A DNA stretch of 64,000 nt from Clostridia bacterium (lineage in GTDB: Bacteria > Bacillota > Clostridia > Christensenellales > Aristaeellaceae), in assembly GCA_017512985.1 (NCBI GenBank), contig JAFWEJ010000001.1, positions 62,001-126,000 of the forward strand, written 5' to 3'. Below are positions 1 through 64,000 of the stretch, one piece after another. Positions within the stretch are counted from its first letter, which is position 1; each line of letters begins with the position of its first letter. A program made the position numbers and the translations under genes. The notes under the pieces are model-generated. The model was given only the letters and a program-made list of their open reading frames with translations, had not been told where the DNA came from and did no database searches.

Positions 1-926
1 AAACCGGTATCCCGCAGGAGGGTTTTGTTCCCGGCCTGCAGGTACGCGCAGCGGAATTCCAGGGCGTTCTTCGCTTCCACCGGATGGGTGACGTCCAGCT
101 TCATGGTGATCACCGGCATCGCCCGGGGCTTTTCCTTCACCTCCAGGTGCTCCATCCGGTTCTGGATTTTGCGCTTCGCGCTGCTCAGGCCCAGGACGGC
201 GTTCGTCCATTCGTGGGTGTGGAGGCGCGCCTCGCTGTTGCCCATGCGGGACGGCGCCTTCTTTACCTGGGAGGCCCATTCCGTCATGCGCTGGGCGGCG
301 TCCTTCAGGCGCCTGACTTCAGTTTTGTACTGGTCGTATTCAAAGGAAGCACGTTCCCGCTGCCGGTCGCGTTCCGCGATGAAGCCGTCGTAACCGCCGG
401 GGAAGACCGTGACCTTTCCGTCCTCCAGGTACCAGATGCGGTCGCAGACTGCCCGCAGCAGCGCCCGGTCGTGGGAGACCAGCAGCACGGCGCCGTCAAA
501 GTCGGACAGTTTTTTGCGCAGCAGAACCAGGCCTTCCCGGTCCAGGTCCGTGGTCGGTTCATCTGCCAGCAGCAGGCCGGCCCGGGCGGACAGCGCGCCG
601 GCGATCCGGTTCCGGGTCATCTCGCCGCCGGAAAGGCCTTCCCGGCTTCCGCGGGCCTGGAACTGGGCGCGGGTTTCCGCGTCGTCTCCTGCGTCCGCGT
701 CTCCCTGCTGGCGGATCATGGCGACGGGGGAAAGGCGGCGGACCTGGCCGGATTCCGGAACCAGATCGCCGGACAGCACGCGCAGCAATGTGGTCTTGCC
801 GGCGCCGTTCTCGCCGATCAGGCCGATCCGGTCGCCGTCGTATACGGACAGGTGGTCCAGGTCCAGTACCAGCCGGTCCGCGAAGGATACCTGCACGCCG
901 TTTATCTCAAGAATGCATTTTGACAT
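1..926 (-). CDS. ABC-F ribosome-protection type ATPase (N-terminal part; cut by window start)
   Basis: The reading frame starts with ATG at 926 and runs off the window at base 1, so about 308 residues are present. The first nucleotide-binding domain is complete: Walker A GENGAGKTT near residues 46-54, signature LSGGEMTRN, and Walker B followed by DEPTTDLD. No membrane segment is seen, which is the ABC-F hallmark. The first ATPase domain is very short between Walker A and the signature, as in the Vga/Lsa/VmlR antibiotic-resistance ABC-F group rather than the Uup/EttA group. Family knowledge: these proteins bind the ribosomal E site and displace drugs from the peptidyl transferase centre or exit tunnel. 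The ribosome binding site GGAAGGGG (936-943) lies in the 3' arm of a terminator hairpin directly upstream, which suggests drug-inducible expression. The second ATPase domain and C-terminus are outside the window, so drug specificity cannot be read. Confidence 0.9.
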   Translation of the reverse strand, partial: MSKCILEINGVQVSFADRLVLDLDHLSVYDGDRIGLIGENGAGKTTLLRVLSGDLVPESGQVRRLSPVAMIRQQGDADAGDDAETRAQFQARGSREGLSGGEMTRNRIAGALSARAGLLLADEPTTDLDREGLVLLRKKLSDFDGAVLLVSHDRALLRAVCDRIWYLEDGKVTVFPGGYDGFIAERDRQRERASFEYDQYKTEVRRLKDAAQRMTEWASQVKKAPSRMGNSEARLHTHEWTNAVLGLSSAKRKIQNRMEHLEVKEKPRAMPVITMKLDVTHPVEAKNALEFRCAYLQAGNKTLLRDTG

Positions 927-928
927 AT

Positions 929-957
929 AAAAAAACCCCTTCCGCGCCGCGGAGGAG
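929..957 (-). terminator. Intrinsic terminator abutting the ABC-F start codon (attenuator)
   Basis: On the minus strand a GC-rich stem (CTCCTCCGCG pairing with CGCGGAAGGGG, one bulge) is followed by seven T residues that end 2 bases before the ABC-F ATG. The 3' arm contains the probable ribosome binding site. A terminator in this position makes sense only as an attenuator. Confidence 0.75.
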
Positions 958-1070
958 CATAATCGGCCGACAGGAAAAACGACGTCTGGCTTTCGCGTTA
1001 CGCAACCTCCAAACGGCGACACAAAAACTGCTCCCGGATCATGTTGTCCCGGGGTTTGCGGCACCGAATA

Positions 1071-1088
1071 TCAGTTGCGGATTTTCAT
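1071..1088 (-). CDS. Five-residue leader peptide MKIRN upstream of ABC-F
   Basis: ATG at 1088, then Lys-Ile-Arg-Asn and TGA. A purine-rich ribosome binding site sits 12 bases upstream, slightly farther than ideal. Short uORFs in leaders of antibiotic-induced ABC-F genes let a stalled ribosome remodel the downstream hairpins; that role here is inferred from context. Confidence 0.5.
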   Translation of the reverse strand: MKIRN

Positions 1089-1125
1089 CAGTCTGCGAAG
1101 TCCTTCCTTTCTGTGAACTGTGGAT

Positions 1126-1154
1126 AGCATAATCGGAGTTTTGGGTTTTGTCAA
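1126..1154 (-). promoter_or_regulatory. Sigma-A-type promoter for the ABC-F leader
   Basis: Perfect -35 TTGACA (1149-1154 on the minus strand), 17-bp spacer, -10 TATGCT (1126-1131). Transcription would start near 1119. It also overlaps the end region of the downstream-facing sugar isomerase-like gene, whose stop is at 1158. Confidence 0.8.
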
Positions 1155-1157
1155 TAA

Positions 1158-1988
1158 TCAGATTGCAACGCCTGCTTCAGCGGCTTTTATGGCCATATAA
1201 TCGTATGCGCGGCGGTATTCCTCAAAGGTGCTCATGTGTTCCAGCAGGACCGGCGCGTCCGCGGGCAGGTACCGGTCGATGATCTGCAGGACGCGGACGA
1301 AATCCAGGTTTCCTTCACCCGGGGAACATTCGTGCAGCACGGTGGTCAGCTCCATGGGGTCCATGCGGGAATCCTTCAGGTGGGTGCTTTTGATATACGG
1401 CCCCAGCTTCGCAAAGCATTCCTCAATGAACCCTTCCGCGTCCAGGAAGCGCCGCGGGCAGTTGATCATGTTGACAAAATCCATGTGAACCGCAAACTGT
1501 TCCCGGTCCACGTCCTTCATCAGCTGCAGGTATACGTCCGGGCTGTCCGGAATCATCCAGGGCATGGGCTCCAGGCAGTAAAACGCGATCTTCGGCTTTG
1601 CGCCGTCGATGATGGCACGGATGGAAGCAACGAGCCGCCTGTACATTTCTTCGCTGAAATTGCTGCGGTCCGCGGCGTCCCAGCCGGCCGGGCTGTCCGT
1701 GCCGGCGACGTTTACGCAGCAGGGGATGCCCAGCTCATCCGCCAGGCGCAGCTGGCGCACGGCATAGTCCAGGTTTGCCGCGCCTTCCGAGCGGTCAAAA
1801 GGATTCCGCCATACGCCGACTTCCGCGATGAAAACGCCGTGTTTTTCGGCGATGCCGCAAAGCCTTCCGATCTCTTCTGCGGGCGTCTCACAGGTAAAAG
1901 GCGCTGTGATGGCCCGAAAGCCGGATTCAACGAGTTTTGTTTCCCATTCCGCGGGGCTGCCGCAGCATACGGTTCCGCCTAAACGCAT
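1158..1988 (-). CDS. Sugar phosphate isomerase/epimerase-like TIM-barrel protein
   Basis: 276 residues starting at ATG 1988 with an AAGGAGA ribosome binding site. The sequence matches the xylose isomerase-like TIM barrel / AP endonuclease 2 superfamily: a repeated pattern of hydrophobic strands ending in acidic or histidine residues, including CLEPMP near residues 159-164, HMDFVN near 193-198 and STHLKD near 226-231, the usual divalent-metal ligands at barrel strand ends. No signal peptide is seen, so it is cytoplasmic. Members interconvert ketoses or process inositol-type sugars; the substrate cannot be assigned. No other sugar gene is adjacent apart from the divergent solute-binding protein at 2250, so a shared sugar pathway is possible but unproven. 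Confidence 0.8.
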   Translation of the reverse strand: MRLGGTVCCGSPAEWETKLVESGFRAITAPFTCETPAEEIGRLCGIAEKHGVFIAEVGVWRNPFDRSEGAANLDYAVRQLRLADELGIPCCVNVAGTDSPAGWDAADRSNFSEEMYRRLVASIRAIIDGAKPKIAFYCLEPMPWMIPDSPDVYLQLMKDVDREQFAVHMDFVNMINCPRRFLDAEGFIEECFAKLGPYIKSTHLKDSRMDPMELTTVLHECSPGEGNLDFVRVLQIIDRYLPADAPVLLEHMSTFEEYRRAYDYMAIKAAEAGVAI

Positions 1989-2100
1989 GGCTTTTTATCT
2001 CCTTTTTGTTTCTGGCTGCAGTATATCATACGAAGCGGAGAAAACAAAGGACAACGTGCCTGAATCGGGTGACATCGGCGGGAAAAGCGTTGGAAAGCTT

Positions 2101-2135
2101 GTAATCATACCGGTTTTATGATAAGGTAATCATAC
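2101..2135 (+). repeat. Tandem 10-bp direct repeat upstream of the solute-binding protein gene
   Basis: GTAATCATAC occurs at 2101-2110 and again at 2126-2135, a 25-bp period. It lies in the 260-bp gap between two divergent genes. A possible promoter (TTGTAA then, 17 bp later, TAAGGT) overlaps it, so it could be an operator. The rest of the 1989-2249 gap shows nothing else clear. Confidence 0.5.
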
Positions 2136-2249
2136 AGTCAAAAGAAAGAGTTCCGCGGCATGCTCCCGAAAGGGAAAGCGATGCTTTTTCTGAATCCGTT
2201 GAAACAAACCGGATAAAACGCAACAACCGAAAGCAAGGAGGTTATCCAC

Positions 2250-3911
2250 ATGAGGAAACTCATCGCCCTGATGCTGATCCTGTCGCTGCTGGCCGGCCTG
2301 ACGCAGGCGGCTTTCGCGGCGGATATCTATACCCTGGATATCTACTGGATCGCGAACGTTAACAGCGATAAGCCTTATAAAGACCTTGGCGCGGCGGTTA
2401 ACGATTATCTTGCGGATGAGACAAGCGACAAAACCAATCTTGCCCAAGTGACGGAAGACCTGGCCGTTCAGTACCTCACGCCCGATGATGTGAAGAACTC
2501 AAAGATCCGCAAAGGCGTGGAAGACGCGATCAACGAATATCTCGCGAAGGTGCATAAGGCCAACAGAAAGGTCCGGAAGATGCAGGTCAGGTTCCACCTG
2601 ATCTTCTGGGATCCGCAATGGACGGAGCAGGCGATCGCTGCCCTGATGGCCGACGAGAAGATCGACCTGATCTTTACCGCGGACTGGGAAGGCTACACGC
2701 AGGAGATCGAGGCCGACAAGCTTCTGGAGCTGGAATCAGCCCTGAAAGAAGATGGGGAAGGAATCCTGGAAACGCTGTCCTCTGATTTTCTGGACGGCAT
2801 TAAGGTGCACGGCCATATTTATGGCATCCCTACCAACAAGGAGCTGTGCGTGCCCAGCGGTATCATTGTGAACAAGACCGCCGCGGACCTGATCGGGTGG
2901 GATCTGTCGGAATACGCGGACGGGACAAAAAAGATTACCACGCCGGAGCTGGAGCCCTGGCTGGAGAAGTATAAGGCCATGTTCCCGGACAAGTACCCCT
3001 ACCTGATGGAAAAGGACCGCTGGGCGGATGAACCCTGGAGCCATGAATGGATCGGGCTGGAAGAGGACGTCCTTTCCATGAAGTTCGCAAAGGACGAAAA
3101 CGGCAAGTATGATGAAACGGTCTACAGCATCTATGAGACCGACGAGCAGGAGGAGCATATCCGCCTGATGTACAAATGGGCGCAGGAAGGATACATCTCC
3201 CCGGATTCCGCCACCCAGGATTACAACAGGATCTTCGGCACCGGGGATTTCCTGGTGTTCACCCAGCCGCTGAAGGGGAAAAATTACAAGTCCCTGGAGA
3301 TGATCGCTGCCAACAGGAAGCCGGGGGATCCGGAATTCGAGTGTGTTGAGATCATCATGCAGGATAAATACAAGGTTACCTGCCAGGCGGGCGGCTCCAT
3401 GTTCGCGATCCCGCGGACCGGCCGGTCGGATCTCGCGATGCAGTACCTGAACCTGATGCATACGGATCCCACCCTGGTGAACCTGATGCTCTTCGGTGTG
3501 GAAGGCGTGAACTATACCAAGGCGAACGAGTCACAGGTTGAACTGGCTGACGGCGCGAACTGGTACGGCATGCACGGCGGCGCCTGGACGGTCGGCAACA
3601 CGAAGCTCCAGTATGTGCTGAGTACCGAAGATCCGGAAAAGAACGCCGAGCTGCAGAAATTCGCGCTGGACGCGCCGATGACGGCATCCTACGGTTTCCG
3701 GTTCGACAAGAAGCGCGCGGAAACGCTGAAGGCGGTGGAAGACGTCGTCAGGGAATACGCCCGCAACCTGATGGTCGGCGCGGTGGATCCGGACGATCCG
3801 GAAAAGGGCCTGGAAGCGTTCCGGAAAGCCCTGAAGGATGCCGGAATCGACGAACTGAAAGCGGAAGTCGAAAAGCAGTACGAAGAGTGGAAGATCGATA
3901 CCAAGAAGTAA
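2250..3911 (+). CDS. Extracellular solute-binding protein (family 1-like), orphan
   Basis: 553 residues from ATG 2250, preceded by AAGGAGG. It begins with a signal peptide (MRK, hydrophobic core, AFA cleavage site near residue 24). No lipobox cysteine is present, unusual for a Gram-positive binding protein, so it may be released or held by other means. The body has the layout of large periplasmic-binding-protein type 2 proteins of the LplA/DUF3502-like group: an interior segment IDLIFTADWEG and a hinge-like GHIYGIPTNKE region. Family role: capture of oligosaccharides or other solutes for an ABC importer. No permease gene flanks it. A strong terminator follows at 3932. The C-terminal third (from about 430) is highly charged and helical. 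Confidence 0.75.
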   Translation: MRKLIALMLILSLLAGLTQAAFAADIYTLDIYWIANVNSDKPYKDLGAAVNDYLADETSDKTNLAQVTEDLAVQYLTPDDVKNSKIRKGVEDAINEYLAKVHKANRKVRKMQVRFHLIFWDPQWTEQAIAALMADEKIDLIFTADWEGYTQEIEADKLLELESALKEDGEGILETLSSDFLDGIKVHGHIYGIPTNKELCVPSGIIVNKTAADLIGWDLSEYADGTKKITTPELEPWLEKYKAMFPDKYPYLMEKDRWADEPWSHEWIGLEEDVLSMKFAKDENGKYDETVYSIYETDEQEEHIRLMYKWAQEGYISPDSATQDYNRIFGTGDFLVFTQPLKGKNYKSLEMIAANRKPGDPEFECVEIIMQDKYKVTCQAGGSMFAIPRTGRSDLAMQYLNLMHTDPTLVNLMLFGVEGVNYTKANESQVELADGANWYGMHGGAWTVGNTKLQYVLSTEDPEKNAELQKFALDAPMTASYGFRFDKKRAETLKAVEDVVREYARNLMVGAVDPDDPEKGLEAFRKALKDAGIDELKAEVEKQYEEWKIDTKK

Positions 3912-3931
3912 ACATTTCCCGCAGAACCAAC

Positions 3932-3968
3932 GGTCCCCCGTCCGTGACGGACGGGGGACCATTTTTAT
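3932..3968 (+). terminator. Strong intrinsic terminator after the solute-binding protein gene
   Basis: GGTCCCCCGTCCG and CGGACGGGGGACC (3932-3960) form a 13-bp perfect stem with a three-base loop, followed by ATTTTTATT. It overlaps the last codons of the convergent FeoB-associated small gene. Confidence 0.9.
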
Positions 3969-4120
3969 TCGTTGTTCTGCCGGCTTTGGCAGTTCAGCAT
4001 GCAGCCTTCACAGGATCCGCAGCAGCCTTTTCCGGCCTTTCTGCGCCGGCGGATCCGGAGTACGGCAAACGCCGCGGCGGCCGCGACCGCCAGCAGGATC
4101 AGAATGTCGTAAAGATTCAT
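3965..4120 (-). CDS. FeoB-associated Cys-rich small membrane protein
   Basis: A 51-residue protein from ATG 4120 with ribosome binding site AAAGGAG. One N-terminal membrane helix (about residues 4-22), then an arginine/lysine-rich stop-transfer segment, then a cysteine cluster CCGSCEGC plus one further Cys. This is the layout of the FeoB_associated family (PF12669). It lies 15 bases downstream of the feoB stop codon on the same strand, so it is the last gene of the iron-uptake operon. Family members probably assist Fe(II) transport, like FeoC in other bacteria; the precise role is unknown. Confidence 0.88.
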   Translation of the reverse strand: MNLYDILILLAVAAAAAFAVLRIRRRRKAGKGCCGSCEGCMLNCQSRQNNE

Positions 4121-4135
4121 GGTTGACTCCTTTGA

Positions 4136-6466
4136 TCAGAACAGTGAGCCGATCAGGCGGATAAGAAGGGCGGCGATCCAGGCGATGGCGCACTGCCAGA
4201 GAACCACGCCCAGCGCCCACTTGCGTCCCATCTCCCTTCGGATGGCGGCAATGGCGGCCACGCAGGGGGTATAGAGCAGGCTGAAGGCCAGCATGGAGGC
4301 GGCAGCCAATGTGCCGAGGGCGGCCAGTCCGTCGCCGAAGAGGGTGTTCATGATGGAGACCACGCTTTCCTTGGCCATGAAGCCGCAGATTAGTGAGGTG
4401 ACGATGCGCCAGTCGCCGAGACCCACGGGCGCCATGACCGGCGCGAGCAGTCCGGCGATGGCGGCCAGGATGCTGTCGTGGGAATCGGCCACCAGGTTCA
4501 GGCGGAAATCAAAGCTTTTCAGGAACCAGACCACGATGGTCGCGATCAGGATCACGGAGAAGGCACGGTGCAGGAAATCCTTGGCTTTTTCCCACAGCAG
4601 CTGCGCCACGTTCCGGGGGGTCGGGAAGCGGTAGTTCGGCAGCTCCATGACGAAGGGGACCGCTTCACCTTTGAACAGCGTTTTCCGGAACAGCAGGGCG
4701 ACCAGGATGCCGGTCACGATGCCGAGCAGGTACAGGCCCAGGATGATCAGCCAGCCGTGCTGCGGGAAGAAGGCATTGACGAAGAAACCGTAGATCGGCA
4801 TTTTGGCCGTGCAGGACATGAAGGGCGTCAGCAGGATCGTCATGCGGCGGTCCCGGGCACTGGGCAGGGTGCGGGTGGACATGACCGCCGGAACGGTGCA
4901 GCCGAAGCCGATCAGCATCGGCACGATGCTCCGCCCGGAGAGGCCGATGCGTCGCAGGAGCTTGTCCATCACAAAGGCGACGCGGGCGACATAGCCGCTG
5001 TCCTCCAGCAGGGAGAGGAAGAAGAACAGGATTACGATGATCGGCAGGAAGCTGACCACCGTGCCGACGCCTTCAAAGATGCCGTCCAGCACCAGGCTCT
5101 GGATCGACGCGTTCACATGAGCGGCTTCCATGCCGCTGCGGACCGCGCCGGCCAGGGCGTCGATGCCGCCCTGCAGCAGGTCCTGCAGGAACGGGCCGAT
5201 CAGGAAGAAGGTCAGGTAGAAAACCAGGCCCATGATCAGGATAAAGAGGGGAATCGCGGTCCAGCGGCCGGTCAGGACCCGGTCGATCTTTTCGCTCCGC
5301 ACGCGTTCCTTACTTTCTCTCGGTTTGATCACGGAAGCGGCGCAGACCTTCCGGATGAAGGCGAAGCGCATATCCGCGATGGACGCGGCGCGGTCCATGC
5401 CGCGCTCCTTTTCCATCTGCAGCACCAGGTGCTCCAGCATATCCGATTCATTCTGGTCCAGTTCCAGCTGCTCCTGCAGCAGCGGGTCGCCGACGATCAG
5501 CTTGCTGGCGGAGAACCGCACAGGCAGTTCCGCCCGCTTCGCGTGGTCCTCAATCAGGTGGCTTACGGCATGCAGCGCGCGGTGAACAGCGCCGCCGTGG
5601 TCTTCCGTGCCGCAAAAATCCTGCTTAACGGGTTTTTCCTGGTATTTCGCCACGTGGATTGCGTGGCGGATCAGTTCGTCCACGCCTTCGTTCTTGGCTG
5701 CGGAGATCGGAACCACCGGAACACCCAGCATGGCTTCCATGGCGTTCACGTCCACCGTGCCGCCGTTGCCGCGCAGTTCGTCCATCATGTTCAGGGCGAC
5801 CACCATCGGGATGTTCATCTCCAGCAGCTGCATCGTCAGGTACAGGTTCCGCTCGATGTTGGTGGCGTCCACGATATTGATGATCGCTTTCGGGTGGCCT
5901 TTGAGCACAAAGTCCCGGGAGACGAGTTCCTCGCTGGAGTAGGGAGACATGGAATAGATGCCCGGCAGGTCGGTGACAAGGGTATCTGTGTGTCCGCGGA
6001 TCACGCCGTCCTTGCGGTCCACTGTGACGCCCGGGAAATTCCCCACATGCTGGTTGGAGCCGGTCAGCTGGTTGAACAGGGTGGTTTTGCCGCTGTTCTG
6101 GTTGCCCACCAACGCGAAAGTCAGCTTCGTGCCGTCCGGCAGCGGATCGCCGCTGCCCTTGGGATGAAAACGGCCTTCCTCACCCAGGCCGGGATGCTCC
6201 GGGGAACGCTGCGGCTTCTTTTCCGCTTCGGCAGCCTTCAGGTCCACCGGTGAAATACCGATTTTTTCCGCGTCCGCCAGGCGGAGGGTGAGTTCATATC
6301 CGTGTATTCTCAACTCCATGGGGTCGCCCATGGGCGCCAGCTTGATAACTGTCACTTCCGTGCCGGGTATCATGCCCATATCCAGGAAATGCTGCCGCAG
6401 GGCGCCTTCGCCGCCGACTTCTTCAATGACGGCGGACCGGCCGGGTTTCAGTTCGTTGAGTTTCAT
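4136..6466 (-). CDS. feoB: Ferrous iron transporter, FeoA-FeoB fusion
   Basis: 776 residues. The start was placed at ATG 6466 because AGGAGG lies just upstream and the protein then begins at a FeoA domain; an upstream in-frame start at 6550 would fall in the promoter. Residues 1-75 are a FeoA-like SH3-fold domain. A Pro/Glu-rich linker follows, then the FeoB GTPase with G1 GNQNSGKTT (121-129), G3 DLPG (166-169) and G4 NMMD (226-229). The C-terminal membrane part contains Gate-type segments, including a GFGCTVPAV motif. It imports Fe(II) across the cytoplasmic membrane. Known lineages usually encode feoA separately; the fusion occurs in some Clostridia and Bacteroidetes. Confidence 0.95.
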   Translation of the reverse strand: MKLNELKPGRSAVIEEVGGEGALRQHFLDMGMIPGTEVTVIKLAPMGDPMELRIHGYELTLRLADAEKIGISPVDLKAAEAEKKPQRSPEHPGLGEEGRFHPKGSGDPLPDGTKLTFALVGNQNSGKTTLFNQLTGSNQHVGNFPGVTVDRKDGVIRGHTDTLVTDLPGIYSMSPYSSEELVSRDFVLKGHPKAIINIVDATNIERNLYLTMQLLEMNIPMVVALNMMDELRGNGGTVDVNAMEAMLGVPVVPISAAKNEGVDELIRHAIHVAKYQEKPVKQDFCGTEDHGGAVHRALHAVSHLIEDHAKRAELPVRFSASKLIVGDPLLQEQLELDQNESDMLEHLVLQMEKERGMDRAASIADMRFAFIRKVCAASVIKPRESKERVRSEKIDRVLTGRWTAIPLFILIMGLVFYLTFFLIGPFLQDLLQGGIDALAGAVRSGMEAAHVNASIQSLVLDGIFEGVGTVVSFLPIIVILFFFLSLLEDSGYVARVAFVMDKLLRRIGLSGRSIVPMLIGFGCTVPAVMSTRTLPSARDRRMTILLTPFMSCTAKMPIYGFFVNAFFPQHGWLIILGLYLLGIVTGILVALLFRKTLFKGEAVPFVMELPNYRFPTPRNVAQLLWEKAKDFLHRAFSVILIATIVVWFLKSFDFRLNLVADSHDSILAAIAGLLAPVMAPVGLGDWRIVTSLICGFMAKESVVSIMNTLFGDGLAALGTLAAASMLAFSLLYTPCVAAIAAIRREMGRKWALGVVLWQCAIAWIAALLIRLIGSLF

Positions 6467-6521
6467 ACCTTTATCATCCTCCTGCGGAAGGAATTCCAAC
6501 ATGTTGAAATCTTCCACGGGC

Positions 6522-6550
6522 AGTGTACAACAAACAAGAGTTAATGTCAA
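6522..6550 (-). promoter_or_regulatory. feoB promoter
   Basis: -35 TTGACA (6545-6550 on the minus strand), 17-bp spacer, -10 TACACT (6522-6527). The leader to the feoB ATG is about 50 bases. Confidence 0.75.
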
Positions 6551-6556
6551 CTAACT
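6539..6556. promoter_or_regulatory. Inverted repeat covering the feoB -35 box (possible operator)
   Basis: AGTTA-N8-TAACT spans 6539-6556 and covers the -35 hexamer, a position that would block RNA polymerase. An iron-responsive Fur or DtxR-family repressor is a natural candidate, but the sequence is not a recognisable Fur or IdeR box. Confidence 0.35.
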
Positions 6557-6636
6557 TTTGAAATTTGTTTGTTCGCCTTGAAAAGAAAGGCGGTAAAGGA
6601 TACAATAACAATATCAACGGGAACGGAGAAAAACGG

Positions 6637-7449
6637 ATGGCACTGACGGCCTATTGCAAAAAATGCAACCGGGAAGTGGACGCGGGAGAGGTCTGCCCTT
6701 TCTGCGGCTCGAAACTCGGGAAGAACGCCGCCCATGCCGCCTGGTGCGTGGAGCGGACGCCGGTCAGGGACTGGATGAGTTGGAACGCGCTTATGCGGAT
6801 CCTGCTGCCCGGGGCGCTGCTCATCCTGCTGCTTGTGCTGCTGGCGGAGGGGATCGCCGGCGGGATCGCCGCGGTGGAAAAGATGCTCGTTTCCGGTTTT
6901 CCTGTGGTGCTTTTGATTCTGCTGGGAACAATCCTGGCGGTGGCGTTCGCGGCCCTGCTTCTGCAGGGAAAGGAACTGGCGGATTATGTTGTGGACAACC
7001 GCGGCGTGCACGAGATCCATTACCTGCCCAACCCGACCCCGCTGCGGCTCATCGTCCGGCTGAAATCCCCGTCGCTCATGAAGCAGGTTCAGCAGGGGAA
7101 CGGCGTTTCCGTACTCAAGCTGAGCGAGAAGGACCTTCCCTGGAAGAACGTTGCCCGGGTGCAGCTGTGGCCGGAAAAGTGCATGATCCTGTATTACGCG
7201 CCGTCCTGGTGGTTGCGGATTGCCGCGGCCTGCACGCCGTTTGTCTGGGACGATGTCATGGGGATCACCCGGGAAAAGCTCGGGAAAAAGCGGAAAATCA
7301 AATTGCCCGCTTCGCTGGTTATTCCGGCAGAGCAGCGGGCAAGGCGCACGGCGGCGGTGTCCCGGCCTGTATTTGAGGATCCGGAACCGGTTAATGTACT
7401 GGAACCTCCGGAGGAATCAACCGGACAGATGAGCCTGTTTGATGAATAA
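6637..7449 (+). CDS. Zinc-ribbon membrane protein of unknown function
   Basis: 270 residues. ATG 6637 was chosen because the protein then opens with a complete zinc ribbon (Cys7, Cys10, Cys20, Cys23), and GGAG lies upstream. Two membrane helices follow (about residues 53-75 and 82-108). The remaining 160 residues are soluble, probably cytoplasmic, with a PH-like alternation of strands. The end is acidic and proline-rich. It is transcribed away from feoB and is isolated by a terminator. Zinc-ribbon plus two-helix proteins are common in Clostridia and mostly uncharacterised; no function is proposed. Confidence 0.75.
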   Translation: MALTAYCKKCNREVDAGEVCPFCGSKLGKNAAHAAWCVERTPVRDWMSWNALMRILLPGALLILLLVLLAEGIAGGIAAVEKMLVSGFPVVLLILLGTILAVAFAALLLQGKELADYVVDNRGVHEIHYLPNPTPLRLIVRLKSPSLMKQVQQGNGVSVLKLSEKDLPWKNVARVQLWPEKCMILYYAPSWWLRIAAACTPFVWDDVMGITREKLGKKRKIKLPASLVIPAEQRARRTAAVSRPVFEDPEPVNVLEPPEESTGQMSLFDE

Positions 7450-7452
7450 TAT

Positions 7453-7484
7453 AAAACCCCGGCTGCGTTGGCAGCCGGGGTTTT
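7453..7484. terminator. Bidirectional terminator between the zinc-ribbon gene and livF
   Basis: AAAACCCCGGCTGC and GCAGCCGGGGTTTT pair perfectly over 14 bp around a GTTG loop. The T and A flanks make it functional in both directions for the two convergent genes. Confidence 0.92.
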
Positions 7485-7496
7485 GCATACAGCATA

Positions 7497-8234
7497 TCAG
7501 TTTCCGAGATAGGCTTTCTGTACGTCGTCGTTCTGCAGCAGTTCCGCGGCGTTGCCGGACATGGTGATACGTCCGGTCTCCAGCACATACGCCCGGTCCG
7601 CGACAGAGAGCGCCATCTGGGCGTTCTGCTCCACCAGCAGGATCGTGACGCCGGATTCGTGCAACTCCTTAATGATGCCGAAGATCTGGTCCACCAGGAT
7701 CGGCGCGAGGCCCATGGAGGGCTCGTCCAGCATCATCAGTTTCGGCTTGCTCATCAATGCCCGGGCCATGGCCAGCATCTGCTGCTCGCCGCCGGACAGG
7801 GTGCCGCCGATCTGTTTTTCCCGTTCCTTCAGCCGGGGGAAACGGCTGAATACGTCTTCCAACGAGGATTCGATTTCTCCCTTCGGGCGGCTGTAGGCGC
7901 CCATCTCCAGGTTTTCCCTTACGGTCATATGCTGGAAGACGCGGCGGCCTTCGGGGCACAGGCTCAGTCCCTTATAAACCATTTTTGAGGCGCCGGTGCC
8001 GTCGACGGGGACGCCGTCCAGCACGATGGAACCCTGGCGGGGCTTCAGCAGGCCGGCGATGGTGTTCAGCGTGGTGGACTTGCCGGCGCCGTTGGCGCCG
8101 ATCAGGGTGACGATTTCCCCCTGATGTACTTCCAGGCTGATGCCCTTCACGGCGTGAATGGCGCCGTAGTATACATGCAGGTCCTTCACCTTCAGCAGGG
8201 GAAGATCCTGATTCACGGTTTTGTTCTCGCTCAT
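7497..8234 (-). CDS. livF: Branched-chain amino-acid ABC transporter ATPase LivF
   Basis: 245 residues from ATG 8234 with AGGAGG upstream. Walker A GANGAGKST, signature LSGGEQQML and Walker B MLDEPSMGL are all intact; the end, DVQKAYLGN, is typical of LivF. It forms a heterodimer with LivG to power the LivHM permease at the inner face of the membrane. It is the last gene of the liv operon, 2 bases after the livG stop, and is followed by the bidirectional terminator at 7453. Confidence 0.95.
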   Translation of the reverse strand: MSENKTVNQDLPLLKVKDLHVYYGAIHAVKGISLEVHQGEIVTLIGANGAGKSTTLNTIAGLLKPRQGSIVLDGVPVDGTGASKMVYKGLSLCPEGRRVFQHMTVRENLEMGAYSRPKGEIESSLEDVFSRFPRLKEREKQIGGTLSGGEQQMLAMARALMSKPKLMMLDEPSMGLAPILVDQIFGIIKELHESGVTILLVEQNAQMALSVADRAYVLETGRITMSGNAAELLQNDDVQKAYLGN

Positions 8235-8236
8235 CG

Positions 8237-9094
8237 TCAGCCCTCCTTCTTTTTGCCCAGATAGGCTTCGATGACGTCGGGATTCGCCTGGATCTCATCC
8301 GCGGTGCCCTTGGCGATAACCCTGCCGAAGTTCAGCACGCAGATGCCTTCGCACACGCCCATGACCAGGCTCATATCGTGCTCGATGAGCAGGATCGCGA
8401 TCTGGAACTGATCCCGGATCTTCGCGATATTCTCCATCAGCTCTTCCGTTTCATGGGGGTTCATGCCGGCGGCCGGCTCGTCCAGCAGCAACAGTTTCGG
8501 ATCCGTGGCCAGGGCCCGTACGATCTCCAGGCGGCGCTGGGCGCCGTAGGGCAGGCTGCCGGAAACTTCGTCAGCCAGGTTCTGCATCCCGAAGATGTCC
8601 AGCAGTTCCATGGCTCGCTCATGCTGGCGCTTTTCCTGCTTCCAGTAGCGCGGCAGACGCAGGATTCCGCTGAACATATCATACCGGATCTGGTTGTGAA
8701 GGCCGATCCGCACGTTCTCCTCCACTGTCATTTTATCGAAGAGGCGGATGTTTTGGAAGGTTCGGGCAATTCCCAACTTTGAGGCCTGGACAATCGTCAT
8801 GCCGTGCAGGTCTTGCCCGTTGACGAGCACCGCGCCGCTGGTAGGCTCGTATACCTTGGTCAGCAGGTTGAAGACTGTGGTCTTGCCCGCGCCGTTGGGG
8901 CCGATGAGGCCGGCAATCTCGGTTTTGCCGATGGTCAGGTTGAAATCGTCCACGGCCTTGAGGCCGCCGAACTCAATGCCCAGGTGACGGGTTTCCAGCA
9001 CCGGAATTTCATTTACATCCCGTTCCGGGACAATGGAATGGGAGGGTACCGGCACCATTTTGGTATCAGAGCGGTGTTTTTTGATTTCTGTCAT
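8237..9094 (-). CDS. livG: Branched-chain amino-acid ABC transporter ATPase LivG
   Basis: 285 residues from ATG 9094; the start overlaps the livM stop by 4 bases (ATGA) and has GGAGGTGA upstream, so the two are translationally coupled. Walker A GPNGAGKTT, the LivG-type signature GSLPYGAQRR in place of LSGGQ, and Walker B LLLLDEPAAGM are present. The N-terminus is extended by about 30 residues before the ABC domain compared with E. coli LivG. It partners LivF. Confidence 0.95.
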   Translation of the reverse strand: MTEIKKHRSDTKMVPVPSHSIVPERDVNEIPVLETRHLGIEFGGLKAVDDFNLTIGKTEIAGLIGPNGAGKTTVFNLLTKVYEPTSGAVLVNGQDLHGMTIVQASKLGIARTFQNIRLFDKMTVEENVRIGLHNQIRYDMFSGILRLPRYWKQEKRQHERAMELLDIFGMQNLADEVSGSLPYGAQRRLEIVRALATDPKLLLLDEPAAGMNPHETEELMENIAKIRDQFQIAILLIEHDMSLVMGVCEGICVLNFGRVIAKGTADEIQANPDVIEAYLGKKKEG

Positions 9095-10170
9095 TGCGTG
9101 TCACCTCCCTTGAAATCAGGTTCCGACGGCTTTTTTTCGTGGAAAAGAGATTTCACAGGAGCAATGAGCCGATCGAAGAAGGAACGGAGCAATGGATTGT
9201 TTGTTACCAGCATAACCAGGATCAGCACGATGGCGTAGATCAGCATCCGGTATTGTCCGAAGTCGCGCAGCATTTCGGGCAGTATGGTCAGCGCGGTGGC
9301 AGAGATCACGGAACCCAGGATGTTGCCGATGCCGCCGAGTACGACGAAGACCAGCACGTTGATGGATTGGGTGAACTGGAATTTGGAAGGCGCCAGCGAG
9401 TTGAAATTCAGACCGAAAAGAGCTCCTGCCGCGCCGGCCAGCATCGCGCTGGTAACGAAGGCCATCATCCGGTATTTGGTCACGTTGATGCCGACAGATT
9501 CCGCTGCGATCCGGGAATCACGGATTGCCTGAATCGCCCGTCCGGAACGGCTGTTGGTCAGGTTCAGTACGATAAACAGCGTAATCATAATCAGGATGAA
9601 ACCGGCGGAGAAGGTGGCAATGATATCCACGCTGACAGCGCCGTTCGGGCCGTTCAGAAGCAGCCTGCCCGGCAGTTTGCTGTCCAGGAAACCGAAGGCT
9701 AGCCGTTTTCCGTCTACGGAAACATAGAGACAGTTGATCAGGCTGCGGATGATTTCACTGAAGGCCAGGGTCACGATTGCCAGATAGTCGCCCTTCAGCC
9801 GGAGGACAGGAATGCCGATCAGCGTACCGGCAATACCGGAAAACACAGCGCCGGCAATAATCGCAACGATCAGTCGAACCGTGGTATCCTGCACGTTGAA
9901 AGCATGTTGCATCCAACCGGAGAAGATAATGCCCGTGAACGCGCCGATGCCCATGAAACCGGCGTGGCCGAGGCTTAGTTCCCCGGAAATACCGACGACC
10001 AGGTTCAGGGAGACAGCCATCACGATCCAGCAGCAGATCGGGATCAGCTGCCCGCCAAAGGAGCGGCTCATCAGATTCATGCTGTCCAGAAGCCGGCAGA
10101 CGACAAAGGCAACGGTGACCAGGCCGAAGGTGACGGCATTGTAAATCAGTTTTTTCTTTTTTGCGTTCAT
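9091..10170 (-). CDS. livM: Branched-chain amino-acid ABC transporter permease LivM
   Basis: 359 residues. ATG 10170 was chosen because GAGGTG lies 6 bases upstream; a GTG at 10179 would add three residues but sits inside that ribosome binding site. Eight to ten hydrophobic helices are visible, with the family motifs GELSLGHAGFMGIGA and GDYLAIVTLAFSEI of the LivM permease group. It pairs with LivH to form the channel for leucine, isoleucine and valine or related amino acids. Confidence 0.93.
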   Translation of the reverse strand: MNAKKKKLIYNAVTFGLVTVAFVVCRLLDSMNLMSRSFGGQLIPICCWIVMAVSLNLVVGISGELSLGHAGFMGIGAFTGIIFSGWMQHAFNVQDTTVRLIVAIIAGAVFSGIAGTLIGIPVLRLKGDYLAIVTLAFSEIIRSLINCLYVSVDGKRLAFGFLDSKLPGRLLLNGPNGAVSVDIIATFSAGFILIMITLFIVLNLTNSRSGRAIQAIRDSRIAAESVGINVTKYRMMAFVTSAMLAGAAGALFGLNFNSLAPSKFQFTQSINVLVFVVLGGIGNILGSVISATALTILPEMLRDFGQYRMLIYAIVLILVMLVTNNPLLRSFFDRLIAPVKSLFHEKKPSEPDFKGGDTQ

Positions 10171-10180
10171 GCCCGTCACC

Positions 10181-11095
10181 TCATACTTTCTCCCGGATCT
10201 GCTTGCCCAGCAGGCCGGAGGGTTTCACCAGCAGGATAATAATCAGTACGAGGAATACGATTGCATCCGACAGTTGGGTTGAAATATAAGCGCCGCCGAG
10301 AATTTCGATAACGCCCAACAGGACGCCTCCCAGCATGGCGCCGGGGATGGACCCGATCCCGCCAAATACGGCGGCAGTAAAGGCCTTGATGCCCGGCATG
10401 GAACCGGTATAGGGGTCAAAGTTCCACTGGGCGGAGCACAGCAGTACTGCGGCAATGGCCGCCAGCGCGGAGCCGATGGCGAAAGTCACGGAAATTGTCT
10501 TGTTGACGCTGATACCCATCAGTTCCGCGGCGCCACGGTCTTCCGAAACGCACCGCATGGCCTTGCCCAGTTTGGTCCGGTTGATGAACAGGGTCAACAG
10601 CACCATGATCACGATCGTCGTGACAATGGTGACAATGGATACACCGCTGACCTTCAGTTCCCTGCCATACAGGGACGCAGTCAGCGAAGGCACGTTAATG
10701 ATCTCTTTCGGATAGTTTTTGAAATCGGACTTAAAGATCAGCAGGGCAATGTTCTGCAGCAGGTAGCTCATGCCGATGGCTGTAATCAGTACGGCGAGAG
10801 AGGTTGCCTGGCGCAGGGGCCGGTAGGCCAGCCTTTCGATGATTACGCCCAGGACGGTGCAGAAAACCATCGCTGTCAGGACGGAAGCCAGCGGTGACAG
10901 GCCCCAGTACTGGAAAGCGCAGTAGGAAATATACGCGCCGACCATGATGACGTCGCCGTGGGCAAAGTTCAGCATCTTGGCAATGCCGTAGACCATGGTG
11001 TAGCCAAGGGCGATAATGGCATAGATGCTGCCCAGGCTGATGCCGTTCACCAGTTGGTTCAGAAAACCCACCAGAAAATCCAGAAACGGTTGCAT
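10181..11095 (-). CDS. livH: Branched-chain amino-acid ABC transporter permease LivH
   Basis: 304 residues from ATG 11095 with GGGAGG upstream. The protein is almost entirely hydrophobic helices and has the LivH motifs GSIYAIIALGYTMVYGI and NFAHGDVIMVGAY near residues 22-55, and GGIGSIPGAMLGG near residues 225-240. It heterodimerises with LivM. It is separated from livJ by a 98-base gap containing a strong stem-loop. Confidence 0.95.
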   Translation of the reverse strand: MQPFLDFLVGFLNQLVNGISLGSIYAIIALGYTMVYGIAKMLNFAHGDVIMVGAYISYCAFQYWGLSPLASVLTAMVFCTVLGVIIERLAYRPLRQATSLAVLITAIGMSYLLQNIALLIFKSDFKNYPKEIINVPSLTASLYGRELKVSGVSIVTIVTTIVIMVLLTLFINRTKLGKAMRCVSEDRGAAELMGISVNKTISVTFAIGSALAAIAAVLLCSAQWNFDPYTGSMPGIKAFTAAVFGGIGSIPGAMLGGVLLGVIEILGGAYISTQLSDAIVFLVLIIILLVKPSGLLGKQIREKV

Positions 11096-11138
11096 GCTGT
11101 GCGGAGCCTCCCCTGCTTCTCAGAGATTAAATAGGGAA

Positions 11139-11179
11139 GCGGCCCGGTCCCCGTTTACCTGATACCGGAGCCGGGCCGC
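11139..11179 (-). terminator. Stem-loop between livJ and livH (attenuation or 3'-end stabilising hairpin)
   Basis: On the minus strand GCGGCCCGG pairs with CCGGGCCGC (9 bp) around a 23-base loop with some inner pairing. The following sequence, TTCCCTATTT, is a weak U-tract. Partial termination here would give more binding protein than transporter, a common pattern in ABC operons. Confidence 0.65.
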
Positions 11180-11193
11180 AGATACCATGTTGA

Positions 11194-12375
11194 TCAGTTG
11201 TTGAAACCGACGTACACGCCGTTCTTGATAACCACGGCGGTGGGCGTTTTGGTGACTTCGCCGCTGGAGGACCAGGTCATGGTGCCGGTCACACCTTCCA
11301 CCTTGATCTCCTGCATGGCAGCAATCAGCTTGTCGCAGGCGTCAGCGGCTTTCATGTCGGCGGTGATGCCTGCCTTTTCAGCGGCGGCGGTCAGCGCATA
11401 CACGGCGTCATAGGCGTCGGCGGCGAACTGGTTCGGGATGCCGCCGTACTTTTCCTTGTAGGTGGCTACGAACTTCTGGGTCTTTTCATCCTTGGCGTCG
11501 GCGGAGAAGGGCGTCAGCAGCAGCACGCCTTCGGCCAGGCTCTTGTCGAAGCCTTCGATATCCAGGATACCGTCCATGCCGTCCACACCGAACCAGATGG
11601 GCTTGTAGTCGATCTGGGCAGCGGTCTGCAGGATCATGGAAGCGGGGCCGTAGTAGATGGGCAGGAACACAAGCTCAGCACCGGCGTTCTTGGCGTCGTT
11701 TACCTGCACGGTGAAGTCCTTGGTGCTGTCCTGGAAAGCGGTCTCAGAGACGATTTCCAGATTCAGTTCCTTGGCCTTCTCCACAAAGGTCTGATAGATA
11801 CCGGTGGAGTAAGCATCGGCGTTGTTATAGATGACAGCGATCTTGGTGGGCAGCTTGTTCTGCGCGATGTATTCGGCGGAAGCAGTACCCTGAGCCGGAT
11901 CGGTGAAGCATACCTGATACATGTTGTCCTTGTCCTTGGTAACTTCCGTGGAGGAAGCGGAGGGAGTCAGCATGAAGGTGCGGTCCTTGGCAGCCTGCGC
12001 GCTTACGGCGATGCAGGGGGAAGTGGTGGTGGTGCCGACGATCATCTGGGCGCCGTCGTCCATTGCCTTGTTGTAGCAGTTCAGGGCGATCTCGGCGTCA
12101 TGGGTGTCGTCATAGGTCTTGTATTCGATCCTGAATTTTCCGCCAGCGGCGTTGATTTCGTCCGCGGCGATCTGGCCGCCGTTGCTGGTGGCGTTGCCGT
12201 ACACGGCGGCAGGGCCGGTCAGCGGGCCGATATGCGCGATCTTCAGGACGATGGCGTCACCGGTGTCTACGGCGGGCTTTTCGGCGGGCTTGTTGCCGAA
12301 GATCAGCCAGGCGGCGACGGCAATGATGGCCAGAGCCACAACGGCAATGATGATATTACGAGCTTTCGTGGACAT
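11194..12375 (-). CDS. livJ: Branched-chain amino-acid ABC transporter substrate-binding protein
   Basis: 393 residues from ATG 12375 with AGGAGGA upstream. An N-terminal hydrophobic helix (about 8-26) is followed directly by FGNKPAEKP, with no lipobox cysteine, so the protein appears anchored by an uncleaved helix. The rest is a type 1 periplasmic-binding fold: KIAHIGPLTGPAAVYGN near residues 46-62 and the ligand-site region IVGTTTTSPCIAVS near 112-125, typical of LivJ/LivK. First gene of the operon, expressed from the promoter at 12428. Confidence 0.93.
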   Translation of the reverse strand: MSTKARNIIIAVVALAIIAVAAWLIFGNKPAEKPAVDTGDAIVLKIAHIGPLTGPAAVYGNATSNGGQIAADEINAAGGKFRIEYKTYDDTHDAEIALNCYNKAMDDGAQMIVGTTTTSPCIAVSAQAAKDRTFMLTPSASSTEVTKDKDNMYQVCFTDPAQGTASAEYIAQNKLPTKIAVIYNNADAYSTGIYQTFVEKAKELNLEIVSETAFQDSTKDFTVQVNDAKNAGAELVFLPIYYGPASMILQTAAQIDYKPIWFGVDGMDGILDIEGFDKSLAEGVLLLTPFSADAKDEKTQKFVATYKEKYGGIPNQFAADAYDAVYALTAAAEKAGITADMKAADACDKLIAAMQEIKVEGVTGTMTWSSSGEVTKTPTAVVIKNGVYVGFNN

Positions 12376-12427
12376 GAAAATTCCTCCTCATAATAAGGTA
12401 GCAAAGCCTGAAAACTTTGTATCGCTC

Positions 12428-12455
12428 ATTATACACCGGTTTTCTCCTGAGTAAA
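12428..12455 (-). promoter_or_regulatory. liv operon promoter
   Basis: -10 TATAAT (12428-12433 on the minus strand) is perfect; the -35 candidate TTTACT (12450-12455) is at a 16-bp spacing. The leader before livJ is about 45 bases. Confidence 0.65.
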
Positions 12456-12514
12456 CCGCTCCCGGCCCGCCTTTCTTGTTCATTCTTTGTATTCCCGGAA
12501 AATGTTACAAATTA

Positions 12515-12543
12515 TTGACAGAATTGTCCTTTCCCGATAAAAT
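12515..12543 (+). promoter_or_regulatory. Promoter of the CARDB-like surface protein gene
   Basis: -35 TTGACA (12515-12520), 17-bp spacer, -10 TAAAAT (12538-12543). Confidence 0.8.
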
Positions 12544-12636
12544 ACTATAGATATCCTGTGTTCATCCATACTGACGCGTCCGGCGGAAAGGCATCCGGCG
12601 GGGGAAGGAGGAAGGAGCCCCGGGCTCCGATACAAT

Positions 12637-14586
12637 ATGAACAGGAAACGCTTGTTCCTTATCCTGGCACTGGCGGCCGCGCTTGTTCTGCTGTGCGCAT
12701 CCGCTGCGCTTGCGGAGGATCCGATCAAGGTCTCCATGGAGCTGAGCAAATATAAGTTTTCCGGACCGGAGGTCATTACTGTATCCATCACCGTGACCAA
12801 TGTCGGCGACGGGGATATGCCCGCGCCGGTCACACTGTACTATCCGGACGGAAAAAAGATCGAAGAATTCGGCTCTCCCACGCTTTCTGTCGGCGCCAGC
12901 AAACGCTGGACCGGCGACTGGAAAGTTACCAAGGATCAGCTGAAAGCGGGGAAGGTCGCTTTTAAGATTTCCTACTCATATTATGAAGATTCCGGCGACG
13001 AAGCGGAACCGCAGCTGGTCAAAAAGGGCAAGAACTTCTCCAGGAAGATCACCTATACCGGCGAAGAAGTGACTCCTCAGATCAGCGTCAGCCGGACGAT
13101 CACGCCGCCCACCACTGCCCAGAAGGGCCAGGAAGTCACCGTGCTGTATGAGATTGCCAACACCGGCTCGGTGGACATCACCTCGGTGAACATCAAGGAA
13201 AACGCTGCGATCTCTTCCAAATCCGGCACGATTGATTCCATCGCGGCCGGAAAGACGGGCACCTATACTTTTACCGCGGTCATGGGTACCAGGGACATGA
13301 CCAGCGCCGCCACTGTTTCCTACAAGGCCGGCGGGAAAACGTACACCAGCAAGGTGGACAGCGCCGTCATCAAATACGGCGAAGTCAACCTGGCTGCGTC
13401 GCTGAAGGCGGATAAAAAGGGCGGAGCGCCCGGGGATACCGTCAAACTGACGCTGACGCTGAAAAACTCCGGAAATCTCGACTTTACCAACGTCACTGTA
13501 ACCGATCCTGTAATGGGTACCGTGTTCAGCGGAGAGACCGTTAAGGCCGGTGAAACGAAGACCCTCGAAAAAGACCTGATCATTACGGAGACCCAGGAAA
13601 TCCAGTTTACCGTCAAGGCGGATGAGACCACCGGCAAGGGCGTGGAAACCGCGACCGGCCGGGTCAAGGTCATCGCCATGGATCCGACCCAGCAGATTGT
13701 GCTGACCGTAGAGGCGACGGCAGACCGGAGCATGGTCTACAAGCTCCCCGGAACGGTTCGCTTCAAAATCACAGTGCATAACGACAGCGCGGTCGAGGTC
13801 AGCAAAATCACTGTACGTGCAGTGGAAACCGAACTGTATTCCTTTGAGAGTATTCCCGCGGGCGGGAGCGCCTCTTTCATCCGCGACGCGGACGTCAGCA
13901 TGCAGGGCAACTATCAGTTCACCGCATCCTGCAGGGATCAGCTGGACCAGGTGCTGACCTTCGCCAGCAATACGGTGTTTATCGCTTATTCCGAGCCGAC
14001 GCCCGAACCCACCGCCGCGCCGCTGGTTACGCCTCCGGCCCCGGCCGCCGAGCCGATGCCGACAGACCAGCCCGAACCCGAATGGCTGAACCAGGCCCAG
14101 GGCATCGCGGACGGCGCAAAATGGATCTTCGCAGGCATCGCGGGCATTCTGCTGCTTCTCCTGCTGATCGGAGCGGTTCGCCGCGGCAAGAGCCGGAGCG
14201 AATCAAAGAAGGCCATGGATCATCTGGAGGGCGCCAATTACCGTGATTACAGCGCGGAGCCGAAGCGCCGCCACCGGAGCGAGATCTCCAACGGCGGAAC
14301 GGTTGAGGAAGCTGCTGCCGCCGTGGAGGAAAAACCCGCGACCGCAGAGGAAACGACCGCCCATAGTAGTGAACTGATGGCCGAAACGCTGCGCAGGCTG
14401 TATTCCGAAAAGCCTGAGGAAACCGCGGCGGAGACCGTGGCGGAAGCGGAGAACACCGTGGAGGAAGCTGCGGAGAACGCCGCCGAAAAAGCAGAGGAAA
14501 CCGCGCCCGAAGTGACGGAAGAAGTAAAGGCCGCCGCTGAGGAAGCAATCGCGAGCCGCCGCCGCAGGGGCCGTAAAACAGAATAA
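12637..14586 (+). CDS. Secreted/anchored protein with CARDB/DUF11-like repeats, one TM helix and an Ala-Glu-rich tail
   Basis: 649 residues. A signal peptide (cleavage near ALAED, residue 27) is followed by four immunoglobulin-like beta domains with CARDB/DUF11 character (phrases such as YEIANTGSVDITSV and LTLKNSGNLDFTNVTV). A Pro/Thr stalk (about 450-480) leads to one membrane helix (about 505-525), then a 120-residue cytoplasmic tail made of Ala/Glu low-complexity sequence ending in a basic RRRRGRK stretch. The layout is that of a surface protein with a cytoplasmic contact; no ligand is known. The strongest ribosome binding site (GGAGGAAGGAG) is about 19 bases from the ATG, with a GGAGCCCCGGGCTCC hairpin between, which could bring them closer. 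Followed by a terminator at 14603. Confidence 0.78.
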   Translation: MNRKRLFLILALAAALVLLCASAALAEDPIKVSMELSKYKFSGPEVITVSITVTNVGDGDMPAPVTLYYPDGKKIEEFGSPTLSVGASKRWTGDWKVTKDQLKAGKVAFKISYSYYEDSGDEAEPQLVKKGKNFSRKITYTGEEVTPQISVSRTITPPTTAQKGQEVTVLYEIANTGSVDITSVNIKENAAISSKSGTIDSIAAGKTGTYTFTAVMGTRDMTSAATVSYKAGGKTYTSKVDSAVIKYGEVNLAASLKADKKGGAPGDTVKLTLTLKNSGNLDFTNVTVTDPVMGTVFSGETVKAGETKTLEKDLIITETQEIQFTVKADETTGKGVETATGRVKVIAMDPTQQIVLTVEATADRSMVYKLPGTVRFKITVHNDSAVEVSKITVRAVETELYSFESIPAGGSASFIRDADVSMQGNYQFTASCRDQLDQVLTFASNTVFIAYSEPTPEPTAAPLVTPPAPAAEPMPTDQPEPEWLNQAQGIADGAKWIFAGIAGILLLLLLIGAVRRGKSRSESKKAMDHLEGANYRDYSAEPKRRHRSEISNGGTVEEAAAAVEEKPATAEETTAHSSELMAETLRRLYSEKPEETAAETVAEAENTVEEAAENAAEKAEETAPEVTEEVKAAAEEAIASRRRRGRKTE

Positions 14587-14602
14587 ATAAAAGAAATGCA
14601 GT

Positions 14603-14636
14603 GCGCCGGGATCGATCTGATCCCGGCGCCTGTTTG
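14603..14636 (+). terminator. Hairpin terminator after the CARDB-like gene
   Basis: GCGCCGGGAT and ATCCCGGCGC (14603-14629) form a 10-bp stem, followed by CTGTTTG. The T-tract is short. Confidence 0.6.
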
Positions 14637-14659
14637 CGTGAAAAAACCGCCCTGCAAAC

Positions 14660-14689
14660 TTGCGTGAAAAGGCTTTTCAGTGGTATACT
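14660..14689 (+). promoter_or_regulatory. secA promoter
   Basis: -10 TATACT (14684-14689) preceded by TGG (extended -10), with a weak -35 TTGCGT (14660-14665) at 18 bp. Confidence 0.6.
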
Positions 14690-14749
14690 AACCTGTAATG
14701 CTTTGCCCGTTTCCGGAAGGATCCGGAAGGGGCGGTGAAGGAGACTCTG

Positions 14750-17449
14750 ATGCTCGATTTTCTCAAGAACATGCTTGGCTCCGGGAATGACGCCAAGCTG
14801 AAGAAACTGAATAAGACCGTGGAAGCGGTTATGGCGCTGGAGAACGAATACCGCGCCCTGACAGACGAACAGCTGCAGGCGAAGACCGCAGAATTCAGGC
14901 AGCGGCTCGCCAACGGTGAAACGGAAGACGATATTCTGCCGGAAGCCTTTGCGACGGTCCGGGAAGCCGCGGACCGCGTGCTGGGCATGCGTCCCTTCAG
15001 GGTTCAGGTGCTGGGCGGCATCGTGCTGCATCAGGGCCGGATTGCGGAAATGAAAACCGGTGAAGGAAAGACTCTTGTCTCCACCATGCCTGCCTACCTG
15101 AACGCCCTGCAGGGTGAAGGCGTCCACGTCGTTACGGTGAACGATTACCTGGCCCGCCGCGACAGCGAGTGGATGGGTAAGGTGCACCGTTTCCTGGGAC
15201 TGAGTGTCGGCCTGATCGTGCACGATCTGGATTCCGACGAGCGCAAACAGGCCTATGCCTGCGACATCACCTACGGAACGAACAACGAGCTGGGATTCGA
15301 CTACCTGAGGGACAATATGGTCATCCGCAGGGAGAACCTGGTGCAGCGGGGCCACGCTTTTGCCATCGTGGACGAAGTTGACTCAATCCTGATCGACGAG
15401 GCCCGTACGCCCCTGATCATCTCCGGCCAGGGCGAGAAGAGCACTGAGCTGTACGACCGTGTGGACGCGGTGGTCCGTACCATGAAGCGGGATGTCCACT
15501 TTGAGGTGGAGGAAAAGAAAAAAGCCGTTACCCTGACGGACGAAGGCGCCCGGAAGGTGGAAACCGCCTTCGGGATCGAGAACATCAACGATCCGGACAA
15601 CAGCGAGCTGAACCATCACGTATACTGCGCCCTGCGCGCCCACAACCTGATGAAGCGGGACGTGGACTATGTTGTGCAGAACGGCCAGGTCGTCATCGTG
15701 GACGAGTTTACCGGCCGCCTGATGATCGGCCGCCGTTATTCAGAAGGCCTGCACCAGGCCATCGAAGCCAAGGAGCATGTGAAGGTGGAACGGGAGAGCA
15801 AAACCCTGGCCACCATCACTTTCCAGAACTATTTCCGTATGTACAAAAAGCTGTCCGGCATGACCGGTACGGCGAAAACGGAAGAGGCGGAATTCCAGGG
15901 CATCTACGCGCTGGACGTCGTGGAGGTTCCCACCAACAAACCGAATATCCGCATCGACCGGGAGGATATGGTATACAAGAACAAGGCCGCGAAGTACAAC
16001 GCCGTGATCGCGAGCATTGAAGAGCATCACGCGAAAGGCCAGCCCCTGCTGGTCGGCACGATCAGCGTGGAGGTCAGCGAGCTGCTCAGCGACATGCTGC
16101 GCCGCAAGGGCATTGCCCATGAGGTGCTGAACGCCAAGAACCATGCCAGGGAAGCTGAGATCGTAGCCCAGGCGGGCCATTTCGGCGCCGTAACCATCGC
16201 GACCAACATGGCCGGCCGCGGTACCGATATCTCGCTGGGCGGCAATCCCGAATACCTGGCCCGCCGCGCGCTGCGCCAGGAAGGCCTGGAAGAGGAGATT
16301 ATCGAGGAAGCCGTCGGCCACAACGAGCATGTGAGCGACGAGGTGCTTGAAGCACGGAAGCGCTTCCGGGAGCACTACGCGAAGTTCAAGGCGGAAACGG
16401 ACAAAGAGCATGTACGGGTATTGGAGACCGGCGGCCTGCACATCATCGGTACGGAACGGCATGAGAGCCGCCGGATTGATAATCAGCTGCGCGGCCGCAG
16501 CGCCCGCCAGGGCGATCCCGGTTCCACCCAGTTCTTTATCAGCCTGGAAGACGACCTGATGCGCCTGTTCGGCAGCGACCGGATCGGCCCGATGGTCGAG
16601 CGGCTCGGGCTGCGGGACGATGAACCGCTGACAGCGGGCCTGCTGACCAAGCAGATCGAGAACGCCCAGAAGCGGATCGAAAGCCGGAACTATGAGACCC
16701 GGAAACACGTGCTGGAATACGACGATGTCATGAACCGCCAGCGTGAGATTATCTACGGCCAGCGCCGCCGGGTGCTCATGGGCGAGAACGTACGGGACAG
16801 CATCCTGCGCATGGCGGATCATGTGATCGACTTTGCTGCCGGCCGTTGGATGAACGGCGAGGAAGCGGCTGAATGGGAATGGAGGGAAGCCGCCAACTAC
16901 CTGGAGAACCTGTGCTGCCATCACGGTGCGCTGGAGCAGAACCGCGCCCTGGCGGAAGATAACCGCGAAGGTTTTGTCCGGGCCCTGAAGGACGACGCCC
17001 ACGCTTTCTACGAAGAGCGTGAGCGGATGATGGACGAACTCCATGTGGACATGCGCGAAGTGGAGCGCGTCATGCTGCTTCGCAGTGTGGACACCCGCTG
17101 GATGGATCACATCGACGCCATGGACCAGCTGCGGGACGGCATCGGATACCGCTCCTACAGCGGCAAGAACCCCGTTACGGAATACCAGATCGAAGCCGGC
17201 CATATGTTTGAGGAACTGAATCACCTGATCCGGGAGGATACCGTGCGCCGTGTCTACCAGACCAAGGTGCAGGTCACGCCGGAGCGGGTGCAGACCGCAA
17301 AGCCGACTGAAGCCCGGATGGCCGGGGATGGCCCGCGGCAGCCGCGGCGCGTGAAAGCGTCGGAAAAAATCGGCCGGAACGATCCGTGCCCGTGCGGCAG
17401 CGGCAAAAAGTACAAGAACTGCTGCATGCTGAAGGACAACGCCCAATAG
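14750..17449 (+). CDS. secA: Preprotein translocase ATPase SecA
   Basis: 899 residues. ATG 14750 was chosen because GAAGGAG lies 6 bases upstream and the protein then begins [10 protein letters not shown] as SecA usually does. Visible features: Walker A in [10 protein letters not shown] (about 100-110), DEAD-box-like [13 protein letters not shown], the preprotein cross-linking region, motif [22 protein letters not shown] and a C-terminal SEC-C zinc motif [13 protein letters not shown]. SecA drives protein export through SecYEG at the cytoplasmic membrane and serves all the signal-peptide proteins in this window. The full zinc tail implies SecB-type or ribosome contacts. It is followed closely by prfB. 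Confidence 0.98.
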
Positions 17450-17522
17450 ACAATCCATAAGGCACATAAGGAAGAACGGCCATATCCCATTATGAATTGT
17501 GAATTATGAATTGGAGGATAAT

Positions 17523-18629
17523 ATGCTGGAACTTGAACAATATGCCCAGGATATCGCGGGGATCCGGAAGAGTATCCTGGCGGCCGGCGAGGCTCTGCAC
17601 ATCGATCACATGAAGGAACAGATCGATGAACTGACCGAGGAAATGAATCAGCCGGAATTCTGGAACGATACAGACCGCTCTACCCGGGTGAACCAGAAGC
17701 TGGGCCATCTGAAGAACAAGCTGGCGCATTATGAGGGCCTGCTGAGCTCCGCGGATGACATTGACACGATGATGGAGCTTGCCCGCGAGGAGAACGACGA
17801 GGAAATGGCCCGGGAGATCGGCACGGAGCTGGCCAGCCTGAAGGAAAAAGCGGACGCGCTGGAGCTGGAGACCCTGATGCGGGGCGACTATGACGACAAC
17901 GACGCCGTGCTGAGCCTGCATGCAGGTGCCGGCGGCACTGAAGCCCAGGACTGGACCCAGATGCTGTACCGGATGTATACCCGCTACTGTGAGCGGATGG
18001 GCTTCGAAGTGAAGCTGCTGGATCTGCTGGACGGAGACGAGGCCGGCATCAAGAGCGTGACCTTTGAGGTCAGCGGTGACCACGCATACGGCTATCTCCG
18101 CGGCGAGAAGGGCGTGCACCGCCTTGTGCGGATCAGCCCGTTCGACGCCAATGCCCGCAGGCACACCAGCTTTTCCAGCCTGGATGTCGCGCCGATGATC
18201 GAGGACGAAGGCGACGAAATCAAGATCGACATGAAGTATGTCCGTGTGGATACCTACCACTCTTCCGGCGCCGGCGGCCAGAACGTCAACAAGACGAGTT
18301 CCGCCGTCCGTATGACCTATGTCAAGGATGACGTGACCATCGTGGTTGCCTGCCAGACGGAGCGCGACCAGGTGCAGAACCGTGCAACCTGCCTGAAGAT
18401 GCTGAAGGCCAGGCTGCTGGAACTGCGCGAGCGGGAAAAGGAACAGCAGATGGCGGATATCAAGGGCGAGATGAAGAAGATCGAATGGGGCAGCCAGATC
18501 CGTTCCTATGTATTCCAGCCCTATACGATGGTCAAGGATCACCGCACCAACTATGAGAGCGGAAACATTGACGACGTGATGAACGGAAACCTGGAAGGCT
18601 TCGTCACAGCGTACCTGAAGATGCAGTGA
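17523..18629 (+). CDS. prfB: Peptide chain release factor 2, without a programmed frameshift
   Basis: 368 residues from ATG 17523 with TGGAGGA upstream. The RF2 anticodon tripeptide SPF lies near residue 205 and the catalytic GGQ near 249 (GAGGQNVNKTSSAV). RF2 releases peptides at UGA and UAA. In most bacteria prfB is autoregulated by an in-frame UGA near codon 25 that needs +1 frameshifting; here the equivalent region reads straight through (EALHIDHMKEQ) with no in-frame stop, so that control is absent. The secA-prfB gap (17450-17522) holds a short AT-rich repeat of ATGAATTG but no clear terminator, so co-transcription with secA is likely. Confidence 0.97.
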   Translation: MLELEQYAQDIAGIRKSILAAGEALHIDHMKEQIDELTEEMNQPEFWNDTDRSTRVNQKLGHLKNKLAHYEGLLSSADDIDTMMELAREENDEEMAREIGTELASLKEKADALELETLMRGDYDDNDAVLSLHAGAGGTEAQDWTQMLYRMYTRYCERMGFEVKLLDLLDGDEAGIKSVTFEVSGDHAYGYLRGEKGVHRLVRISPFDANARRHTSFSSLDVAPMIEDEGDEIKIDMKYVRVDTYHSSGAGGQNVNKTSSAVRMTYVKDDVTIVVACQTERDQVQNRATCLKMLKARLLELREREKEQQMADIKGEMKKIEWGSQIRSYVFQPYTMVKDHRTNYESGNIDDVMNGNLEGFVTAYLKMQ

Positions 18630-18681
18630 TGAGGAAGCACACGCGCTTCAGCGTGATAACACAGAGAAAGAAGATGAAAGT

Positions 18682-19419
18682 ATGGAACGCGCCAGACGGA
18701 GGATCGCCGCGGTCATCGGATTCTGCCTGCTTTTCGCGCTGATCTCTTTTGCGGCTGCCGCCACGGTGTACAACATCGCGGGGGACCAGTCGCTGATTGC
18801 CGTGGAGATGCGCCGCCATACGTCGCCGAAAGTCACCGGTTTGCCGGATCAGCAGTATCCGGAAATGGGGCATATGATCGCCGATTACCTGATGGGGCGG
18901 CGGAATGATTTTCAGTATTATTTCACCGACAGCGACGGAAACATGGTCGTCTGCTTTTCCGCCCACGAGGAGAACCACATGGCGGATTGCCGCAGGCTGA
19001 TCGGGATCGCGGGAAGCTGCCGGTGGATCCTTGCAGGCGTTTCGCTGGTCCTGATCATCGCGGCTTTTGCCCTGCGGCAGTACGGGAAAAGCTTCGCGAA
19101 CGGCATGCTGGCGGGATTCTGCACAGCGGTGCTGATCTGCCTTGTGTGCCTGGCCTGGGGCCTGATGAGTTTTGACAACCTGTTCACGGCTTTCCACCGT
19201 CTGCTGTTTACCAATGAAGGCTGGATTCTGGATTCCCGGACGGATATGCTGATCCGGCTGATGCCGGCATCGTTCTTTGTGAGCATGGGAATCAAGGTGC
19301 TGCTGGCTGTGGTGGCCGTGGCGCTGGTATGCTTCACTGCGGCTATGACGATCCGGATGCTCGGAAACAGCGAAGTGAAGGAAGAACCGCAGGAAGAAGC
19401 GGCGGTTCAGGGCGTGTGA
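18682..19419 (+). CDS. DUF1461 / TIGR01906 integral membrane protein
   Basis: 245 residues. Helices at about 9-28, 108-127, 135-157 and 200-225. Between the first two helices lies a roughly 80-residue extracellular loop containing HEENHMADC, and a second loop holds FTAFHRLLFTNEGW, the best-conserved pattern of the DUF1461 family. Function unknown; family members often sit near housekeeping genes in Firmicutes. It lies 52 bases after prfB and 6 bases before tsaD, so it is part of the same operon. The start has only a weak ribosome binding site. Confidence 0.85.
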   Translation: MERARRRIAAVIGFCLLFALISFAAAATVYNIAGDQSLIAVEMRRHTSPKVTGLPDQQYPEMGHMIADYLMGRRNDFQYYFTDSDGNMVVCFSAHEENHMADCRRLIGIAGSCRWILAGVSLVLIIAAFALRQYGKSFANGMLAGFCTAVLICLVCLAWGLMSFDNLFTAFHRLLFTNEGWILDSRTDMLIRLMPASFFVSMGIKVLLAVVAVALVCFTAAMTIRMLGNSEVKEEPQEEAAVQGV

Positions 19420-19425
19420 AGCAAA

Positions 19426-20493
19426 ATGGACTATGAAGAGAGAAGCCGCGCGCAGGCGGCGGCAATAAAACAGCAGGAAACAGTGCGGATTCTGGCGCTG
19501 GAGACCAGCTGCGATGAGACGGCGGCTGCCGTGGTGGAGAACGGCCGGAAGATCCTGAGCAATGTGGTGTTCAGCCAGATTGACCTTCATGAACTGTATG
19601 GCGGAGTGGTCCCGGAGATCGCCAGCCGTGCGCATATGGAGGCCTGCGACCGGGTGGTGGATCAGGCGCTCCGGGAAGCCAGCCTGGGCCTGCAGGAAAT
19701 CGATGCCCTGGCTGTGACAAAGGGCCCCGGCCTGGTGGGCGCGCTGCTGACAGGCGTCAACTGCATGAAGGGACTTGCTTTTGCGGCGGGGAAGCCGCTG
19801 GTGGGGGTCAACCACATCGAGGGCCACGTCAGCGCAAATTATCTCAGCCATCCGGAACTGGAGCCGCCTTTCCTGTGCCTGGTCGTATCCGGCGGCCACA
19901 GCCACCTGGTGGAGGTATCGGATTACGGCACCTACCGCCTGCTGGGCCAGACGGTGGACGACGCTGCGGGTGAGGCCTTTGACAAGGCGGCCCGGGCGCT
20001 GGGACTGCCCTATCCGGGCGGCCCGCGGATTGACGCCCTCGCGGAGGAAGGCGACCCGGAAGCCTTTACCCTGCCCAGCCCGAAAACGGACGGGCGCTAC
20101 GACTACAGCTTCAGCGGGCTGAAGACGGCGTTCATGAACACGGTGCACACCCTGGAGCAGCGGGGCGAGACCCTGCCGAAGGCGGATCTGGCGGCCAGCT
20201 TTCGCCGGGCAGTCTGCCGGGAGCTGACGGGCAAAGCGAAACTGCTCCTGCAGGAGCGGGGGATCGAAGGGTATCACGGGTTTGCCCTGGCGGGCGGAGT
20301 ATCCGCCAACCGGGAGCTGCGGCGAATGGCTGCGGAAATGTGCGGAGCGCTGAATATTCCGCTGTTTATGCCGGAACTGCACCTGTGCACGGACAACGGC
20401 GCGATGATCGGCAGCGCGGCCTACTACCGGCTGATGAACGGAGAACTGGCGGGACTGGATCTGAACGCCATGCCCGCATTAAGACTGGTCTGA
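19426..20493 (+). CDS. tsaD: tRNA N6-adenosine threonylcarbamoyltransferase TsaD
   Basis: 355 residues. The Kae1/TsaD core is clear: LALETSCDETAAAV, the metal-binding HIEGH near residue 131, VSGGHSHLV and a C-terminal DNGAMIG. It transfers threonylcarbamoyl from TsaC product to A37 of ANN-decoding tRNAs, working with TsaB and TsaE, which are not in this window. The annotated ATG 19426 has a poor ribosome binding site and gives about 20 extra N-terminal residues; a GTG at 19483 (preceded by AGGA) would start the protein where most TsaD proteins start. Either is possible. Confidence 0.95.
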   Translation: MDYEERSRAQAAAIKQQETVRILALETSCDETAAAVVENGRKILSNVVFSQIDLHELYGGVVPEIASRAHMEACDRVVDQALREASLGLQEIDALAVTKGPGLVGALLTGVNCMKGLAFAAGKPLVGVNHIEGHVSANYLSHPELEPPFLCLVVSGGHSHLVEVSDYGTYRLLGQTVDDAAGEAFDKAARALGLPYPGGPRIDALAEEGDPEAFTLPSPKTDGRYDYSFSGLKTAFMNTVHTLEQRGETLPKADLAASFRRAVCRELTGKAKLLLQERGIEGYHGFALAGGVSANRELRRMAAEMCGALNIPLFMPELHLCTDNGAMIGSAAYYRLMNGELAGLDLNAMPALRLV

Positions 20494-20514
20494 GCATTTG
20501 ATGAAAGGACACAT

Positions 20515-21711
20515 ATGGACATGGGGGAAGCGATGACATGCTGGAACCAGTACGGTTTCGCGACGGATGTCTTTGACAAATACCGGGAAGCGGTCAGGAA
20601 GAGCAACAGCGGAGCAGTGAAGGTGCTCAGCATCGCGGCCATTGCTGATGCGGTCCTGATGACTGTGTTCGGGGTGCTTCATCAGCCGGGCATGACGTTC
20701 GCGGATGACCTGAATGCATCGATGCCCCTGTCAGGTCTCTGGCTCTGCATTTTTCTGCTTCTTGCCGGCGTGGCCGGTGTGATCGTTTCATTCCAGGAAA
20801 ACTCCTCAAGAACAGGCCTGCTGGTTACGGGATACCTGATCTCCGTCGGGTTCTACGGGCTTGCCATCTTCGGTACGGTGACCATGAACACGGACGCTTT
20901 CTGGATCGGTACCCAGGTGGCGGTCGGCTGCTTCCTGCTGGATTATGCCTGGCACGTCGGGGTCCTTCAGCTGGCATCCTATGTTGCCCTGCATTTTGCG
21001 TGGAACGCGGGTGGCGTCACGGCAGACTCCACGCGGCTGCTGTTCAGCACCCTGTTTCTGGTGGTTGGCCTGGTCACTTTCTACACCATGAACCATACAA
21101 GGGTCACCCTGATTATGGGCAGGGAGGAAAGCCGCAGGCAGGCGGACACGGACCTGCTGACAGGCCTGACGATCCGCATCGCCGCCCAGCAGGAGATTGA
21201 GGAACACCTGAAGACAGATGATCACGGCGTGATGATGCTGCTGGACCTGGACCGTTTCAAGAGCGTGAACGACCGGCTCGGCCACCAGATGGGCGACAAG
21301 GTGCTGGTGGACGTCGCGGCGGACCTGAAGAAGATGTTCCGCAATTCCGACGTGCTGAGCCGGCTGGGCGGGGACGAGTTTGTGGTCTACCTCAAGAGCG
21401 TGCCGGAGAAGGACTGGGCGCTGCAGCGCGCCTCCCAGGTCGTGCGGGAAGTCCGCCGCTGGGTCGGCAACGGCACAACAAACATCCAGGTGACCGCCAG
21501 CGTCGGTATCGTGATGACGGACATGGTCGCCCGGAATTACGACGACCTGTACCGCGCGGCGGATATCGCCATGTACAATGCCAAGCATGAGGGCGGCAAC
21601 AAGGCCCTGTTCTATTCTGCGGATATGCTGGACAACCGGGAAACGGTGGAAGGCCCCGTACGGATCGAAGCGCCCGGCCGGAACGGGGAAACAGGTTCCG
21701 CTGCGAGATAA
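20515..21711 (+). CDS. Membrane diguanylate cyclase (GGDEF)
   Basis: 398 residues from ATG 20515 with AAAGGA upstream. Five or six membrane helices (about 35-55, 73-92, 101-120, 130-165, 173-192) form an uncharacterised N-terminal sensor. The GGDEF domain follows with [10 protein letters not shown], the intact active site GGDEF at 285-289, and an allosteric inhibitory site RNSD (276-279), so the enzyme should be active and product-inhibited. It makes cyclic di-GMP from two GTP. It is in the same gene run as the HD-GYP protein at 24572, which should degrade the same messenger. Confidence 0.93.
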
Positions 21712-21717
21712 CAAGCT

Positions 21718-24540
<2,823 letters not shown>

Positions 24541-24571
24541 CATTGACCGGACACGGAAGGGACGGAGCCAG

Positions 24572-26653
24572 ATGGAACGGATCAGGAAAAGGGTAAAGGA
24601 ATATACAGGGTTTGCGGTGCTGCTGATCCTTTATATTGCCGTGGCTGTATTCACGCCGGGCCTTTCGCGCTCCCAGGAGATGATTGTCATCGGGAACGCC
24701 CGGCTGCCGGTTTCGGCGCTTACCGGCGCCGTTTCGTCGCTGTCCAACATCTGTATCATCCTCCTGGTGCTGATTTACGGAAAAACGGGCTTCATTGTTT
24801 CGGTTCCCCTTCTGCTGATCCAGTTCCCGGTGATGTTCAAAAACATCATCATTGAGGGGAACCTGGGCAGTTTCCCGGGTTTCTTTACCAACCTGCTGGC
24901 TTTAATCGCGATCATCATCATCCACACCCGCAACAGGCGGATCAGGGAATACCAGCGGGTTGAGGTGGAACAGCTGAAGGAAAAACAGCAGCTCGCGCAG
25001 CGCCTGTTCGAGCAGACGGTCACGGCGCTTGTTACAGCGATCGACGCCAAGGACGAGTATTCCCACGGCCACTCCATCCGGGTGGCGGAATACGCGGAGC
25101 GCATTGCCTGGATGATGGGCAAGAATGAAGAGGAGTGCCGCAGGGTCTATTACGCCGGCCTCCTGCACGATGTCGGCAAACTGGGCATCTCGGACGGCAT
25201 CATCAACAAGAAGAGCGTCCTGACGCCGGAAGAATACGAAGTAATCAAGGAGCACCCCGTGCTGGGCGACCAGATCCTGTCCAGTATCACGGACTATCCG
25301 TATATCCGTATCGGCGCTCATTACCATCATGAGCGCTACGACGGCCTGGGCTATCCGGAAGGCCTGAAGGGCAAGGAGATCCCGGAAATCGCGCGGATCA
25401 TTTCCGTGGCGGACGCATACGATACCCTGTCTTCCAACCGGAGCTACCGCAGCGCCGTTCCCCAGCAGCTGATCCGCGAGGAGATCGTTGCGGGTGCCGG
25501 CACCCAGTTCGATCCGGAGATTGCCATGATCATGCGCCACATGATCGACCTGGACAGCGAATACAATATGCAGGAGCAGGAAGCGGTGAAGGAGCTTGCA
25601 GGAGACCGCGAGATGCACTGTGTCGGATATAAGAGCGAGATCTCTGAAGGCGTGATCGTCAGGCAGAACCTGACGAAGATCAGCCTGACCAGCCGGGCGG
25701 AGGATCCGGAGGAAGGGCCGGCGGAACCGGCGATCCTTTTGTTTGATTCCCTGGACGCCAGGCCGCATACCGCGGAGCAGGAGATCCGCGACCTCATCTA
25801 TGAAGAATTCTGCGAGATCCGGCTCGGCGGCGAGGTTGTGAACCACACGGCGCGGGCTGTGAAGACAACCGTGACGGAGCACGCGGCGGCCGCGGAAACG
25901 GCAGACAGGACGAACTGGGAGATCGAGGCGGTCAAGTGCAAGGATCATGTGCTCATCCGGGTCGACGACGGCCGGAGGATGACGGAAGTGACCGTCGCGA
26001 TGCCGGACAATTCCCGCTATGCCTATATTGCGCTGACCGGAAAGAACTGCTTTATCAGTGATATCCATATCGACAAGGCGCGGGATCCGGTGCCGGACAA
26101 CTATATCCCGCGGATCGCGGAAGCCATTTCCTATCTTGACGGTCCCGAGGGAGACCTGCCGAACATCCAGGTTGACAGTGTCCGCAGCGCCTGTACGCCC
26201 GGCGTGCCCGTGACGGACGGGATGGTACTCTCCTTCCATACAATGAGCCTGCCCGCGGCCAGGCTGATCTGGCACTGCCCCTATGTTGTGTTGTTCCATT
26301 CCGCGGACGGGACGGTGAACGGACCGGATTACCGGGAGTATTCCGTGGTACGCCTGGACGGCGAGGACTGGGAAAACGAAGAAAACGTACCGAACCGTGT
26401 TACAGTAACCCGGGAGGCTGATTTCAGGGGCTGGGATGCCTGGAAGCAGGGAAACAAGGCGGGTATCGACTGCACCGTGGAATTCCGGCGCGAAGGGAAC
26501 AGCATCACTGTCAGCACCCGGAACCTCGGCCTGTCCGTTCAGGGCGTCACGATGTTTCCGGCCGGACTGCAGGAAGGAAAGGGTACCGTTTACGCAGCCC
26601 TGACGGGCGACCAGTGCGCCCTGACCGATATCCGGATTTCCCGGAAAGCGTAA
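24572..26653 (+). CDS. Membrane HD-GYP phosphodiesterase with an unusual C-terminal half
   Basis: 693 residues. Four membrane helices (about 13-28, 47-68, 72-92, 104-118), a short coiled coil, then an HD-GYP domain with metal ligands in SHGHS (164-168), HD at 199-200 and HHERYDGLGYP at 252-262. The intact motifs predict hydrolysis of cyclic di-GMP. After residue 330 comes about 360 residues not explained by HD-GYP: an unassigned segment and two stretches ending in nearly the same motif, YIALTGKNCFISDIHI and YAALTGDQCALTDIRI, suggesting two tandem beta-sandwich domains. Because the N-terminal helices put the catalytic domain inside the cell, this part is probably cytoplasmic too. It lies 32 bases after uvrA. 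Confidence 0.9.
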   Translation: MERIRKRVKEYTGFAVLLILYIAVAVFTPGLSRSQEMIVIGNARLPVSALTGAVSSLSNICIILLVLIYGKTGFIVSVPLLLIQFPVMFKNIIIEGNLGSFPGFFTNLLALIAIIIIHTRNRRIREYQRVEVEQLKEKQQLAQRLFEQTVTALVTAIDAKDEYSHGHSIRVAEYAERIAWMMGKNEEECRRVYYAGLLHDVGKLGISDGIINKKSVLTPEEYEVIKEHPVLGDQILSSITDYPYIRIGAHYHHERYDGLGYPEGLKGKEIPEIARIISVADAYDTLSSNRSYRSAVPQQLIREEIVAGAGTQFDPEIAMIMRHMIDLDSEYNMQEQEAVKELAGDREMHCVGYKSEISEGVIVRQNLTKISLTSRAEDPEEGPAEPAILLFDSLDARPHTAEQEIRDLIYEEFCEIRLGGEVVNHTARAVKTTVTEHAAAAETADRTNWEIEAVKCKDHVLIRVDDGRRMTEVTVAMPDNSRYAYIALTGKNCFISDIHIDKARDPVPDNYIPRIAEAISYLDGPEGDLPNIQVDSVRSACTPGVPVTDGMVLSFHTMSLPAARLIWHCPYVVLFHSADGTVNGPDYREYSVVRLDGEDWENEENVPNRVTVTREADFRGWDAWKQGNKAGIDCTVEFRREGNSITVSTRNLGLSVQGVTMFPAGLQEGKGTVYAALTGDQCALTDIRISRKA

Positions 26654-26658
26654 TGGGC

Positions 26659-26705
26659 CCGGATCCTTCTTCCGCATTGACAAACAAGGATCCGGAAGCT
26701 AAAAT
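26659..26705 (+). promoter_or_regulatory. purA promoter embedded in a 10-bp inverted repeat
   Basis: -35 TTGACA (26677-26682), 17-bp spacer, -10 TAAAAT (26700-26705). CCGGATCCTT (26659-26668) and its complement AAGGATCCGG (26686-26695) flank the -35. The repeat could be an operator or the terminator of the upstream HD-GYP gene; it lacks a T-tract. Confidence 0.7.
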
Positions 26706-26761
26706 GGCGGTACAGAAAAGCTTTATATTGATCGGGAATGAACCCGGAAGGAGATAGAACG

Positions 26762-28030
26762 ATGGCCTGCACAGCGATCGTGGGAATCAACTGGGGCGAT
26801 GAAGGAAAGGGCAGGATGGTGGACCTGCTGACCGAGGCGTTCGACATCGTCGTGCGCTTTCAGGGCGGCGCCAACGCCGGCCATACCCTCATCAACCAAT
26901 ACGGCAAATTTGACCTGCACCTGCTTCCATCAGGTGTTTGCCGCCCCGGCGTGGTCAATATTCTGGGCAACGGCGTCGCGCTGGATCCGGAAACGCTGAT
27001 CAGGGAGATTGAAGCCCAGCGGGGAATCAGCATCACGCCGGACAACCTCATGATCAGCGAACGGGCGTCCCTGCTGCTTCCCTGGCATCATCAGCTGGAT
27101 GTACTGGAGGAGGCGCGGACGAGCAAACACGCCGACGGATCCACCAAGCAGGGGATTGCGCCTTTCTATTCCGACAAGAACCAGAAAAAAACCATCCTGG
27201 CCGGGGAACTGTTTTACCCGGAACGGCTGAAGAAGCACCTGAAGGAGCTGTGCGCCTGGAAAAACCTGACGCTGGAGAAAGTGTACGGCGCCGAACCCGT
27301 CAGCGAGAAGGAACTGAACACCTGGCTCAATGAATACTGCGAGCGGATTAAGCCTTTCATCCGGGATACCCGCTCCTATCTGATCAAGGCGGAGAGCGAC
27401 CACAAGCGCATCCTGTTCGAGGCGCAGCTCGGTGCTCTGCGGGACCTGGATTTCGGTATCTATCCCTACACGACCTCTGTCAGTACCCTGGCGTCCTACG
27501 CGCCGATCGGCGCGGGTGTGCCCGGCGTGGAGATCGACCGGGTTATCGGCGTTACCAAATCTTATTCCACCTGCGTAGGAAATGGGCCGTTCGTCTGTGA
27601 GTATACCGGGAAGGATGCTGACGCCTGGCTTGAGATGTGCCATGAGTCCAACGAAGGCGGTCGTCCTGTCCGCATTGGGCCGATCGACCTGGTGGCGACC
27701 AAATACGGCGTTGAGGTGCAGGCCGCGACCGAACTGGCGATGACCAAGCTGGACGTGCTCAGCAGCCTGGATGAGATCCCGCTGTGCGTAGGTTATAAGC
27801 TGAACGGCGAGATCATCACGGAGATGCCTTTCCCCGCCGCGCTTGAAAAGTGCGAGCCGGTCTATGAGACCATGAAGGGCTGGAAATGCAATATCTGCGG
27901 CATCCGCAACTGGTGGGAGCTGCCGGAGGAAGCGAAAGCCTTTGTAAACCGCGTCGAGCAGACCGTCGGACAGGTCATCCGCTGGATCTCCGTCGGACCG
28001 GAACGCCACAGCATCATCCGCCGCGGATAA
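26762..28030 (+). CDS. purA: Adenylosuccinate synthetase
   Basis: 422 residues from ATG 26762 with AAGGAGA upstream; an in-frame ATG at 26738 has no ribosome binding site and would precede the conserved N-terminus. GTP-binding GDEGKG lies near residues 12-17 and FQGGANAGHT near 35-44. The enzyme joins IMP and aspartate using GTP, the first committed step to AMP. The sequence resembles the PurA-like subgroup rather than the closest B. subtilis form, judging by the insertion CAWKNLTLEKVYG. Single-gene unit with its own promoter and terminator. Confidence 0.95.
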   Translation: MACTAIVGINWGDEGKGRMVDLLTEAFDIVVRFQGGANAGHTLINQYGKFDLHLLPSGVCRPGVVNILGNGVALDPETLIREIEAQRGISITPDNLMISERASLLLPWHHQLDVLEEARTSKHADGSTKQGIAPFYSDKNQKKTILAGELFYPERLKKHLKELCAWKNLTLEKVYGAEPVSEKELNTWLNEYCERIKPFIRDTRSYLIKAESDHKRILFEAQLGALRDLDFGIYPYTTSVSTLASYAPIGAGVPGVEIDRVIGVTKSYSTCVGNGPFVCEYTGKDADAWLEMCHESNEGGRPVRIGPIDLVATKYGVEVQAATELAMTKLDVLSSLDEIPLCVGYKLNGEIITEMPFPAALEKCEPVYETMKGWKCNICGIRNWWELPEEAKAFVNRVEQTVGQVIRWISVGPERHSIIRRG

Positions 28031-28047
28031 CACAGCCGGCACATATT

Positions 28048-28084
28048 AAAACTGGTCCTCTGCATCGCAGGGGACCGGTTTTAA
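28048..28084 (+). terminator. purA terminator
   Basis: AAACTGGTCCTCTGC pairs with GCAGGGGACCGGTTT (one G-U pair) around ATC, followed by TTAATT. Confidence 0.9.
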
Positions 28085-28112
28085 TTGCATCTCAGCATAT
28101 ATACAGTGATTG

Positions 28113-28155
28113 AAAAATTGCCTGCCGGGATTATTCAGGGCATCACCGGCAGGCA
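28113..28155 (-). terminator. Terminator of the small secreted protein gene
   Basis: TGCCTGCCGG (28119-28128) and CCGGCAGGCA (28146-28155) form a perfect 10-bp stem. Read on the minus strand it is followed by ATTTTTC, so it ends the gene at 28276. The 28156-28275 stretch shows nothing else. Confidence 0.8.
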
Positions 28156-28275
28156 ACGGGTTATGCCTGTGATTCAGGCGGAAAATGAAATGATCTGTTC
28201 AGACGGCTGTTTTATCACGGAGTCATCGGAAAGCAGGCATATCCGCTGCTTCAGACGCGCATGCCGCAGACCTGG

Positions 28276-28779
28276 TCATTCCGGTATCAGCGCAAGATTG
28301 TTTGAATGCAGGAATCCACAGGTTCTGTCATTTGTTGTGACAAAGTACCAGAGGCCGCCGTTGGAATAGCAGCTGAAGTAGACATAAACCGTTACATTTG
28401 AGTGAAGTTTCCGGACAATGGACGGATCTTCATAGCTTGGGCGGGTAAACCCGTGGGCAGACCACCAGTCGAACACATAGGTTCCCTTTGCGTTCGGGTA
28501 TGTGCGAAGGTTTGCGCCTTTGCTGCCGGTGATGCCCAGACAGCCGACCCATGTGCCGTTGTAAGCGGAACTGATATCAGACACGTCCTGAAGAACGGAG
28601 AGCGGGAAATTGTGATCTGCAAGGTAGTTATTAAATGTTACCGAGCTGTGAGGAATCGGGTTTCCATATTCGTCCAGCCGCCACACTTCCCGTCCGTCAT
28701 ACCAGTATCCGTCCGCGTTTGCGCAAATCGCTGCCATAAGAACCATGAGCACAACAAATATAACCGTAATCCGTTTCAT
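28276..28779 (-). CDS. Small secreted protein with an SH3-like C-terminal domain
   Basis: 167 residues. ATG 28779 was chosen because AAGGAG lies 6 bases upstream and the protein then starts with a clean signal peptide (MKRITVIF, cleavage near NADG, residue 22). A central segment is followed by about 85 residues resembling a degenerate bacterial SH3 domain (GANLRTYPNAKG, then WYFVTTNDRTCGFL). SH3b domains usually bind cell-wall peptides. It belongs to the same broad class as the SH3b proteins at 51409, 57443 and 60553 but is clearly distant from them. It is alone on its strand. Confidence 0.65.
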   Translation of the reverse strand: MKRITVIFVVLMVLMAAICANADGYWYDGREVWRLDEYGNPIPHSSVTFNNYLADHNFPLSVLQDVSDISSAYNGTWVGCLGITGSKGANLRTYPNAKGTYVFDWWSAHGFTRPSYEDPSIVRKLHSNVTVYVYFSCYSNGGLWYFVTTNDRTCGFLHSNNLALIPE

Positions 28780-28798
28780 ATTGTCTCCTTCCTGATTG

Positions 28799-28856
28799 TA
28801 TTGGAAAAATGTGAGGCACGCATAGTATATTATTACAATACAATACTTTTCCAATA
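28799..28856 (-). promoter_or_regulatory. Promoter of the small secreted protein, flanked by a 10-bp inverted repeat
   Basis: -35 TTGGAA (28849-28854 on the minus strand), 16-bp spacer, -10 TAATAT (28827-28832). TATTGGAAAA (28799-28808) and TTTTCCAATA (28847-28856) are exact inverted copies bracketing it, suggesting a dimeric regulator or a loop. Confidence 0.5.
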
Positions 28857-28921
28857 ATATCAAATGGAATTTGCAGTACTGATGCGGTTTTGGGGCGGAT
28901 TCCTTTTCAATCCCTTTTTCC

Positions 28922-28951
28922 TTGACTCATCAGTTTTTTCAATGCTATAAT
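28922..28951 (+). promoter_or_regulatory. yebC promoter
   Basis: -35 TTGACT (28922-28927), 18-bp spacer, -10 TATAAT (28946-28951). Confidence 0.75.
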
Positions 28952-28994
28952 GTCCTGTATTTTCAATATCTGTATCAATTCTGGGAGGGATACG

Positions 28995-29741
28995 ATGTCC
29001 GGGCATTCCAAGTGGCATAATATTCAGGCAAAAAAAGGCAAGGCTGACGCGCAGCGCGGCGCGGTATTCACCAAGATTGGCCGTGAGATTGCCATCGCTG
29101 TCCGTGAAGGCGGCGCCAATCCGGAATCCAACGGCAAACTGCGGGATATCATCGCCAAGGCCAAAGCCAACAACATGCCGAATGATAATATCCAGCGTTC
29201 CATCAAAAAGGCCAGCGGCGAGCTGAGCAACGTGGTCTACGAAGAGATCACCTACGAAGGATACGCCCCCGGCGGCGTGGCGGTCATCGTGGACTGCATT
29301 TCCGACAACCGCAACCGCACCGCCAGCGACGTGCGCCACTGCTTCGCCAAATACGGCGGCAATCTGGGCACCACCGGTTCCGTCGGTTTCATGTTTGACG
29401 AACGGGGCGTGCTCGTGGTCGAGCGCGAACCCGGCAGCGATGAGGACGAAATGATGATGATCGCCCTGGACGCCGGTGCGGAGGACGTCAAGGTGGACGA
29501 AGACGTCTTCGAGATTTATACCGCTCCCAACGACTTCAGCACGGTTCGGGAGAATCTGGAGAAGCAGGGCCTCACCTTCCTCTCCGCGGAGGTCGCGAAG
29601 ATCCCGCAGAACACCGTGGCCGTGACCGATCCGGATACCGTTCTGAAGATCCAGAAGATGCTGGACCTGCTGGAGGAGAACGACGACGTGCAGAACGTGT
29701 TCCACAACGCGGACCTGCCGGACGAAGAAGATGAGGAGTAA
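28995..29741 (+). CDS. yebC: YebC/PmpR (TACO1) family protein
   Basis: 248 residues from ATG 28995 with GGGAGGG upstream; the protein starts with the family hallmark [19 protein letters not shown]. All three domains of the family are present (helical N-terminus, then two alpha/beta domains with [14 protein letters not shown]). Members act as translation factors that relieve stalling at proline stretches or as DNA-binding regulators; in bacteria both have been reported. Probably a single-gene unit: own promoter upstream and an interspersed repeat downstream. Confidence 0.95.
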
Positions 29742-29880
29742 TCCTTAATTCAGGATTCAGAATGATTTCATATGAGGACTGTCGCCTGCGGGCGGAGAGA
29801 TTCCTCGACTGCGCTCGGAATGACAATAGAGCGTCAGGCCGGTATCCGGGCAGCCGGGTATCGGCTTGTTCTTTCTGAAA
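29742..29880 (+). repeat. Intergenic repeat-like sequence between yebC and pdp
   Basis: The gap contains AATTCAGGATTCAG, then GAGATTCCTCGACTGCGCTC and GGAATGACA, a phrase (or its complement) that recurs as an interspersed element in many bacterial genomes, then a G-U-containing hairpin CCGGTATCCGG / CCGGGTATCGG near 29838-29863. Its copy number in this genome cannot be seen from one window. Confidence 0.45.
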
Positions 29881-29894
29881 AGGAGGAAACGCGC

Positions 29895-31235
29895 ATGACC
29901 ATGCTGGAGATCATTGAAAAGAAAAAGTTCGGACAGGAGCTGACAAAGGAGGAGATTACCTTCTTCGCAAATGCCGCCGCGGAAAAAACCGTACCGGATT
30001 ACCAGCTTTCTGCGCTCCTGATGGCCATACGGCTGAACGGCATGACCGACCGGGAAACCACGGACCTGACTCTGGCCATGCGTGACTCCGGCGATATCGC
30101 GGATCTTTCTGCGATACCCGGTATCAAAGTGGACAAGCATTCCACCGGCGGCGTGGGAGATACCACGACGCTGGTGCTGGCGCCCCTGGTGGCTGCCTGC
30201 GGCGCGCCTGTGGCAAAGATGAGCGGGCGGGGCCTGGGCCATACCGGCGGCACGCTGGACAAACTGGAATCCATTCCCGGCCTGAACATTACCCTGTCCG
30301 TGGAGGACTTCATCCGCCAGGTGAAAGAGATCGGCGTGGCCGTGGTCGGCCAGACAGGACGCCTTGCCCCCGCGGACAAGACCCTTTACAGCCTGCGGGA
30401 TGTGACGTCCACCGTGGATTCGCTGCCCCTGATTGTTTCCTCAATCCTGAGCAAGAAACTCGCCGCCGGTTCCGACGCGATCGTCCTGGATGTGAAGACG
30501 GGTTCCGGCGCGATCATGCATACCCTGGAGGACAGCCTGAAGCTGGCGGAGAACATGGTGCGGGTCGGCGTACTGGCCGGCAAGCCCATTGTCGCGCTTG
30601 TCAGCGGCATGGACCAGCCGCTGGGCACCCATGTGGGCAACGCGCTGGAAGTGAAGGAAGCCATCGATATCCTGGCCGGCCGCCGTGCCGGCGGGGACCT
30701 GCTGGAGGTGTCGCTGACCCTCGGCGGATTCATGCTGCACCTGGCCGGAAAGGCGGAAACGCCGGAAGCCGGACAGCAGATGATGAAACAGGCGATTGAT
30801 TCCGGTGCCGGCCTTGAAAAACTGAAGCAGATGATCGCGGCCCAGGGCGGCGATCCGTCCGTCTGCGACGACGTTACCCGCCTGCCTCAGGCAAAGGTCG
30901 TCCGTCCCGTGTTCTGCGGTGTATCAGGCTGGGTTACGAAGATGGACACCATGGCGCTGGGCCTTGCGGCCCAGGCGATGGGCGCCGGCCGGATGAAGGT
31001 TGACGACGAACTGGATTATTCCGTGGGCTTTGTACTGCAGGTGCGCATCGGCGACCGGGTGGAAGCGGATACGCCCCTGTGCGTGCTGCATGCCCGCAGT
31101 GAAGCGGACGCGGACCGGGCGGAGGCGGCCGTCCGCGCGGCGGTTACCATCGGACAGGAACCCTGCGGCCGGGTATCGGATTTCTTTGCGGTTGTGACAA
31201 AGGACGGCGTGCGCAGGCTGGGGGCGGATTCATGA
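29895..31235 (+). CDS. pdp: Pyrimidine-nucleoside phosphorylase
   Basis: 446 residues from ATG 29895 with AGGAGG 8 bases upstream. The family signature SGRGLGHTGGTLDKLE lies near residues 110-125, and phosphate-binding KHSTGGVGDTT near 79-89. It splits uridine, thymidine or deoxyuridine with phosphate, feeding pentose phosphates to catabolism. The gene overlaps azlC by 4 bases (ATGA), so the three genes pdp-azlC-azlD form one unit, an odd mix of nucleoside salvage and amino-acid export. Confidence 0.95.
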   Translation: MTMLEIIEKKKFGQELTKEEITFFANAAAEKTVPDYQLSALLMAIRLNGMTDRETTDLTLAMRDSGDIADLSAIPGIKVDKHSTGGVGDTTTLVLAPLVAACGAPVAKMSGRGLGHTGGTLDKLESIPGLNITLSVEDFIRQVKEIGVAVVGQTGRLAPADKTLYSLRDVTSTVDSLPLIVSSILSKKLAAGSDAIVLDVKTGSGAIMHTLEDSLKLAENMVRVGVLAGKPIVALVSGMDQPLGTHVGNALEVKEAIDILAGRRAGGDLLEVSLTLGGFMLHLAGKAETPEAGQQMMKQAIDSGAGLEKLKQMIAAQGGDPSVCDDVTRLPQAKVVRPVFCGVSGWVTKMDTMALGLAAQAMGAGRMKVDDELDYSVGFVLQVRIGDRVEADTPLCVLHARSEADADRAEAAVRAAVTIGQEPCGRVSDFFAVVTKDGVRRLGADS

Positions 31236-31933
31236 AGGCAGCCTTCCGGCAGGGAATCCGGCACGGCATTCCGATCGGCCTGGGCTATCTGAGCGTTTCC
31301 TTTGCCTTCGGTATGAAGGCGGTGGGGGACGGACTCACCGTGCTGCAGGCTGTGCTGATTTCCATGACCAACCTGACCAGCGCGGGCCAGCTTGCCGCGC
31401 TGCCGCTGATGGTCGGCGGCGCGTCGCTGGCGGAGATGGCACTGACCCAGCTGACAATCAACCTGCGCTACGCGCTGATGAGCCTGTCGCTCGGCCGGAA
31501 ACTGGACGGCAGCATGGGCACGCCCCAGCGCATGATTTTTTCTTTCGCGAATACGGATGAGATCTTCGCCGTTTCCTCCTCCCAGCCGGGGAAAGTGGGT
31601 AAGCACTATCTCTATGGCCTGATGGCGGCGCCGTGGATCGGCTGGTCGCTGGGCACCTTCCTGGGCGCCGCAGCCGGCGCGCTCCTGCCGGACTTTGTCC
31701 GCACGGCTCTGGGCATTGCCATCTATGGTATGTTCCTGGCAATCATCCTTCCGCCGGCGCGCAAAAGACGTCCGGTGCGCTTTGTGGTGCTTGCAGCGGT
31801 GGCGCTCAGCCTCTGTTTTCACTATATCCCCGAGCTGAATACGGTTTCTTCCGGATTTGCGATCATCATCTGCAGCGTGCTCGCGGCCGCAGCCGGCGCC
31901 TGGCGGTTTCCGGCGGAGGAGGACGCGGCATGA
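31232..31933 (+). CDS. azlC: Branched-chain amino-acid exporter large subunit AzlC
   Basis: 233 residues, start codon overlapping the pdp stop. Five or more membrane helices, with the AzlC pattern GIRHGIPIGLGYLSVSFAFG at the N-terminus and MTNLTSAGQLAAL near residues 49-61. With AzlD it exports branched-chain amino acids or their analogues. It faces the liv importer located elsewhere in this window, so the cell can move these amino acids both ways. Confidence 0.92.
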   Translation: MKAAFRQGIRHGIPIGLGYLSVSFAFGMKAVGDGLTVLQAVLISMTNLTSAGQLAALPLMVGGASLAEMALTQLTINLRYALMSLSLGRKLDGSMGTPQRMIFSFANTDEIFAVSSSQPGKVGKHYLYGLMAAPWIGWSLGTFLGAAAGALLPDFVRTALGIAIYGMFLAIILPPARKRRPVRFVVLAAVALSLCFHYIPELNTVSSGFAIIICSVLAAAAGAWRFPAEEDAA

Positions 31934-32250
31934 AGTGGAGTGTATTCCTGCCTTACCTGGCCGTGACAGCCGGCGTGACTTACCTGATCCGTATGCTGCC
32001 GCTGACTGTATTCCGCCGGGAAATCAAAAGCCGGTTTATCCGGTCCTTCCTGGCCTACATCCCTTATGCGGTGCTGGGCGCGATGACCTTTCCGGATGTG
32101 TTTTACTCCACCGGGGATCTGCGCACGGCAGCCTGCGGCGTCGCGGTGGCGGTGCTGCTGGCCTGGCGCGACCGGAGCCTGCTGACGGTGGCCGTCGCGG
32201 CGTGCTGCGCCGTGGCCCTGGCCCAGGGTTTCCTGCTGATGTTCCCGTAA
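31930..32250 (+). CDS. azlD: Branched-chain amino-acid exporter small subunit AzlD
   Basis: 106 residues from ATG 31930, overlapping the azlC stop by 4 bases. Three or four helices and the AzlD motif TYLIRMLPLTVF near residues 17-28. Obligate partner of AzlC. Last gene before the tandem-repeat promoter at 32281. Confidence 0.9.
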   Translation: MKWSVFLPYLAVTAGVTYLIRMLPLTVFRREIKSRFIRSFLAYIPYAVLGAMTFPDVFYSTGDLRTAACGVAVAVLLAWRDRSLLTVAVAACCAVALAQGFLLMFP

Positions 32251-32280
32251 AGGGCGGAACTTTCAGGCGTGAATACCCTA

Positions 32281-32312
32281 TTGGACATTTATTGGACATC
32301 CTGTGATATACT
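32281..32312 (+). promoter_or_regulatory. TTGGACA direct-repeat promoter, site 1 (STAS gene)
   Basis: TTGGACA at 32281-32287, spacer TTTA, TTGGACA at 32292-32298, then 8 bp (TCCTGTGA) and -10 TATACT (32307-32312). Both heptamers are perfect, and this is the best -10 of the five sites. The ATG follows 43 bases later. Confidence 0.8.
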
Positions 32313-32354
32313 TTTTTTGTCAGACCGTGGATTAATACAGAGGAGGAACCATAT

Positions 32355-32654
32355 ATGAAGATTGAAAAGAAAGCAAACGGATCCGCGCTGGAGATCGCGC
32401 TGGAAGGCCGCCTGGACACCATGACCGCGCCGGAACTGGAAAAGGAACTGAACGGGATCCTGGGCAGCGCGGACAGTCTGGTGCTGGACTTCGGCAAACT
32501 CGAATACATTTCTTCCGCCGGCCTGCGGGTGCTTCTTTCTGCGCATAAAGCCATGAGCGCCAAAGGCGGCATGAAGGTCACAAAAGTGAATGAGATCGTG
32601 CAGGAAGTGTTCGAGGTGACCGGTTTCGCGGATATTCTGAACATTGAACGCTGA
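32355..32654 (+). CDS. STAS-domain anti-anti-sigma-like protein
   Basis: 99 residues, AGGAGGAACC upstream. A lone STAS domain of the SpoIIAA/RsbV type with the phosphorylation loop YISSAGLRVLL (Ser53/Ser54). In known systems an RsbW-type kinase phosphorylates this serine, a SpoIIE-type phosphatase reverses it, and the unphosphorylated form frees a sigma factor or other target. All three partner types are encoded nearby (32670, 33415, 35174); no sigma factor is. Confidence 0.92.
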   Translation: MKIEKKANGSALEIALEGRLDTMTAPELEKELNGILGSADSLVLDFGKLEYISSAGLRVLLSAHKAMSAKGGMKVTKVNEIVQEVFEVTGFADILNIER

Positions 32655-32669
32655 GAAGGGACAGGCACT

Positions 32670-33269
32670 ATGAAAACAGATGTCATTACTGTTTCCGCCA
32701 AAGGAAAACAGATGGAAAAAGCGCTGGACCAGGTGGAAAAGGTGGCGGCCTACAAGGGACTGTCCCCGAAGAACACCCTGCACCTGCGCCTGCTGACCGA
32801 AGAGATGATGGGCATGATGCGCTCCATCACCGGCGAACCGGAAGGTGAGTTCTGGATCGAGGATCATGACGGTGAATATGCCCTGCATCTGCGGGTAGCC
32901 TCGCGCATGAACCTGGAGAAGCGGGAGCAGCTGCTTTCTGTTTCCGCGTCGGGAAAGAACGAAGCAGCCCGCGGCCTGATGGGACGCATCCGGGAATTCT
33001 TCGACTGGGGCTGTGACGAGGAATACGACGGCCTGTCCCTGGCGCTGATGCCGGACGCGTTTGAGCATTCCACCTCCCCCGTCCTGGACTGGGAATGGTC
33101 CATGCGGCGGTATGAGAACGCGGTCTCCGCGAAGATGGGCCAGGATAACGCAGCCCGGGAGGCCTGGGACGAGCTGGAAAAATCCGTGGTCAAGAATGTG
33201 GCCGACGACGTGAAGGTGTTCATCCGCGGCGGTTATGTCGAGATGACCATCCTGAAGAAAATGGCATGA
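32670..33269 (+). CDS. Degenerate RsbW/HATPase-like protein
   Basis: 199 residues, 15 bases after the STAS gene. The N-terminal 80 residues resemble the HATPase_c fold of anti-sigma kinases (LLTEEMMGMMRSITGE near residues 40-55), but the N-box asparagine expected after EE is replaced and no clear G1 or G2 box is seen. The C-terminal part (about 145-199) is helical with a final strand. It is probably a non-catalytic or divergent partner of the STAS protein. The pairing with a STAS gene is the main support; the fold assignment is by eye. Confidence 0.6.
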   Translation: MKTDVITVSAKGKQMEKALDQVEKVAAYKGLSPKNTLHLRLLTEEMMGMMRSITGEPEGEFWIEDHDGEYALHLRVASRMNLEKREQLLSVSASGKNEAARGLMGRIREFFDWGCDEEYDGLSLALMPDAFEHSTSPVLDWEWSMRRYENAVSAKMGQDNAAREAWDELEKSVVKNVADDVKVFIRGGYVEMTILKKMA

Positions 33270-33306
33270 AATAACAATCAGATACGCCTTTGAAAAGGCG
33301 AAGCAC

Positions 33307-33362
33307 ACAGTATTGTCCGCCAGCTGCGGGACCGGGTCCCGTATGCCGGCGGACAATACTGT
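33307..33362. repeat. Perfect 15-bp inverted repeat with an inner hairpin
   Basis: ACAGTATTGTCCGCC (33307-33321) is the exact complement of GGCGGACAATACTGT (33348-33362). Inside, CGGGAC (33327-33332) pairs with GTCCCG (33336-33341). No T-tract follows on either strand, so it is not an ordinary terminator. It fills the 145-base gap before the MATE-fusion gene together with a small CGCCTTT/AAAGGCG hairpin at 33285-33300. Confidence 0.75.
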
Positions 33363-33414
33363 TCACACCGGCTTGAAACAGCAAACCCTGTAATGAAAGA
33401 AGAGAAACAGCCTT

Positions 33415-35154
33415 ATGATCCGGAAACTGATCCGACGGATGCTGACGGCGCAGATCTTTTCAGCGCTGACTGTATCCTTATGCCTGCTGATCGACAGCAT
33501 CATGATCAGCCGGTTTCTGGGAGAGGAAGCCCTTGCGTCCTACAGCCTGGCTAATCCGCTGCTGCTTTCCATCGGCGCGCTCGGTACGCTGCTGGCCGCC
33601 GGGGTCCAGGTGGTATGCGGCAAGGCGCTGGGCCGCGGATCCCAGGAGGAAGCGAACAGCGGGTACGCGTCCGCTGTCGCGGCTACGGCGGTCATTTCCC
33701 TGGTTTTTGCCGCGGCGGCGATCCTGCTCCGCTCCTTTCTTGCGCGGGCTATGGGGGCGGGGGAAAGCGGAACGCTGTTTGAGATGACCCGGGATTACCT
33801 GGCCGGTTTCAGCATCGGCGCTCCCGGATCCATGGGCGCGCTGGTGCTGATCCCGTTCCTGCAGATGGCCGGGCAGAGCAATCTGCTGATTGCCGCTGTG
33901 CTGGTGATGACGGTGACGGATGTGGCGCTGGACCTGCTGAATGTGCTGGTGTTCAACGGGGGGATGTTCGGCATGGGCCTGGCGTCCGCCCTGAGCTATT
34001 ACGCGGCCATGGCTGTCGCCGGAATCTATCTGCTTTCAAAAAGGAGCATTTTCCGCTTTTCCCGGAAGGGCGTGAAGACACGGATGATCACACGCTTGTT
34101 TGCCAGCGGGATTCCCGCCGGCGTCAACATGCTGGCGTCCGTGGTCCTGGTGTTTGCAATGAACCGCCTGCTGAAAGTCCTGGACGGCAGTATGGCGCTG
34201 GCAGCATATACGGTAATCCAGTCCATCGGCAATACGGCGAACTGTGTTACCACCGGCGTCGGCGGCGTGTCGCTGACGCTCTGCGGTATCTTTTTCCATG
34301 AGGAGGACCGGTCCGCGCTGCGGGAAACCGTAAGGCGGCTTTGCGTATCCGGCGTCCTGCTGGGGTTGGGCATGGGCCTGCTTTTGCTGGTATGCGCGCC
34401 GGTGTTCATCAGCGTGTTCATTCCGGATGCCGGAAGGACGCAGGATCTTGCGGTGCTGGGCCTGCGGCTGTTTGCGGCCGGGATGATTCCCTGCTGTGTC
34501 AATAACGCGATGAAATACGCCTGGCAGGCGACGGGAAGGGCCGGGCTGACAGAGATTATCTCCGCGCTGGAAGGCGCGGTATTCCCGGTGCTGGCTGCCT
34601 TTGTCCTCAGCCGGTTCATGAAGACCGGCGGCGCGCTGCTGGCGTTTGCGGCGGGAGAACTGCTGACGCTGGCCGCCATCGGCCTCCTGGTCCGGAAGAT
34701 CAGCGGGAAAGCCCCGTGGAAGGACGGCGCGTTTCTGCTGCTGAAGAAGGATTTCGGCGCGAAGCCGGAAGAGACCATGGAGACCGGCATTGCCTGCATG
34801 GAAGACGTGGCGAGGGCGGCACGGCAGGCGGAGTCGTTCTGCCTGCGGCACGGGCAGGACGCCCGCGTCAGCAGCCACATCGCGCTGTGCATAGAGGAGA
34901 TGGCAGGCAACGTTATCCGGTACGGGTTTCAGGACGGAAAGGCGCATCACCTGTCCGTGCTGATCCTGAACAAACAGGACCGGTGGGTTCTGCGGTTCCG
35001 GGACGACTGCCGGGCGTTCGATCCGGTCCGTTACATGCCTGCGGACGCGGAGGATGCGCTGGGGATCCGGCTGGTTCGGGGCCTCGTGCGGGATGTGTAT
35101 TATACCTATTCCATGAACCTGAACAATCTGGCGCTGATCCTGAAAAAGGAATGA
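33415..35154 (+). CDS. MATE-family transporter fused to an RsbW-like ATPase domain
   Basis: 579 residues. Residues 1-430 are a MATE (NorM/DinF-like) antiporter with twelve hydrophobic helices. Residues 450-579 form a HATPase_c_2 domain of the anti-sigma kinase type: N-box IEEMAGNVIRYG (Glu494-Glu495, Asn499), G1 box FRDDCRAFDP (Asp530-531) and G2-like GIRLVRGL (550-557). The frame is continuous, with no frameshift between the parts. MATE pumps export cationic drugs or metabolites with Na+ or H+; RsbW-type domains bind ATP and phosphorylate or hold STAS proteins. The fusion suggests transport or its sensing state is tied to the STAS switch at 32355. The start has a weak ribosome binding site. 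Confidence 0.88.
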   Translation: MIRKLIRRMLTAQIFSALTVSLCLLIDSIMISRFLGEEALASYSLANPLLLSIGALGTLLAAGVQVVCGKALGRGSQEEANSGYASAVAATAVISLVFAAAAILLRSFLARAMGAGESGTLFEMTRDYLAGFSIGAPGSMGALVLIPFLQMAGQSNLLIAAVLVMTVTDVALDLLNVLVFNGGMFGMGLASALSYYAAMAVAGIYLLSKRSIFRFSRKGVKTRMITRLFASGIPAGVNMLASVVLVFAMNRLLKVLDGSMALAAYTVIQSIGNTANCVTTGVGGVSLTLCGIFFHEEDRSALRETVRRLCVSGVLLGLGMGLLLLVCAPVFISVFIPDAGRTQDLAVLGLRLFAAGMIPCCVNNAMKYAWQATGRAGLTEIISALEGAVFPVLAAFVLSRFMKTGGALLAFAAGELLTLAAIGLLVRKISGKAPWKDGAFLLLKKDFGAKPEETMETGIACMEDVARAARQAESFCLRHGQDARVSSHIALCIEEMAGNVIRYGFQDGKAHHLSVLILNKQDRWVLRFRDDCRAFDPVRYMPADAEDALGIRLVRGLVRDVYYTYSMNLNNLALILKKE

Positions 35155-35173
35155 TCCGGAGGTGATTGACCTG

Positions 35174-36817
35174 TTGAAACTGCTGAAACAGCATGCGGCC
35201 GTAAAAAGCATCGGCGGAATTGTGCTGCTGCTTCTGGTGTTTTTTGCCACGGTCAGCCTGATCGGCTACAACAGTTTTACGGAGGCGCTCCTGTCCCAGT
35301 ATTCGGAAGGGGCGTTCCTGACGGCTGAGACGGCGGCCCGGCGGCTGGACGCGGACAGAATGGAGGAATACGCGCAGAGCGGAGGCACCACGCCGGAGTA
35401 TCTTGAGGCCTGGAATGAAATGGACGAGCTCTGCAATTCCACCGGCGCGACGTTCATCTATGTCATTCAGCCGGATCGAAGCGATTACGCCCACATTACC
35501 TTCCTCTTTTCCACGATTGACCACGACAGCAGATATACCAAATACGATTTCGGATATGTACGCGATACGACCAACGACGAATACCGGCAGAAATACCGCG
35601 CGCTGTATGAACTGGAAGCGGATCGTGAACTGCTGATCCGCGACCGGGGATATATTGAGACCGATCCCCATATTACCGCGATGATCGGGCTGAAAGGCGC
35701 TGACGGGCAGGTGAAGGCCATTCTCTGCGTCCAGCGGCAGATGGACGTGCTGGCCACCGCGCGGAAGAAATACCTCAGCAAGATCGTTCTGGCGCTGATC
35801 ATTCTGGTCCTGCTTGTAATCCTGGGACAGAGCGCGTTCCTTCACCGTACGCTCCTGCAGCCGCTGAAGCAGATTTCGGACGAGGCAAAGCGCTTTTCCA
35901 AAGAGAATGTGAAAGCGGAGAAAAAGCTGCAGGATACCATCCGGAACCGGGACGAGATCGGACACCTGGCTGCCTCCATCGACAAAATGGAGGACCGGAT
36001 CCAGAATTATATCGAATCAATCACGCAGATCACGGCCGAAAAGGAAAGGATCAACACGGAGCTGGCGCTGGCGACGCGGATTCAGGCCGATATGCTGCCG
36101 CATGTTTTTCCGCCGTTCCCGGACCGGAACGAATTTGACCTGTATGCCAGCATGGATCCCGCCCGGGAAGTGGGCGGCGACTTCTATGATTATTTTCTGG
36201 TGGATGACGACCACCTGTGCATGGTCATGGCGGACGTGAGCGGGAAAGGCGTTCCCGCGGCGCTGTTTATGATGGCGTCCATGATCCTCCTGCGGAACAA
36301 CGCCATGCTGGGAAAATCTCCCGCGGAGATCCTGACAGATGTGAATGCCGCGGTCTGCGCGAACAACCGGGAGGAAATGTTTGTCACCGTATGGCTGGGC
36401 ATCCTGGAGATTTCCACCGGCAGGCTGACGGCGTCGAACGCCGGGCATGAGTATCCGGTCCTGATGCGGGCCGGCGGGGAGTTTGAACTGTATAAGGACA
36501 GGCACGGATTTGTAATCGGCGGGATGGAGGGGATCCGCTACAAACAGTATGAACTGCAGATCAATCCGGGTGACAGGCTGTTCCTGTATACAGACGGCGT
36601 ACCGGAAGCGACGGACGCGGACAAGGAACTGTTCGGCACGGAGCGGATGATCCAGGCGCTGAATGAGCATAAAGACAGGCGGCCGGAAGAGGTGCTGAAC
36701 GGCGTCCGCCGGGCGGTGGACGGCTTTGTGAAGGAAGAGGAACAGTTTGACGATCTGACCATGCTCTGTCTGGCATACAGGGGAAGCGCGGATGATATAT
36801 GTCTGAAAGATGAATAA
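35174..36817 (+). CDS. Membrane SpoIIE-family protein phosphatase with extracellular sensor and HAMP
   Basis: 547 residues from TTG 35174 with GGAGGTGA upstream; a GTG at 35162 would add four residues but lies in that site. One helix (about 15-33), an extracellular dCache-like sensor region of about 160 residues, a second helix (about 208-227), a HAMP segment, a coiled coil, then a PP2C/SpoIIE domain with metal-binding acidic motifs VGGDFYDYF, ADVSGKG, YTDGVPEA and a final DDLTML. It should dephosphorylate a STAS protein, most likely the product of 32355, in response to an extracellular signal. It follows the MATE fusion by 19 bases. Confidence 0.93.
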   Translation: MKLLKQHAAVKSIGGIVLLLLVFFATVSLIGYNSFTEALLSQYSEGAFLTAETAARRLDADRMEEYAQSGGTTPEYLEAWNEMDELCNSTGATFIYVIQPDRSDYAHITFLFSTIDHDSRYTKYDFGYVRDTTNDEYRQKYRALYELEADRELLIRDRGYIETDPHITAMIGLKGADGQVKAILCVQRQMDVLATARKKYLSKIVLALIILVLLVILGQSAFLHRTLLQPLKQISDEAKRFSKENVKAEKKLQDTIRNRDEIGHLAASIDKMEDRIQNYIESITQITAEKERINTELALATRIQADMLPHVFPPFPDRNEFDLYASMDPAREVGGDFYDYFLVDDDHLCMVMADVSGKGVPAALFMMASMILLRNNAMLGKSPAEILTDVNAAVCANNREEMFVTVWLGILEISTGRLTASNAGHEYPVLMRAGGEFELYKDRHGFVIGGMEGIRYKQYELQINPGDRLFLYTDGVPEATDADKELFGTERMIQALNEHKDRRPEEVLNGVRRAVDGFVKEEEQFDDLTMLCLAYRGSADDICLKDE

Positions 36818-36834
36818 AACGGAGGCGGATTACC

Positions 36835-38133
36835 TTGAAAAGGATCTTTGCGATTCTGCTGGCTGTCACCTGTTTTCTGTACTGCTGCCCGGCAACCGCG
36901 GAACAGTCTTCATACACGCTGGACCGGGTTGTGATCCTGAGCCGGCATAATATCCGGTCGCCGCTGTCCGGGAGCGGTTCCCTGCTGGGGGATATCACGC
37001 CCCATGAGTGGTTTGAATGGACGTCCAGGTCCGGCGAACTCTCCCTGCGCGGCGCGGTGTCGGAAACGATGATGGGACAGTATTTCCGCCTCTGGCTGGA
37101 GCAGGAAGGCCTGATTCCGGAAAACTGGCGGCCGGAAGAGGGCGCGGTCCGCTTTTATGCGAACGCCAAGCAGCGGACGCTGGCGACGGCAAAGTATTTT
37201 TCCGCCGGACTCCTGCCTGTGGCGGATGTCCCGGTGGAGAGCCATGCGGAATACGACGCCATGGATCCTGTGTTTGAGCCTTCCCTGAACTTTGTTACGG
37301 ATGAGTATGTCCGGGACGCTGTGGAGCAGATCTCATCAATGGGTGGAGAAGCCGGTCTGGACGGGATTCTTGCGAACCTGAACGACGCTGTCTCGCTGGT
37401 GATGGACGTCGCGGATATCGAACAGAGTGAAGCTTATCAGTCCGGACAGTACGGTGATCTGCGGTCCGGGGAAACAACCCTGACACTGGAAGAAGGCAAA
37501 GAGCCAAAAATGACCGGGCCGATCAAAACCGCCACCAGTGTGGCGGACGCCCTGACTTTCCAGTATTACGAAGAAACAGATGATAAGAAGGCGGCCTTCG
37601 GCCATGATCTTTCGGAAGCCGACTGGCAGTTGATCCATACGGTTGTGGACGTCTACGGGGAGATGCTCTTCAGCGCACCGCTGGTATCGGTCAACGTGGC
37701 ACATCCCCTGCTGGAGGAGATCCGTTCTGAGATGACTGCGGAAAACCGGAAGTTCTCTTTCCTCTGCGGCCACGACTCAAATGTCTGCAGTGTGCTTGCC
37801 GCAATGAACGCGGAAGAATACCTGCTGCCGGAGACTGTGGAACAGCATACGCCGATCGGCGTAAAACTGGTGTTTGAACGCTGGGTGGCTGAAGGCGGCG
37901 AAGCGTTCTGGAAGGTCAGCATGGTCTATCAGAGCACAGCGCAGCTCCGGGCACTGGAACAGCTGACGCTGGAAAACCCGCCGGTGAAATATCCGATCCG
38001 GTTTGAGGGAATTGCGGTCAACGACGACGGGATGATCCCGGAAGCCGATATGTTCACCCTGCTGGATACAGCGATCGACGCCTATGACGATCTGCTGGAG
38101 GAATACACGGCAGAAGAGGAAAAAGCAGCATAA
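36835..38133 (+). CDS. Secreted histidine acid phosphatase, glucose-1-phosphatase (Agp)-like
   Basis: 432 residues from TTG 36835 with GGAGGCGG upstream. Signal peptide of about 22 residues. The active-site motif reads RHNIRSP (37-43) as in E. coli Agp (RHN rather than the RHG of phytases), and the proton-donor HD lies in CGHDSN near residue 311. Agp-type enzymes release phosphate from sugar phosphates or phytate outside the cell. It is 17 bases after the SpoIIE gene, suggesting the same transcript. Agp homologues are common in enterobacteria but unusual in Gram-positives. Confidence 0.85.
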   Translation: MKRIFAILLAVTCFLYCCPATAEQSSYTLDRVVILSRHNIRSPLSGSGSLLGDITPHEWFEWTSRSGELSLRGAVSETMMGQYFRLWLEQEGLIPENWRPEEGAVRFYANAKQRTLATAKYFSAGLLPVADVPVESHAEYDAMDPVFEPSLNFVTDEYVRDAVEQISSMGGEAGLDGILANLNDAVSLVMDVADIEQSEAYQSGQYGDLRSGETTLTLEEGKEPKMTGPIKTATSVADALTFQYYEETDDKKAAFGHDLSEADWQLIHTVVDVYGEMLFSAPLVSVNVAHPLLEEIRSEMTAENRKFSFLCGHDSNVCSVLAAMNAEEYLLPETVEQHTPIGVKLVFERWVAEGGEAFWKVSMVYQSTAQLRALEQLTLENPPVKYPIRFEGIAVNDDGMIPEADMFTLLDTAIDAYDDLLEEYTAEEEKAA

Positions 38134-38191
38134 AGAAACAGGCGGAAAGAGAAAAGGAATACAGAATAGCTTATTGAAGGGGGGAACAGAT

Positions 38192-39475
38192 ATGAAAACG
38201 GAAAACGGACTGCTGCGGAAGATCATCCGGAAATATACTGAGACCAGCCTGATCCTGCGGATCCTGATCGGAATGCTTATCGGCGCTGGGCTGGGTCTTC
38301 TGATCCCGGGGGCGGAATGGATTTCGATCCCGGGCAACTTGTTTGTCAGCGCCCTGAAAGCGATCGCGCCGGTGCTGGTGTTTGTGCTGGTGATCTCTTC
38401 GCTGGCAAACGGCAACAAGGGTTTTGACAGGCGGTTCGGCTTTGTCATTGCAGAATACCTGATCTCCACCTTTATCGCCGCGGTTGTGGCGGTAGCCTTC
38501 AGTTATCTGTTTCCGGTGACGATGCAGCTGAGCACGGAAATTGCCGCAAACACGGAAGCCGCGCCTTCCGGTATCGGCGCGGTGCTGCAGAACCTGCTGC
38601 TGAGCATTTTTGCGAACCCGGTTGCCGCGATTGCGAACGGAAACTATGTTTCGATCCTGTTCTGGGCGGTTGTGATCGGGATTCTGATGAACAGGCTGGC
38701 CGCAGAAGGAACAAAGACGCTCTTTAACGATCTGTCCGTGATCTGCTCCCGGATCGTGAAAGGAATCATCAACCTGGCGCCTTTCGGTATCCTGGGCCTG
38801 GTATTCGGGAGCGTTGCCTCCGGTGGGCTGTCTGTCTACGCGGACTACGGAAAACTGATCCTGCTGCTGGTGGGATCCATGGCCACGGTCGCCCTGGTTG
38901 TCAATCCCCTGATCGTTTTCCTGATCCTCCGCAGGAATCCTTATCCGCTGGTCTTGCGGTGCATCCGCGAAAGCGGCGTCACCGCCTTCTTCACCCGTTC
39001 TTCCGCGGCGAATATTCCGGTCAACATGGGCCTGTGCGAGCGGCTGGGACTGGAAAAGGACGTGTATTCCGTTTCCATTCCCCTCGGCGCGACAATCAAC
39101 ATGGACGGTGCGGCGGTGGTGATCACCATTATGACGCTGGCTGCCGTGCGGACGCTGGGGATTCCGGTGGATCTGCCATCGGCGATCGTGCTGTCCCTGC
39201 TGAGCACTATTGCGGCCTGCGGAACCTCCGGTGTGGCGGGCGGATCGCTGCTGCTGATTCCCATGGCATGTTCGCTCTTCGGGATTTCCGCGGATATCGC
39301 GATGCAGGTGGTGGGCGTCGGGTTTATCATCAGTGTGATTCAGGATTCCATGGAAACGGCCCTGAACTCCTCCGGCGACGTGATCTTTACCGCCACGGCG
39401 GAATACAGGCACTGGATGAAAAACGGCAAAAGCCTGCCGACATTCCTGGGCGGGGAAACAAAGGTGGATATCTGA
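38192..39475 (+). CDS. sstT: Serine/threonine:Na+ symporter SstT
   Basis: 427 residues from ATG 38192 with GGGGGGAA upstream. A dicarboxylate/amino acid:cation symporter (DAACS) with eight helices and two re-entrant loops; IPLGATINMDGAA and a serine-rich CGTSGVAGGSLLL follow the SstT version of the family. It brings serine into the cell and directly precedes the serine dehydratase genes, so uptake and deamination are linked. Confidence 0.93.
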   Translation: MKTENGLLRKIIRKYTETSLILRILIGMLIGAGLGLLIPGAEWISIPGNLFVSALKAIAPVLVFVLVISSLANGNKGFDRRFGFVIAEYLISTFIAAVVAVAFSYLFPVTMQLSTEIAANTEAAPSGIGAVLQNLLLSIFANPVAAIANGNYVSILFWAVVIGILMNRLAAEGTKTLFNDLSVICSRIVKGIINLAPFGILGLVFGSVASGGLSVYADYGKLILLLVGSMATVALVVNPLIVFLILRRNPYPLVLRCIRESGVTAFFTRSSAANIPVNMGLCERLGLEKDVYSVSIPLGATINMDGAAVVITIMTLAAVRTLGIPVDLPSAIVLSLLSTIAACGTSGVAGGSLLLIPMACSLFGISADIAMQVVGVGFIISVIQDSMETALNSSGDVIFTATAEYRHWMKNGKSLPTFLGGETKVDI

Positions 39476-39515
39476 CGCGGGAATGATTCCGAATATCTGA
39501 TCAGGAGAGGTGCGC

Positions 39516-40184
39516 ATGAACATCTTTGATATTATCGGCCCGGTGATGATCGGCCCTTCCAGTTCCCATACGGCGGGAGCGGTCCGCCTGGGCCGCGTGG
39601 CAAACAAACTGATCAATGACCGGAAACTGGCCCGGGTGGAGATCACGCTGTCCGGCTCCTTTGCCCAGACCTATAAGGGGCACGGTACGGACCGGGCGCT
39701 GCTGGCGGGGATCATGGGATACCACAGCTATTCGCCTGAGATCCGGGATGCCCTGGAGATCGCTTCGGCACGCGGGATTGATTATGTTTTCCTGAAAGAA
39801 AACATCAAAGGCGCCCATCCGAACACTGCGCTGATCCGTTACTTCACAGAGGATGGCGCGGAAGGGACCATGCAGGGAGCCAGCGTAGGCGGCGGGAATA
39901 TCCTGGTCAACCGGATTGACGGTATGGACGTGCATTTCACCGGGGACAACAATACGATCATCGTCATGCATCATGACAAGCCCGGCGTCATCGCGGCGGT
40001 CACCCAGGTGATGCACTGGCAGTATGCCGACCTGAACATCTCCAGCTTCTTCCTGTCCCGGGAGTCAAAGGGAGGCAATTCCATCATGACCATCGAGGTG
40101 GACAGCCTGCCGCCCGAGGACCTGATGCAGAGGATCCGGGAGATCGGGCACGTGACCAACGCGATCCTGGTCAGGCGGCTGTGA
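39516..40184 (+). CDS. sdaAB: L-serine dehydratase, beta subunit (ACT domain)
   Basis: 222 residues. ATG 39516 was chosen with AGGAG upstream; a GTG at 39510 lies inside the ribosome binding site. The first part carries the conserved GPSSSHTAGAVRLG pattern; the last 75 residues are an ACT domain that probably senses serine or product. With SdaAA it converts L-serine to pyruvate and ammonia. The order sstT-sdaAB-sdaAA indicates serine use as a carbon and energy source. Confidence 0.95.
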   Translation: MNIFDIIGPVMIGPSSSHTAGAVRLGRVANKLINDRKLARVEITLSGSFAQTYKGHGTDRALLAGIMGYHSYSPEIRDALEIASARGIDYVFLKENIKGAHPNTALIRYFTEDGAEGTMQGASVGGGNILVNRIDGMDVHFTGDNNTIIVMHHDKPGVIAAVTQVMHWQYADLNISSFFLSRESKGGNSIMTIEVDSLPPEDLMQRIREIGHVTNAILVRRL

Positions 40185-40202
40185 CCGGAAGGAGAAGGAA
40201 AG

Positions 40203-41084
40203 ATGCTGAAATACGAGTCTGTAAGCGAACTGGTGCAGGCCGCGGAAGAACGCGGAGCCAGGATCGCCGACCTGGTACTGGACGACCAGGCCGAAGCGAT
40301 GGAAGTGTCTCCGCTGGAACTGTATGAAAAAATGGAGATTGACCTGCATGTTATGCGGGAAGCCGCGAAAGCCGGCGCCGAGGAAGGGCAGCGATCCATG
40401 TCCGGCCTGACCGGCGGAGAAGGTTTCCGGATGACCGAATACGTCCGGGAAAAGAACGGCGGCCTGTGCGGGCCTTTCCTGGGAAAAGCGATGGCCAAAG
40501 CCCTGGCTGTAGCGGGCTGCAACGCGTCCATGGGCAGGATCGTCGCGGCTCCGACAGCCGGCAGCTGCGGGATCCTGCCGGGATGCATCCTGACCCTGCT
40601 GCAGGAAGGCGTTGTGGCAGAAAAAGACGCTGTCATGGCAATGTTTACTGCCGGCGCCTTCGGCATGGTGATTGCTAACCGCGCCAGTATCGCAGGCGCC
40701 CAGGGCGGCTGTCAGGCTGAATGCGGAAGCGCCGCGGCGATGGCTGCCGCTGCGCTGGTGGAACTGATGGGAGGAACGCCTGCCCAGTGCGCCGACGCCT
40801 GCGCGATCGCGATCTCCAGCCAGATGGGCCTGGTATGCGATCCGGTGGCGGGCCTGGTGGAGATTCCCTGTATCAAACGAAACGTGTCCGGCCTGATGAT
40901 CGCCTTTTCCAGTGCGGATCTGGCGCTGGCCGGTATCGGGGCGAAGATTCCCGCGGATGAATGCCTGGACGCGATGCGGGAAGTCGGGGACGCGCTGCCG
41001 GCATCCCTGAAGGAAACCGCCGGCGGCGGGCTGGCAGCCACGCCTACCGGAAGAAAGCTGCAAAAACAGGTTTTCGGATCTTGA
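40203..41084 (+). CDS. sdaAA: L-serine dehydratase, alpha subunit ([4Fe-4S])
   Basis: 293 residues from ATG 40203 with AAGGAGAAGG upstream. It contains the iron-sulfur cysteines of the family (PTAGSCGILPG, GGCQAECGS, CDPVAGLVEIPC). The iron-sulfur cluster binds and dehydrates serine. It forms the enzyme with the beta subunit encoded 18 bases upstream. Confidence 0.95.
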   Translation: MLKYESVSELVQAAEERGARIADLVLDDQAEAMEVSPLELYEKMEIDLHVMREAAKAGAEEGQRSMSGLTGGEGFRMTEYVREKNGGLCGPFLGKAMAKALAVAGCNASMGRIVAAPTAGSCGILPGCILTLLQEGVVAEKDAVMAMFTAGAFGMVIANRASIAGAQGGCQAECGSAAAMAAAALVELMGGTPAQCADACAIAISSQMGLVCDPVAGLVEIPCIKRNVSGLMIAFSSADLALAGIGAKIPADECLDAMREVGDALPASLKETAGGGLAATPTGRKLQKQVFGS

Positions 41085-41135
41085 CGGAATCCGCGGGGCC
41101 GCACATGGCCGCGATACGGAGCGGAGGAATGTATA

Positions 41136-42356
41136 ATGGAACAGACGGTACAGACCCTGATCGCTGCCGACAACCACTGGGCGCTGCTGGCCGTGCTTTT
41201 CGCGGCCACGGCAATCGCCATCTGGCTGGAACAGAAGTATAAATGGGCATCAAAGGTTTCCGGGGCAATCATCACCCTGGTGATCGCACTGGTGCTGGTC
41301 AACCTGCGGGTGATCCCGGACAGCGCGCCGGTTTTCGATGATATCGTATGGGGCTACGCGGTGCCGCTGGCAATTCCGCTGCTGCTCCTGCAGACAAATA
41401 TCCGGAAGATCTGGAAGGAAACCGGCCGGTTCCTGCTGATTTTCCTCATCGGCGCTGTCGGTACGGTTGCCGGCACGGTGCTCGCCACCCTGCTGCTTGG
41501 CGGCGCGGTGAAAGGGCTTCCCGGCGCGGCCGCGATGATGACCGGTTCATATATCGGCGGCGGTGTGAATTTTACCGCAATCGCGGACGCTTTCCATGTG
41601 GACGGCAGCCTGATCTCGGCCACCACCGTGGCGGACAACCTGAACATGGCGCTGTATTTCCTGGTGCTGCTCGGCATCGCGGGAAGCGCCTTTTTCCGGA
41701 AAGTGTATACCCATCCCCATATCGATGAGGTGGCCTCCAAAGGGAAAGGAGATACGGAGACGCTGGCAAAGCAGTACTGGACCCGGAAGAATGTTTCACT
41801 GAAGGACATTGCGGTCGATCTGGCCTATGCGGCAATTATCGTGTTCCTTTCCAGGGTGGTTGGTGATTTCTTTACCGGACTGATCCCGAAGGACAGCTGG
41901 TTTACCCGGATGCTGAACACCTTCTTCGGCAGCCAGTATGTATGGATCACCAATTTCTCCGTGATCTTCGCCACATGCTTCCACAGGCAGGCAGAGGAAA
42001 TGCACGGAGCACAGGAGCTCGGCACCTGGCTGATTTATCTGTTCTTCTTCGTGATCGGCGTGCCGGCGTCCATCGGTGTGCTGGTCCGGAATGCGCCGAT
42101 CCTGCTGCTGTTCTGCATGATCATTGTGCTGGTCAACATGGCGTTCTGTTTCCTGGGCGGAAAGCTGCTGAGATTTGACCTGGAGGATATCATTCTCGCG
42201 TCCAACGCGAACATCGGCGGACCAACCACCGCGGCAGGCATGGCAATTTCCCAGGGATGGACGAAGCTGATCGGCCCCTGCATGCTGGTGGGTACCTTCG
42301 GATATGTGATCGGCACCTGGCTGGGTATCCTTGTGGGTTCCCTGCTGGGCGCGTAA
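41136..42356 (+). CDS. DUF819 family membrane transporter-like protein
   Basis: 406 residues from ATG 41136 with GGAGGAATG-like site upstream. Ten or more hydrophobic helices; conserved phrases GSYIGGGVNFTAIA and SNANIGGPTTAAGMA are the re-entrant DUF819 hallmarks. Members are suspected amino-acid or keto-acid transporters of the bile-acid/Na+ symporter fold group; substrates are unknown. Lying between serine dehydratase and a D-Ala-D-Ala dipeptidase, an amino-acid or small-dipeptide role is plausible. Confidence 0.88.
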   Translation: MEQTVQTLIAADNHWALLAVLFAATAIAIWLEQKYKWASKVSGAIITLVIALVLVNLRVIPDSAPVFDDIVWGYAVPLAIPLLLLQTNIRKIWKETGRFLLIFLIGAVGTVAGTVLATLLLGGAVKGLPGAAAMMTGSYIGGGVNFTAIADAFHVDGSLISATTVADNLNMALYFLVLLGIAGSAFFRKVYTHPHIDEVASKGKGDTETLAKQYWTRKNVSLKDIAVDLAYAAIIVFLSRVVGDFFTGLIPKDSWFTRMLNTFFGSQYVWITNFSVIFATCFHRQAEEMHGAQELGTWLIYLFFFVIGVPASIGVLVRNAPILLLFCMIIVLVNMAFCFLGGKLLRFDLEDIILASNANIGGPTTAAGMAISQGWTKLIGPCMLVGTFGYVIGTWLGILVGSLLGA

Positions 42357-42368
42357 GGAGACAGGCCT

Positions 42369-42998
42369 ATGAAGTTTTCAGACGATGCTTCCGGTTTTGT
42401 CAGCGTCGGAAAAGCGATTCCGGATGTGCTGCTGGATATCCGGTATTATTCCTCGTTCAATTTTATCGGGGAGCGGATCGACGGGTATGAGGAACCGGCT
42501 GCCCTGCTGACGCGGGAGGCGGCGGAAGCGCTGAAAGCAGCCGGCGATGAGGCGGCGGGACAGGGGCTGCGGCTGAAGATTTTTGACGCTTACCGCCCGC
42601 AGAAGGCGGTGGACCATTTCGTTCGCTGGGCGAAGGATCCGGCGGATATCCGGATGAAACGGTATTTCTATCCGGATCTGGAAAAAAAGGACATCATCCC
42701 GCGGCACTACATCGCGGAGCACTCCGGCCACAGCCGCGGCAGCACCGTGGACCTGACGCTGTTTGACATGGCGTCGCAGCAGGACCTGGATATGGGCGGC
42801 ACATTCGATTTTTTCGGGGAAAAGAGCCACCCGGATTATGCGGGTGTCAGCTGTGCGCAGCATGAAAACAGGATGCGCCTGCAGCGGCTGATGGTGAAAC
42901 ACGGTTTCCGCCCGCTGGACTCGGAGTGGTGGCATTTTACCCTAGAGAACGAACCCCGGCCGGATATGTATTTCACTTTTCCGGTCAGGAATATCTGA
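42369..42998 (+). CDS. D-alanyl-D-alanine dipeptidase (VanX/DdpX-like)
   Basis: 209 residues from ATG 42369, 12 bases after the previous stop. The zinc-peptidase M15D motifs are intact: SGHSRGSTVD near residues 117-126 (Zn ligands His and Asp) and SEWWHF near 189-194 (catalytic Glu and Zn ligand His). No signal peptide, so it is cytoplasmic. It hydrolyses D-Ala-D-Ala. No VanH, VanA or VanS/VanR gene is near, so a salvage role for recycled cell-wall peptides is more likely than vancomycin resistance. Confidence 0.9.
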   Translation: MKFSDDASGFVSVGKAIPDVLLDIRYYSSFNFIGERIDGYEEPAALLTREAAEALKAAGDEAAGQGLRLKIFDAYRPQKAVDHFVRWAKDPADIRMKRYFYPDLEKKDIIPRHYIAEHSGHSRGSTVDLTLFDMASQQDLDMGGTFDFFGEKSHPDYAGVSCAQHENRMRLQRLMVKHGFRPLDSEWWHFTLENEPRPDMYFTFPVRNI

Positions 42999-43008
42999 AG
43001 AAATCATA

Positions 43009-43040
43009 CTGGACATCTGTTGGACAGCGGATGGCATAAT
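43009..43040 (+). promoter_or_regulatory. TTGGACA direct-repeat promoter, site 2 (HAD phosphatase)
   Basis: CTGGACA at 43009-43015, spacer TCTG, TTGGACA at 43020-43026, 8 bp (GCGGATGG), -10 CATAAT (43035-43040). The ATG follows 38 bases later. Confidence 0.75.
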
Positions 43041-43077
43041 TCTGTCTGCAAAATACAGAGCATGGAGGATATGGAAA

Positions 43078-44175
43078 ATGAAACGGATCCTTGCTGTACT
43101 GGCAATCCTGGTGATGGCGGCCGCGTTGATCGCGGCGCCGGGTTTCGCGGAAGAAGAGGAAGCGGCGTTCGCATGCTGGAATCCGGAAGCGCCGGCGCTG
43201 AAGGCGCTGATCGAATATATGGAAGATGTGACGGATGAAGCTTCCCCGAACTATATCCCGGAGGCGGACCGGATCGCGACCTTCGACATGGATGGTACGC
43301 TGTGCGGCGAACTGTATCCCACCTACCTGGAATATTACCTGCTGGCCCGGAGGATCTTCTGTGACCCGTCCTATCAGCCGGACGAGGAAATGCTGGAGTT
43401 CGGCCGGATCCTGCGGGACCACGCGCTGGACAAGTCCTTCCCGGACGGCATGGACGTTCTGCACGGCGAGCACGCAGCCCGGGCCTATGCCGGCATGACG
43501 CTGACGGAGTTCGCGGACTTTGTGACAAACCAGCTGGTGCGGGATGTGGACGGCTTTGAAGGAATGACCTATGCCGACACATTCTATCTTCCGATGATCG
43601 AGGTCGTGGAATACCTGCAGGAGAATGATTTCAAGGTCTATGTCTGCAGCGGCAGCGACCGGTTTATCTGCCGTACGTTCATAGAGGGCATCCTGGAGAT
43701 CCCGTATGAGCAGATTATCGGCATGGACGTGGATATTGAGGCGACGAACGAAGACGGTGCGGACGGGCTGAAGTATGTATACACCAGCGAGGACAATATT
43801 GTCCGCACGGACCGGCTGCTGATCAAAAACCTGAAGATGAACAAGGTCAAGGCCATCGTGAAGGAGATCGGCCGCCAGCCAGTGCTGTCCTTCGGAAACA
43901 GCAGCGGTGACGTCAGCATGCACAACTATACGATTTTCAACAACCGGTATAAGAGCGCGGCCTTCATGCTGATCGCCGACGACGAAGAACGGGATTACGG
44001 AAATACGGAGAAGGTGCAGCCGCTGAAGGAAAAATGGGAAGAGAGCGGCTATCACGTGATCTCCATGAAGGATGATTTCCGGACGATTTACGGTGAGGAC
44101 GTGGTGAAGACAGGGACGTTCCACTGGCTGGAGGAATTCGCGGATGAAGGGACGGCCGCGCCGGCAGCGGAATAA
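43078..44175 (+). CDS. Secreted HAD-superfamily phosphatase
   Basis: 365 residues with a signal peptide (MKR start, cleavage near GFAEE, residue 25). HAD motifs: DMDGT near residue 69, SGSDR near 192, and GNSSGDVSM near 275, so the fold and metal site look complete (HAD subfamily IB-like). Because it is exported, it probably removes phosphate from extracellular substrates. It is driven by a TTGGACA repeat promoter and thus co-regulated with other surface genes. The C-terminus is Glu/Ala rich. Confidence 0.87.
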   Translation: MKRILAVLAILVMAAALIAAPGFAEEEEAAFACWNPEAPALKALIEYMEDVTDEASPNYIPEADRIATFDMDGTLCGELYPTYLEYYLLARRIFCDPSYQPDEEMLEFGRILRDHALDKSFPDGMDVLHGEHAARAYAGMTLTEFADFVTNQLVRDVDGFEGMTYADTFYLPMIEVVEYLQENDFKVYVCSGSDRFICRTFIEGILEIPYEQIIGMDVDIEATNEDGADGLKYVYTSEDNIVRTDRLLIKNLKMNKVKAIVKEIGRQPVLSFGNSSGDVSMHNYTIFNNRYKSAAFMLIADDEERDYGNTEKVQPLKEKWEESGYHVISMKDDFRTIYGEDVVKTGTFHWLEEFADEGTAAPAAE

Positions 44176-44247
44176 CGCCTGTTCGGAGATGATCAGATAC
44201 CGGACAGAAAAGAAACCGGCCGCAGTATTTCCGGAGGAGGAACAATC

Positions 44248-45423
44248 GTGCGCACAGAGAAAGACGGCAACCGTTTGATCGTGTATCCGGAGGGAAGGAT
44301 CGACGCGTCGAACGCTCCGGATCTGCTGAAGGAGCTGGAGGCTGTCCGGGCTGAAAACGACGGCTGCGAGCTGGAAGTGGACGCAGGCGGGCTGGAATAT
44401 ATCTCAAGCGCGGGTCTGCGGGTGCTGCTTCAGCTGACCAGATCCCAGGACAGGCCTCTGACCGTGGTCAATGTCAGGCCTGCTGTATACGAAATCCTGG
44501 AGACAACCGGGTTTACGGAATTGCTCCGTGTGAAGAAGGCATACCGGAGTATCAGTGTGGACGGGTGCGAAGTGATCGGCAGGGGCTTTTACGGAACGAT
44601 CTACCGCATCGACGACGAAACGATTGTAAAGGTATACAAGGGGAAAGACAGCATTCCCATGATCGAAAATGAAATACGCATGGCCAGGACAGCGTTTCTG
44701 GGCGGGATTCCTACGGCGATCGCTTATGACATCGTGCAGGTCGGCGGGGACTATGGCTCCGTGTTCGAAATGCTCAGGGCGTCGACTTATATGGAATGGA
44801 TCAGGAACGCCCCGGAGGACAGGGAGCAGATCGTGGACAGCTATGCGCGTTTTCTGCGGCAGGTGAACGGTACCGTGCTGGACGGCAAGACGCTTCCCTC
44901 TGCAAAGCAGCGGTTCCTGGACTGCCTGGAGGGAGCAAAAGGTATTCTTCCCGCGGATCAGTACGGACGCCTGAAGCAACTGATCGAGGCTGTCCCGGAG
45001 AGCATGAACGCGGTGCACGGGGACTGTCATCTGAAAAACGTCATGCAGGTCAATGGAGAGCCGATGCTTATCGATATGGATACGCTGTCTGTCGGGAACG
45101 CGGTATTTGAACTGGCCTGTATCTTCTTTGGAATCATGGCGTTTGAAGAGGATGAGCCGGGAAATACGATGAGGTTCTACGGGATTTCCCATGAAACGGC
45201 CGAATATGTATGGAACCGGACAATGTGTATATACTTCGGGGACCGGGACGAAGAAACGCTTTCTGACCTCAGGAACCGGGTCATGCTCCTGGGATGGCTG
45301 TACTTCCTGTACCGCATGCAGACGGATTTTAAGGGGAAGCCGTTGAGCGATATCCGCACAGAGCATGCCTGCGGACACATCAAAGAGCTCCTCGGGAAAG
45401 TCAGGGAGCTCGCTGTTTACTGA
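44248..45423 (+). CDS. STAS domain fused to an APH-like kinase
   Basis: 391 residues from GTG 44248 with GGAGGAGG upstream. Residues 1-95 are a STAS domain whose phosphorylation loop YISSAGLRVLLQ (Ser53/Ser54) nearly equals that of the protein at 32355. The rest has an aminoglycoside-phosphotransferase/choline-kinase-like fold: glycine-rich loop GRGFYGTIYRID, lysine-containing IVKVYK, catalytic loop VHGDCHLKN and metal site LIDMDT. The fused kinase could phosphorylate a small molecule or, speculatively, the STAS domain itself. It resembles APH-like families seen in rumen bacteria. It lies 72 bases after the HAD gene. Confidence 0.85.
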   Translation: MRTEKDGNRLIVYPEGRIDASNAPDLLKELEAVRAENDGCELEVDAGGLEYISSAGLRVLLQLTRSQDRPLTVVNVRPAVYEILETTGFTELLRVKKAYRSISVDGCEVIGRGFYGTIYRIDDETIVKVYKGKDSIPMIENEIRMARTAFLGGIPTAIAYDIVQVGGDYGSVFEMLRASTYMEWIRNAPEDREQIVDSYARFLRQVNGTVLDGKTLPSAKQRFLDCLEGAKGILPADQYGRLKQLIEAVPESMNAVHGDCHLKNVMQVNGEPMLIDMDTLSVGNAVFELACIFFGIMAFEEDEPGNTMRFYGISHETAEYVWNRTMCIYFGDRDEETLSDLRNRVMLLGWLYFLYRMQTDFKGKPLSDIRTEHACGHIKELLGKVRELAVY

Positions 45424-45445
45424 TGAGTGAAGAAGGAATGGAAAG

Positions 45446-46891
45446 ATGATCTCTCTGCTGTTATCTCTTGCTGTACTGCTGATCGGTTTTGCTGTATACG
45501 GCAGGCTGACAGAACGCGTGTTTGCGCCGGATGACCGGCAGACGCCTGCGATCGCCGTCAATGACGGCGTGGACTGTGTGCCGCTGAAGCCCTGGAAGGC
45601 TTTCCTGGTGCAGCTGCTGAACATCGCCGGTACCGGACCGATCTTCGGCGCACTGATGGGCGCATGTTTCGGACCGGTGGTGTTCCTGTGGATTGTGTTC
45701 GGCTCGATCCTCGGCGGCGCGGTGCACGATTATATGTCCGGCATGATCTCCGGCAGGCACAGGGGGGCCTCCATCGCGGAACTGTCCGGCCTGTATCTCG
45801 GGAAAGCCGCGAAATGGATCATGCGGGTTTTTTCAGTGATTCTGCTGATCCTGTGCGGAACGGTCTTTGTGACAAGCCCGGCTGCCCTGATCTCCCAGCT
45901 TCTGCATCAGGTTTCCCCGGACTCGGGCTCCTTTTTCCTGAGCGGAACCTTCTGGATTGTCGTTATTCTGGTGTATTACGTGCTTGCCACCCTGCTGCCG
46001 ATTGACAAGCTGATCGGAAAACTGTATCCGGTGTTCGGCGTAATCCTGATTGTCATGGCCCTGGGTGTGCTGGGCGGAACGATCTTCGGCGGATATAAAA
46101 TTCCCGATGTCACAGAGGGCAGCCTGCACCCGGAAGGCCTTCCTGTGTGGCCTTTCATGTTCGTAACGGTAGCCTGCGGCGCGATCTCCGGCTTCCACGC
46201 CACGCAGTCGCCGATGATTGCAAAGTGCATCACCAGCGAGAAGCAGGGACGAAAAATCTTTTACGGCGCGATGATTACCGAATCTGTGATTGCGCTGATC
46301 TGGGCTGCGGCAGGCGTTGCGTTTTACGGCGGGGCAGACCTCCTGTATGCGACGCTTTCCAAAGCGGGACCGTCCTCCGTTGTGCTCGAAATCTCGCGCA
46401 CCATGCTGAAAAGTGCCGGCGGTGTCCTGGCGGTCATCGGCGTGGTGGTCTGCCCGATCACCTCCGGCGATACCGCTTTCCGGAGCGCCCGGCTGATCCT
46501 GGCGGAGATTACGCGCCTGGACCAGAAGAAGATCCGGAACCGGCTGATCATCACGCTGCCGCTGCTGGCTGTGGGCGCGGTGCTTACCCAGCTGGATTTC
46601 AACGTGCTGTGGCGCTATTTTTCCTGGAGCAACCAGACCCTTGCCATGATCGCCCTGTGGGTGGCGACGGCTTATCTGCTGAAGGAAGGGAAAAAACAGG
46701 CCGCCACCCTGCTGACCGCGCTTCCCGCGGCCTTTATGTCCGCGGTCAGCATGACCTATATCCTGATGGCGGATGAGGGCTTCGGCCTGCCGTCCGGCGT
46801 CGCTTATCCCGCCGGAGCGGCATTTGCGGCGGTCCTGTTTATCATGTACATTATTCTCAGCTGCAGGAAAGCAAAACACGACGATATCTGA
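45446..46891 (+). CDS. cstA: Carbon starvation protein CstA-like transporter
   Basis: 481 residues from ATG 45446. About 13 hydrophobic helices and the CstA motifs GTGPIFGALMGACFGP and GAVHDYMSGMISGRH. It is the shorter clostridial form (E. coli CstA is 701). Family members take up pyruvate or peptides during carbon limitation. Its position just after the serine genes, whose product is pyruvate, fits a pyruvate-related role, but the substrate is inferred. Confidence 0.9.
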   Translation: MISLLLSLAVLLIGFAVYGRLTERVFAPDDRQTPAIAVNDGVDCVPLKPWKAFLVQLLNIAGTGPIFGALMGACFGPVVFLWIVFGSILGGAVHDYMSGMISGRHRGASIAELSGLYLGKAAKWIMRVFSVILLILCGTVFVTSPAALISQLLHQVSPDSGSFFLSGTFWIVVILVYYVLATLLPIDKLIGKLYPVFGVILIVMALGVLGGTIFGGYKIPDVTEGSLHPEGLPVWPFMFVTVACGAISGFHATQSPMIAKCITSEKQGRKIFYGAMITESVIALIWAAAGVAFYGGADLLYATLSKAGPSSVVLEISRTMLKSAGGVLAVIGVVVCPITSGDTAFRSARLILAEITRLDQKKIRNRLIITLPLLAVGAVLTQLDFNVLWRYFSWSNQTLAMIALWVATAYLLKEGKKQAATLLTALPAAFMSAVSMTYILMADEGFGLPSGVAYPAGAAFAAVLFIMYIILSCRKAKHDDI

Positions 46892-46925
46892 CTGAGGCCA
46901 TAAGCCGTCAGAGAAGGGAAGAAAC

Positions 46926-48449
46926 ATGATCGGTTTGAACGCAAGGATTTCCAGAGACGATATGATCCGGTGCACACTGTGCGGCAACGCGCCGTGTGAC
47001 GCGGTATGTGACAGGGTGAAACCGGCCGCCCTGCTGCGGAGCGTCTGGTTCGGAAACGAACAGGCCGCGGCACAGCGCCTGCCGGAGGAGAATCCCTGCG
47101 CGACATGCCGTGCCCTGTGCGAGCAGGCCTGTGTGCGGCCGGGAGAAGTACCCGTCCGGGATCTGATCAACCGCCTGTATTATCAGGTAAAGCCGGAGTG
47201 CGAAACGCCGATCCCCGCGGACGAGGACCGGCTGAAATGCGATCTGTGCGGTATTCCGCTGGAGAATCCCTTCCTGCTTTCCTCTTCCGTGGTGGCAAGC
47301 ACATATGACATGTGCGCCCGGGCGTTTGAAGCGGGCTGGGCCGGCGCGTGCTTCAAGACCGTCTGTTCCCTGGACATCCATGAGGCGTCGCCGCGTTTTT
47401 CCGCGGTCACCGGCAGCGATGGGAGCATCATCGGGTTCAAGAACATTGAGCAGCTTTCCGACCACAGCGTGGCGGAAAACATGGAGATCTTCCGCCGGCT
47501 GAAGGCAAAGTATCCCACCAAGTTCATCCTGGCTTCGATCATGGGACAGAACGAAGCGGAGTGGGGTGAACTGGCCCGGCAGTGTGAGGAAAACGGCGCG
47601 GACGCGGTGGAACTGAATTTTTCCTGCCCGAATATGGCGGAAGGCGGCCTGGGCAGCGACATCGGCCAGGTGCCGGAACTGGTGGAGCGCTTTACCCGCG
47701 CGGCGAAGCAGGCCTGCCATATTCCTGTGCTGGCCAAGCTGACGCCGAACGTGGCGGCGATGAGCCCGGCGGCGGAAGCGGCAAAGCGCGGAGGCGCGGA
47801 CGGGATTTCCGCCATCAATACGATCAAATCAATCACCGGCGTCAACCTGCATACCTTTGTCGCCGCGCCGGCTGTGCATGGAAAGAGCGCCCTGGGCGGT
47901 TACAGCGGCAATGCCGTGAAACCGATCGCCCTGCGGTTTATTGCCGAACTGGGGCAGAACCCGAACCTGAAGGGGATGCACCTGTCCGCCATGGGAGGGA
48001 TCGAAACCTGGCGGGACGCGATGGAGTTTATCCTGATGGGCGGCGGATCCCTCCAGGTTACGACGGCCGTGATGCAGTACGGCTACCGGATTATTGACGA
48101 CCTGAAGGCCGGCCTGAACCTGTACCTGGCGGAGAAGGGTTTCCGGAGTGTGACCGAGGCGGTCGGCCTGGGCTTGGACACCCTGAGCGATACCACTGAC
48201 GTTCTGGAACGGGATACGGTGATCTTCCCGCAGTTCATCCGGGAGCACTGCGTCGGCTGCGGAAGATGTGAGATTTCCTGCGCGGACGGCGGGCATCAGG
48301 CGATCCGCCTGGATGAGAACCGCCGGCCGGCGCTGAACGGCAAAAACTGTGTAGGTTGTCACCTGTGCGTCCTGGTCTGCCCGCAGCGGGCGATTGTACC
48401 GGGAAAGAAACGGATCACGCGGCAAGAAAGGGTCGGGGAAACACAATGA
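46926..48449 (+). CDS. preA: PreA-like dihydropyrimidine dehydrogenase with an extra N-terminal Cys module
   Basis: 507 residues from ATG 46926. The centre is a TIM-barrel FMN domain of the dihydroorotate/dihydropyrimidine dehydrogenase family (SSSVVAS, NFSCPNMAEGGLGSD, INTIKSITGVN). The C-terminus carries ferredoxin motifs CVGCGRCEISC and CVGCHLCVLVCP. Unlike E. coli PreA, the first 100 residues hold a Cys cluster (CTLCGNAPCDAVC, then CATCRALCEQAC) like the iron-sulfur part of PreT, but no FAD/NAD domain follows, so a reductase partner must come from elsewhere. Role: reduction or oxidation of uracil or thymine; alternatively an unrelated substrate. It overlaps the next gene by 4 bases. Confidence 0.85.
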   Translation: MIGLNARISRDDMIRCTLCGNAPCDAVCDRVKPAALLRSVWFGNEQAAAQRLPEENPCATCRALCEQACVRPGEVPVRDLINRLYYQVKPECETPIPADEDRLKCDLCGIPLENPFLLSSSVVASTYDMCARAFEAGWAGACFKTVCSLDIHEASPRFSAVTGSDGSIIGFKNIEQLSDHSVAENMEIFRRLKAKYPTKFILASIMGQNEAEWGELARQCEENGADAVELNFSCPNMAEGGLGSDIGQVPELVERFTRAAKQACHIPVLAKLTPNVAAMSPAAEAAKRGGADGISAINTIKSITGVNLHTFVAAPAVHGKSALGGYSGNAVKPIALRFIAELGQNPNLKGMHLSAMGGIETWRDAMEFILMGGGSLQVTTAVMQYGYRIIDDLKAGLNLYLAEKGFRSVTEAVGLGLDTLSDTTDVLERDTVIFPQFIREHCVGCGRCEISCADGGHQAIRLDENRRPALNGKNCVGCHLCVLVCPQRAIVPGKKRITRQERVGETQ

Positions 48450-49819
48450 ATCTGGAAAAATTTGGCAGCCTTTTCACTTTGTTCTTCTTCCAGGCGGAGG
48501 TTACAAGCGTATTTACCCTGGCAACGGTCACCCTGTACGTGGCTGGCATGTGGGGGATCTTTACCAAGTGCGGCCTGAAGGGCTGGCACGCGCTAATCCC
48601 CTGCCTGCGGGAGGCAAAGCTGGGCGAAGCGGTCGGCATGGAAAAGGAAGGCCGCGTGGCGGCACTGCTGCGCGGGATCCTGATCCTGGCTTATGAGGCT
48701 TCGCTTTTTACGACGGATTCGTCCGCCGCGGCAAACAGCCTGGATTTCCTCACATTCGTCAAGCTGTTCATTGACCTGGTGCTCCTGATCTACATGGTCC
48801 GGCTGAATCTGGCTCTGTGTGAGGTTTTTGACCGGAAAAAGCGGTGGATCATCCTGTGGCTCCTGGTTGAATGTATCCCCGCCATGCTGTGGGGCTGGCT
48901 GAAGAAATACCGGCCGCTGTGGAAAGCGGAGGAGATGAAAAGCGACGCCGCGACCTATTTCTCCGGATCGAAGGCCGCAGTGCTGGACCAGGGCCTGACG
49001 GTCAACCTGGAGGAGCGGACGGCGACGGAGTTTTTCAAGAAGAAATACCTGCTCCGGGATATCCATATGTATATCCAGCCCGGCCACATGGTGCTGCTGC
49101 TGGGCGGCTCCGGCGCGGGCAAGACCACCTACCTCAACGCCGTGAACGGCTATGAAAAGGCGAAGGCGGAGGTCGTGCTGAACGGCCGGAACATGTATAA
49201 GAATTACAAGGACATGCAGTATGATATCGGCTTCGTGCCCCAGCAGGATCTGATGCGGGGCTCCGATACGGTGTACCGTACCCTGATGGACGCCGCAGCG
49301 CTGCGCCTGCCTTCCGCCTTCACCAAAGCGGAACGGGAAGCCCGGGTGGAAGAGGTCATGGACATTTTCGGCCTTACGCCTGTGAAGAGAAACCTGGTGG
49401 TGAAGCTTTCCGGCGGCCAGCGCAAGCGCCTGTCCATTGCCATGGAATTTATCTCGAATCCGGCGCTGTTCATCCTGGACGAGCCGGACAGCGGCCTGGA
49501 CGGGGTCATGGCGCGCGAGCTGTTCCAGCAGCTTCGGCAGATCGCCGACCAGGGGAAGATCATTATCGTGATCACCCATACGCCGGACCGGGTCATCGAC
49601 CTGTTCGACGACGTGATCGTGCTGGCAAAGGATTCCAACCGCACCGGACGCCTGGCCTGGTTCGGGCCGATTGATGAGGCCCGGGTCTTCTTCGGCAAGG
49701 ACAAGATGGAGGAGATTGTCAAGTCCGTCAACCGGACGGAAGAGGGCGGCGAGGGCCGGGCGGATGAATTCATCAAACGGTATGCGGAGAATGCGCAGGG
49801 GGTGGCACAGTATGTCTGA
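48446..49819 (+). CDS. ABC exporter ATPase with N-terminal membrane segment (ABCG-like)
   Basis: 457 residues from ATG 48446 (overlapping the previous stop, ATGA). Four hydrophobic helices (about 17-36, 70-85, 100-117, 131-150) precede an ABC domain with Walker A GGSGAGKTT, signature LSGGQRKRL and Walker B FILDEPDSGLD. A membrane part N-terminal to the ATPase is unusual for a half-transporter whose permease is the next gene. The pair most resembles ABCG/White-type exporters. It is coupled to the permease by an 8-base overlap. Confidence 0.88.
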   Translation: MNLEKFGSLFTLFFFQAEVTSVFTLATVTLYVAGMWGIFTKCGLKGWHALIPCLREAKLGEAVGMEKEGRVAALLRGILILAYEASLFTTDSSAAANSLDFLTFVKLFIDLVLLIYMVRLNLALCEVFDRKKRWIILWLLVECIPAMLWGWLKKYRPLWKAEEMKSDAATYFSGSKAAVLDQGLTVNLEERTATEFFKKKYLLRDIHMYIQPGHMVLLLGGSGAGKTTYLNAVNGYEKAKAEVVLNGRNMYKNYKDMQYDIGFVPQQDLMRGSDTVYRTLMDAAALRLPSAFTKAEREARVEEVMDIFGLTPVKRNLVVKLSGGQRKRLSIAMEFISNPALFILDEPDSGLDGVMARELFQQLRQIADQGKIIIVITHTPDRVIDLFDDVIVLAKDSNRTGRLAWFGPIDEARVFFGKDKMEEIVKSVNRTEEGGEGRADEFIKRYAENAQGVAQYV

Positions 49820-51260
49820 GATCAGAAAGACGCGCAGGATCCGGCATACCGGCCGGGGAAGCCAGGTGCTCATTTACCTGGGGAAACAGCTCCGCTTCTT
49901 CATCAATGAAAGCGACTGGAAAGTGCTGCCCATGGCGGCGGTCATCGCCGGCCTGGTGGCGATGGTGATCCGGAAGAAGTTCTTTATCAACATGGAGGGC
50001 AGCCTGATCGGCGGTTTCGCGCTTACCTGCGTTGCCATCTGGAACGGCTGCTTCAACTCGATCCAGTCCGTCTGCCGGGAGCGGGCGATCATCAAGCGGG
50101 AACACCGCTCCGGCATGCATATCTCCGCTTACATGACGGCGCATATGATCTATCAGTTCCTGCTCTGTGCAGCACAGACGGCGCTGACGATGTTTGTGCT
50201 CCGCCAGCTGAACGTGCAGATCCCGCGGGGATACGGTTCCGGGCTCATCACCCCCTGGATGATCTGCGACATCGGCATCACGATGTTCCTGATCTCCTAT
50301 GCCTCGGATATGATGAGCCTGTTCCTTTCCAGCATATCCCGCACCACCACCGGCGCGATGACGCTTATGCCCTTTATCCTGATCTTCCAGTTGGTGTTCT
50401 CCGGCGGCATCATCCCGCTGCCTGAATGGAGCAGGCCGATTTCCAATTTCACCATTTCCAATTACGGCATCAGGGCGCTGACAGCCCAGAGCGGTTACAA
50501 CGAACTGCCGATGACCACTGTGTGGAACACGGTGTCCGGTATGCGCAACACGGAAGTCGGAGGAACGTTCACCGTCGGGGAGCTTCTTGACAAGCTGGAC
50601 AATCCGGTGGTGGACAGGCTGCGCGACCGGGAAGTGCTGAAGGCCTATACCGTGGGCGAGGTGGCGGAGATCCTGAACAGCGCGGACGAATACCTGAAGC
50701 TGCGGGAGAAGGAGATCGCCCATCCCATTTCCCTGCGGGAGATCGTGGACGTGATCCTGACGGAGGACGCATTCCGGGCTGCCCGGGAAAAGAACCTGAT
50801 CGCCGGCAAAACGGTTGGGGACCTGCTGGAGTCCGTCAGGGACAACCGGGAAGCGGCGGCACTGCTGGATATCCAGATCGGCAAGACCCTGACCCTGGGG
50901 CAGGTGCTGGACGCCCTGCATACGGAGGAACTGGCGAACGCGGTCTCCGAAAAACAGCTGAACCAGCCGGTGACAGTCGGCACCATTGTGGATTTCCTGA
51001 AGAACAACGAGGCGCTGGCGGACCAACGGGAAAAGACCATTACCTTGAAGACCACCGTGGGCGAGGTGATGGACCTCTTCGGGGAAGAGAATGTCAAGGC
51101 ATTCATCCAGGAGAAGACTGCTGCCGCGGCCCACAAGGACGAATATGAAAACAACTGGGAGAACATCGTCGCCAACTGGCTGATGCTGTTCCTGTTTGTC
51201 GCGGTGTTCGCCATCCTGGCTACGGTCGTCCTGGAACTGATCGACAAGGACAAACGGTAA
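49812..51260 (+). CDS. ABCG-like permease with a seven-repeat extracellular loop
   Basis: 482 residues from ATG 49812. Five N-terminal helices (about 37-55 to 190-215) match an ABC-2 permease. Between helix 5 and the final helix (about 450-475) lies a loop of about 190 residues built from seven repeats of 26-28 residues; each begins with a version of TVGELLDKL: TVGEVAEIL, SLREIVDVI, TVGDLLESV, TLGQVLDAL, TVGTIVDFL, TVGEVMDLF. In ABCG proteins this loop is extracellular, so the repeats probably bind a substrate or envelope partner. The substrate is unknown. A terminator follows. Confidence 0.85.
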   Translation: MSEIRKTRRIRHTGRGSQVLIYLGKQLRFFINESDWKVLPMAAVIAGLVAMVIRKKFFINMEGSLIGGFALTCVAIWNGCFNSIQSVCRERAIIKREHRSGMHISAYMTAHMIYQFLLCAAQTALTMFVLRQLNVQIPRGYGSGLITPWMICDIGITMFLISYASDMMSLFLSSISRTTTGAMTLMPFILIFQLVFSGGIIPLPEWSRPISNFTISNYGIRALTAQSGYNELPMTTVWNTVSGMRNTEVGGTFTVGELLDKLDNPVVDRLRDREVLKAYTVGEVAEILNSADEYLKLREKEIAHPISLREIVDVILTEDAFRAAREKNLIAGKTVGDLLESVRDNREAAALLDIQIGKTLTLGQVLDALHTEELANAVSEKQLNQPVTVGTIVDFLKNNEALADQREKTITLKTTVGEVMDLFGEENVKAFIQEKTAAAAHKDEYENNWENIVANWLMLFLFVAVFAILATVVLELIDKDKR

Positions 51261-51278
51261 ACGCGTAAACAAAACCGT

Positions 51279-51307
51279 CGCTGCAGGGACTTCCTGCAGC
51301 GTTTTTT
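51279..51307 (+). terminator. Terminator of the ABC exporter operon
   Basis: CGCTGCAGG (51279-51287) and CCTGCAGCG (51293-51301) form a 9-bp stem, then TTTTTT. It lies just upstream of TTGGACA site 3. Confidence 0.92.
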
Positions 51308-51313
51308 CGGATA

Positions 51314-51345
51314 CTGGACATTTATTGGACAAAGGATGGTAGAGT
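51314..51345 (+). promoter_or_regulatory. TTGGACA direct-repeat promoter, site 3 (SH3b/PEGY pair)
   Basis: CTGGACA at 51314-51320, spacer TTTA, TTGGACA at 51325-51331, 8 bp (AAGGATGG), weak -10 TAGAGT (51340-51345). The ATG is 64 bases on. The poor -10 suggests dependence on an activator. Confidence 0.78.
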
Positions 51346-51408
51346 GTTGCACGGACCATGGGAAGTGACCATGGATCATGAAGCAACGTAAGAAAGGATG
51401 AAATCCGT

Positions 51409-52005
51409 ATGAAAAAAGCAATCAGTCTGATACTTGCCATGATGATGCTGGTGCTGCTTGCGTCCGCGGCCATGGCGGAAAGCCAGGGAACAGATTATTA
51501 TGTCTATACCAAGAACGGAAAGGTTCTGAAAGTCCGTTCCAGCATGAGCACAAAGGATGACAGCAACGTCATCGGCACGCTGGCATATGGCAAAAAGGTT
51601 ATCATTTACGGCGTCCGGGACGGCTGGGCAATGATCGACTACGGCAACACGACCGGCTATGTCATGTACCGCTTCCTGGTGAAAGAGAAGCCCGCTCCCT
51701 ATAAGCCTTCCGAATCCACGGGGAAGAAAACCGCCGACGCCACCAAGGACGCCTCCACGGTCGCCCAGTTGAACGCGCTGATTTCCTCCGCGGTGTTTGT
51801 GGATCCCTACACGGTGACCGTCCGGCCTGTCCGGGCCAGCGGCTGGGTTTATATGCGCTGGTTCCCGAGCCAGAGTGCGGAAACAATGGCCACCTTCGGC
51901 GCCAACCATGAGCTGATGGTCATCGCCGAGCTGAAGGACTGGTATCAGGTGAGCGATCCGTCAACCGGCAAAGTCGGTTATATCTACAAGAGTTACGTGC
52001 AGTAA
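51409..52005 (+). CDS. Secreted protein with two SH3b domains
   Basis: 198 residues from ATG 51409 with AAAGGATGA upstream. Signal peptide (MKKAISL, cleavage near AMAES, residue 23). Two bacterial SH3 domains: about 25-85 (VYTKNGKVLKVRSSMS to GYVMYRFLV) and 130-198 (TVTVRPVRASGWVYMRW to VGYIYKSYVQ), joined by a Lys/Thr-rich linker. The second domain is very close to that of the protein at 60553. SH3b domains typically bind cell-wall peptides. Followed 28 bases later by the PEGY-domain gene. Confidence 0.88.
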   Translation: MKKAISLILAMMMLVLLASAAMAESQGTDYYVYTKNGKVLKVRSSMSTKDDSNVIGTLAYGKKVIIYGVRDGWAMIDYGNTTGYVMYRFLVKEKPAPYKPSESTGKKTADATKDASTVAQLNALISSAVFVDPYTVTVRPVRASGWVYMRWFPSQSAETMATFGANHELMVIAELKDWYQVSDPSTGKVGYIYKSYVQ

Positions 52006-52033
52006 GCCGAAACAGAGAAGGAGATGAATGACG

Positions 52034-52561
52034 ATGAAGAAATTCACAGCACTGGCGCTGAGCCTGATCATGATCCTGTGCGCGGTCTGCGCGTTTGCCG
52101 AAGACACTGGAAAAACTGAAATGGGAACGCTGAAAGTGGGCGAAGCATTCAGCATTCAGAGCAGAATGCCGGAGGGCTACACTTATATGCCTGTCAAAGC
52201 AACAGAACTGAACATGGTCGGAATCCTCTCCGCCGGGGCAGGCAGGCCGGTTGTAACGATTTCCATCGCGTACAATGAAGAGTATGCGGATACGGAACGC
52301 TTCAACGATGTGGACGAAGCCGTTGTGGAAGAGATTCGGGAGAGCTTCCGCGAAGCGGATCCGGAGGTCGTCTTTGAGGATCTGGAAACCGCCTACGGCA
52401 CCCGGCTGCTGAAGGTGGCCGGAGACGGCTTTGTGGATATTTATACGGTTTATAAGGGTTACGAACTGGAGTTCGTCATGAGCGGCAGCACGATTGAAGC
52501 CGCTGACGTTCAGATGCTGGTGGACTTTATCAGCGATATGGATTTTGTCGGTGTGGAATAA
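52034..52561 (+). CDS. Secreted single PEGY-domain protein
   Basis: 175 residues. ATG 52034 was preferred since AAGGAG lies 10 bases upstream; ATG 52028 is possible. Signal peptide (cleavage near AFAED, residue 23) and one domain of about 145 residues, unassigned to any known family. It shares with 57443 and 61216: a start GTLKV, the phrase PEGY, SIAYNEEYADTERFND, YGTRLLKV, YKGYELEFV, and an end SDMDF. Named here the PEGY domain after its core. It is co-transcribed with the SH3b gene upstream; elsewhere both domains are on one protein. Confidence 0.8.
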   Translation: MKKFTALALSLIMILCAVCAFAEDTGKTEMGTLKVGEAFSIQSRMPEGYTYMPVKATELNMVGILSAGAGRPVVTISIAYNEEYADTERFNDVDEAVVEEIRESFREADPEVVFEDLETAYGTRLLKVAGDGFVDIYTVYKGYELEFVMSGSTIEAADVQMLVDFISDMDFVGVE

Positions 52562-52578
52562 CAACACATTGAATGATC

Positions 52579-52613
52579 AAAACCGGGATCCCTTTTCCCG
52601 GAGGTGCCGGTTT
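52579..52613 (+). terminator. Possible terminator after the PEGY gene
   Basis: AAACCGG and CCGGTTT flank a loop containing TCCCTTTTCCCGG. Stem only 7 bp and a poor T-tract. Confidence 0.35.
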
Positions 52614-52718
52614 GTTCCCGGAAACAGTGCAGTATGCCGCGGAGCAGGACGCATAAACAGAAGCGAATCATATTGCTGAAGAGATATTTGCTGATGATTC
52701 CGGAAAGGAGGGACGGCT

Positions 52719-53099
52719 GTGCTGAAGGTGATCTGTGTGGATGATGAAAAGCTGATGCTTCAGCATCTGGTCTCCCTTTGTGAAAAAACGGCGGATGTTG
52801 CCGAGACCCATGGCTTTGACAGGGCAAAGAAGGCCCTGGACTGGATGAAAGACCATCCCTGCGACCTGGCCCTGCTGGACATTAACCTGCCGGACATGAA
52901 CGGGATCACGCTGGCAAAACGGATTCAGGAATTATGCCCGAAAACGGATATTGTTTTTGTGACCGGATATCCCCAGTATGCTGTGGATTCCTGGGCTGTC
53001 CATCCAAAGGGATATCTCCTGAAACCGATCACAAAAAAAGACCTGCAGGAGAAACTGGATTATATTCTGTCCGTTCGTTCTCTCCGCAGGCAGGCATAA
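52719..53099 (+). CDS. Receiver-only response regulator
   Basis: 126 residues from GTG 52719 with AAAGGAGG upstream. One receiver domain with acidic pair Asp8-Asp9, phosphorylation Asp54 (ALLDINLPDMNG), Thr82 and Lys102. No output domain. It is closely similar to the receiver of the SARP regulator at 53104, sharing the phrase ICVDDEKL and the segment YLLKP, so one may be a duplicate of the other. It might compete for phosphate from the adjacent kinase or act by protein contact. It converges on 53104 with only 4 bases between stops. Confidence 0.88.
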   Translation: MLKVICVDDEKLMLQHLVSLCEKTADVAETHGFDRAKKALDWMKDHPCDLALLDINLPDMNGITLAKRIQELCPKTDIVFVTGYPQYAVDSWAVHPKGYLLKPITKKDLQEKLDYILSVRSLRRQA

Positions 53100-53103
53100 A
53101 AAA

Positions 53104-53904
53104 TCAGTACCGATCGATCTTCCGGCTGAGGAAGCTTTCGGTTTCCTCCGCCCAGGAATAGGCACTCATGTATTCGCCCCGGTAGGCATTGACTGCGTCC
53201 GCGTCGCCGCTGAAAAAGCGCCAGGCGTCGCAGGAAATCAGTTCCGGAACGATCCGCAGGGTGCCTCTTTTCATTTCAAGGATCTCACTGATTTTGTGTT
53301 CTTCCAGCGTATCCCGGAGGCTGCGGATGATCACGTCGAACTGTTTCTGCATAGGCCGGTCATACATCCTGTCCTCATACAGCATGGCAAAGGCCTCCGC
53401 CCTGGTGGCGCTTCCGCCCTGGCGGTCGATCAGGTAGGCCAGCAGTTCCTTGCATTTGGCCTGGCGGAAGGTGACAAGTTTCCCGTCTACAAACAGGTCA
53501 AAATTTCCGAAAGTCCGCGCTGTGATATGCGCGTCCGGTGTTTTGCGCTTTCCGGAAAGGGCATAGGCTACTTCCGCGGCCAGTTTTTCTTTGTCCACGG
53601 GTTTAAGCAGATAACCGGAGGCATGCACCTCAAACGCTTTCATCGCGTACTCGGAAAAGCCGGTCAGGAAAATGACGGCCGTGTCCGGCCGGAGTTTTTT
53701 GATCTCCGCCGCGAGAACCAGGCCGTTCATGTCCGGCATGTCAATGTCCAGCAGGGCCAGGTCGGCGTCATTTTCCTTCAGCCAGGCCAGTGCGTCCCGG
53801 GCACGGGTAAAGCCTTCTGCTTCCGTCAGGGGCGGCAGGCTTTGGCAGAGGGAGACCGTGTAATCGGTGATGAGCTTTTCATCGTCCACGCAGATGGCTC
53901 TCAT
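53104..53904 (-). CDS. Response regulator with SARP-type DNA-binding domain
   Basis: 266 residues. ATG 53904 was chosen (AGGAGG upstream; start overlaps the kinase stop by 4 bases, ATGA). Residues 1-118 are a receiver (Asp7-Asp8, Asp53, Thr81, Lys101). Residues 125-220 form an OmpR-like winged helix of the SARP kind (TFGNFDLFVDGK, then FRQAKCKELLAYLIDR), and residues 221-266 are the start of a BTAD-like helical part (CDAWRFF, YRGEYMSAYSWAEE). SARP proteins activate promoters by binding heptamer direct repeats with 11-bp spacing, 8 bp from the -10. Five such sites occur in this window. Confidence 0.9.
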   Translation of the reverse strand: MRAICVDDEKLITDYTVSLCQSLPPLTEAEGFTRARDALAWLKENDADLALLDIDMPDMNGLVLAAEIKKLRPDTAVIFLTGFSEYAMKAFEVHASGYLLKPVDKEKLAAEVAYALSGKRKTPDAHITARTFGNFDLFVDGKLVTFRQAKCKELLAYLIDRQGGSATRAEAFAMLYEDRMYDRPMQKQFDVIIRSLRDTLEEHKISEILEMKRGTLRIVPELISCDAWRFFSGDADAVNAYRGEYMSAYSWAEETESFLSRKIDRY

Positions 53905-55163
53905 ATTTTTTCCTCCTGATTCTCTTTCCTGAGCGGGATCCGGATGATGACCGTCGTACCTTCTCCGACCCGGCTGTCTATGAGCATGGTGCCTCCGCAC
54001 ATGCTTTCAATCCGGCTTTGTACATTCCGCAGGCCGACATGGCTCCTGTCGGCCGCCCTGACAGCCTCCGCGTCAAAGCCGACGCCGTTGTCCCGGATCA
54101 GCACCTCGTGACAGCTGCCCAGCTGCAGGGTAATTACATCGATGATTCCTTCATCCCGGATCCGGACGCCGTGGCGGATGGCGTTTTCCACTATGGGCTG
54201 AAGCGTCAGGGGCGGCAGGGAGAAATCGCTGTCCTGGATATCGTACCGTACATGGATGTTGGGGAAACGGGTTTCCTCAATCTGCACATATGCTTTGGTG
54301 TGTTCCAGTTCCTTTTCGAAGGAAATCAGGCCGGGCTCATCCAGGGAGGACAGGTTCCGGCGCAGGTAGGAGCTGAAATTCCCGGTGACTTCGGCGGCTT
54401 TCTCCGGATCCGTGTGGCAGAGCACCTGGATCGTGGAGAGGGTGTTGTACAGGAAATGGGGCTGGATCTGTGACATCATGATCTTAATCCGCTGCTGGGC
54501 TTTCAGGTCTTCCTCGTGGTCCTGTACAAACTTCAGATGCAGCCAGATGTAATAGAATACGCAGCTGAACGACATGGCGACCGTCAGGTAGGCGATGGGC
54601 TGGCGGCTTTCCGTTGCCTGTCCGTCCATCCAGATGGAGACGAGGATCATGACGACCGTCAGGATGGGGATAATGGTTTCCAGAATGTGCTCGTGACGGT
54701 GCTCATGAACGGACAGGTACAGCATATAGATCAGCAGCACAATGCTGACGCTCAGGCAGCAATACCGGAGGGGACCGCCGTGCCAGTGATTGGCGTCGTC
54801 GATCCAGAAGCACAGCTGGGAAAACAGGGCGGTCATGTGGACCAGGGCGTTGATCCCCACCAGGATCCAGGCGGGCAGGAAACGCTTTTTAGGCGCCAGG
54901 ATGGAATAGACCAGCACGATGATTGCCGGGCGTACCGCGTAACCGTAAATGGAGGAGATCGTCCGGGCCAGCCATCTCGTCTGTCCGGCGGCCAGCGTGT
55001 CTTCTATATAATTCTGGAGGATCAGGGAAACACACAGGCCGATGATCAGCAGAAGCGTTTTTTTATGCCTGCGGCGGATATAGGGATCGTTGAGAATGGA
55101 GATTATCAGACCGATCAGCAGGAACAGGATGAAAGCGATAAAGAAGATTTTTTCCCCTGCCAT
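53901..55163 (-). CDS. 7TM sensor histidine kinase (LytS/AgrC-like, HisKA_PF06580 type)
   Basis: 420 residues from ATG 55163, with AAAGGA at a good 8-base distance; ATG 55169 (two residues longer) is too close to it. Seven membrane helices (about 8-23, 36-50, 72-89, 96-116, 133-151, 160-178, 190-208), then phosphoacceptor His236 in QIQPHFLYNTLSTI and a HATPase domain (ENAIRHG, DNGVGFD, GLRNVQSR). No extracellular domain, so the ligand is probably read in the membrane. Coupled to the SARP regulator downstream. Confidence 0.93.
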   Translation of the reverse strand: MAGEKIFFIAFILFLLIGLIISILNDPYIRRRHKKTLLLIIGLCVSLILQNYIEDTLAAGQTRWLARTISSIYGYAVRPAIIVLVYSILAPKKRFLPAWILVGINALVHMTALFSQLCFWIDDANHWHGGPLRYCCLSVSIVLLIYMLYLSVHEHRHEHILETIIPILTVVMILVSIWMDGQATESRQPIAYLTVAMSFSCVFYYIWLHLKFVQDHEEDLKAQQRIKIMMSQIQPHFLYNTLSTIQVLCHTDPEKAAEVTGNFSSYLRRNLSSLDEPGLISFEKELEHTKAYVQIEETRFPNIHVRYDIQDSDFSLPPLTLQPIVENAIRHGVRIRDEGIIDVITLQLGSCHEVLIRDNGVGFDAEAVRAADRSHVGLRNVQSRIESMCGGTMLIDSRVGEGTTVIIRIPLRKENQEEKI

Positions 55164-55266
55164 GGCCATTTTCCTTTCCGAACGATTGTTTTGTTATGTT
55201 TCAGTATAGCATACACAGGGACGGCAGAAAAGATGCCGGACCGCTGATCAAACTGTCCTGACACAG

Positions 55267-55298
55267 AAAGACATTTATTGGACAGCGGATGATACAGT
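55267..55298 (+). promoter_or_regulatory. TTGGACA direct-repeat promoter, site 4 (L,D-transpeptidase)
   Basis: Degenerate AAAGACA at 55267-55273, spacer TTTA, perfect TTGGACA at 55278-55284, 8 bp (GCGGATGA), -10 TACAGT (55293-55298). It is located in the divergent gap next to the kinase gene. ATG follows 50 bases later. Confidence 0.72.
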
Positions 55299-55347
55299 TA
55301 TTTCTGCGGACGAAGAATCTGCAGCATGAAAAAGGAGAAATGGGACA

Positions 55348-56499
55348 ATGAAAAAACTGATTGCCGTTCTGTGCGCGCTGCTTCTGATCTGCCCGGCGGT
55401 TTTTGCTTTTGCTGAAGAAGAAACCGGATCCATGCCTGTTTCGGCGGAAACGTTTGAGGGGGAATGGCAGTGTGACAGGGCGACGGCTTCCGTGTATTGG
55501 GAAGAAGAAGGCTTTAAGGTGCTGATTACCTGGGGAAGCAGTGCCTGGGAGCACACAGAATGGCAGTACAGCTGCTATTATCACGAGGAGGACAACAAGC
55601 TGGTCGCCGTTCCCTTCGGGATCCGCACGGAATATGTGTATGGCGATGACGGGGAGCTTGTCTCCGCAACAGACATATATGACGACGGAGAAGCTGTTTT
55701 TTCCCTGGATGAGAAAGGATATCTGATCTGGCAGGATCAGAAGGATAATGCGGGCGAAGGAATGCGGTTTGAGAAACTCCCCGATGAGCCTGCCGCGGAA
55801 GAAACCATCCCTTCTTCAGAAGGCACTCTGTCTGAGCAGGCTGAAGGCCTGCATGTGAATATTCAGCATGTGACGGACTCGCCGGCGTGGGTAGCGAATC
55901 TGCCCGCTGCTCAGGAAGCCGGCCAGCTGTTTGTTGTGGCTGCCATGGGAATGGACAAAACCACAGCCTATATCACCATGCATCAGAAGGACGCGGACGG
56001 AAACTGGAAACAGATCCTGTCTACCCCCGGGTTTGTGGGCAAAAACGGCCTTTGCGCGGATGCGGACCATAAAGAAGGCTGTGCCCAGACGCCCATCGGT
56101 GTTTATCACTTCAACAAAGCCTTTGGCATTGCGCCCGATCCCGGATGCGCGCTGCCTTATATCCAGGTGGACGAAAACACTTACTGGTCAGGTGATCCGG
56201 ACCGGCAGTATAACGAGATGGTGGATATCCGGGAAGTGCCGGACCTGGTGATGGACGACAGCGAACACATTGTGGATTACGAATACCAGTATCAATACTG
56301 CCTCAATATCAGCTTCAACGAGGAAGGCACACCCGGGCGCGGCTCCGCCATCTTTCTGCATTGCTTTGGCCCTGCCAAGCCTTATACCGGGGGCTGTGTC
56401 GCGGTGCCTGAAAATATCATGCGGATGATCATGCGGCAGGTGTCTCCAGAATGCGCGGTGATCATTGACACCTTTGAGAATCTGGGCGGCAGCTTCTGA
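55348..56499 (+). CDS. Secreted L,D-transpeptidase (YkuD-like) with N-terminal beta domain
   Basis: 383 residues with signal peptide (cleavage near AFAEE, residue 22). Residues about 30-145 form an uncharacterised strand-rich domain. From about 165 on is a YkuD-type L,D-transpeptidase with catalytic motif HCFGPAKPYTGGC (His338, Cys350). Such enzymes cross-link peptidoglycan stem peptides or attach proteins to them. The active-site spacing is intact. It is divergent from the HK/RR operon and has TTGGACA site 4, so it is a prime candidate target of that system. Confidence 0.85.
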   Translation: MKKLIAVLCALLLICPAVFAFAEEETGSMPVSAETFEGEWQCDRATASVYWEEEGFKVLITWGSSAWEHTEWQYSCYYHEEDNKLVAVPFGIRTEYVYGDDGELVSATDIYDDGEAVFSLDEKGYLIWQDQKDNAGEGMRFEKLPDEPAAEETIPSSEGTLSEQAEGLHVNIQHVTDSPAWVANLPAAQEAGQLFVVAAMGMDKTTAYITMHQKDADGNWKQILSTPGFVGKNGLCADADHKEGCAQTPIGVYHFNKAFGIAPDPGCALPYIQVDENTYWSGDPDRQYNEMVDIREVPDLVMDDSEHIVDYEYQYQYCLNISFNEEGTPGRGSAIFLHCFGPAKPYTGGCVAVPENIMRMIMRQVSPECAVIIDTFENLGGSF

Positions 56500-56623
56500 C
56501 CGGCAGGTGCAGGCATTCAGGAACAGCCGCGTTTATACTGCAGGGAGCCGGATTCTTTGCCATGCCGGATAAAAACAGAAATAGATAAACAGTATGCGAA
56601 CCGGCTCAATTGTCCGTTCTGTA

Positions 56624-56655
56624 CTGGACATTTATTGGACAACGGATAGTAAAGT
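56624..56655 (+). promoter_or_regulatory. TTGGACA direct-repeat promoter, site 5 (6TM protein)
   Basis: CTGGACA at 56624-56630, spacer TTTA, TTGGACA at 56635-56641, 8 bp (ACGGATAG), -10 TAAAGT (56650-56655). The ATG is 71 bases on. No other feature was seen in the 56500-56623 stretch. Confidence 0.78.
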
Positions 56656-56725
56656 ATGATCAGTGGAGACGGAATCCGCAGCAAACCACAGATAAATAAG
56701 ACGACGAAGAAGGGAGAAAACCGGA

Positions 56726-57373
56726 ATGTTTACCAATGCCTGTGAAGGGGTAAAGAAGATTCACAAAGCAGAGATCCTGGCTCTGATCGGGGCAGTCCTG
56801 CTGCTGATCGGAAGCATCATCAGCCTATACGGCCTCTGGGCCGGTGAAAACACCTCTTCCGGGGAAGGCCTTCTGGTCAGCGGCGGCTTGATCGTGATTA
56901 TCGCCGCTCTCCTGATGATCATTGCCTCGATTATGAACATCATCGGTGTCAGCCGTGCGTCCAAAGACGAACCCGCTTTCAAAAACGCGCTGATCGCGCT
57001 GCTGTTCGGAATCGCAGCCAATATTCTGGTATCCGCTTTCAGCGGCAATCCGACCATCAGCAGCATCGGCAAATCGGTTGTCAATGTCACGGAAATCCTG
57101 GCCAGTTACTATATCTGCACCGGCATCATCAATCTCGCTGACCGTCTCGGCAGCAGCGACGTGAGCGCCAGAGGCCAGAAAGTCCGCTCGATCCTGATGG
57201 GCATCTGGGTCGCGGCCGCTGTCCTGAATATCCTGTCCACGGTGTTTGGGACAAACGCGGCAATGCAGAACGTGATCGGCATTATCGCGATTGTCAGCGG
57301 GATCATTTCCATCATTGCCTATTTTCTTTACATCGGCCTGCTGGGACGGGCAAAGCAAATGCTGGCAAGATAA
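56726..57373 (+). CDS. Six-helix membrane protein of unknown function
   Basis: 215 residues from ATG 56726 with AAGGGAG upstream. Six hydrophobic helices (about 18-38, 50-75, 87-105, 117-135, 156-173, 182-208), with no recognisable motif. It lacks a signal peptide and ends in a short basic tail. It is driven by TTGGACA site 5 and precedes the SH3b-SH3b-PEGY gene by 69 bases, so both may be co-expressed. Unrecognised; no function proposed. Confidence 0.7.
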   Translation: MFTNACEGVKKIHKAEILALIGAVLLLIGSIISLYGLWAGENTSSGEGLLVSGGLIVIIAALLMIIASIMNIIGVSRASKDEPAFKNALIALLFGIAANILVSAFSGNPTISSIGKSVVNVTEILASYYICTGIINLADRLGSSDVSARGQKVRSILMGIWVAAAVLNILSTVFGTNAAMQNVIGIIAIVSGIISIIAYFLYIGLLGRAKQMLAR

Positions 57374-57442
57374 ACCTGAAAACCGTACTGATAGTCCGCC
57401 GGCTTTCCCCGGGAAACCGGCCTGAGTGAAAGGAGAAAAGAT

Positions 57443-58570
57443 ATGAAAAAGTTTCTGGCTGCCGTACTGATTCTTTCCCTGATCACGGCGTCCGTGGTCA
57501 CGGCGCTGGCATATTCCGCGTGGGGAACCAGCGTCATGTATGTCAAGACTGCCAACGGCAAACCCGTCAATGTGCGCAGTGGCCCGGGCAAGGGATATGA
57601 AGCCATCGGTTCCGCTCCCTACGGACACCAGGTCCTTGTGGACTGGTCCTACGCCGGGAATGACGGATGGACCAAGGTGGTCTGGGGAGGCAGAGGCGAC
57701 GGATATATCATGAGCCGCTTCCTGGTGGACTACGACCCCGGCAAGGCTCCGACCCCCTCCAAGGAGGAAAAGGAGAAGCAGGAAGCCGAGGCGGAGAAGA
57801 AAAAACTGGACAAGGAACTGAAGAGCGAGAGGGCTGTTTCAGAATACTTCTACATTGCGGCACGCCCGACGCGCGCATCCGGCTGGGTCAATTTCCGCTC
57901 CGGCCCCTCCAAAACCACATCCCGGATCAGCTCCTTCGGGGACGGCAAGGAACTGCTTGTTATGGGTGAGACCACGAACTGGTACCGGGTCCAGGACCCC
58001 GATACGCAGAAGGTCGGCTATGTCCATAAATCCTATACGTCAAAGCTGGGCAAAAAGTACGTTGCCGAAACGCAAACCACGGACGGCGGCGTACAGCAGC
58101 TGGGAACGCTGAATGTCAACGGCGAGTTTGACCTGACCTGCAAGCTGCCGGAAGGCTATAACCTGCAGGTGCTGAAAGCACGCGGAGACCGGATCGTCGC
58201 GGCGGTTCTGTCCCAGGATATGACCAAACCGCAGCTGTACCTGTCCATCGCTTATGACGAGACCTACGCGGACGTCGAACGGATGAATGACATGAATGAC
58301 GACGACCTTCTGATCCTGGAAGACAGCTTCAAGGACATGAATGACGTCGAGATCTCCTATGAGCAGACCGGTTACGGCACCAAACTGCTGGTTGCAAAGG
58401 AAACCGGCACTGATACGGACTTTGTGGACATCCTGGCGGTCTATATGGGATACTTTGTGGAGTTCAATATGACGCCCAATCCCAAGGCGGCTGACCAGAC
58501 GCTGTCTGACGCCCAGATCCGGATGTGCATTGATTTCCTGACAGACGTGGACTTTAATCCTGCAAAATAA
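57443..58570 (+). CDS. Secreted SH3b-SH3b-PEGY fusion protein
   Basis: 375 residues from ATG 57443 with AAAGGAG upstream. Signal peptide (cleavage near ALAYS, residue 22), a first SH3b domain (about 30-98), a charged linker made of Lys and Glu (about 105-130), a second SH3b domain (about 135-200), and a PEGY domain (about 215-373). It thus joins in one chain the two proteins that are separate at 51409/52034 and at 60553/61216. Fusion plus adjacency strongly implies that SH3b and PEGY parts work together at the cell wall. Terminator at 58588. Confidence 0.88.
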   Translation: MKKFLAAVLILSLITASVVTALAYSAWGTSVMYVKTANGKPVNVRSGPGKGYEAIGSAPYGHQVLVDWSYAGNDGWTKVVWGGRGDGYIMSRFLVDYDPGKAPTPSKEEKEKQEAEAEKKKLDKELKSERAVSEYFYIAARPTRASGWVNFRSGPSKTTSRISSFGDGKELLVMGETTNWYRVQDPDTQKVGYVHKSYTSKLGKKYVAETQTTDGGVQQLGTLNVNGEFDLTCKLPEGYNLQVLKARGDRIVAAVLSQDMTKPQLYLSIAYDETYADVERMNDMNDDDLLILEDSFKDMNDVEISYEQTGYGTKLLVAKETGTDTDFVDILAVYMGYFVEFNMTPNPKAADQTLSDAQIRMCIDFLTDVDFNPAK

Positions 58571-58587
58571 ATCCCGCATCTGAAGGC

Positions 58588-58618
58588 AAAACCGGACTGC
58601 CGCAATGCAGTCCGGGTT
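58588..58618 (+). terminator. Terminator after the SH3b-PEGY fusion gene
   Basis: CCGGACTGC and GCAGTCCGG (58592-58615) form a 9-bp stem around CGCAAT, followed by GTTTCCGCTTTT. Confidence 0.7.
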
Positions 58619-58662
58619 TCCGCTTTTCTGTATAGCGGCGGCAGAAACAGGAGAAAAGGAAC

Positions 58663-58719
58663 ATGGACAGGAGCAAGGAAGAACAAATTATGGAAGCAAA
58701 CAGGAACTGCTGTATCTGA
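58663..58719 (+). CDS. Possible 18-residue peptide ending in Cys-Cys-Ile
   Basis: ATG 58663 is preceded by AGGAG and AAAGGA; the ORF encodes MDRSKEEQIM then EANRNCCI and stops at 58719, 17 bases before the next gene. Too short for conservation to be judged. It may be a real small protein, a leader ORF coupled to the gene at 58736, or chance. Confidence 0.3.
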   Translation: MDRSKEEQIMEANRNCCI

Positions 58720-58735
58720 TAAGGAGGTCTGGAGA

Positions 58736-60526
58736 ATGAAAAAAATTCTGATTCCTCTGCTTGTGCTGGCGATGCTCTGCGTGAGCCTGGCCGCACTGGC
58801 GGAAGAGGACGCAGTCAGGCTGGAGCTGAATACCGCGAGGCTGCCGGTCTATGCCGCGGATGATCCGTACCTGAACGGACTGACGTCTGCGGACGACGGG
58901 CTGCCGGTGATTGTGCTTGCGGTGAAGAAGAATATCCAGCTGCAGGTGAATGTGCTGCCGAAGAAGCTCAGGAACAAAAAGGTTGAGCTGTCTGCGGACA
59001 ATGGGGAAGCGGTTCGCGTGAAAGGAAACTCGGTCACCGGGCTGAAGCCGGGCGAAGCGGTTCTGACCATTGCCAGCGCGGAGGATCCGTCCGTTACATT
59101 GCAGTACCGGATTGTTGTGATTCAGCCGCTGACGCGGATCGCGCTGACGGCGTCTGCAAAAACGGTGGCTGTCGGCGGAACCATGGAGCTGAAGCCGTCT
59201 TACCTGCCGGAAGACGCGACGCGGAAACAGGTTACCTGGGCTTCCGCGAATGAGCAGATTGCCACGGTGGATAAAAACGGCAAAGTTACCGGCTTGAAGA
59301 AAGGATCGGTCCGGATCACGGCGACCGCGGCGGACGGCAGTAATATCCGCGCGAACATCAACGTACAGGTGACGCAGAGCGCGAAGGAAATCACGCTGGA
59401 CAAAGCGGAACTGACCGTTGACGTCGGCAGGACGGCCGTGCTGAAGGCCAATGTGCTGCCGAAGGAAACAAACAACAGGAAGGTGGTCTGGTCCTCTTCG
59501 GATGAGCGGATTGCCACTGTGAGCGCGAGCGGCCGGATAACCGGCGTGGCGCTGGGCGAATGTGAGATTACCTGCGCCAGCGAGGAAGTCAGCACCGTGC
59601 TGGCAAAGGCTGTGATTCATGTCCAGCAGCCGGTGAAGAAAGTCACTTTCGGAGAAGCGCCGGTCATTTATAACGGTGAGTCGGCACAGCTGTCCTGGAC
59701 GGTTGAGCCGGCGAACGCAAGCAATCCGAAGCTGAAATTCAGGTCGCTGAATGAAAAAGTACTGACTGTTGATGAAAACGGTGTGATCACCGGCGTTGCA
59801 GGCGGCGAAGCCTATGTTTCAGCCGTTACTACAGACGGGTCAAACCGCCAGGCGAGAATCAGGGTCAAAGTCATGCAGCATCTGACGGGTGTTCATATGC
59901 TGCGGCACACAGCTTATATCGACTTTGGCCAGACATCCACCGCGGGCGCGATCCTCGAGCCGAAGAACGCAAAGAATGTCAACAACCGCATGACCTGGGA
60001 GGTTGCGGACCCGTCGGTCGCGACGATAAAACCGAACCCCAGGGTGCCCAACAAGGTTGATATCACCGGGCTGCGCACTTACGGCGAAACGGTTGTCACC
60101 GGAACGACGGAGGACGGCGGATTCCAGACGAGCCTCGTTGTAAAAGTCGGCGACTGGGAGAGGGCCCTGGCGATCACAAAGGCGGGTGTTTCCGGAGCGG
60201 ACGCGTACCTGACAGTGAAAAATAACAGTTCGCTTCGTATTACGTCGATCACTGCGGAAATCATGGTCTATGACATTGACGGCAAAGTGGTTCCGAGCAA
60301 TAAAAAGGATCCCCAAAAACCGTTTAAGATGATTTATACCAGGACGCTTGAGCCCGGCGAGTCCACAAAGGATAAAGGCTGGAAGACGGTTGATTTCAAG
60401 CTGCCGGATTCCCTGACGGTGTCCACATATGTGATCAAGATCACGCAGTTTGAGATCGACCATGACTGGGTCAAGGTGATCCGCAAATATAATCAGCCGA
60501 CGAAAAAGTGCCCTGTGCATATTTAA
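58736..60526 (+). CDS. Secreted BIG2-repeat surface protein
   Basis: 596 residues from ATG 58736 with AAGGAGG upstream. Signal peptide (cleavage near ALAEE, residue 22), then four or five BIG2 (bacterial Ig-like 2) domains, with typical ends such as VTGLKPGEAVLTI, VTGLKKGSVRITATA and ITGVALGECEITC. The last about 120 residues form a distinct domain with FxxM-type strands (YLTVKNNSSLRITSIT), resembling a FxLYD-like fold. BIG2 domains serve as spacers or adhesins. It is followed by the SH3b gene 26 bases downstream, so the three genes 58736-60553-61216 form an operon. Confidence 0.88.
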   Translation: MKKILIPLLVLAMLCVSLAALAEEDAVRLELNTARLPVYAADDPYLNGLTSADDGLPVIVLAVKKNIQLQVNVLPKKLRNKKVELSADNGEAVRVKGNSVTGLKPGEAVLTIASAEDPSVTLQYRIVVIQPLTRIALTASAKTVAVGGTMELKPSYLPEDATRKQVTWASANEQIATVDKNGKVTGLKKGSVRITATAADGSNIRANINVQVTQSAKEITLDKAELTVDVGRTAVLKANVLPKETNNRKVVWSSSDERIATVSASGRITGVALGECEITCASEEVSTVLAKAVIHVQQPVKKVTFGEAPVIYNGESAQLSWTVEPANASNPKLKFRSLNEKVLTVDENGVITGVAGGEAYVSAVTTDGSNRQARIRVKVMQHLTGVHMLRHTAYIDFGQTSTAGAILEPKNAKNVNNRMTWEVADPSVATIKPNPRVPNKVDITGLRTYGETVVTGTTEDGGFQTSLVVKVGDWERALAITKAGVSGADAYLTVKNNSSLRITSITAEIMVYDIDGKVVPSNKKDPQKPFKMIYTRTLEPGESTKDKGWKTVDFKLPDSLTVSTYVIKITQFEIDHDWVKVIRKYNQPTKKCPVHI

Positions 60527-60552
60527 CAGGGATGAATAAGGAGGTTTTTTGA

Positions 60553-61185
60553 ATGAACAGGAAGATTATTGCGATGATCATCGCAGTCATCACAGCGATC
60601 ATGATGATTGTTCCCGCGGCGCTGGCGGAAGACAACACGCCCCCTGACTCGGAAGGATACTACTACGTCTATACCGAGAACGGCAAAGGCCTGAATGTTC
60701 GTGAATCTCCCGGGGGCAGGACTGTCGGCAGCCTGAAATACGGCTCCAGGATCTACTGCTACTACCGGGACGGCGGCAACGGCTGGGCGCTGATCAATTT
60801 CAAGTATGACAACGGCTATGGCTACGGCACCTATGCGGCTTTCGTCTCCAGCCGCTACCTGCGCAAGACGAAGCCGGAACCCCGCACCGGCGGTTCTTCC
60901 TCCAAATCCTCGTCCTCCTCTGCCGCGGCTGACACTATATCGGAAATCAACGCGGAATTCAGGAGCGCCAGGAAGGTGACACCGTTCACCGTGACGGTCC
61001 GGCCTTCCCGCACCAGCGGCTGGGTCAACATGCGCTGGGCGCCCAGCAAGAGCGCGGAGGTCGTGGCGACCTACAAGCAGAACGAGAAGCTGCTGGTCAT
61101 TAAGGAAACAAACAACTGGTACCAGGTCGAAGACCAGGATACCGGCGACGTCGGCTTCATCAGCAAGCAGTTTGTCGCGCAGTAA
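60553..61185 (+). CDS. Secreted protein with two SH3b domains
   Basis: 210 residues from ATG 60553 with AAGGAGG upstream. Signal peptide (cleavage near ALAED, residue 25), SH3b 1 at about 35-97 and SH3b 2 at about 143-210 (TVTVRPSRTSGWVNMRWAPS to VGFISKQFVAQ), joined by a serine-rich linker. It is a close paralogue of 51409, and like that gene is followed directly (30 bases) by a PEGY-domain gene. Confidence 0.88.
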   Translation: MNRKIIAMIIAVITAIMMIVPAALAEDNTPPDSEGYYYVYTENGKGLNVRESPGGRTVGSLKYGSRIYCYYRDGGNGWALINFKYDNGYGYGTYAAFVSSRYLRKTKPEPRTGGSSSKSSSSSAAADTISEINAEFRSARKVTPFTVTVRPSRTSGWVNMRWAPSKSAEVVATYKQNEKLLVIKETNNWYQVEDQDTGDVGFISKQFVAQ

Positions 61186-61215
61186 ACCGCGCAGAATAGA
61201 AGGAGGTAAACTGAG

Positions 61216-62304
61216 ATGAAAAAGATCTTTGCCATCATCCTGGGCCTTGCGGTGCTGCTGTGCGCCGCGTCCGTGACCGCGGAGGGAACACAGGAAAAAG
61301 TGACGCTCGGTACGGTGAGCATCAACGGCGCGTTTACACTGCAGTGCGGCCTGCCGGAGGGATACAAGCCCACACCCGTGTCCGTTACGACCGATCAGGT
61401 AATCGCAGTCATCAGGTCTGAGGATCCCGCTGCCCCGGTCATGATGCTTTCAGTTGCCTATGACGAGAAGTATTACGATGTGGACCGGCTGAACGACCTG
61501 GACCAGGAAGCCCTGGAAGAGCTGGAGCAGACCTTTATTGTGAACGATCCCGGCGTGGAAATCACATACGGCGAGACCGGCTACGGCACCCTGCTGCTGA
61601 TCGCCCGCCATGAGACGGACGAGTTGGATTATGTCAGCTTCTTCTCCATCTACAAGGGCTACTGCGTGGAGTTTGTGCTGGCGCCTTCAGAAACGGCGGA
61701 AGACAGGAACCTGACGGAAGACCAGCTGAAGGTCAGCGTGGCCATCCTGACAGATCTGGACTTCATTCCTGCCGGAACCGTTGTCAACAGCACAGCCGCT
61801 GTTGCCAGCCTGAAATTCATCACCAACCTGACCGATTACAATCCGGAAACCAACACCGTGAAGGCGACCGTAATGCACGGCGTACCGCTGCCAGAGGCGC
61901 AGGTTGAAGCGCTGAAGGTTGGCGACAGGCTGACCGCAGGCCAGCTGTTTGATGAAGAGATCACTTCCCTGGAAAAGACGGAGGAAGGCGATATCCTGAT
62001 CAACGGCGAGACAGAACTGAGAAAGTTCGGCGACGAGTACCATATCTATACCTACGAACTGGAATACCTCGAGCCCTATGTCACGCTGAGCCTGAAGGTT
62101 CCGGATACGCTGGAGATCCTGGACGGCATCGACAAGGAATCGGGTGAACCGCTGGAAGAGCCGGTTAAGTATACCGTTGAGGAGTTCCGGGCCATGCTGG
62201 CCGCGGAAACCTATCCGGACTTCGCGACGGACAACACCTGGGTCACATTTGGTGATAACGGTGAAATGATCCTGGTGGAACGGGAATACAGCCCCGCCCA
62301 GTAA
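61216..62304 (+). CDS. Secreted PEGY-domain protein with an extra C-terminal domain
   Basis: 362 residues from ATG 61216 with AGGAGG upstream. Signal peptide (cleavage near VTAEG, residue 23), PEGY domain (about 32-190; LPEGYKPT, SVAYDEKYYDVDRLND, GYGTLLLIA, YKGYCVEFV), then about 170 residues not found in the other two paralogues and not recognised. Last gene of its operon, followed by a strong terminator. Confidence 0.8.
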   Translation: MKKIFAIILGLAVLLCAASVTAEGTQEKVTLGTVSINGAFTLQCGLPEGYKPTPVSVTTDQVIAVIRSEDPAAPVMMLSVAYDEKYYDVDRLNDLDQEALEELEQTFIVNDPGVEITYGETGYGTLLLIARHETDELDYVSFFSIYKGYCVEFVLAPSETAEDRNLTEDQLKVSVAILTDLDFIPAGTVVNSTAAVASLKFITNLTDYNPETNTVKATVMHGVPLPEAQVEALKVGDRLTAGQLFDEEITSLEKTEEGDILINGETELRKFGDEYHIYTYELEYLEPYVTLSLKVPDTLEILDGIDKESGEPLEEPVKYTVEEFRAMLAAETYPDFATDNTWVTFGDNGEMILVEREYSPAQ

Positions 62305-62324
62305 AACGCGGGATAAAGCCTGAA

Positions 62325-62364
62325 AAGAAGCCGGCAGTTTCATGACTGGAACTGCCGGCTTCTT
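62325..62364 (+). terminator. Terminator after the PEGY operon
   Basis: AAGAAGCCGGCAGTT (62325-62339) and AACTGCCGGCTTCTT (62350-62364) are exact complements, a 15-bp stem ending in TTCTT. Confidence 0.85.
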
Positions 62365-62389
62365 ATGTGCGCCATGCGTCCGGCGAACG

Positions 62390-62418
62390 TTGAAAGCGCC
62401 GGTGATTTCTGGTAAAAT
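62390..62418 (+). promoter_or_regulatory. Promoter of the second SpoIIE phosphatase gene
   Basis: -35 TTGAAA (62390-62395), 17-bp spacer, -10 TAAAAT (62413-62418). Confidence 0.7.
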
Positions 62419-62492
62419 ATGATTTCAGATGAGTAAAACGGAAAACGGCGGACTGAACCAGGCAGAGAGACAGACATAAAGAGGAACGGCCA

Positions 62493-64000
62493 ATGCTGAC
62501 GATGATACTGAAGATGTCCGGGATCACGGCGCTGTATGTGCTGCTGACCGTGGTGATCTGGAAGTGGATAAGCGGAAAGAAGATGCGCGCCTGGCACAGG
62601 CTGCTGATCGGCCTGGTTTACGGTGCCTGCGCAATTCTTTCCACGCATTTTGCGGTGGATTATGTGGACATGCTGGTGAATGTCCGGGATCTGGGTCCGC
62701 TGATGGCTGGCCTGTTCTTTGATCCTTTCTCTGGTATCCTGGCCGGGTTGATCGGCGGTATCGAGCGGTATATTGCCGGCACATACTGGGGCGTCGGCAG
62801 TTATACCCGGATCGCCTGCAGCGTGTCCACCTGCCTTGCCGGTTTCCTGGCCGCCGCGCTGCGCGTATGGCTGTTCAAACACAGGAAGCCTTCGGCGGTC
62901 TTCGGTTTCATCCTCGGTGCGGTGGTGGAAGTGTTCCATATGTATGTAGTTCTGATCACCCACCGGGAAGACATGACAATGGCGCTTCATGTCGTCAAGA
63001 TCTGCAGCGGTCCCATGATTCTTTTTACAGGACTTGGCATGGCGGCCGGATCCACGGCCCTGCGGATTCTGACGGGTGAATGGCGGAATCCGTTCCGCCC
63101 GGTCAGCCGGGAAGAAAAGCCGGTTTCCCGGCGCTTCCAGTTCTGGCTGTTTGTCGTTACGGTATTCCTGCTGGTCGCAAACCTGTTCTTCTCCTACGCG
63201 CTGCAGACGCAGTCCGCCGTCCAGAATGCCCGGGATACGCTGTCCAACGCGGTTTCAGACATCCGGGAAGCCTATGCGGACGATCCGGAGCATGTAATGG
63301 GGGGACACCTGACGTTCCATGTCGGACGGGATGGTTCGTATGACCTGATTACGGAAAAAACGCTGATCCCGGCGGGCACCCATACGGGCATGGGCCTGAA
63401 TGAAACGCACCGGCGGAAGATCCGGGAAGCGCCGGAAAAAACGTTTTATACAGATAATCTCCTGGGAGAACCCTGTTTGTGCCGGAAGGAAAAACTGGAA
63501 GAAAACCTGACGCTGCTGGTTATGCTGCCGGAATCCGAGATATATGCCGACCGGGACGCGCATGTGTATGAGACCGCTTTCGCGGATATCATGCTGTTCG
63601 CGGTGATCTATACGCTGATCTCCCAGCTGGTGCAGCTGATTGTAGTCAACAACCTGAACATGGTGAACGCTTCGCTGGCAAAGATCACCGGCGGCGACCT
63701 GAACGAGGTGGTCGACGTCCGCGGTTCGTCGGAATTCGCTTCTCTTTCCGATGATATCAACCAGACCGTGGATACGCTGAAGGGCTATATCACCGCGGCG
63801 GAAAAACGGATCGAGCAGGAGCTGGAGCTTGCCCGGACCATTCAGGATTCCGCCTTGCCGAAGAATTTTGTTTTCCCGCGGAAGGATTTTGAAATCTGCG
63901 CGACGATGCATCCTGCCAGGGAGGTCGGCGGGGACTTTTACGATTTCTTCTTTGTGGACCGGAACCGGATCGCTCTGGTAATCGCGGACGTTTCCGGCAA
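62493..64000 (+). CDS. SpoIIE phosphatase with LytS-like (5TMR) sensor and HAMP (cut by window end)
   Basis: 502 residues are present from ATG 62493 with GAGGAAC upstream; the C-terminus lies beyond the window. The N-terminal five or six helices carry LytS-type (5TMR-LYT) features ([26 protein letters not shown], here in two parts: [11 protein letters not shown] and [13 protein letters not shown]). Two more helices border an extracellular stretch (about 245-355). HAMP follows at about 385-430, then a coiled coil and the start of a PP2C/SpoIIE domain ([17 protein letters not shown]). LytS sensors often detect wall or membrane state or pyruvate. It could act on either STAS protein in this window. 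Confidence 0.9.

Follow-up and report, generated by a model that had tools for sequence, protein, structure and literature searches.

Operators of SARP activators are described in passages of PMC10936776 and PMC10972967 as direct repeats with an 11-bp period, with 8 bp between the 3' repeat and the -10 element and with the repeats overlapping a poor -35 element. The PHO box, according to a passage of PMC4415409, consists of two 7-nt repeats 4 nt apart, which are bound in tandem with contact to sigma. In a 64,000-nucleotide stretch of clostridial DNA (the window), five boxes have a layout that resembles both: as far as those passages describe them, SARP operators in Streptomyces (AfsR with its afs box, ActII-4, DnrI) share the 11-bp period and the 8-bp phase to the -10 element, and the PHO box shares the 7+4+7 frame of tandem 11-bp direct repeats. 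The boxes are very probably operators of a kinase/response regulator (RR) pair encoded at 53104-55169, judging by co-occurrence and position. This proposal, with the RR at 53104-53904 in the midst of the boxes, adds to an earlier note on the boxes, which named no regulator. Among the open-access papers searched, we found none containing the four box strings, and none on a clostridial box/RR system among the matches listed.

The window RR has an OmpR-type DNA-binding domain in common with SARPs (a weak match, below cut-off), and its combination of receiver and OmpR-type domain in common with PhoB. It differs from SARPs, whose DNA-binding domain is N-terminal and followed by a BTA domain, in having the receiver at the N-terminus, the DNA-binding domain at the C-terminus and no recognised BTAD; it would be controlled through its receiver, and its heptamer is TTGGACA. 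SARPs control secondary-metabolite clusters; within the window the candidate targets are genes for envelope proteins and a switch, and in some relatives the predicted targets also include RiPP-type peptide genes. From PhoB-type systems it is set apart by a different heptamer, a PF06580 kinase and a C-terminal tail, and no phosphate-uptake family is among the 25 commonest target families listed (of 55 Pfam families for 82 first targets). A PF06580 kinase beside an RR is also seen in LytS/LytTR-type systems, but the window RR has a Trans_reg_C-type winged helix as its output instead of LytTR, and the operator period is 11 bp; LytTR sites are about 21 bp apart, centre to centre.

Five boxes share one geometry

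Exact YTGGACA-N4-TTGGACA-N8-hexamer sequences can be read directly at 32281, 43009, 51314 and 56624 (Table 1). The earlier note described five near-identical elements with (C/T)TGGACA as first heptamer, and this holds for four of them; the exception, at 55267, has AAAGACA as its upstream heptamer, with 3 mismatches. The spacing, the downstream heptamer and the position of the -10 element are kept in all five, as that note had said, and it was also right that N4 is TTTA in four boxes (TCTG at 43009) and that all five are intergenic and on the coding strand. A TG precedes the -10 hexamer (TGN, extended -10) in four of the five, with TA at 56624. Read in this way, the putative operator is a pair of 11-bp direct repeats (TTTR-YTGGACA) whose 3' end is 8 bp from a mostly extended -10 element. 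A terminator-like stem (51279-51301) lies immediately 5' of box 3.

Table 1. Boxes, proposed regulator genes and genes behind the boxes. Distances run from the box end to the ATG of the first gene.
Feature	Position	Strand	Description	Distance (nt)	Matrix score
Box 1	32281..32312	+	TTGGACA-TTTA-TTGGACA-N8-TATACT; TG extended -10; 5' of STAS gene	42	45.6
STAS	32355-32654	+	behind box 1
199-aa protein	32670-33269	+	behind box 1; no Pfam match
MATE fused to HATPase_c_2	33415-35154	+	behind box 1
SpoIIE with HAMP	35162-36817	+	behind box 1
Box 2	43009..43040	+	CTGGACA-TCTG-TTGGACA-N8-CATAAT; 5' of HAD gene	37	41.5
HAD-type protein	43078-44175	+	behind box 2; just below Pfam cut-off
STAS-APH fusion	44248-45423	+	behind box 2, after HAD gene
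Box 3	51314..51345	+	CTGGACA-TTTA-TTGGACA-N8-TAGAGT; 5' of SH3b gene	63	39.4
SH3b protein	51409-52005	+	behind box 3
177-aa protein	52028-52561	+	behind box 3; no Pfam match
Lone receiver domain	52719..53099	+	126 aa; 3' of box 3 genes; conserved in genome G031
RR, proposed cognate activator	53104..53904	-	266 aa; receiver, OmpR-type winged helix, C-terminal tail of ~50 aa
Sensor kinase	53901..55169	-	422 aa; PF06580 + HATPase_c; overlaps RR start, same operon
Box 4	55267..55298	+	AAAGACA (degenerate upstream repeat), intact TTTATTGGACA-N8-TACAGT; 5' of L,D-transpeptidase gene	49	18.6
YkuD-type L,D-transpeptidase	55348..56499	+	behind box 4; at Pfam cut-off
Box 5	56624..56655	+	CTGGACA-TTTA-TTGGACA-N8-TAAAGT; 5' of 6TM gene	70	42.0
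6TM protein	56726..57373	+	behind box 5; weak DUF308
SH3b protein	57443-58570	+	next after 6TM gene of box 5

The box repeats are genuine and exceed what chance would give. At up to one mismatch, the genome that contains the window (2.63 Mb) has 5 matches, namely four in the window and one on contig C16, and all are intergenic; the random scatter over coding and non-coding DNA that would have spoken against the motif is absent. Two mismatches give 7 further matches, which alone carry no meaning, because the total of 12 compares with 17 for the reversed control. We discarded a loose pattern (up to 3 mismatches) that was only weakly above chance (13 in the window against 7.5 expected, a number reached in 4 of 100 shuffles), and also a window-derived 29-mer, which is circular and has only 3 window sites. 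A scoring matrix trained solely on other genomes, when run over the window, ranks the five boxes first (Table 1) with the next position at 3.3, and the best score of this matrix in 20 Markov-resampled windows is 10.7. Among 393 genomes of the class (at least 90% complete, its own included), the full box matches only in its own genome, and the reversed control matches once in each of 6 genomes. The full box is thus a rare signature, from which regulons and hidden peptide clusters can be read out.

The box accompanies one family of response regulators

We picked 80 loci purely by similarity to the RR and then searched them for boxes with up to one mismatch. There are 88 boxes in 67 of the loci; the reversed pattern has none, and neither does any of ten draws of shuffled heptamers (nine of them different). 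The box is absent from 13 of the 80 loci at this stringency and from 11 at up to two mismatches, where the reversed control gives 4. Almost all of the sites (85/88, compared to 11% of random positions) are intergenic, as are all 47 sites listed in the window's own genome and the relatives' loci. In the 88 sites the two repeats are equally conserved, and the TTTR spacers likewise. Because a site had to contain both heptamers to be included, independent evidence of conservation comes from the spacers and TTTR only.

Without any demand for a -10 element, TANNNT occurs at +8 in 74 of the 88 sites (runner-up offset 16), and 57 of the 88 have the TG of an extended -10. The 8-bp phase rests on this count and not on repeat scans, which favour a period of 11 (98 matches at N8, where periods 8-10 and 12-16 have 9-34) but score N7 to N10 alike (89-107), because the extended repeats permit shifted registers. 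Two details of the earlier note did not extend to these sites. GGAT is present in four of the five 8-bp spacers of the window, but it is a local feature, since it is unconserved across the 88 sites of other genomes. Weak -10 boxes are not a family-wide trait either: the profile of the 88 sites is T.92 A.93 T.53 A.52 A.62 T.93.

In other lineages of the RR the frame is kept with different heptamers (GTGGACA, GGGGACA, TTACGCT and GTCAGMA). On a tree of 37 RRs the nine heptamer classes require 8 changes, the minimum possible, which none of 500 label shuffles reach (lowest 9), though the test is weak in that four classes consist of one row each and two pairs of RRs are near-identical. These natural pairs of regulator and heptamer are available for learning winged-helix specificity.

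Among 90 genomes of the family, 15 have both box and RR, 3 the box only, 7 the RR only and 65 neither (Fisher P = 2.3 x 10−9, which is too small because the genomes are related). This comparison covered the subfamily of the window RR, one of the 10 Trans_reg_C matches in the genome, with an RR threshold (E ≤ 1e-40) that was chosen after the matches had been seen. Box and RR are at most 3 kb apart on contigs of eight relatives (G004, G017, G018, G031, G035, G037, G044 and G060), and relatives of the kinase adjoin the RR in other genomes. Of the 22 genomes with a close RR, 7 gave no box match in the first scan. Looser repeat scans of these showed a TTGGACA box lacking TG in G055 and other heptamers in G003, G005, G013 and G027; the candidate in G087 is unconvincing, and no box was found in G039. 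G042 (68% complete) has boxes and no RR match, G010 has only a piece of an RR at a contig end, and the match in G076 looks like chance.

The proposed regulator is a predicted OmpR-type protein

Response_reg matches all of 37 RR rows and Trans_reg_C matches 34 (E ≤ 1), and Trans_reg_C matches all 22 domain rows (E ≤ 0.01); the window RR itself matches Trans_reg_C with E = 0.0013 and 20.5 bits, below the cut-off of 26.2. BTAD is not one of the 24 families matched by the 37 RRs (E ≤ 1), nor is LytTR among the Pfam matches of the RR. The receiver is nearest to BtsR and LytR in NCBIfam, far under their cut-offs. For the full-length RR, AF2 gives a confident model (pLDDT 90.3, pTM 0.58); a VIA look with it was dominated by receivers among the 50 matches listed, and the absence of EmbR and AfsR from these carries no weight. 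Profile searches with the C-terminal domain gave ArlR-type chains as best matches (9e-5 with alignment A2, 0.0017 with A4) and EmbR only at 0.2-0.3. We classify the RR, by predicted domains, as OmpR-type with no recognised BTA domain, and its C-terminal tail may be a reduced BTA-like domain. The matrix scan found no box ahead of the window's own kinase/RR operon.

A model for activation, and its alternatives

By analogy with the systems in the passages of PMC10936776 and PMC4415409, we suggest a sigma-capture mechanism. The membrane kinase would sense a signal and the RR would become phosphorylated. Two RR winged-helix domains would then occupy about -42 to -21, replacing the -35 element; each would sit on one of the 11-bp repeats, in head-to-tail order and spaced by one helical turn. 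The bound RRs would hold sigma region 4, so that housekeeping polymerase could open the -10 element 8 bp downstream. Expression of the envelope proteins (SH3b, L,D-transpeptidase, HAD, 6TM) would start together with that of the STAS/HATPase/SpoIIE switch. In relatives, RR or kinase genes would also be under the same regulon. The earlier suggestion of a regulon of activator-dependent promoters lacking a proper -35 gains support from the sequence evidence: no sigma-70-like -35/-10 pair with 16-18 bp spacing exists at any of the five window sites.

That absence also makes it very unlikely that these are housekeeping promoters in which the upstream TGGACA is the -35 element and the second copy is incidental. 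TGGACA does match TTGACA at 5 of 6 positions, and the -10 elements are sigma-70-like, frequently with TG, but the spacer would be a poor 19 bp. The second repeat and the TTTR spacers are conserved (in sites preselected for both heptamers), the alternative heptamers retain the frame while losing their likeness to a -35 element, and the boxes accompany one RR family. Repression by the RR, whose sites overlap the -35 region and fall within the expected polymerase footprint, has only a slim chance of being correct: there is no recognisable -35/-10 pair left to block at the five sites or at the C16 copy, and the constant 8-bp distance to the -10 element is that of SARP activators in the passage of PMC10936776.

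We give a similarly small probability to binding by another OmpR/PhoB-type regulator, such as a PhoP orthologue, with the link to the window RR being secondary. PHO boxes likewise have two 7-nt repeats 4 nt apart (in the passage of PMC4415409), and 9 of the genome's 10 Trans_reg_C matches are above cut-off. Against this, the box co-occurs with the subfamily of the window RR and is co-located with it, and on that co-location PhoB/PhoP was set aside as the binder; RR paralogues have their own adjacent heptamers–for example, GTGGACA is near the C6 paralogue–and RR genes themselves lie behind boxes. That the boxes are functionless, recently duplicated DNA (a local repeat or mobile element) is hardly credible. 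Five copies lie inside 24 kb, four sharing GGAT, but the flanks outside the box are dissimilar by eye, and conservation across many genomes extends to the box but not to positions 18-22 behind it.

Activation by the window-type RR remains our preferred reading, and it ties an operator to its likely regulator from sequence alone in little-studied gut Clostridia. We offer a wider picture tentatively, while leaning against it: a large two-component family of gut and rumen Clostridia might use SARP-type promoter capture without the full SARP protein, through a lineage-specific heptamer in a fixed 7+4+7+8 extended -10 frame. One phospho-signal would turn on envelope proteins, a STAS/SpoIIE switch, an ECF sigma operon or RiPP-type peptide clusters, and the lone receiver of the same regulon would be a phosphate sink or brake. 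If this is true, SARP-type activation is neither actinobacterial nor bound to antibiotic clusters. The link between box and RR makes it testable whether SARP-like promoter capture under two-component control occurs beyond Actinobacteria.

Genes behind the boxes

The genes behind box 1 (32355..36817, + strand) form a predicted partner-switching-type module. All three domain types of such modules (STAS anti-anti-sigma, HATPase anti-sigma and SpoIIE/PP2C) are present, but the HATPase forms a fusion with a MATE transporter, and there is no sigma factor among the genes scanned behind box 1. Similar genes are also behind boxes in relatives. Each of the five target families also turns up in first position behind other boxes (STAS 9, SH3b 6, HAD 4, YkuD 2 and 6TM 2, of 119 first genes), and RR (16) and kinase (2) genes are first targets elsewhere. 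Relatives of the box 4 target sit behind intact boxes at loci L133 and L172.

The pair of box and RR, as far as gene predictions indicate, recurs in related gut bacteria ahead of genes for surface proteins, signalling switches and small peptides. Genes in the relatives' loci were called with a codon-score caller for GC-rich DNA, checked by its agreement with Pfam-supported genes. The expected enrichment of surface genes is found but is modest: an N-terminal hydrophobic segment is present in 39 of 82 first targets and in 157 of the other 490 genes (P = 0.008). A strict GG-leader pattern shows a small enrichment (3/82 targets, 1/490 others), and in some relatives genes for a Nif11 leader, radical SAM, an NHLP exporter or GG-leaders adjoin the RR or a box.

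The box is associated with loci that carry the response regulator

The earlier note described five copies of a box, YTGGACA-N4-TTGGACA-N8 followed by a -10 hexamer. Read directly, all five sites have the -10 hexamer at the claimed position and orientation, and the start codons lie close behind as described (see table), but only four have the exact form; at box 4 the upstream heptamer is AAAGACA. In a promoter scan, none of the five box places showed a sigma-70-like -35/-10 pair, and a terminator-like stem appeared directly upstream of box 3.

Features in and around the box-containing loci
Feature	Position	Strand	Start codon (nt)	Gene behind box, or content
Box 1	32281	+	42	STAS
Box 2	43009	+	37	HAD
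Box 3	51314	+	63	SH3b
Box 4	55267	+	49	L,D-transpeptidase (YkuD)
Box 5	56624	+	70	6TM
MATE fusion	33415-35154			C-terminal HATPase_c_2
STAS fusion	44248-45423			APH-type phosphotransferase domain
Lone receiver	52719-53099			126 aa
Response regulator (RR)	53104-53904	-		receiver, OmpR-type winged helix, tail
Kinase	53901-55169	-		PF06580, HATPase_c
Own-genome C16 box (at 124506) with downstream stem	G000:C16:124506-124625 (L149:6506-6625)			-10 TATAAA
Boxes in other loci	L124:4816; L129:7495			FDYQKFEGN protein
Small protein beside RR	L206:2320-2601

The box cluster of the window includes a kinase and an RR, the proposed box-binding activator. We scanned an alignment of the RR domain (A2) against genome contigs and took forward the top 80 of 537 relatives, mainly rumen and gut Clostridia MAGs by their record titles; the box played no part in this choice. 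These loci contain 61 boxes with no mismatch (46 loci), 88 at ≤1 (67 loci) and 93 at ≤2 (69 loci), compared to 0, 0 and 4 matches to the reversed pattern; when the heptamers were shuffled ten times, giving nine different versions, there was no match at ≤1 mismatch. When the 88 sites were aligned on the box alone, TANNNT was found at +8 in 74 of them (the next best offset has 16), and TG precedes the -10 in 57. TTTR precedes each heptamer, so the operator is two 11-bp repeats. The sites are intergenic in 85 cases, compared to 11% of random positions, and 82 have a same-strand gene downstream, a median of 60 nt from the -10. A matrix made from them ranks the five window sites above all other window positions. 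In a search of the same loci for any repeated 7-mer (at least 6 of 7) plus a -10, the peak was at period 11, with 98 matches at N8 in 68 of the 80 loci versus 9-34 at other periods; part of the 98 is plainly chance. Within period 11, N7 to N10 score similarly (89-107) because the repeats exceed 7 bases.

Distribution of the box and its proposed regulator among genomes

In the window's own genome (2,626,272 bases, 17 contigs, 89.7% complete), TTGGACA-N4-TTGGACA with at most one mismatch has five matches, four in the window and one on contig C16. Two mismatches add seven, making 12 versus 17 for the reversed control, so such matches count only with independent support. Among 150 genomes including this one, 21 contain YTGGACA-N4-TTGGACA-N5-TG with at most one mismatch (15 of the same genus, 3 from other genera of the family and 3 from other families), and the reversed control matches once in each of 5; matches beyond the family look like chance. 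The most frequent form is CTGGACATTTRTTGGACA. With a stricter pattern that includes the -10, the own genome was the sole match in 393 genomes of the class (≥90% complete, with our genome and one other family member included; reversed control, 6 matches), so within the class this box is a rarity and not a general feature. In a listing of 36 loci (the window and L115-L149, most selected for box or RR), all 47 box sites, 4 of them in the window, lie between genes as called by our own gene caller, and 45 have a same-strand gene start within 400 nt downstream.

Using the C-terminal 139 residues of the RR as a query against 61 genomes and then 53 more, we defined close RRs by E ≤ 1e-40. Combined with the 150-genome box search, this sorts 90 family genomes (G000-G089) into 15 with both box and close RR, 3 with the box only (G042, G076 and G010, the last with a fragment of an RR where a contig ends), 7 with the RR only and 65 with neither (Fisher P = 2.3e-9, which is too small given the relatedness of the genomes and a threshold chosen after the results). 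On 8 contigs of relatives the two are at most 3 kb apart.

Heptamer specificity and proposed mode of action

Near more distant RRs, the repeated-7-mer search picks up different heptamers in an unchanged frame. GTGGACA occurs near the genome's own paralogue on contig C6 (70% identical in the domain), where the box precedes a GGDEF gene, and in G040. Other genomes have GGGGACA (G027), ATGGAAA (G003, G013), TTGGGCA (G005) and TTGGAAK (G027); TTACGCT was found at three loci, GTCAGMA at two and TGACAGT at one, and heptamers known from one locus may be chance matches. A quickly built tree of 37 RRs has 22 rows labelled in nine classes (labels for L057 and L060 came from the 150-genome search and the 36-locus listing). 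The classes need 8 changes, the minimum, whereas none of 500 label shuffles was as low (lowest 9); this test is weak, as four classes are single rows, two pairs have near-identical RRs and the count covers only rows with an assigned box, leaving aside 15.

This diversity bears on one alternative, that TGGACA is an ordinary -35 element. It matches the -35 hexamer at five of six bases, with a 19-bp spacer, but the other heptamers in the same frame speak against it. Activation rather than repression is predicted because the -10 phase is fixed and a -35 is missing. According to PMC10936776, Streptomyces antibiotic regulatory proteins (SARPs) have promoters with direct repeats of period 11 or 22 bp, the 3' repeat 8 bp from the -10, and AfsR forms a side-by-side dimer engaging sigma region 4. 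The PHO box, in the review PMC4415409, is two 7-nt repeats with 4 nt between, later given as two 11-nt repeats. Our boxes have a frame equal to that of the SARPs and similar to that of the PHO box. Unlike SARPs with their BTA activation domain, the RR has no BTA domain recognised in domain-family searches, and its nearest profile match is ArlR. Frame and domain make-up together suggest that it would act at the promoter like a SARP or PhoB, and we class it with OmpR-type response regulators, not SARPs.

Genes behind the boxes

We compared 119 distinct first genes from outside the window to 16 window proteins (BLASTP, E ≤ 1e-6): 51 are similar to one and 68 have no match. The commonest matches are RR (16), STAS (9), SH3b (6) and HAD (4; 35-41% identity). 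There are two each for YkuD, 6TM (78 and 31%), kinase, SpoIIE, HATP-like, MATE (59 and 24%) and DHOD-type, and one each for M15 and receiver. RR-adjacent targets are over-represented because the best 80 loci were selected by RR. Behind box 1 are STAS, MATE/HATPase fusion and SpoIIE genes, which look like a putative partner-switching module; a STAS domain is also fused to a phosphotransferase domain elsewhere in the window. The order in G037 is box-kinase-RR-box-MATE-STAS. In G017, RR, box and STAS genes lie behind AzlC/AzlD, where on the chromosome the window carries only box and STAS genes; relocation or replacement of the RR must therefore have occurred in G017 or the window.

About 50 nt past its -10, with no called gene between, the C16 box is followed by a terminator-like stem of 9 pairs that ends in a T tail. 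The box may drive a candidate small RNA, roughly 75 nt long and CU-rich in its body, which has only partial matches (≤37 bases) in 45 other genomes. The window's lone receiver, a possible phosphate sink, shares 56% identity with a stand-alone receiver of G031; in G004, a second RR that stands behind a box has a receiver 58% identical to it. Larger proteins with a related DNA-binding domain (40-43% identity; open frames of 677-753 aa) occur in same-family genomes (L069-L073, L095, L096).

A small protein family adjoins the RR at L206 and about 20 further places (including L119, L121, L126, L127, L128, L160, L168, L172, L178, L180, L183, L199, L221 and L227). Its proteins often start with a double-glycine leader and share an end resembling W-x-KYVWIEQHGSL; those of L206 and L119 have no Pfam match. 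Near box or RR, L121 has a radical SAM/SPASM gene, L128 a Nif11 leader peptide and L124 NHLP-type export genes (L191 as a partial match), which suggests that RiPP-type clusters may accompany the RR family. At L124 and L129 the box precedes a conserved protein of 64-66 aa, followed at L124 by an ECF sigma factor gene.
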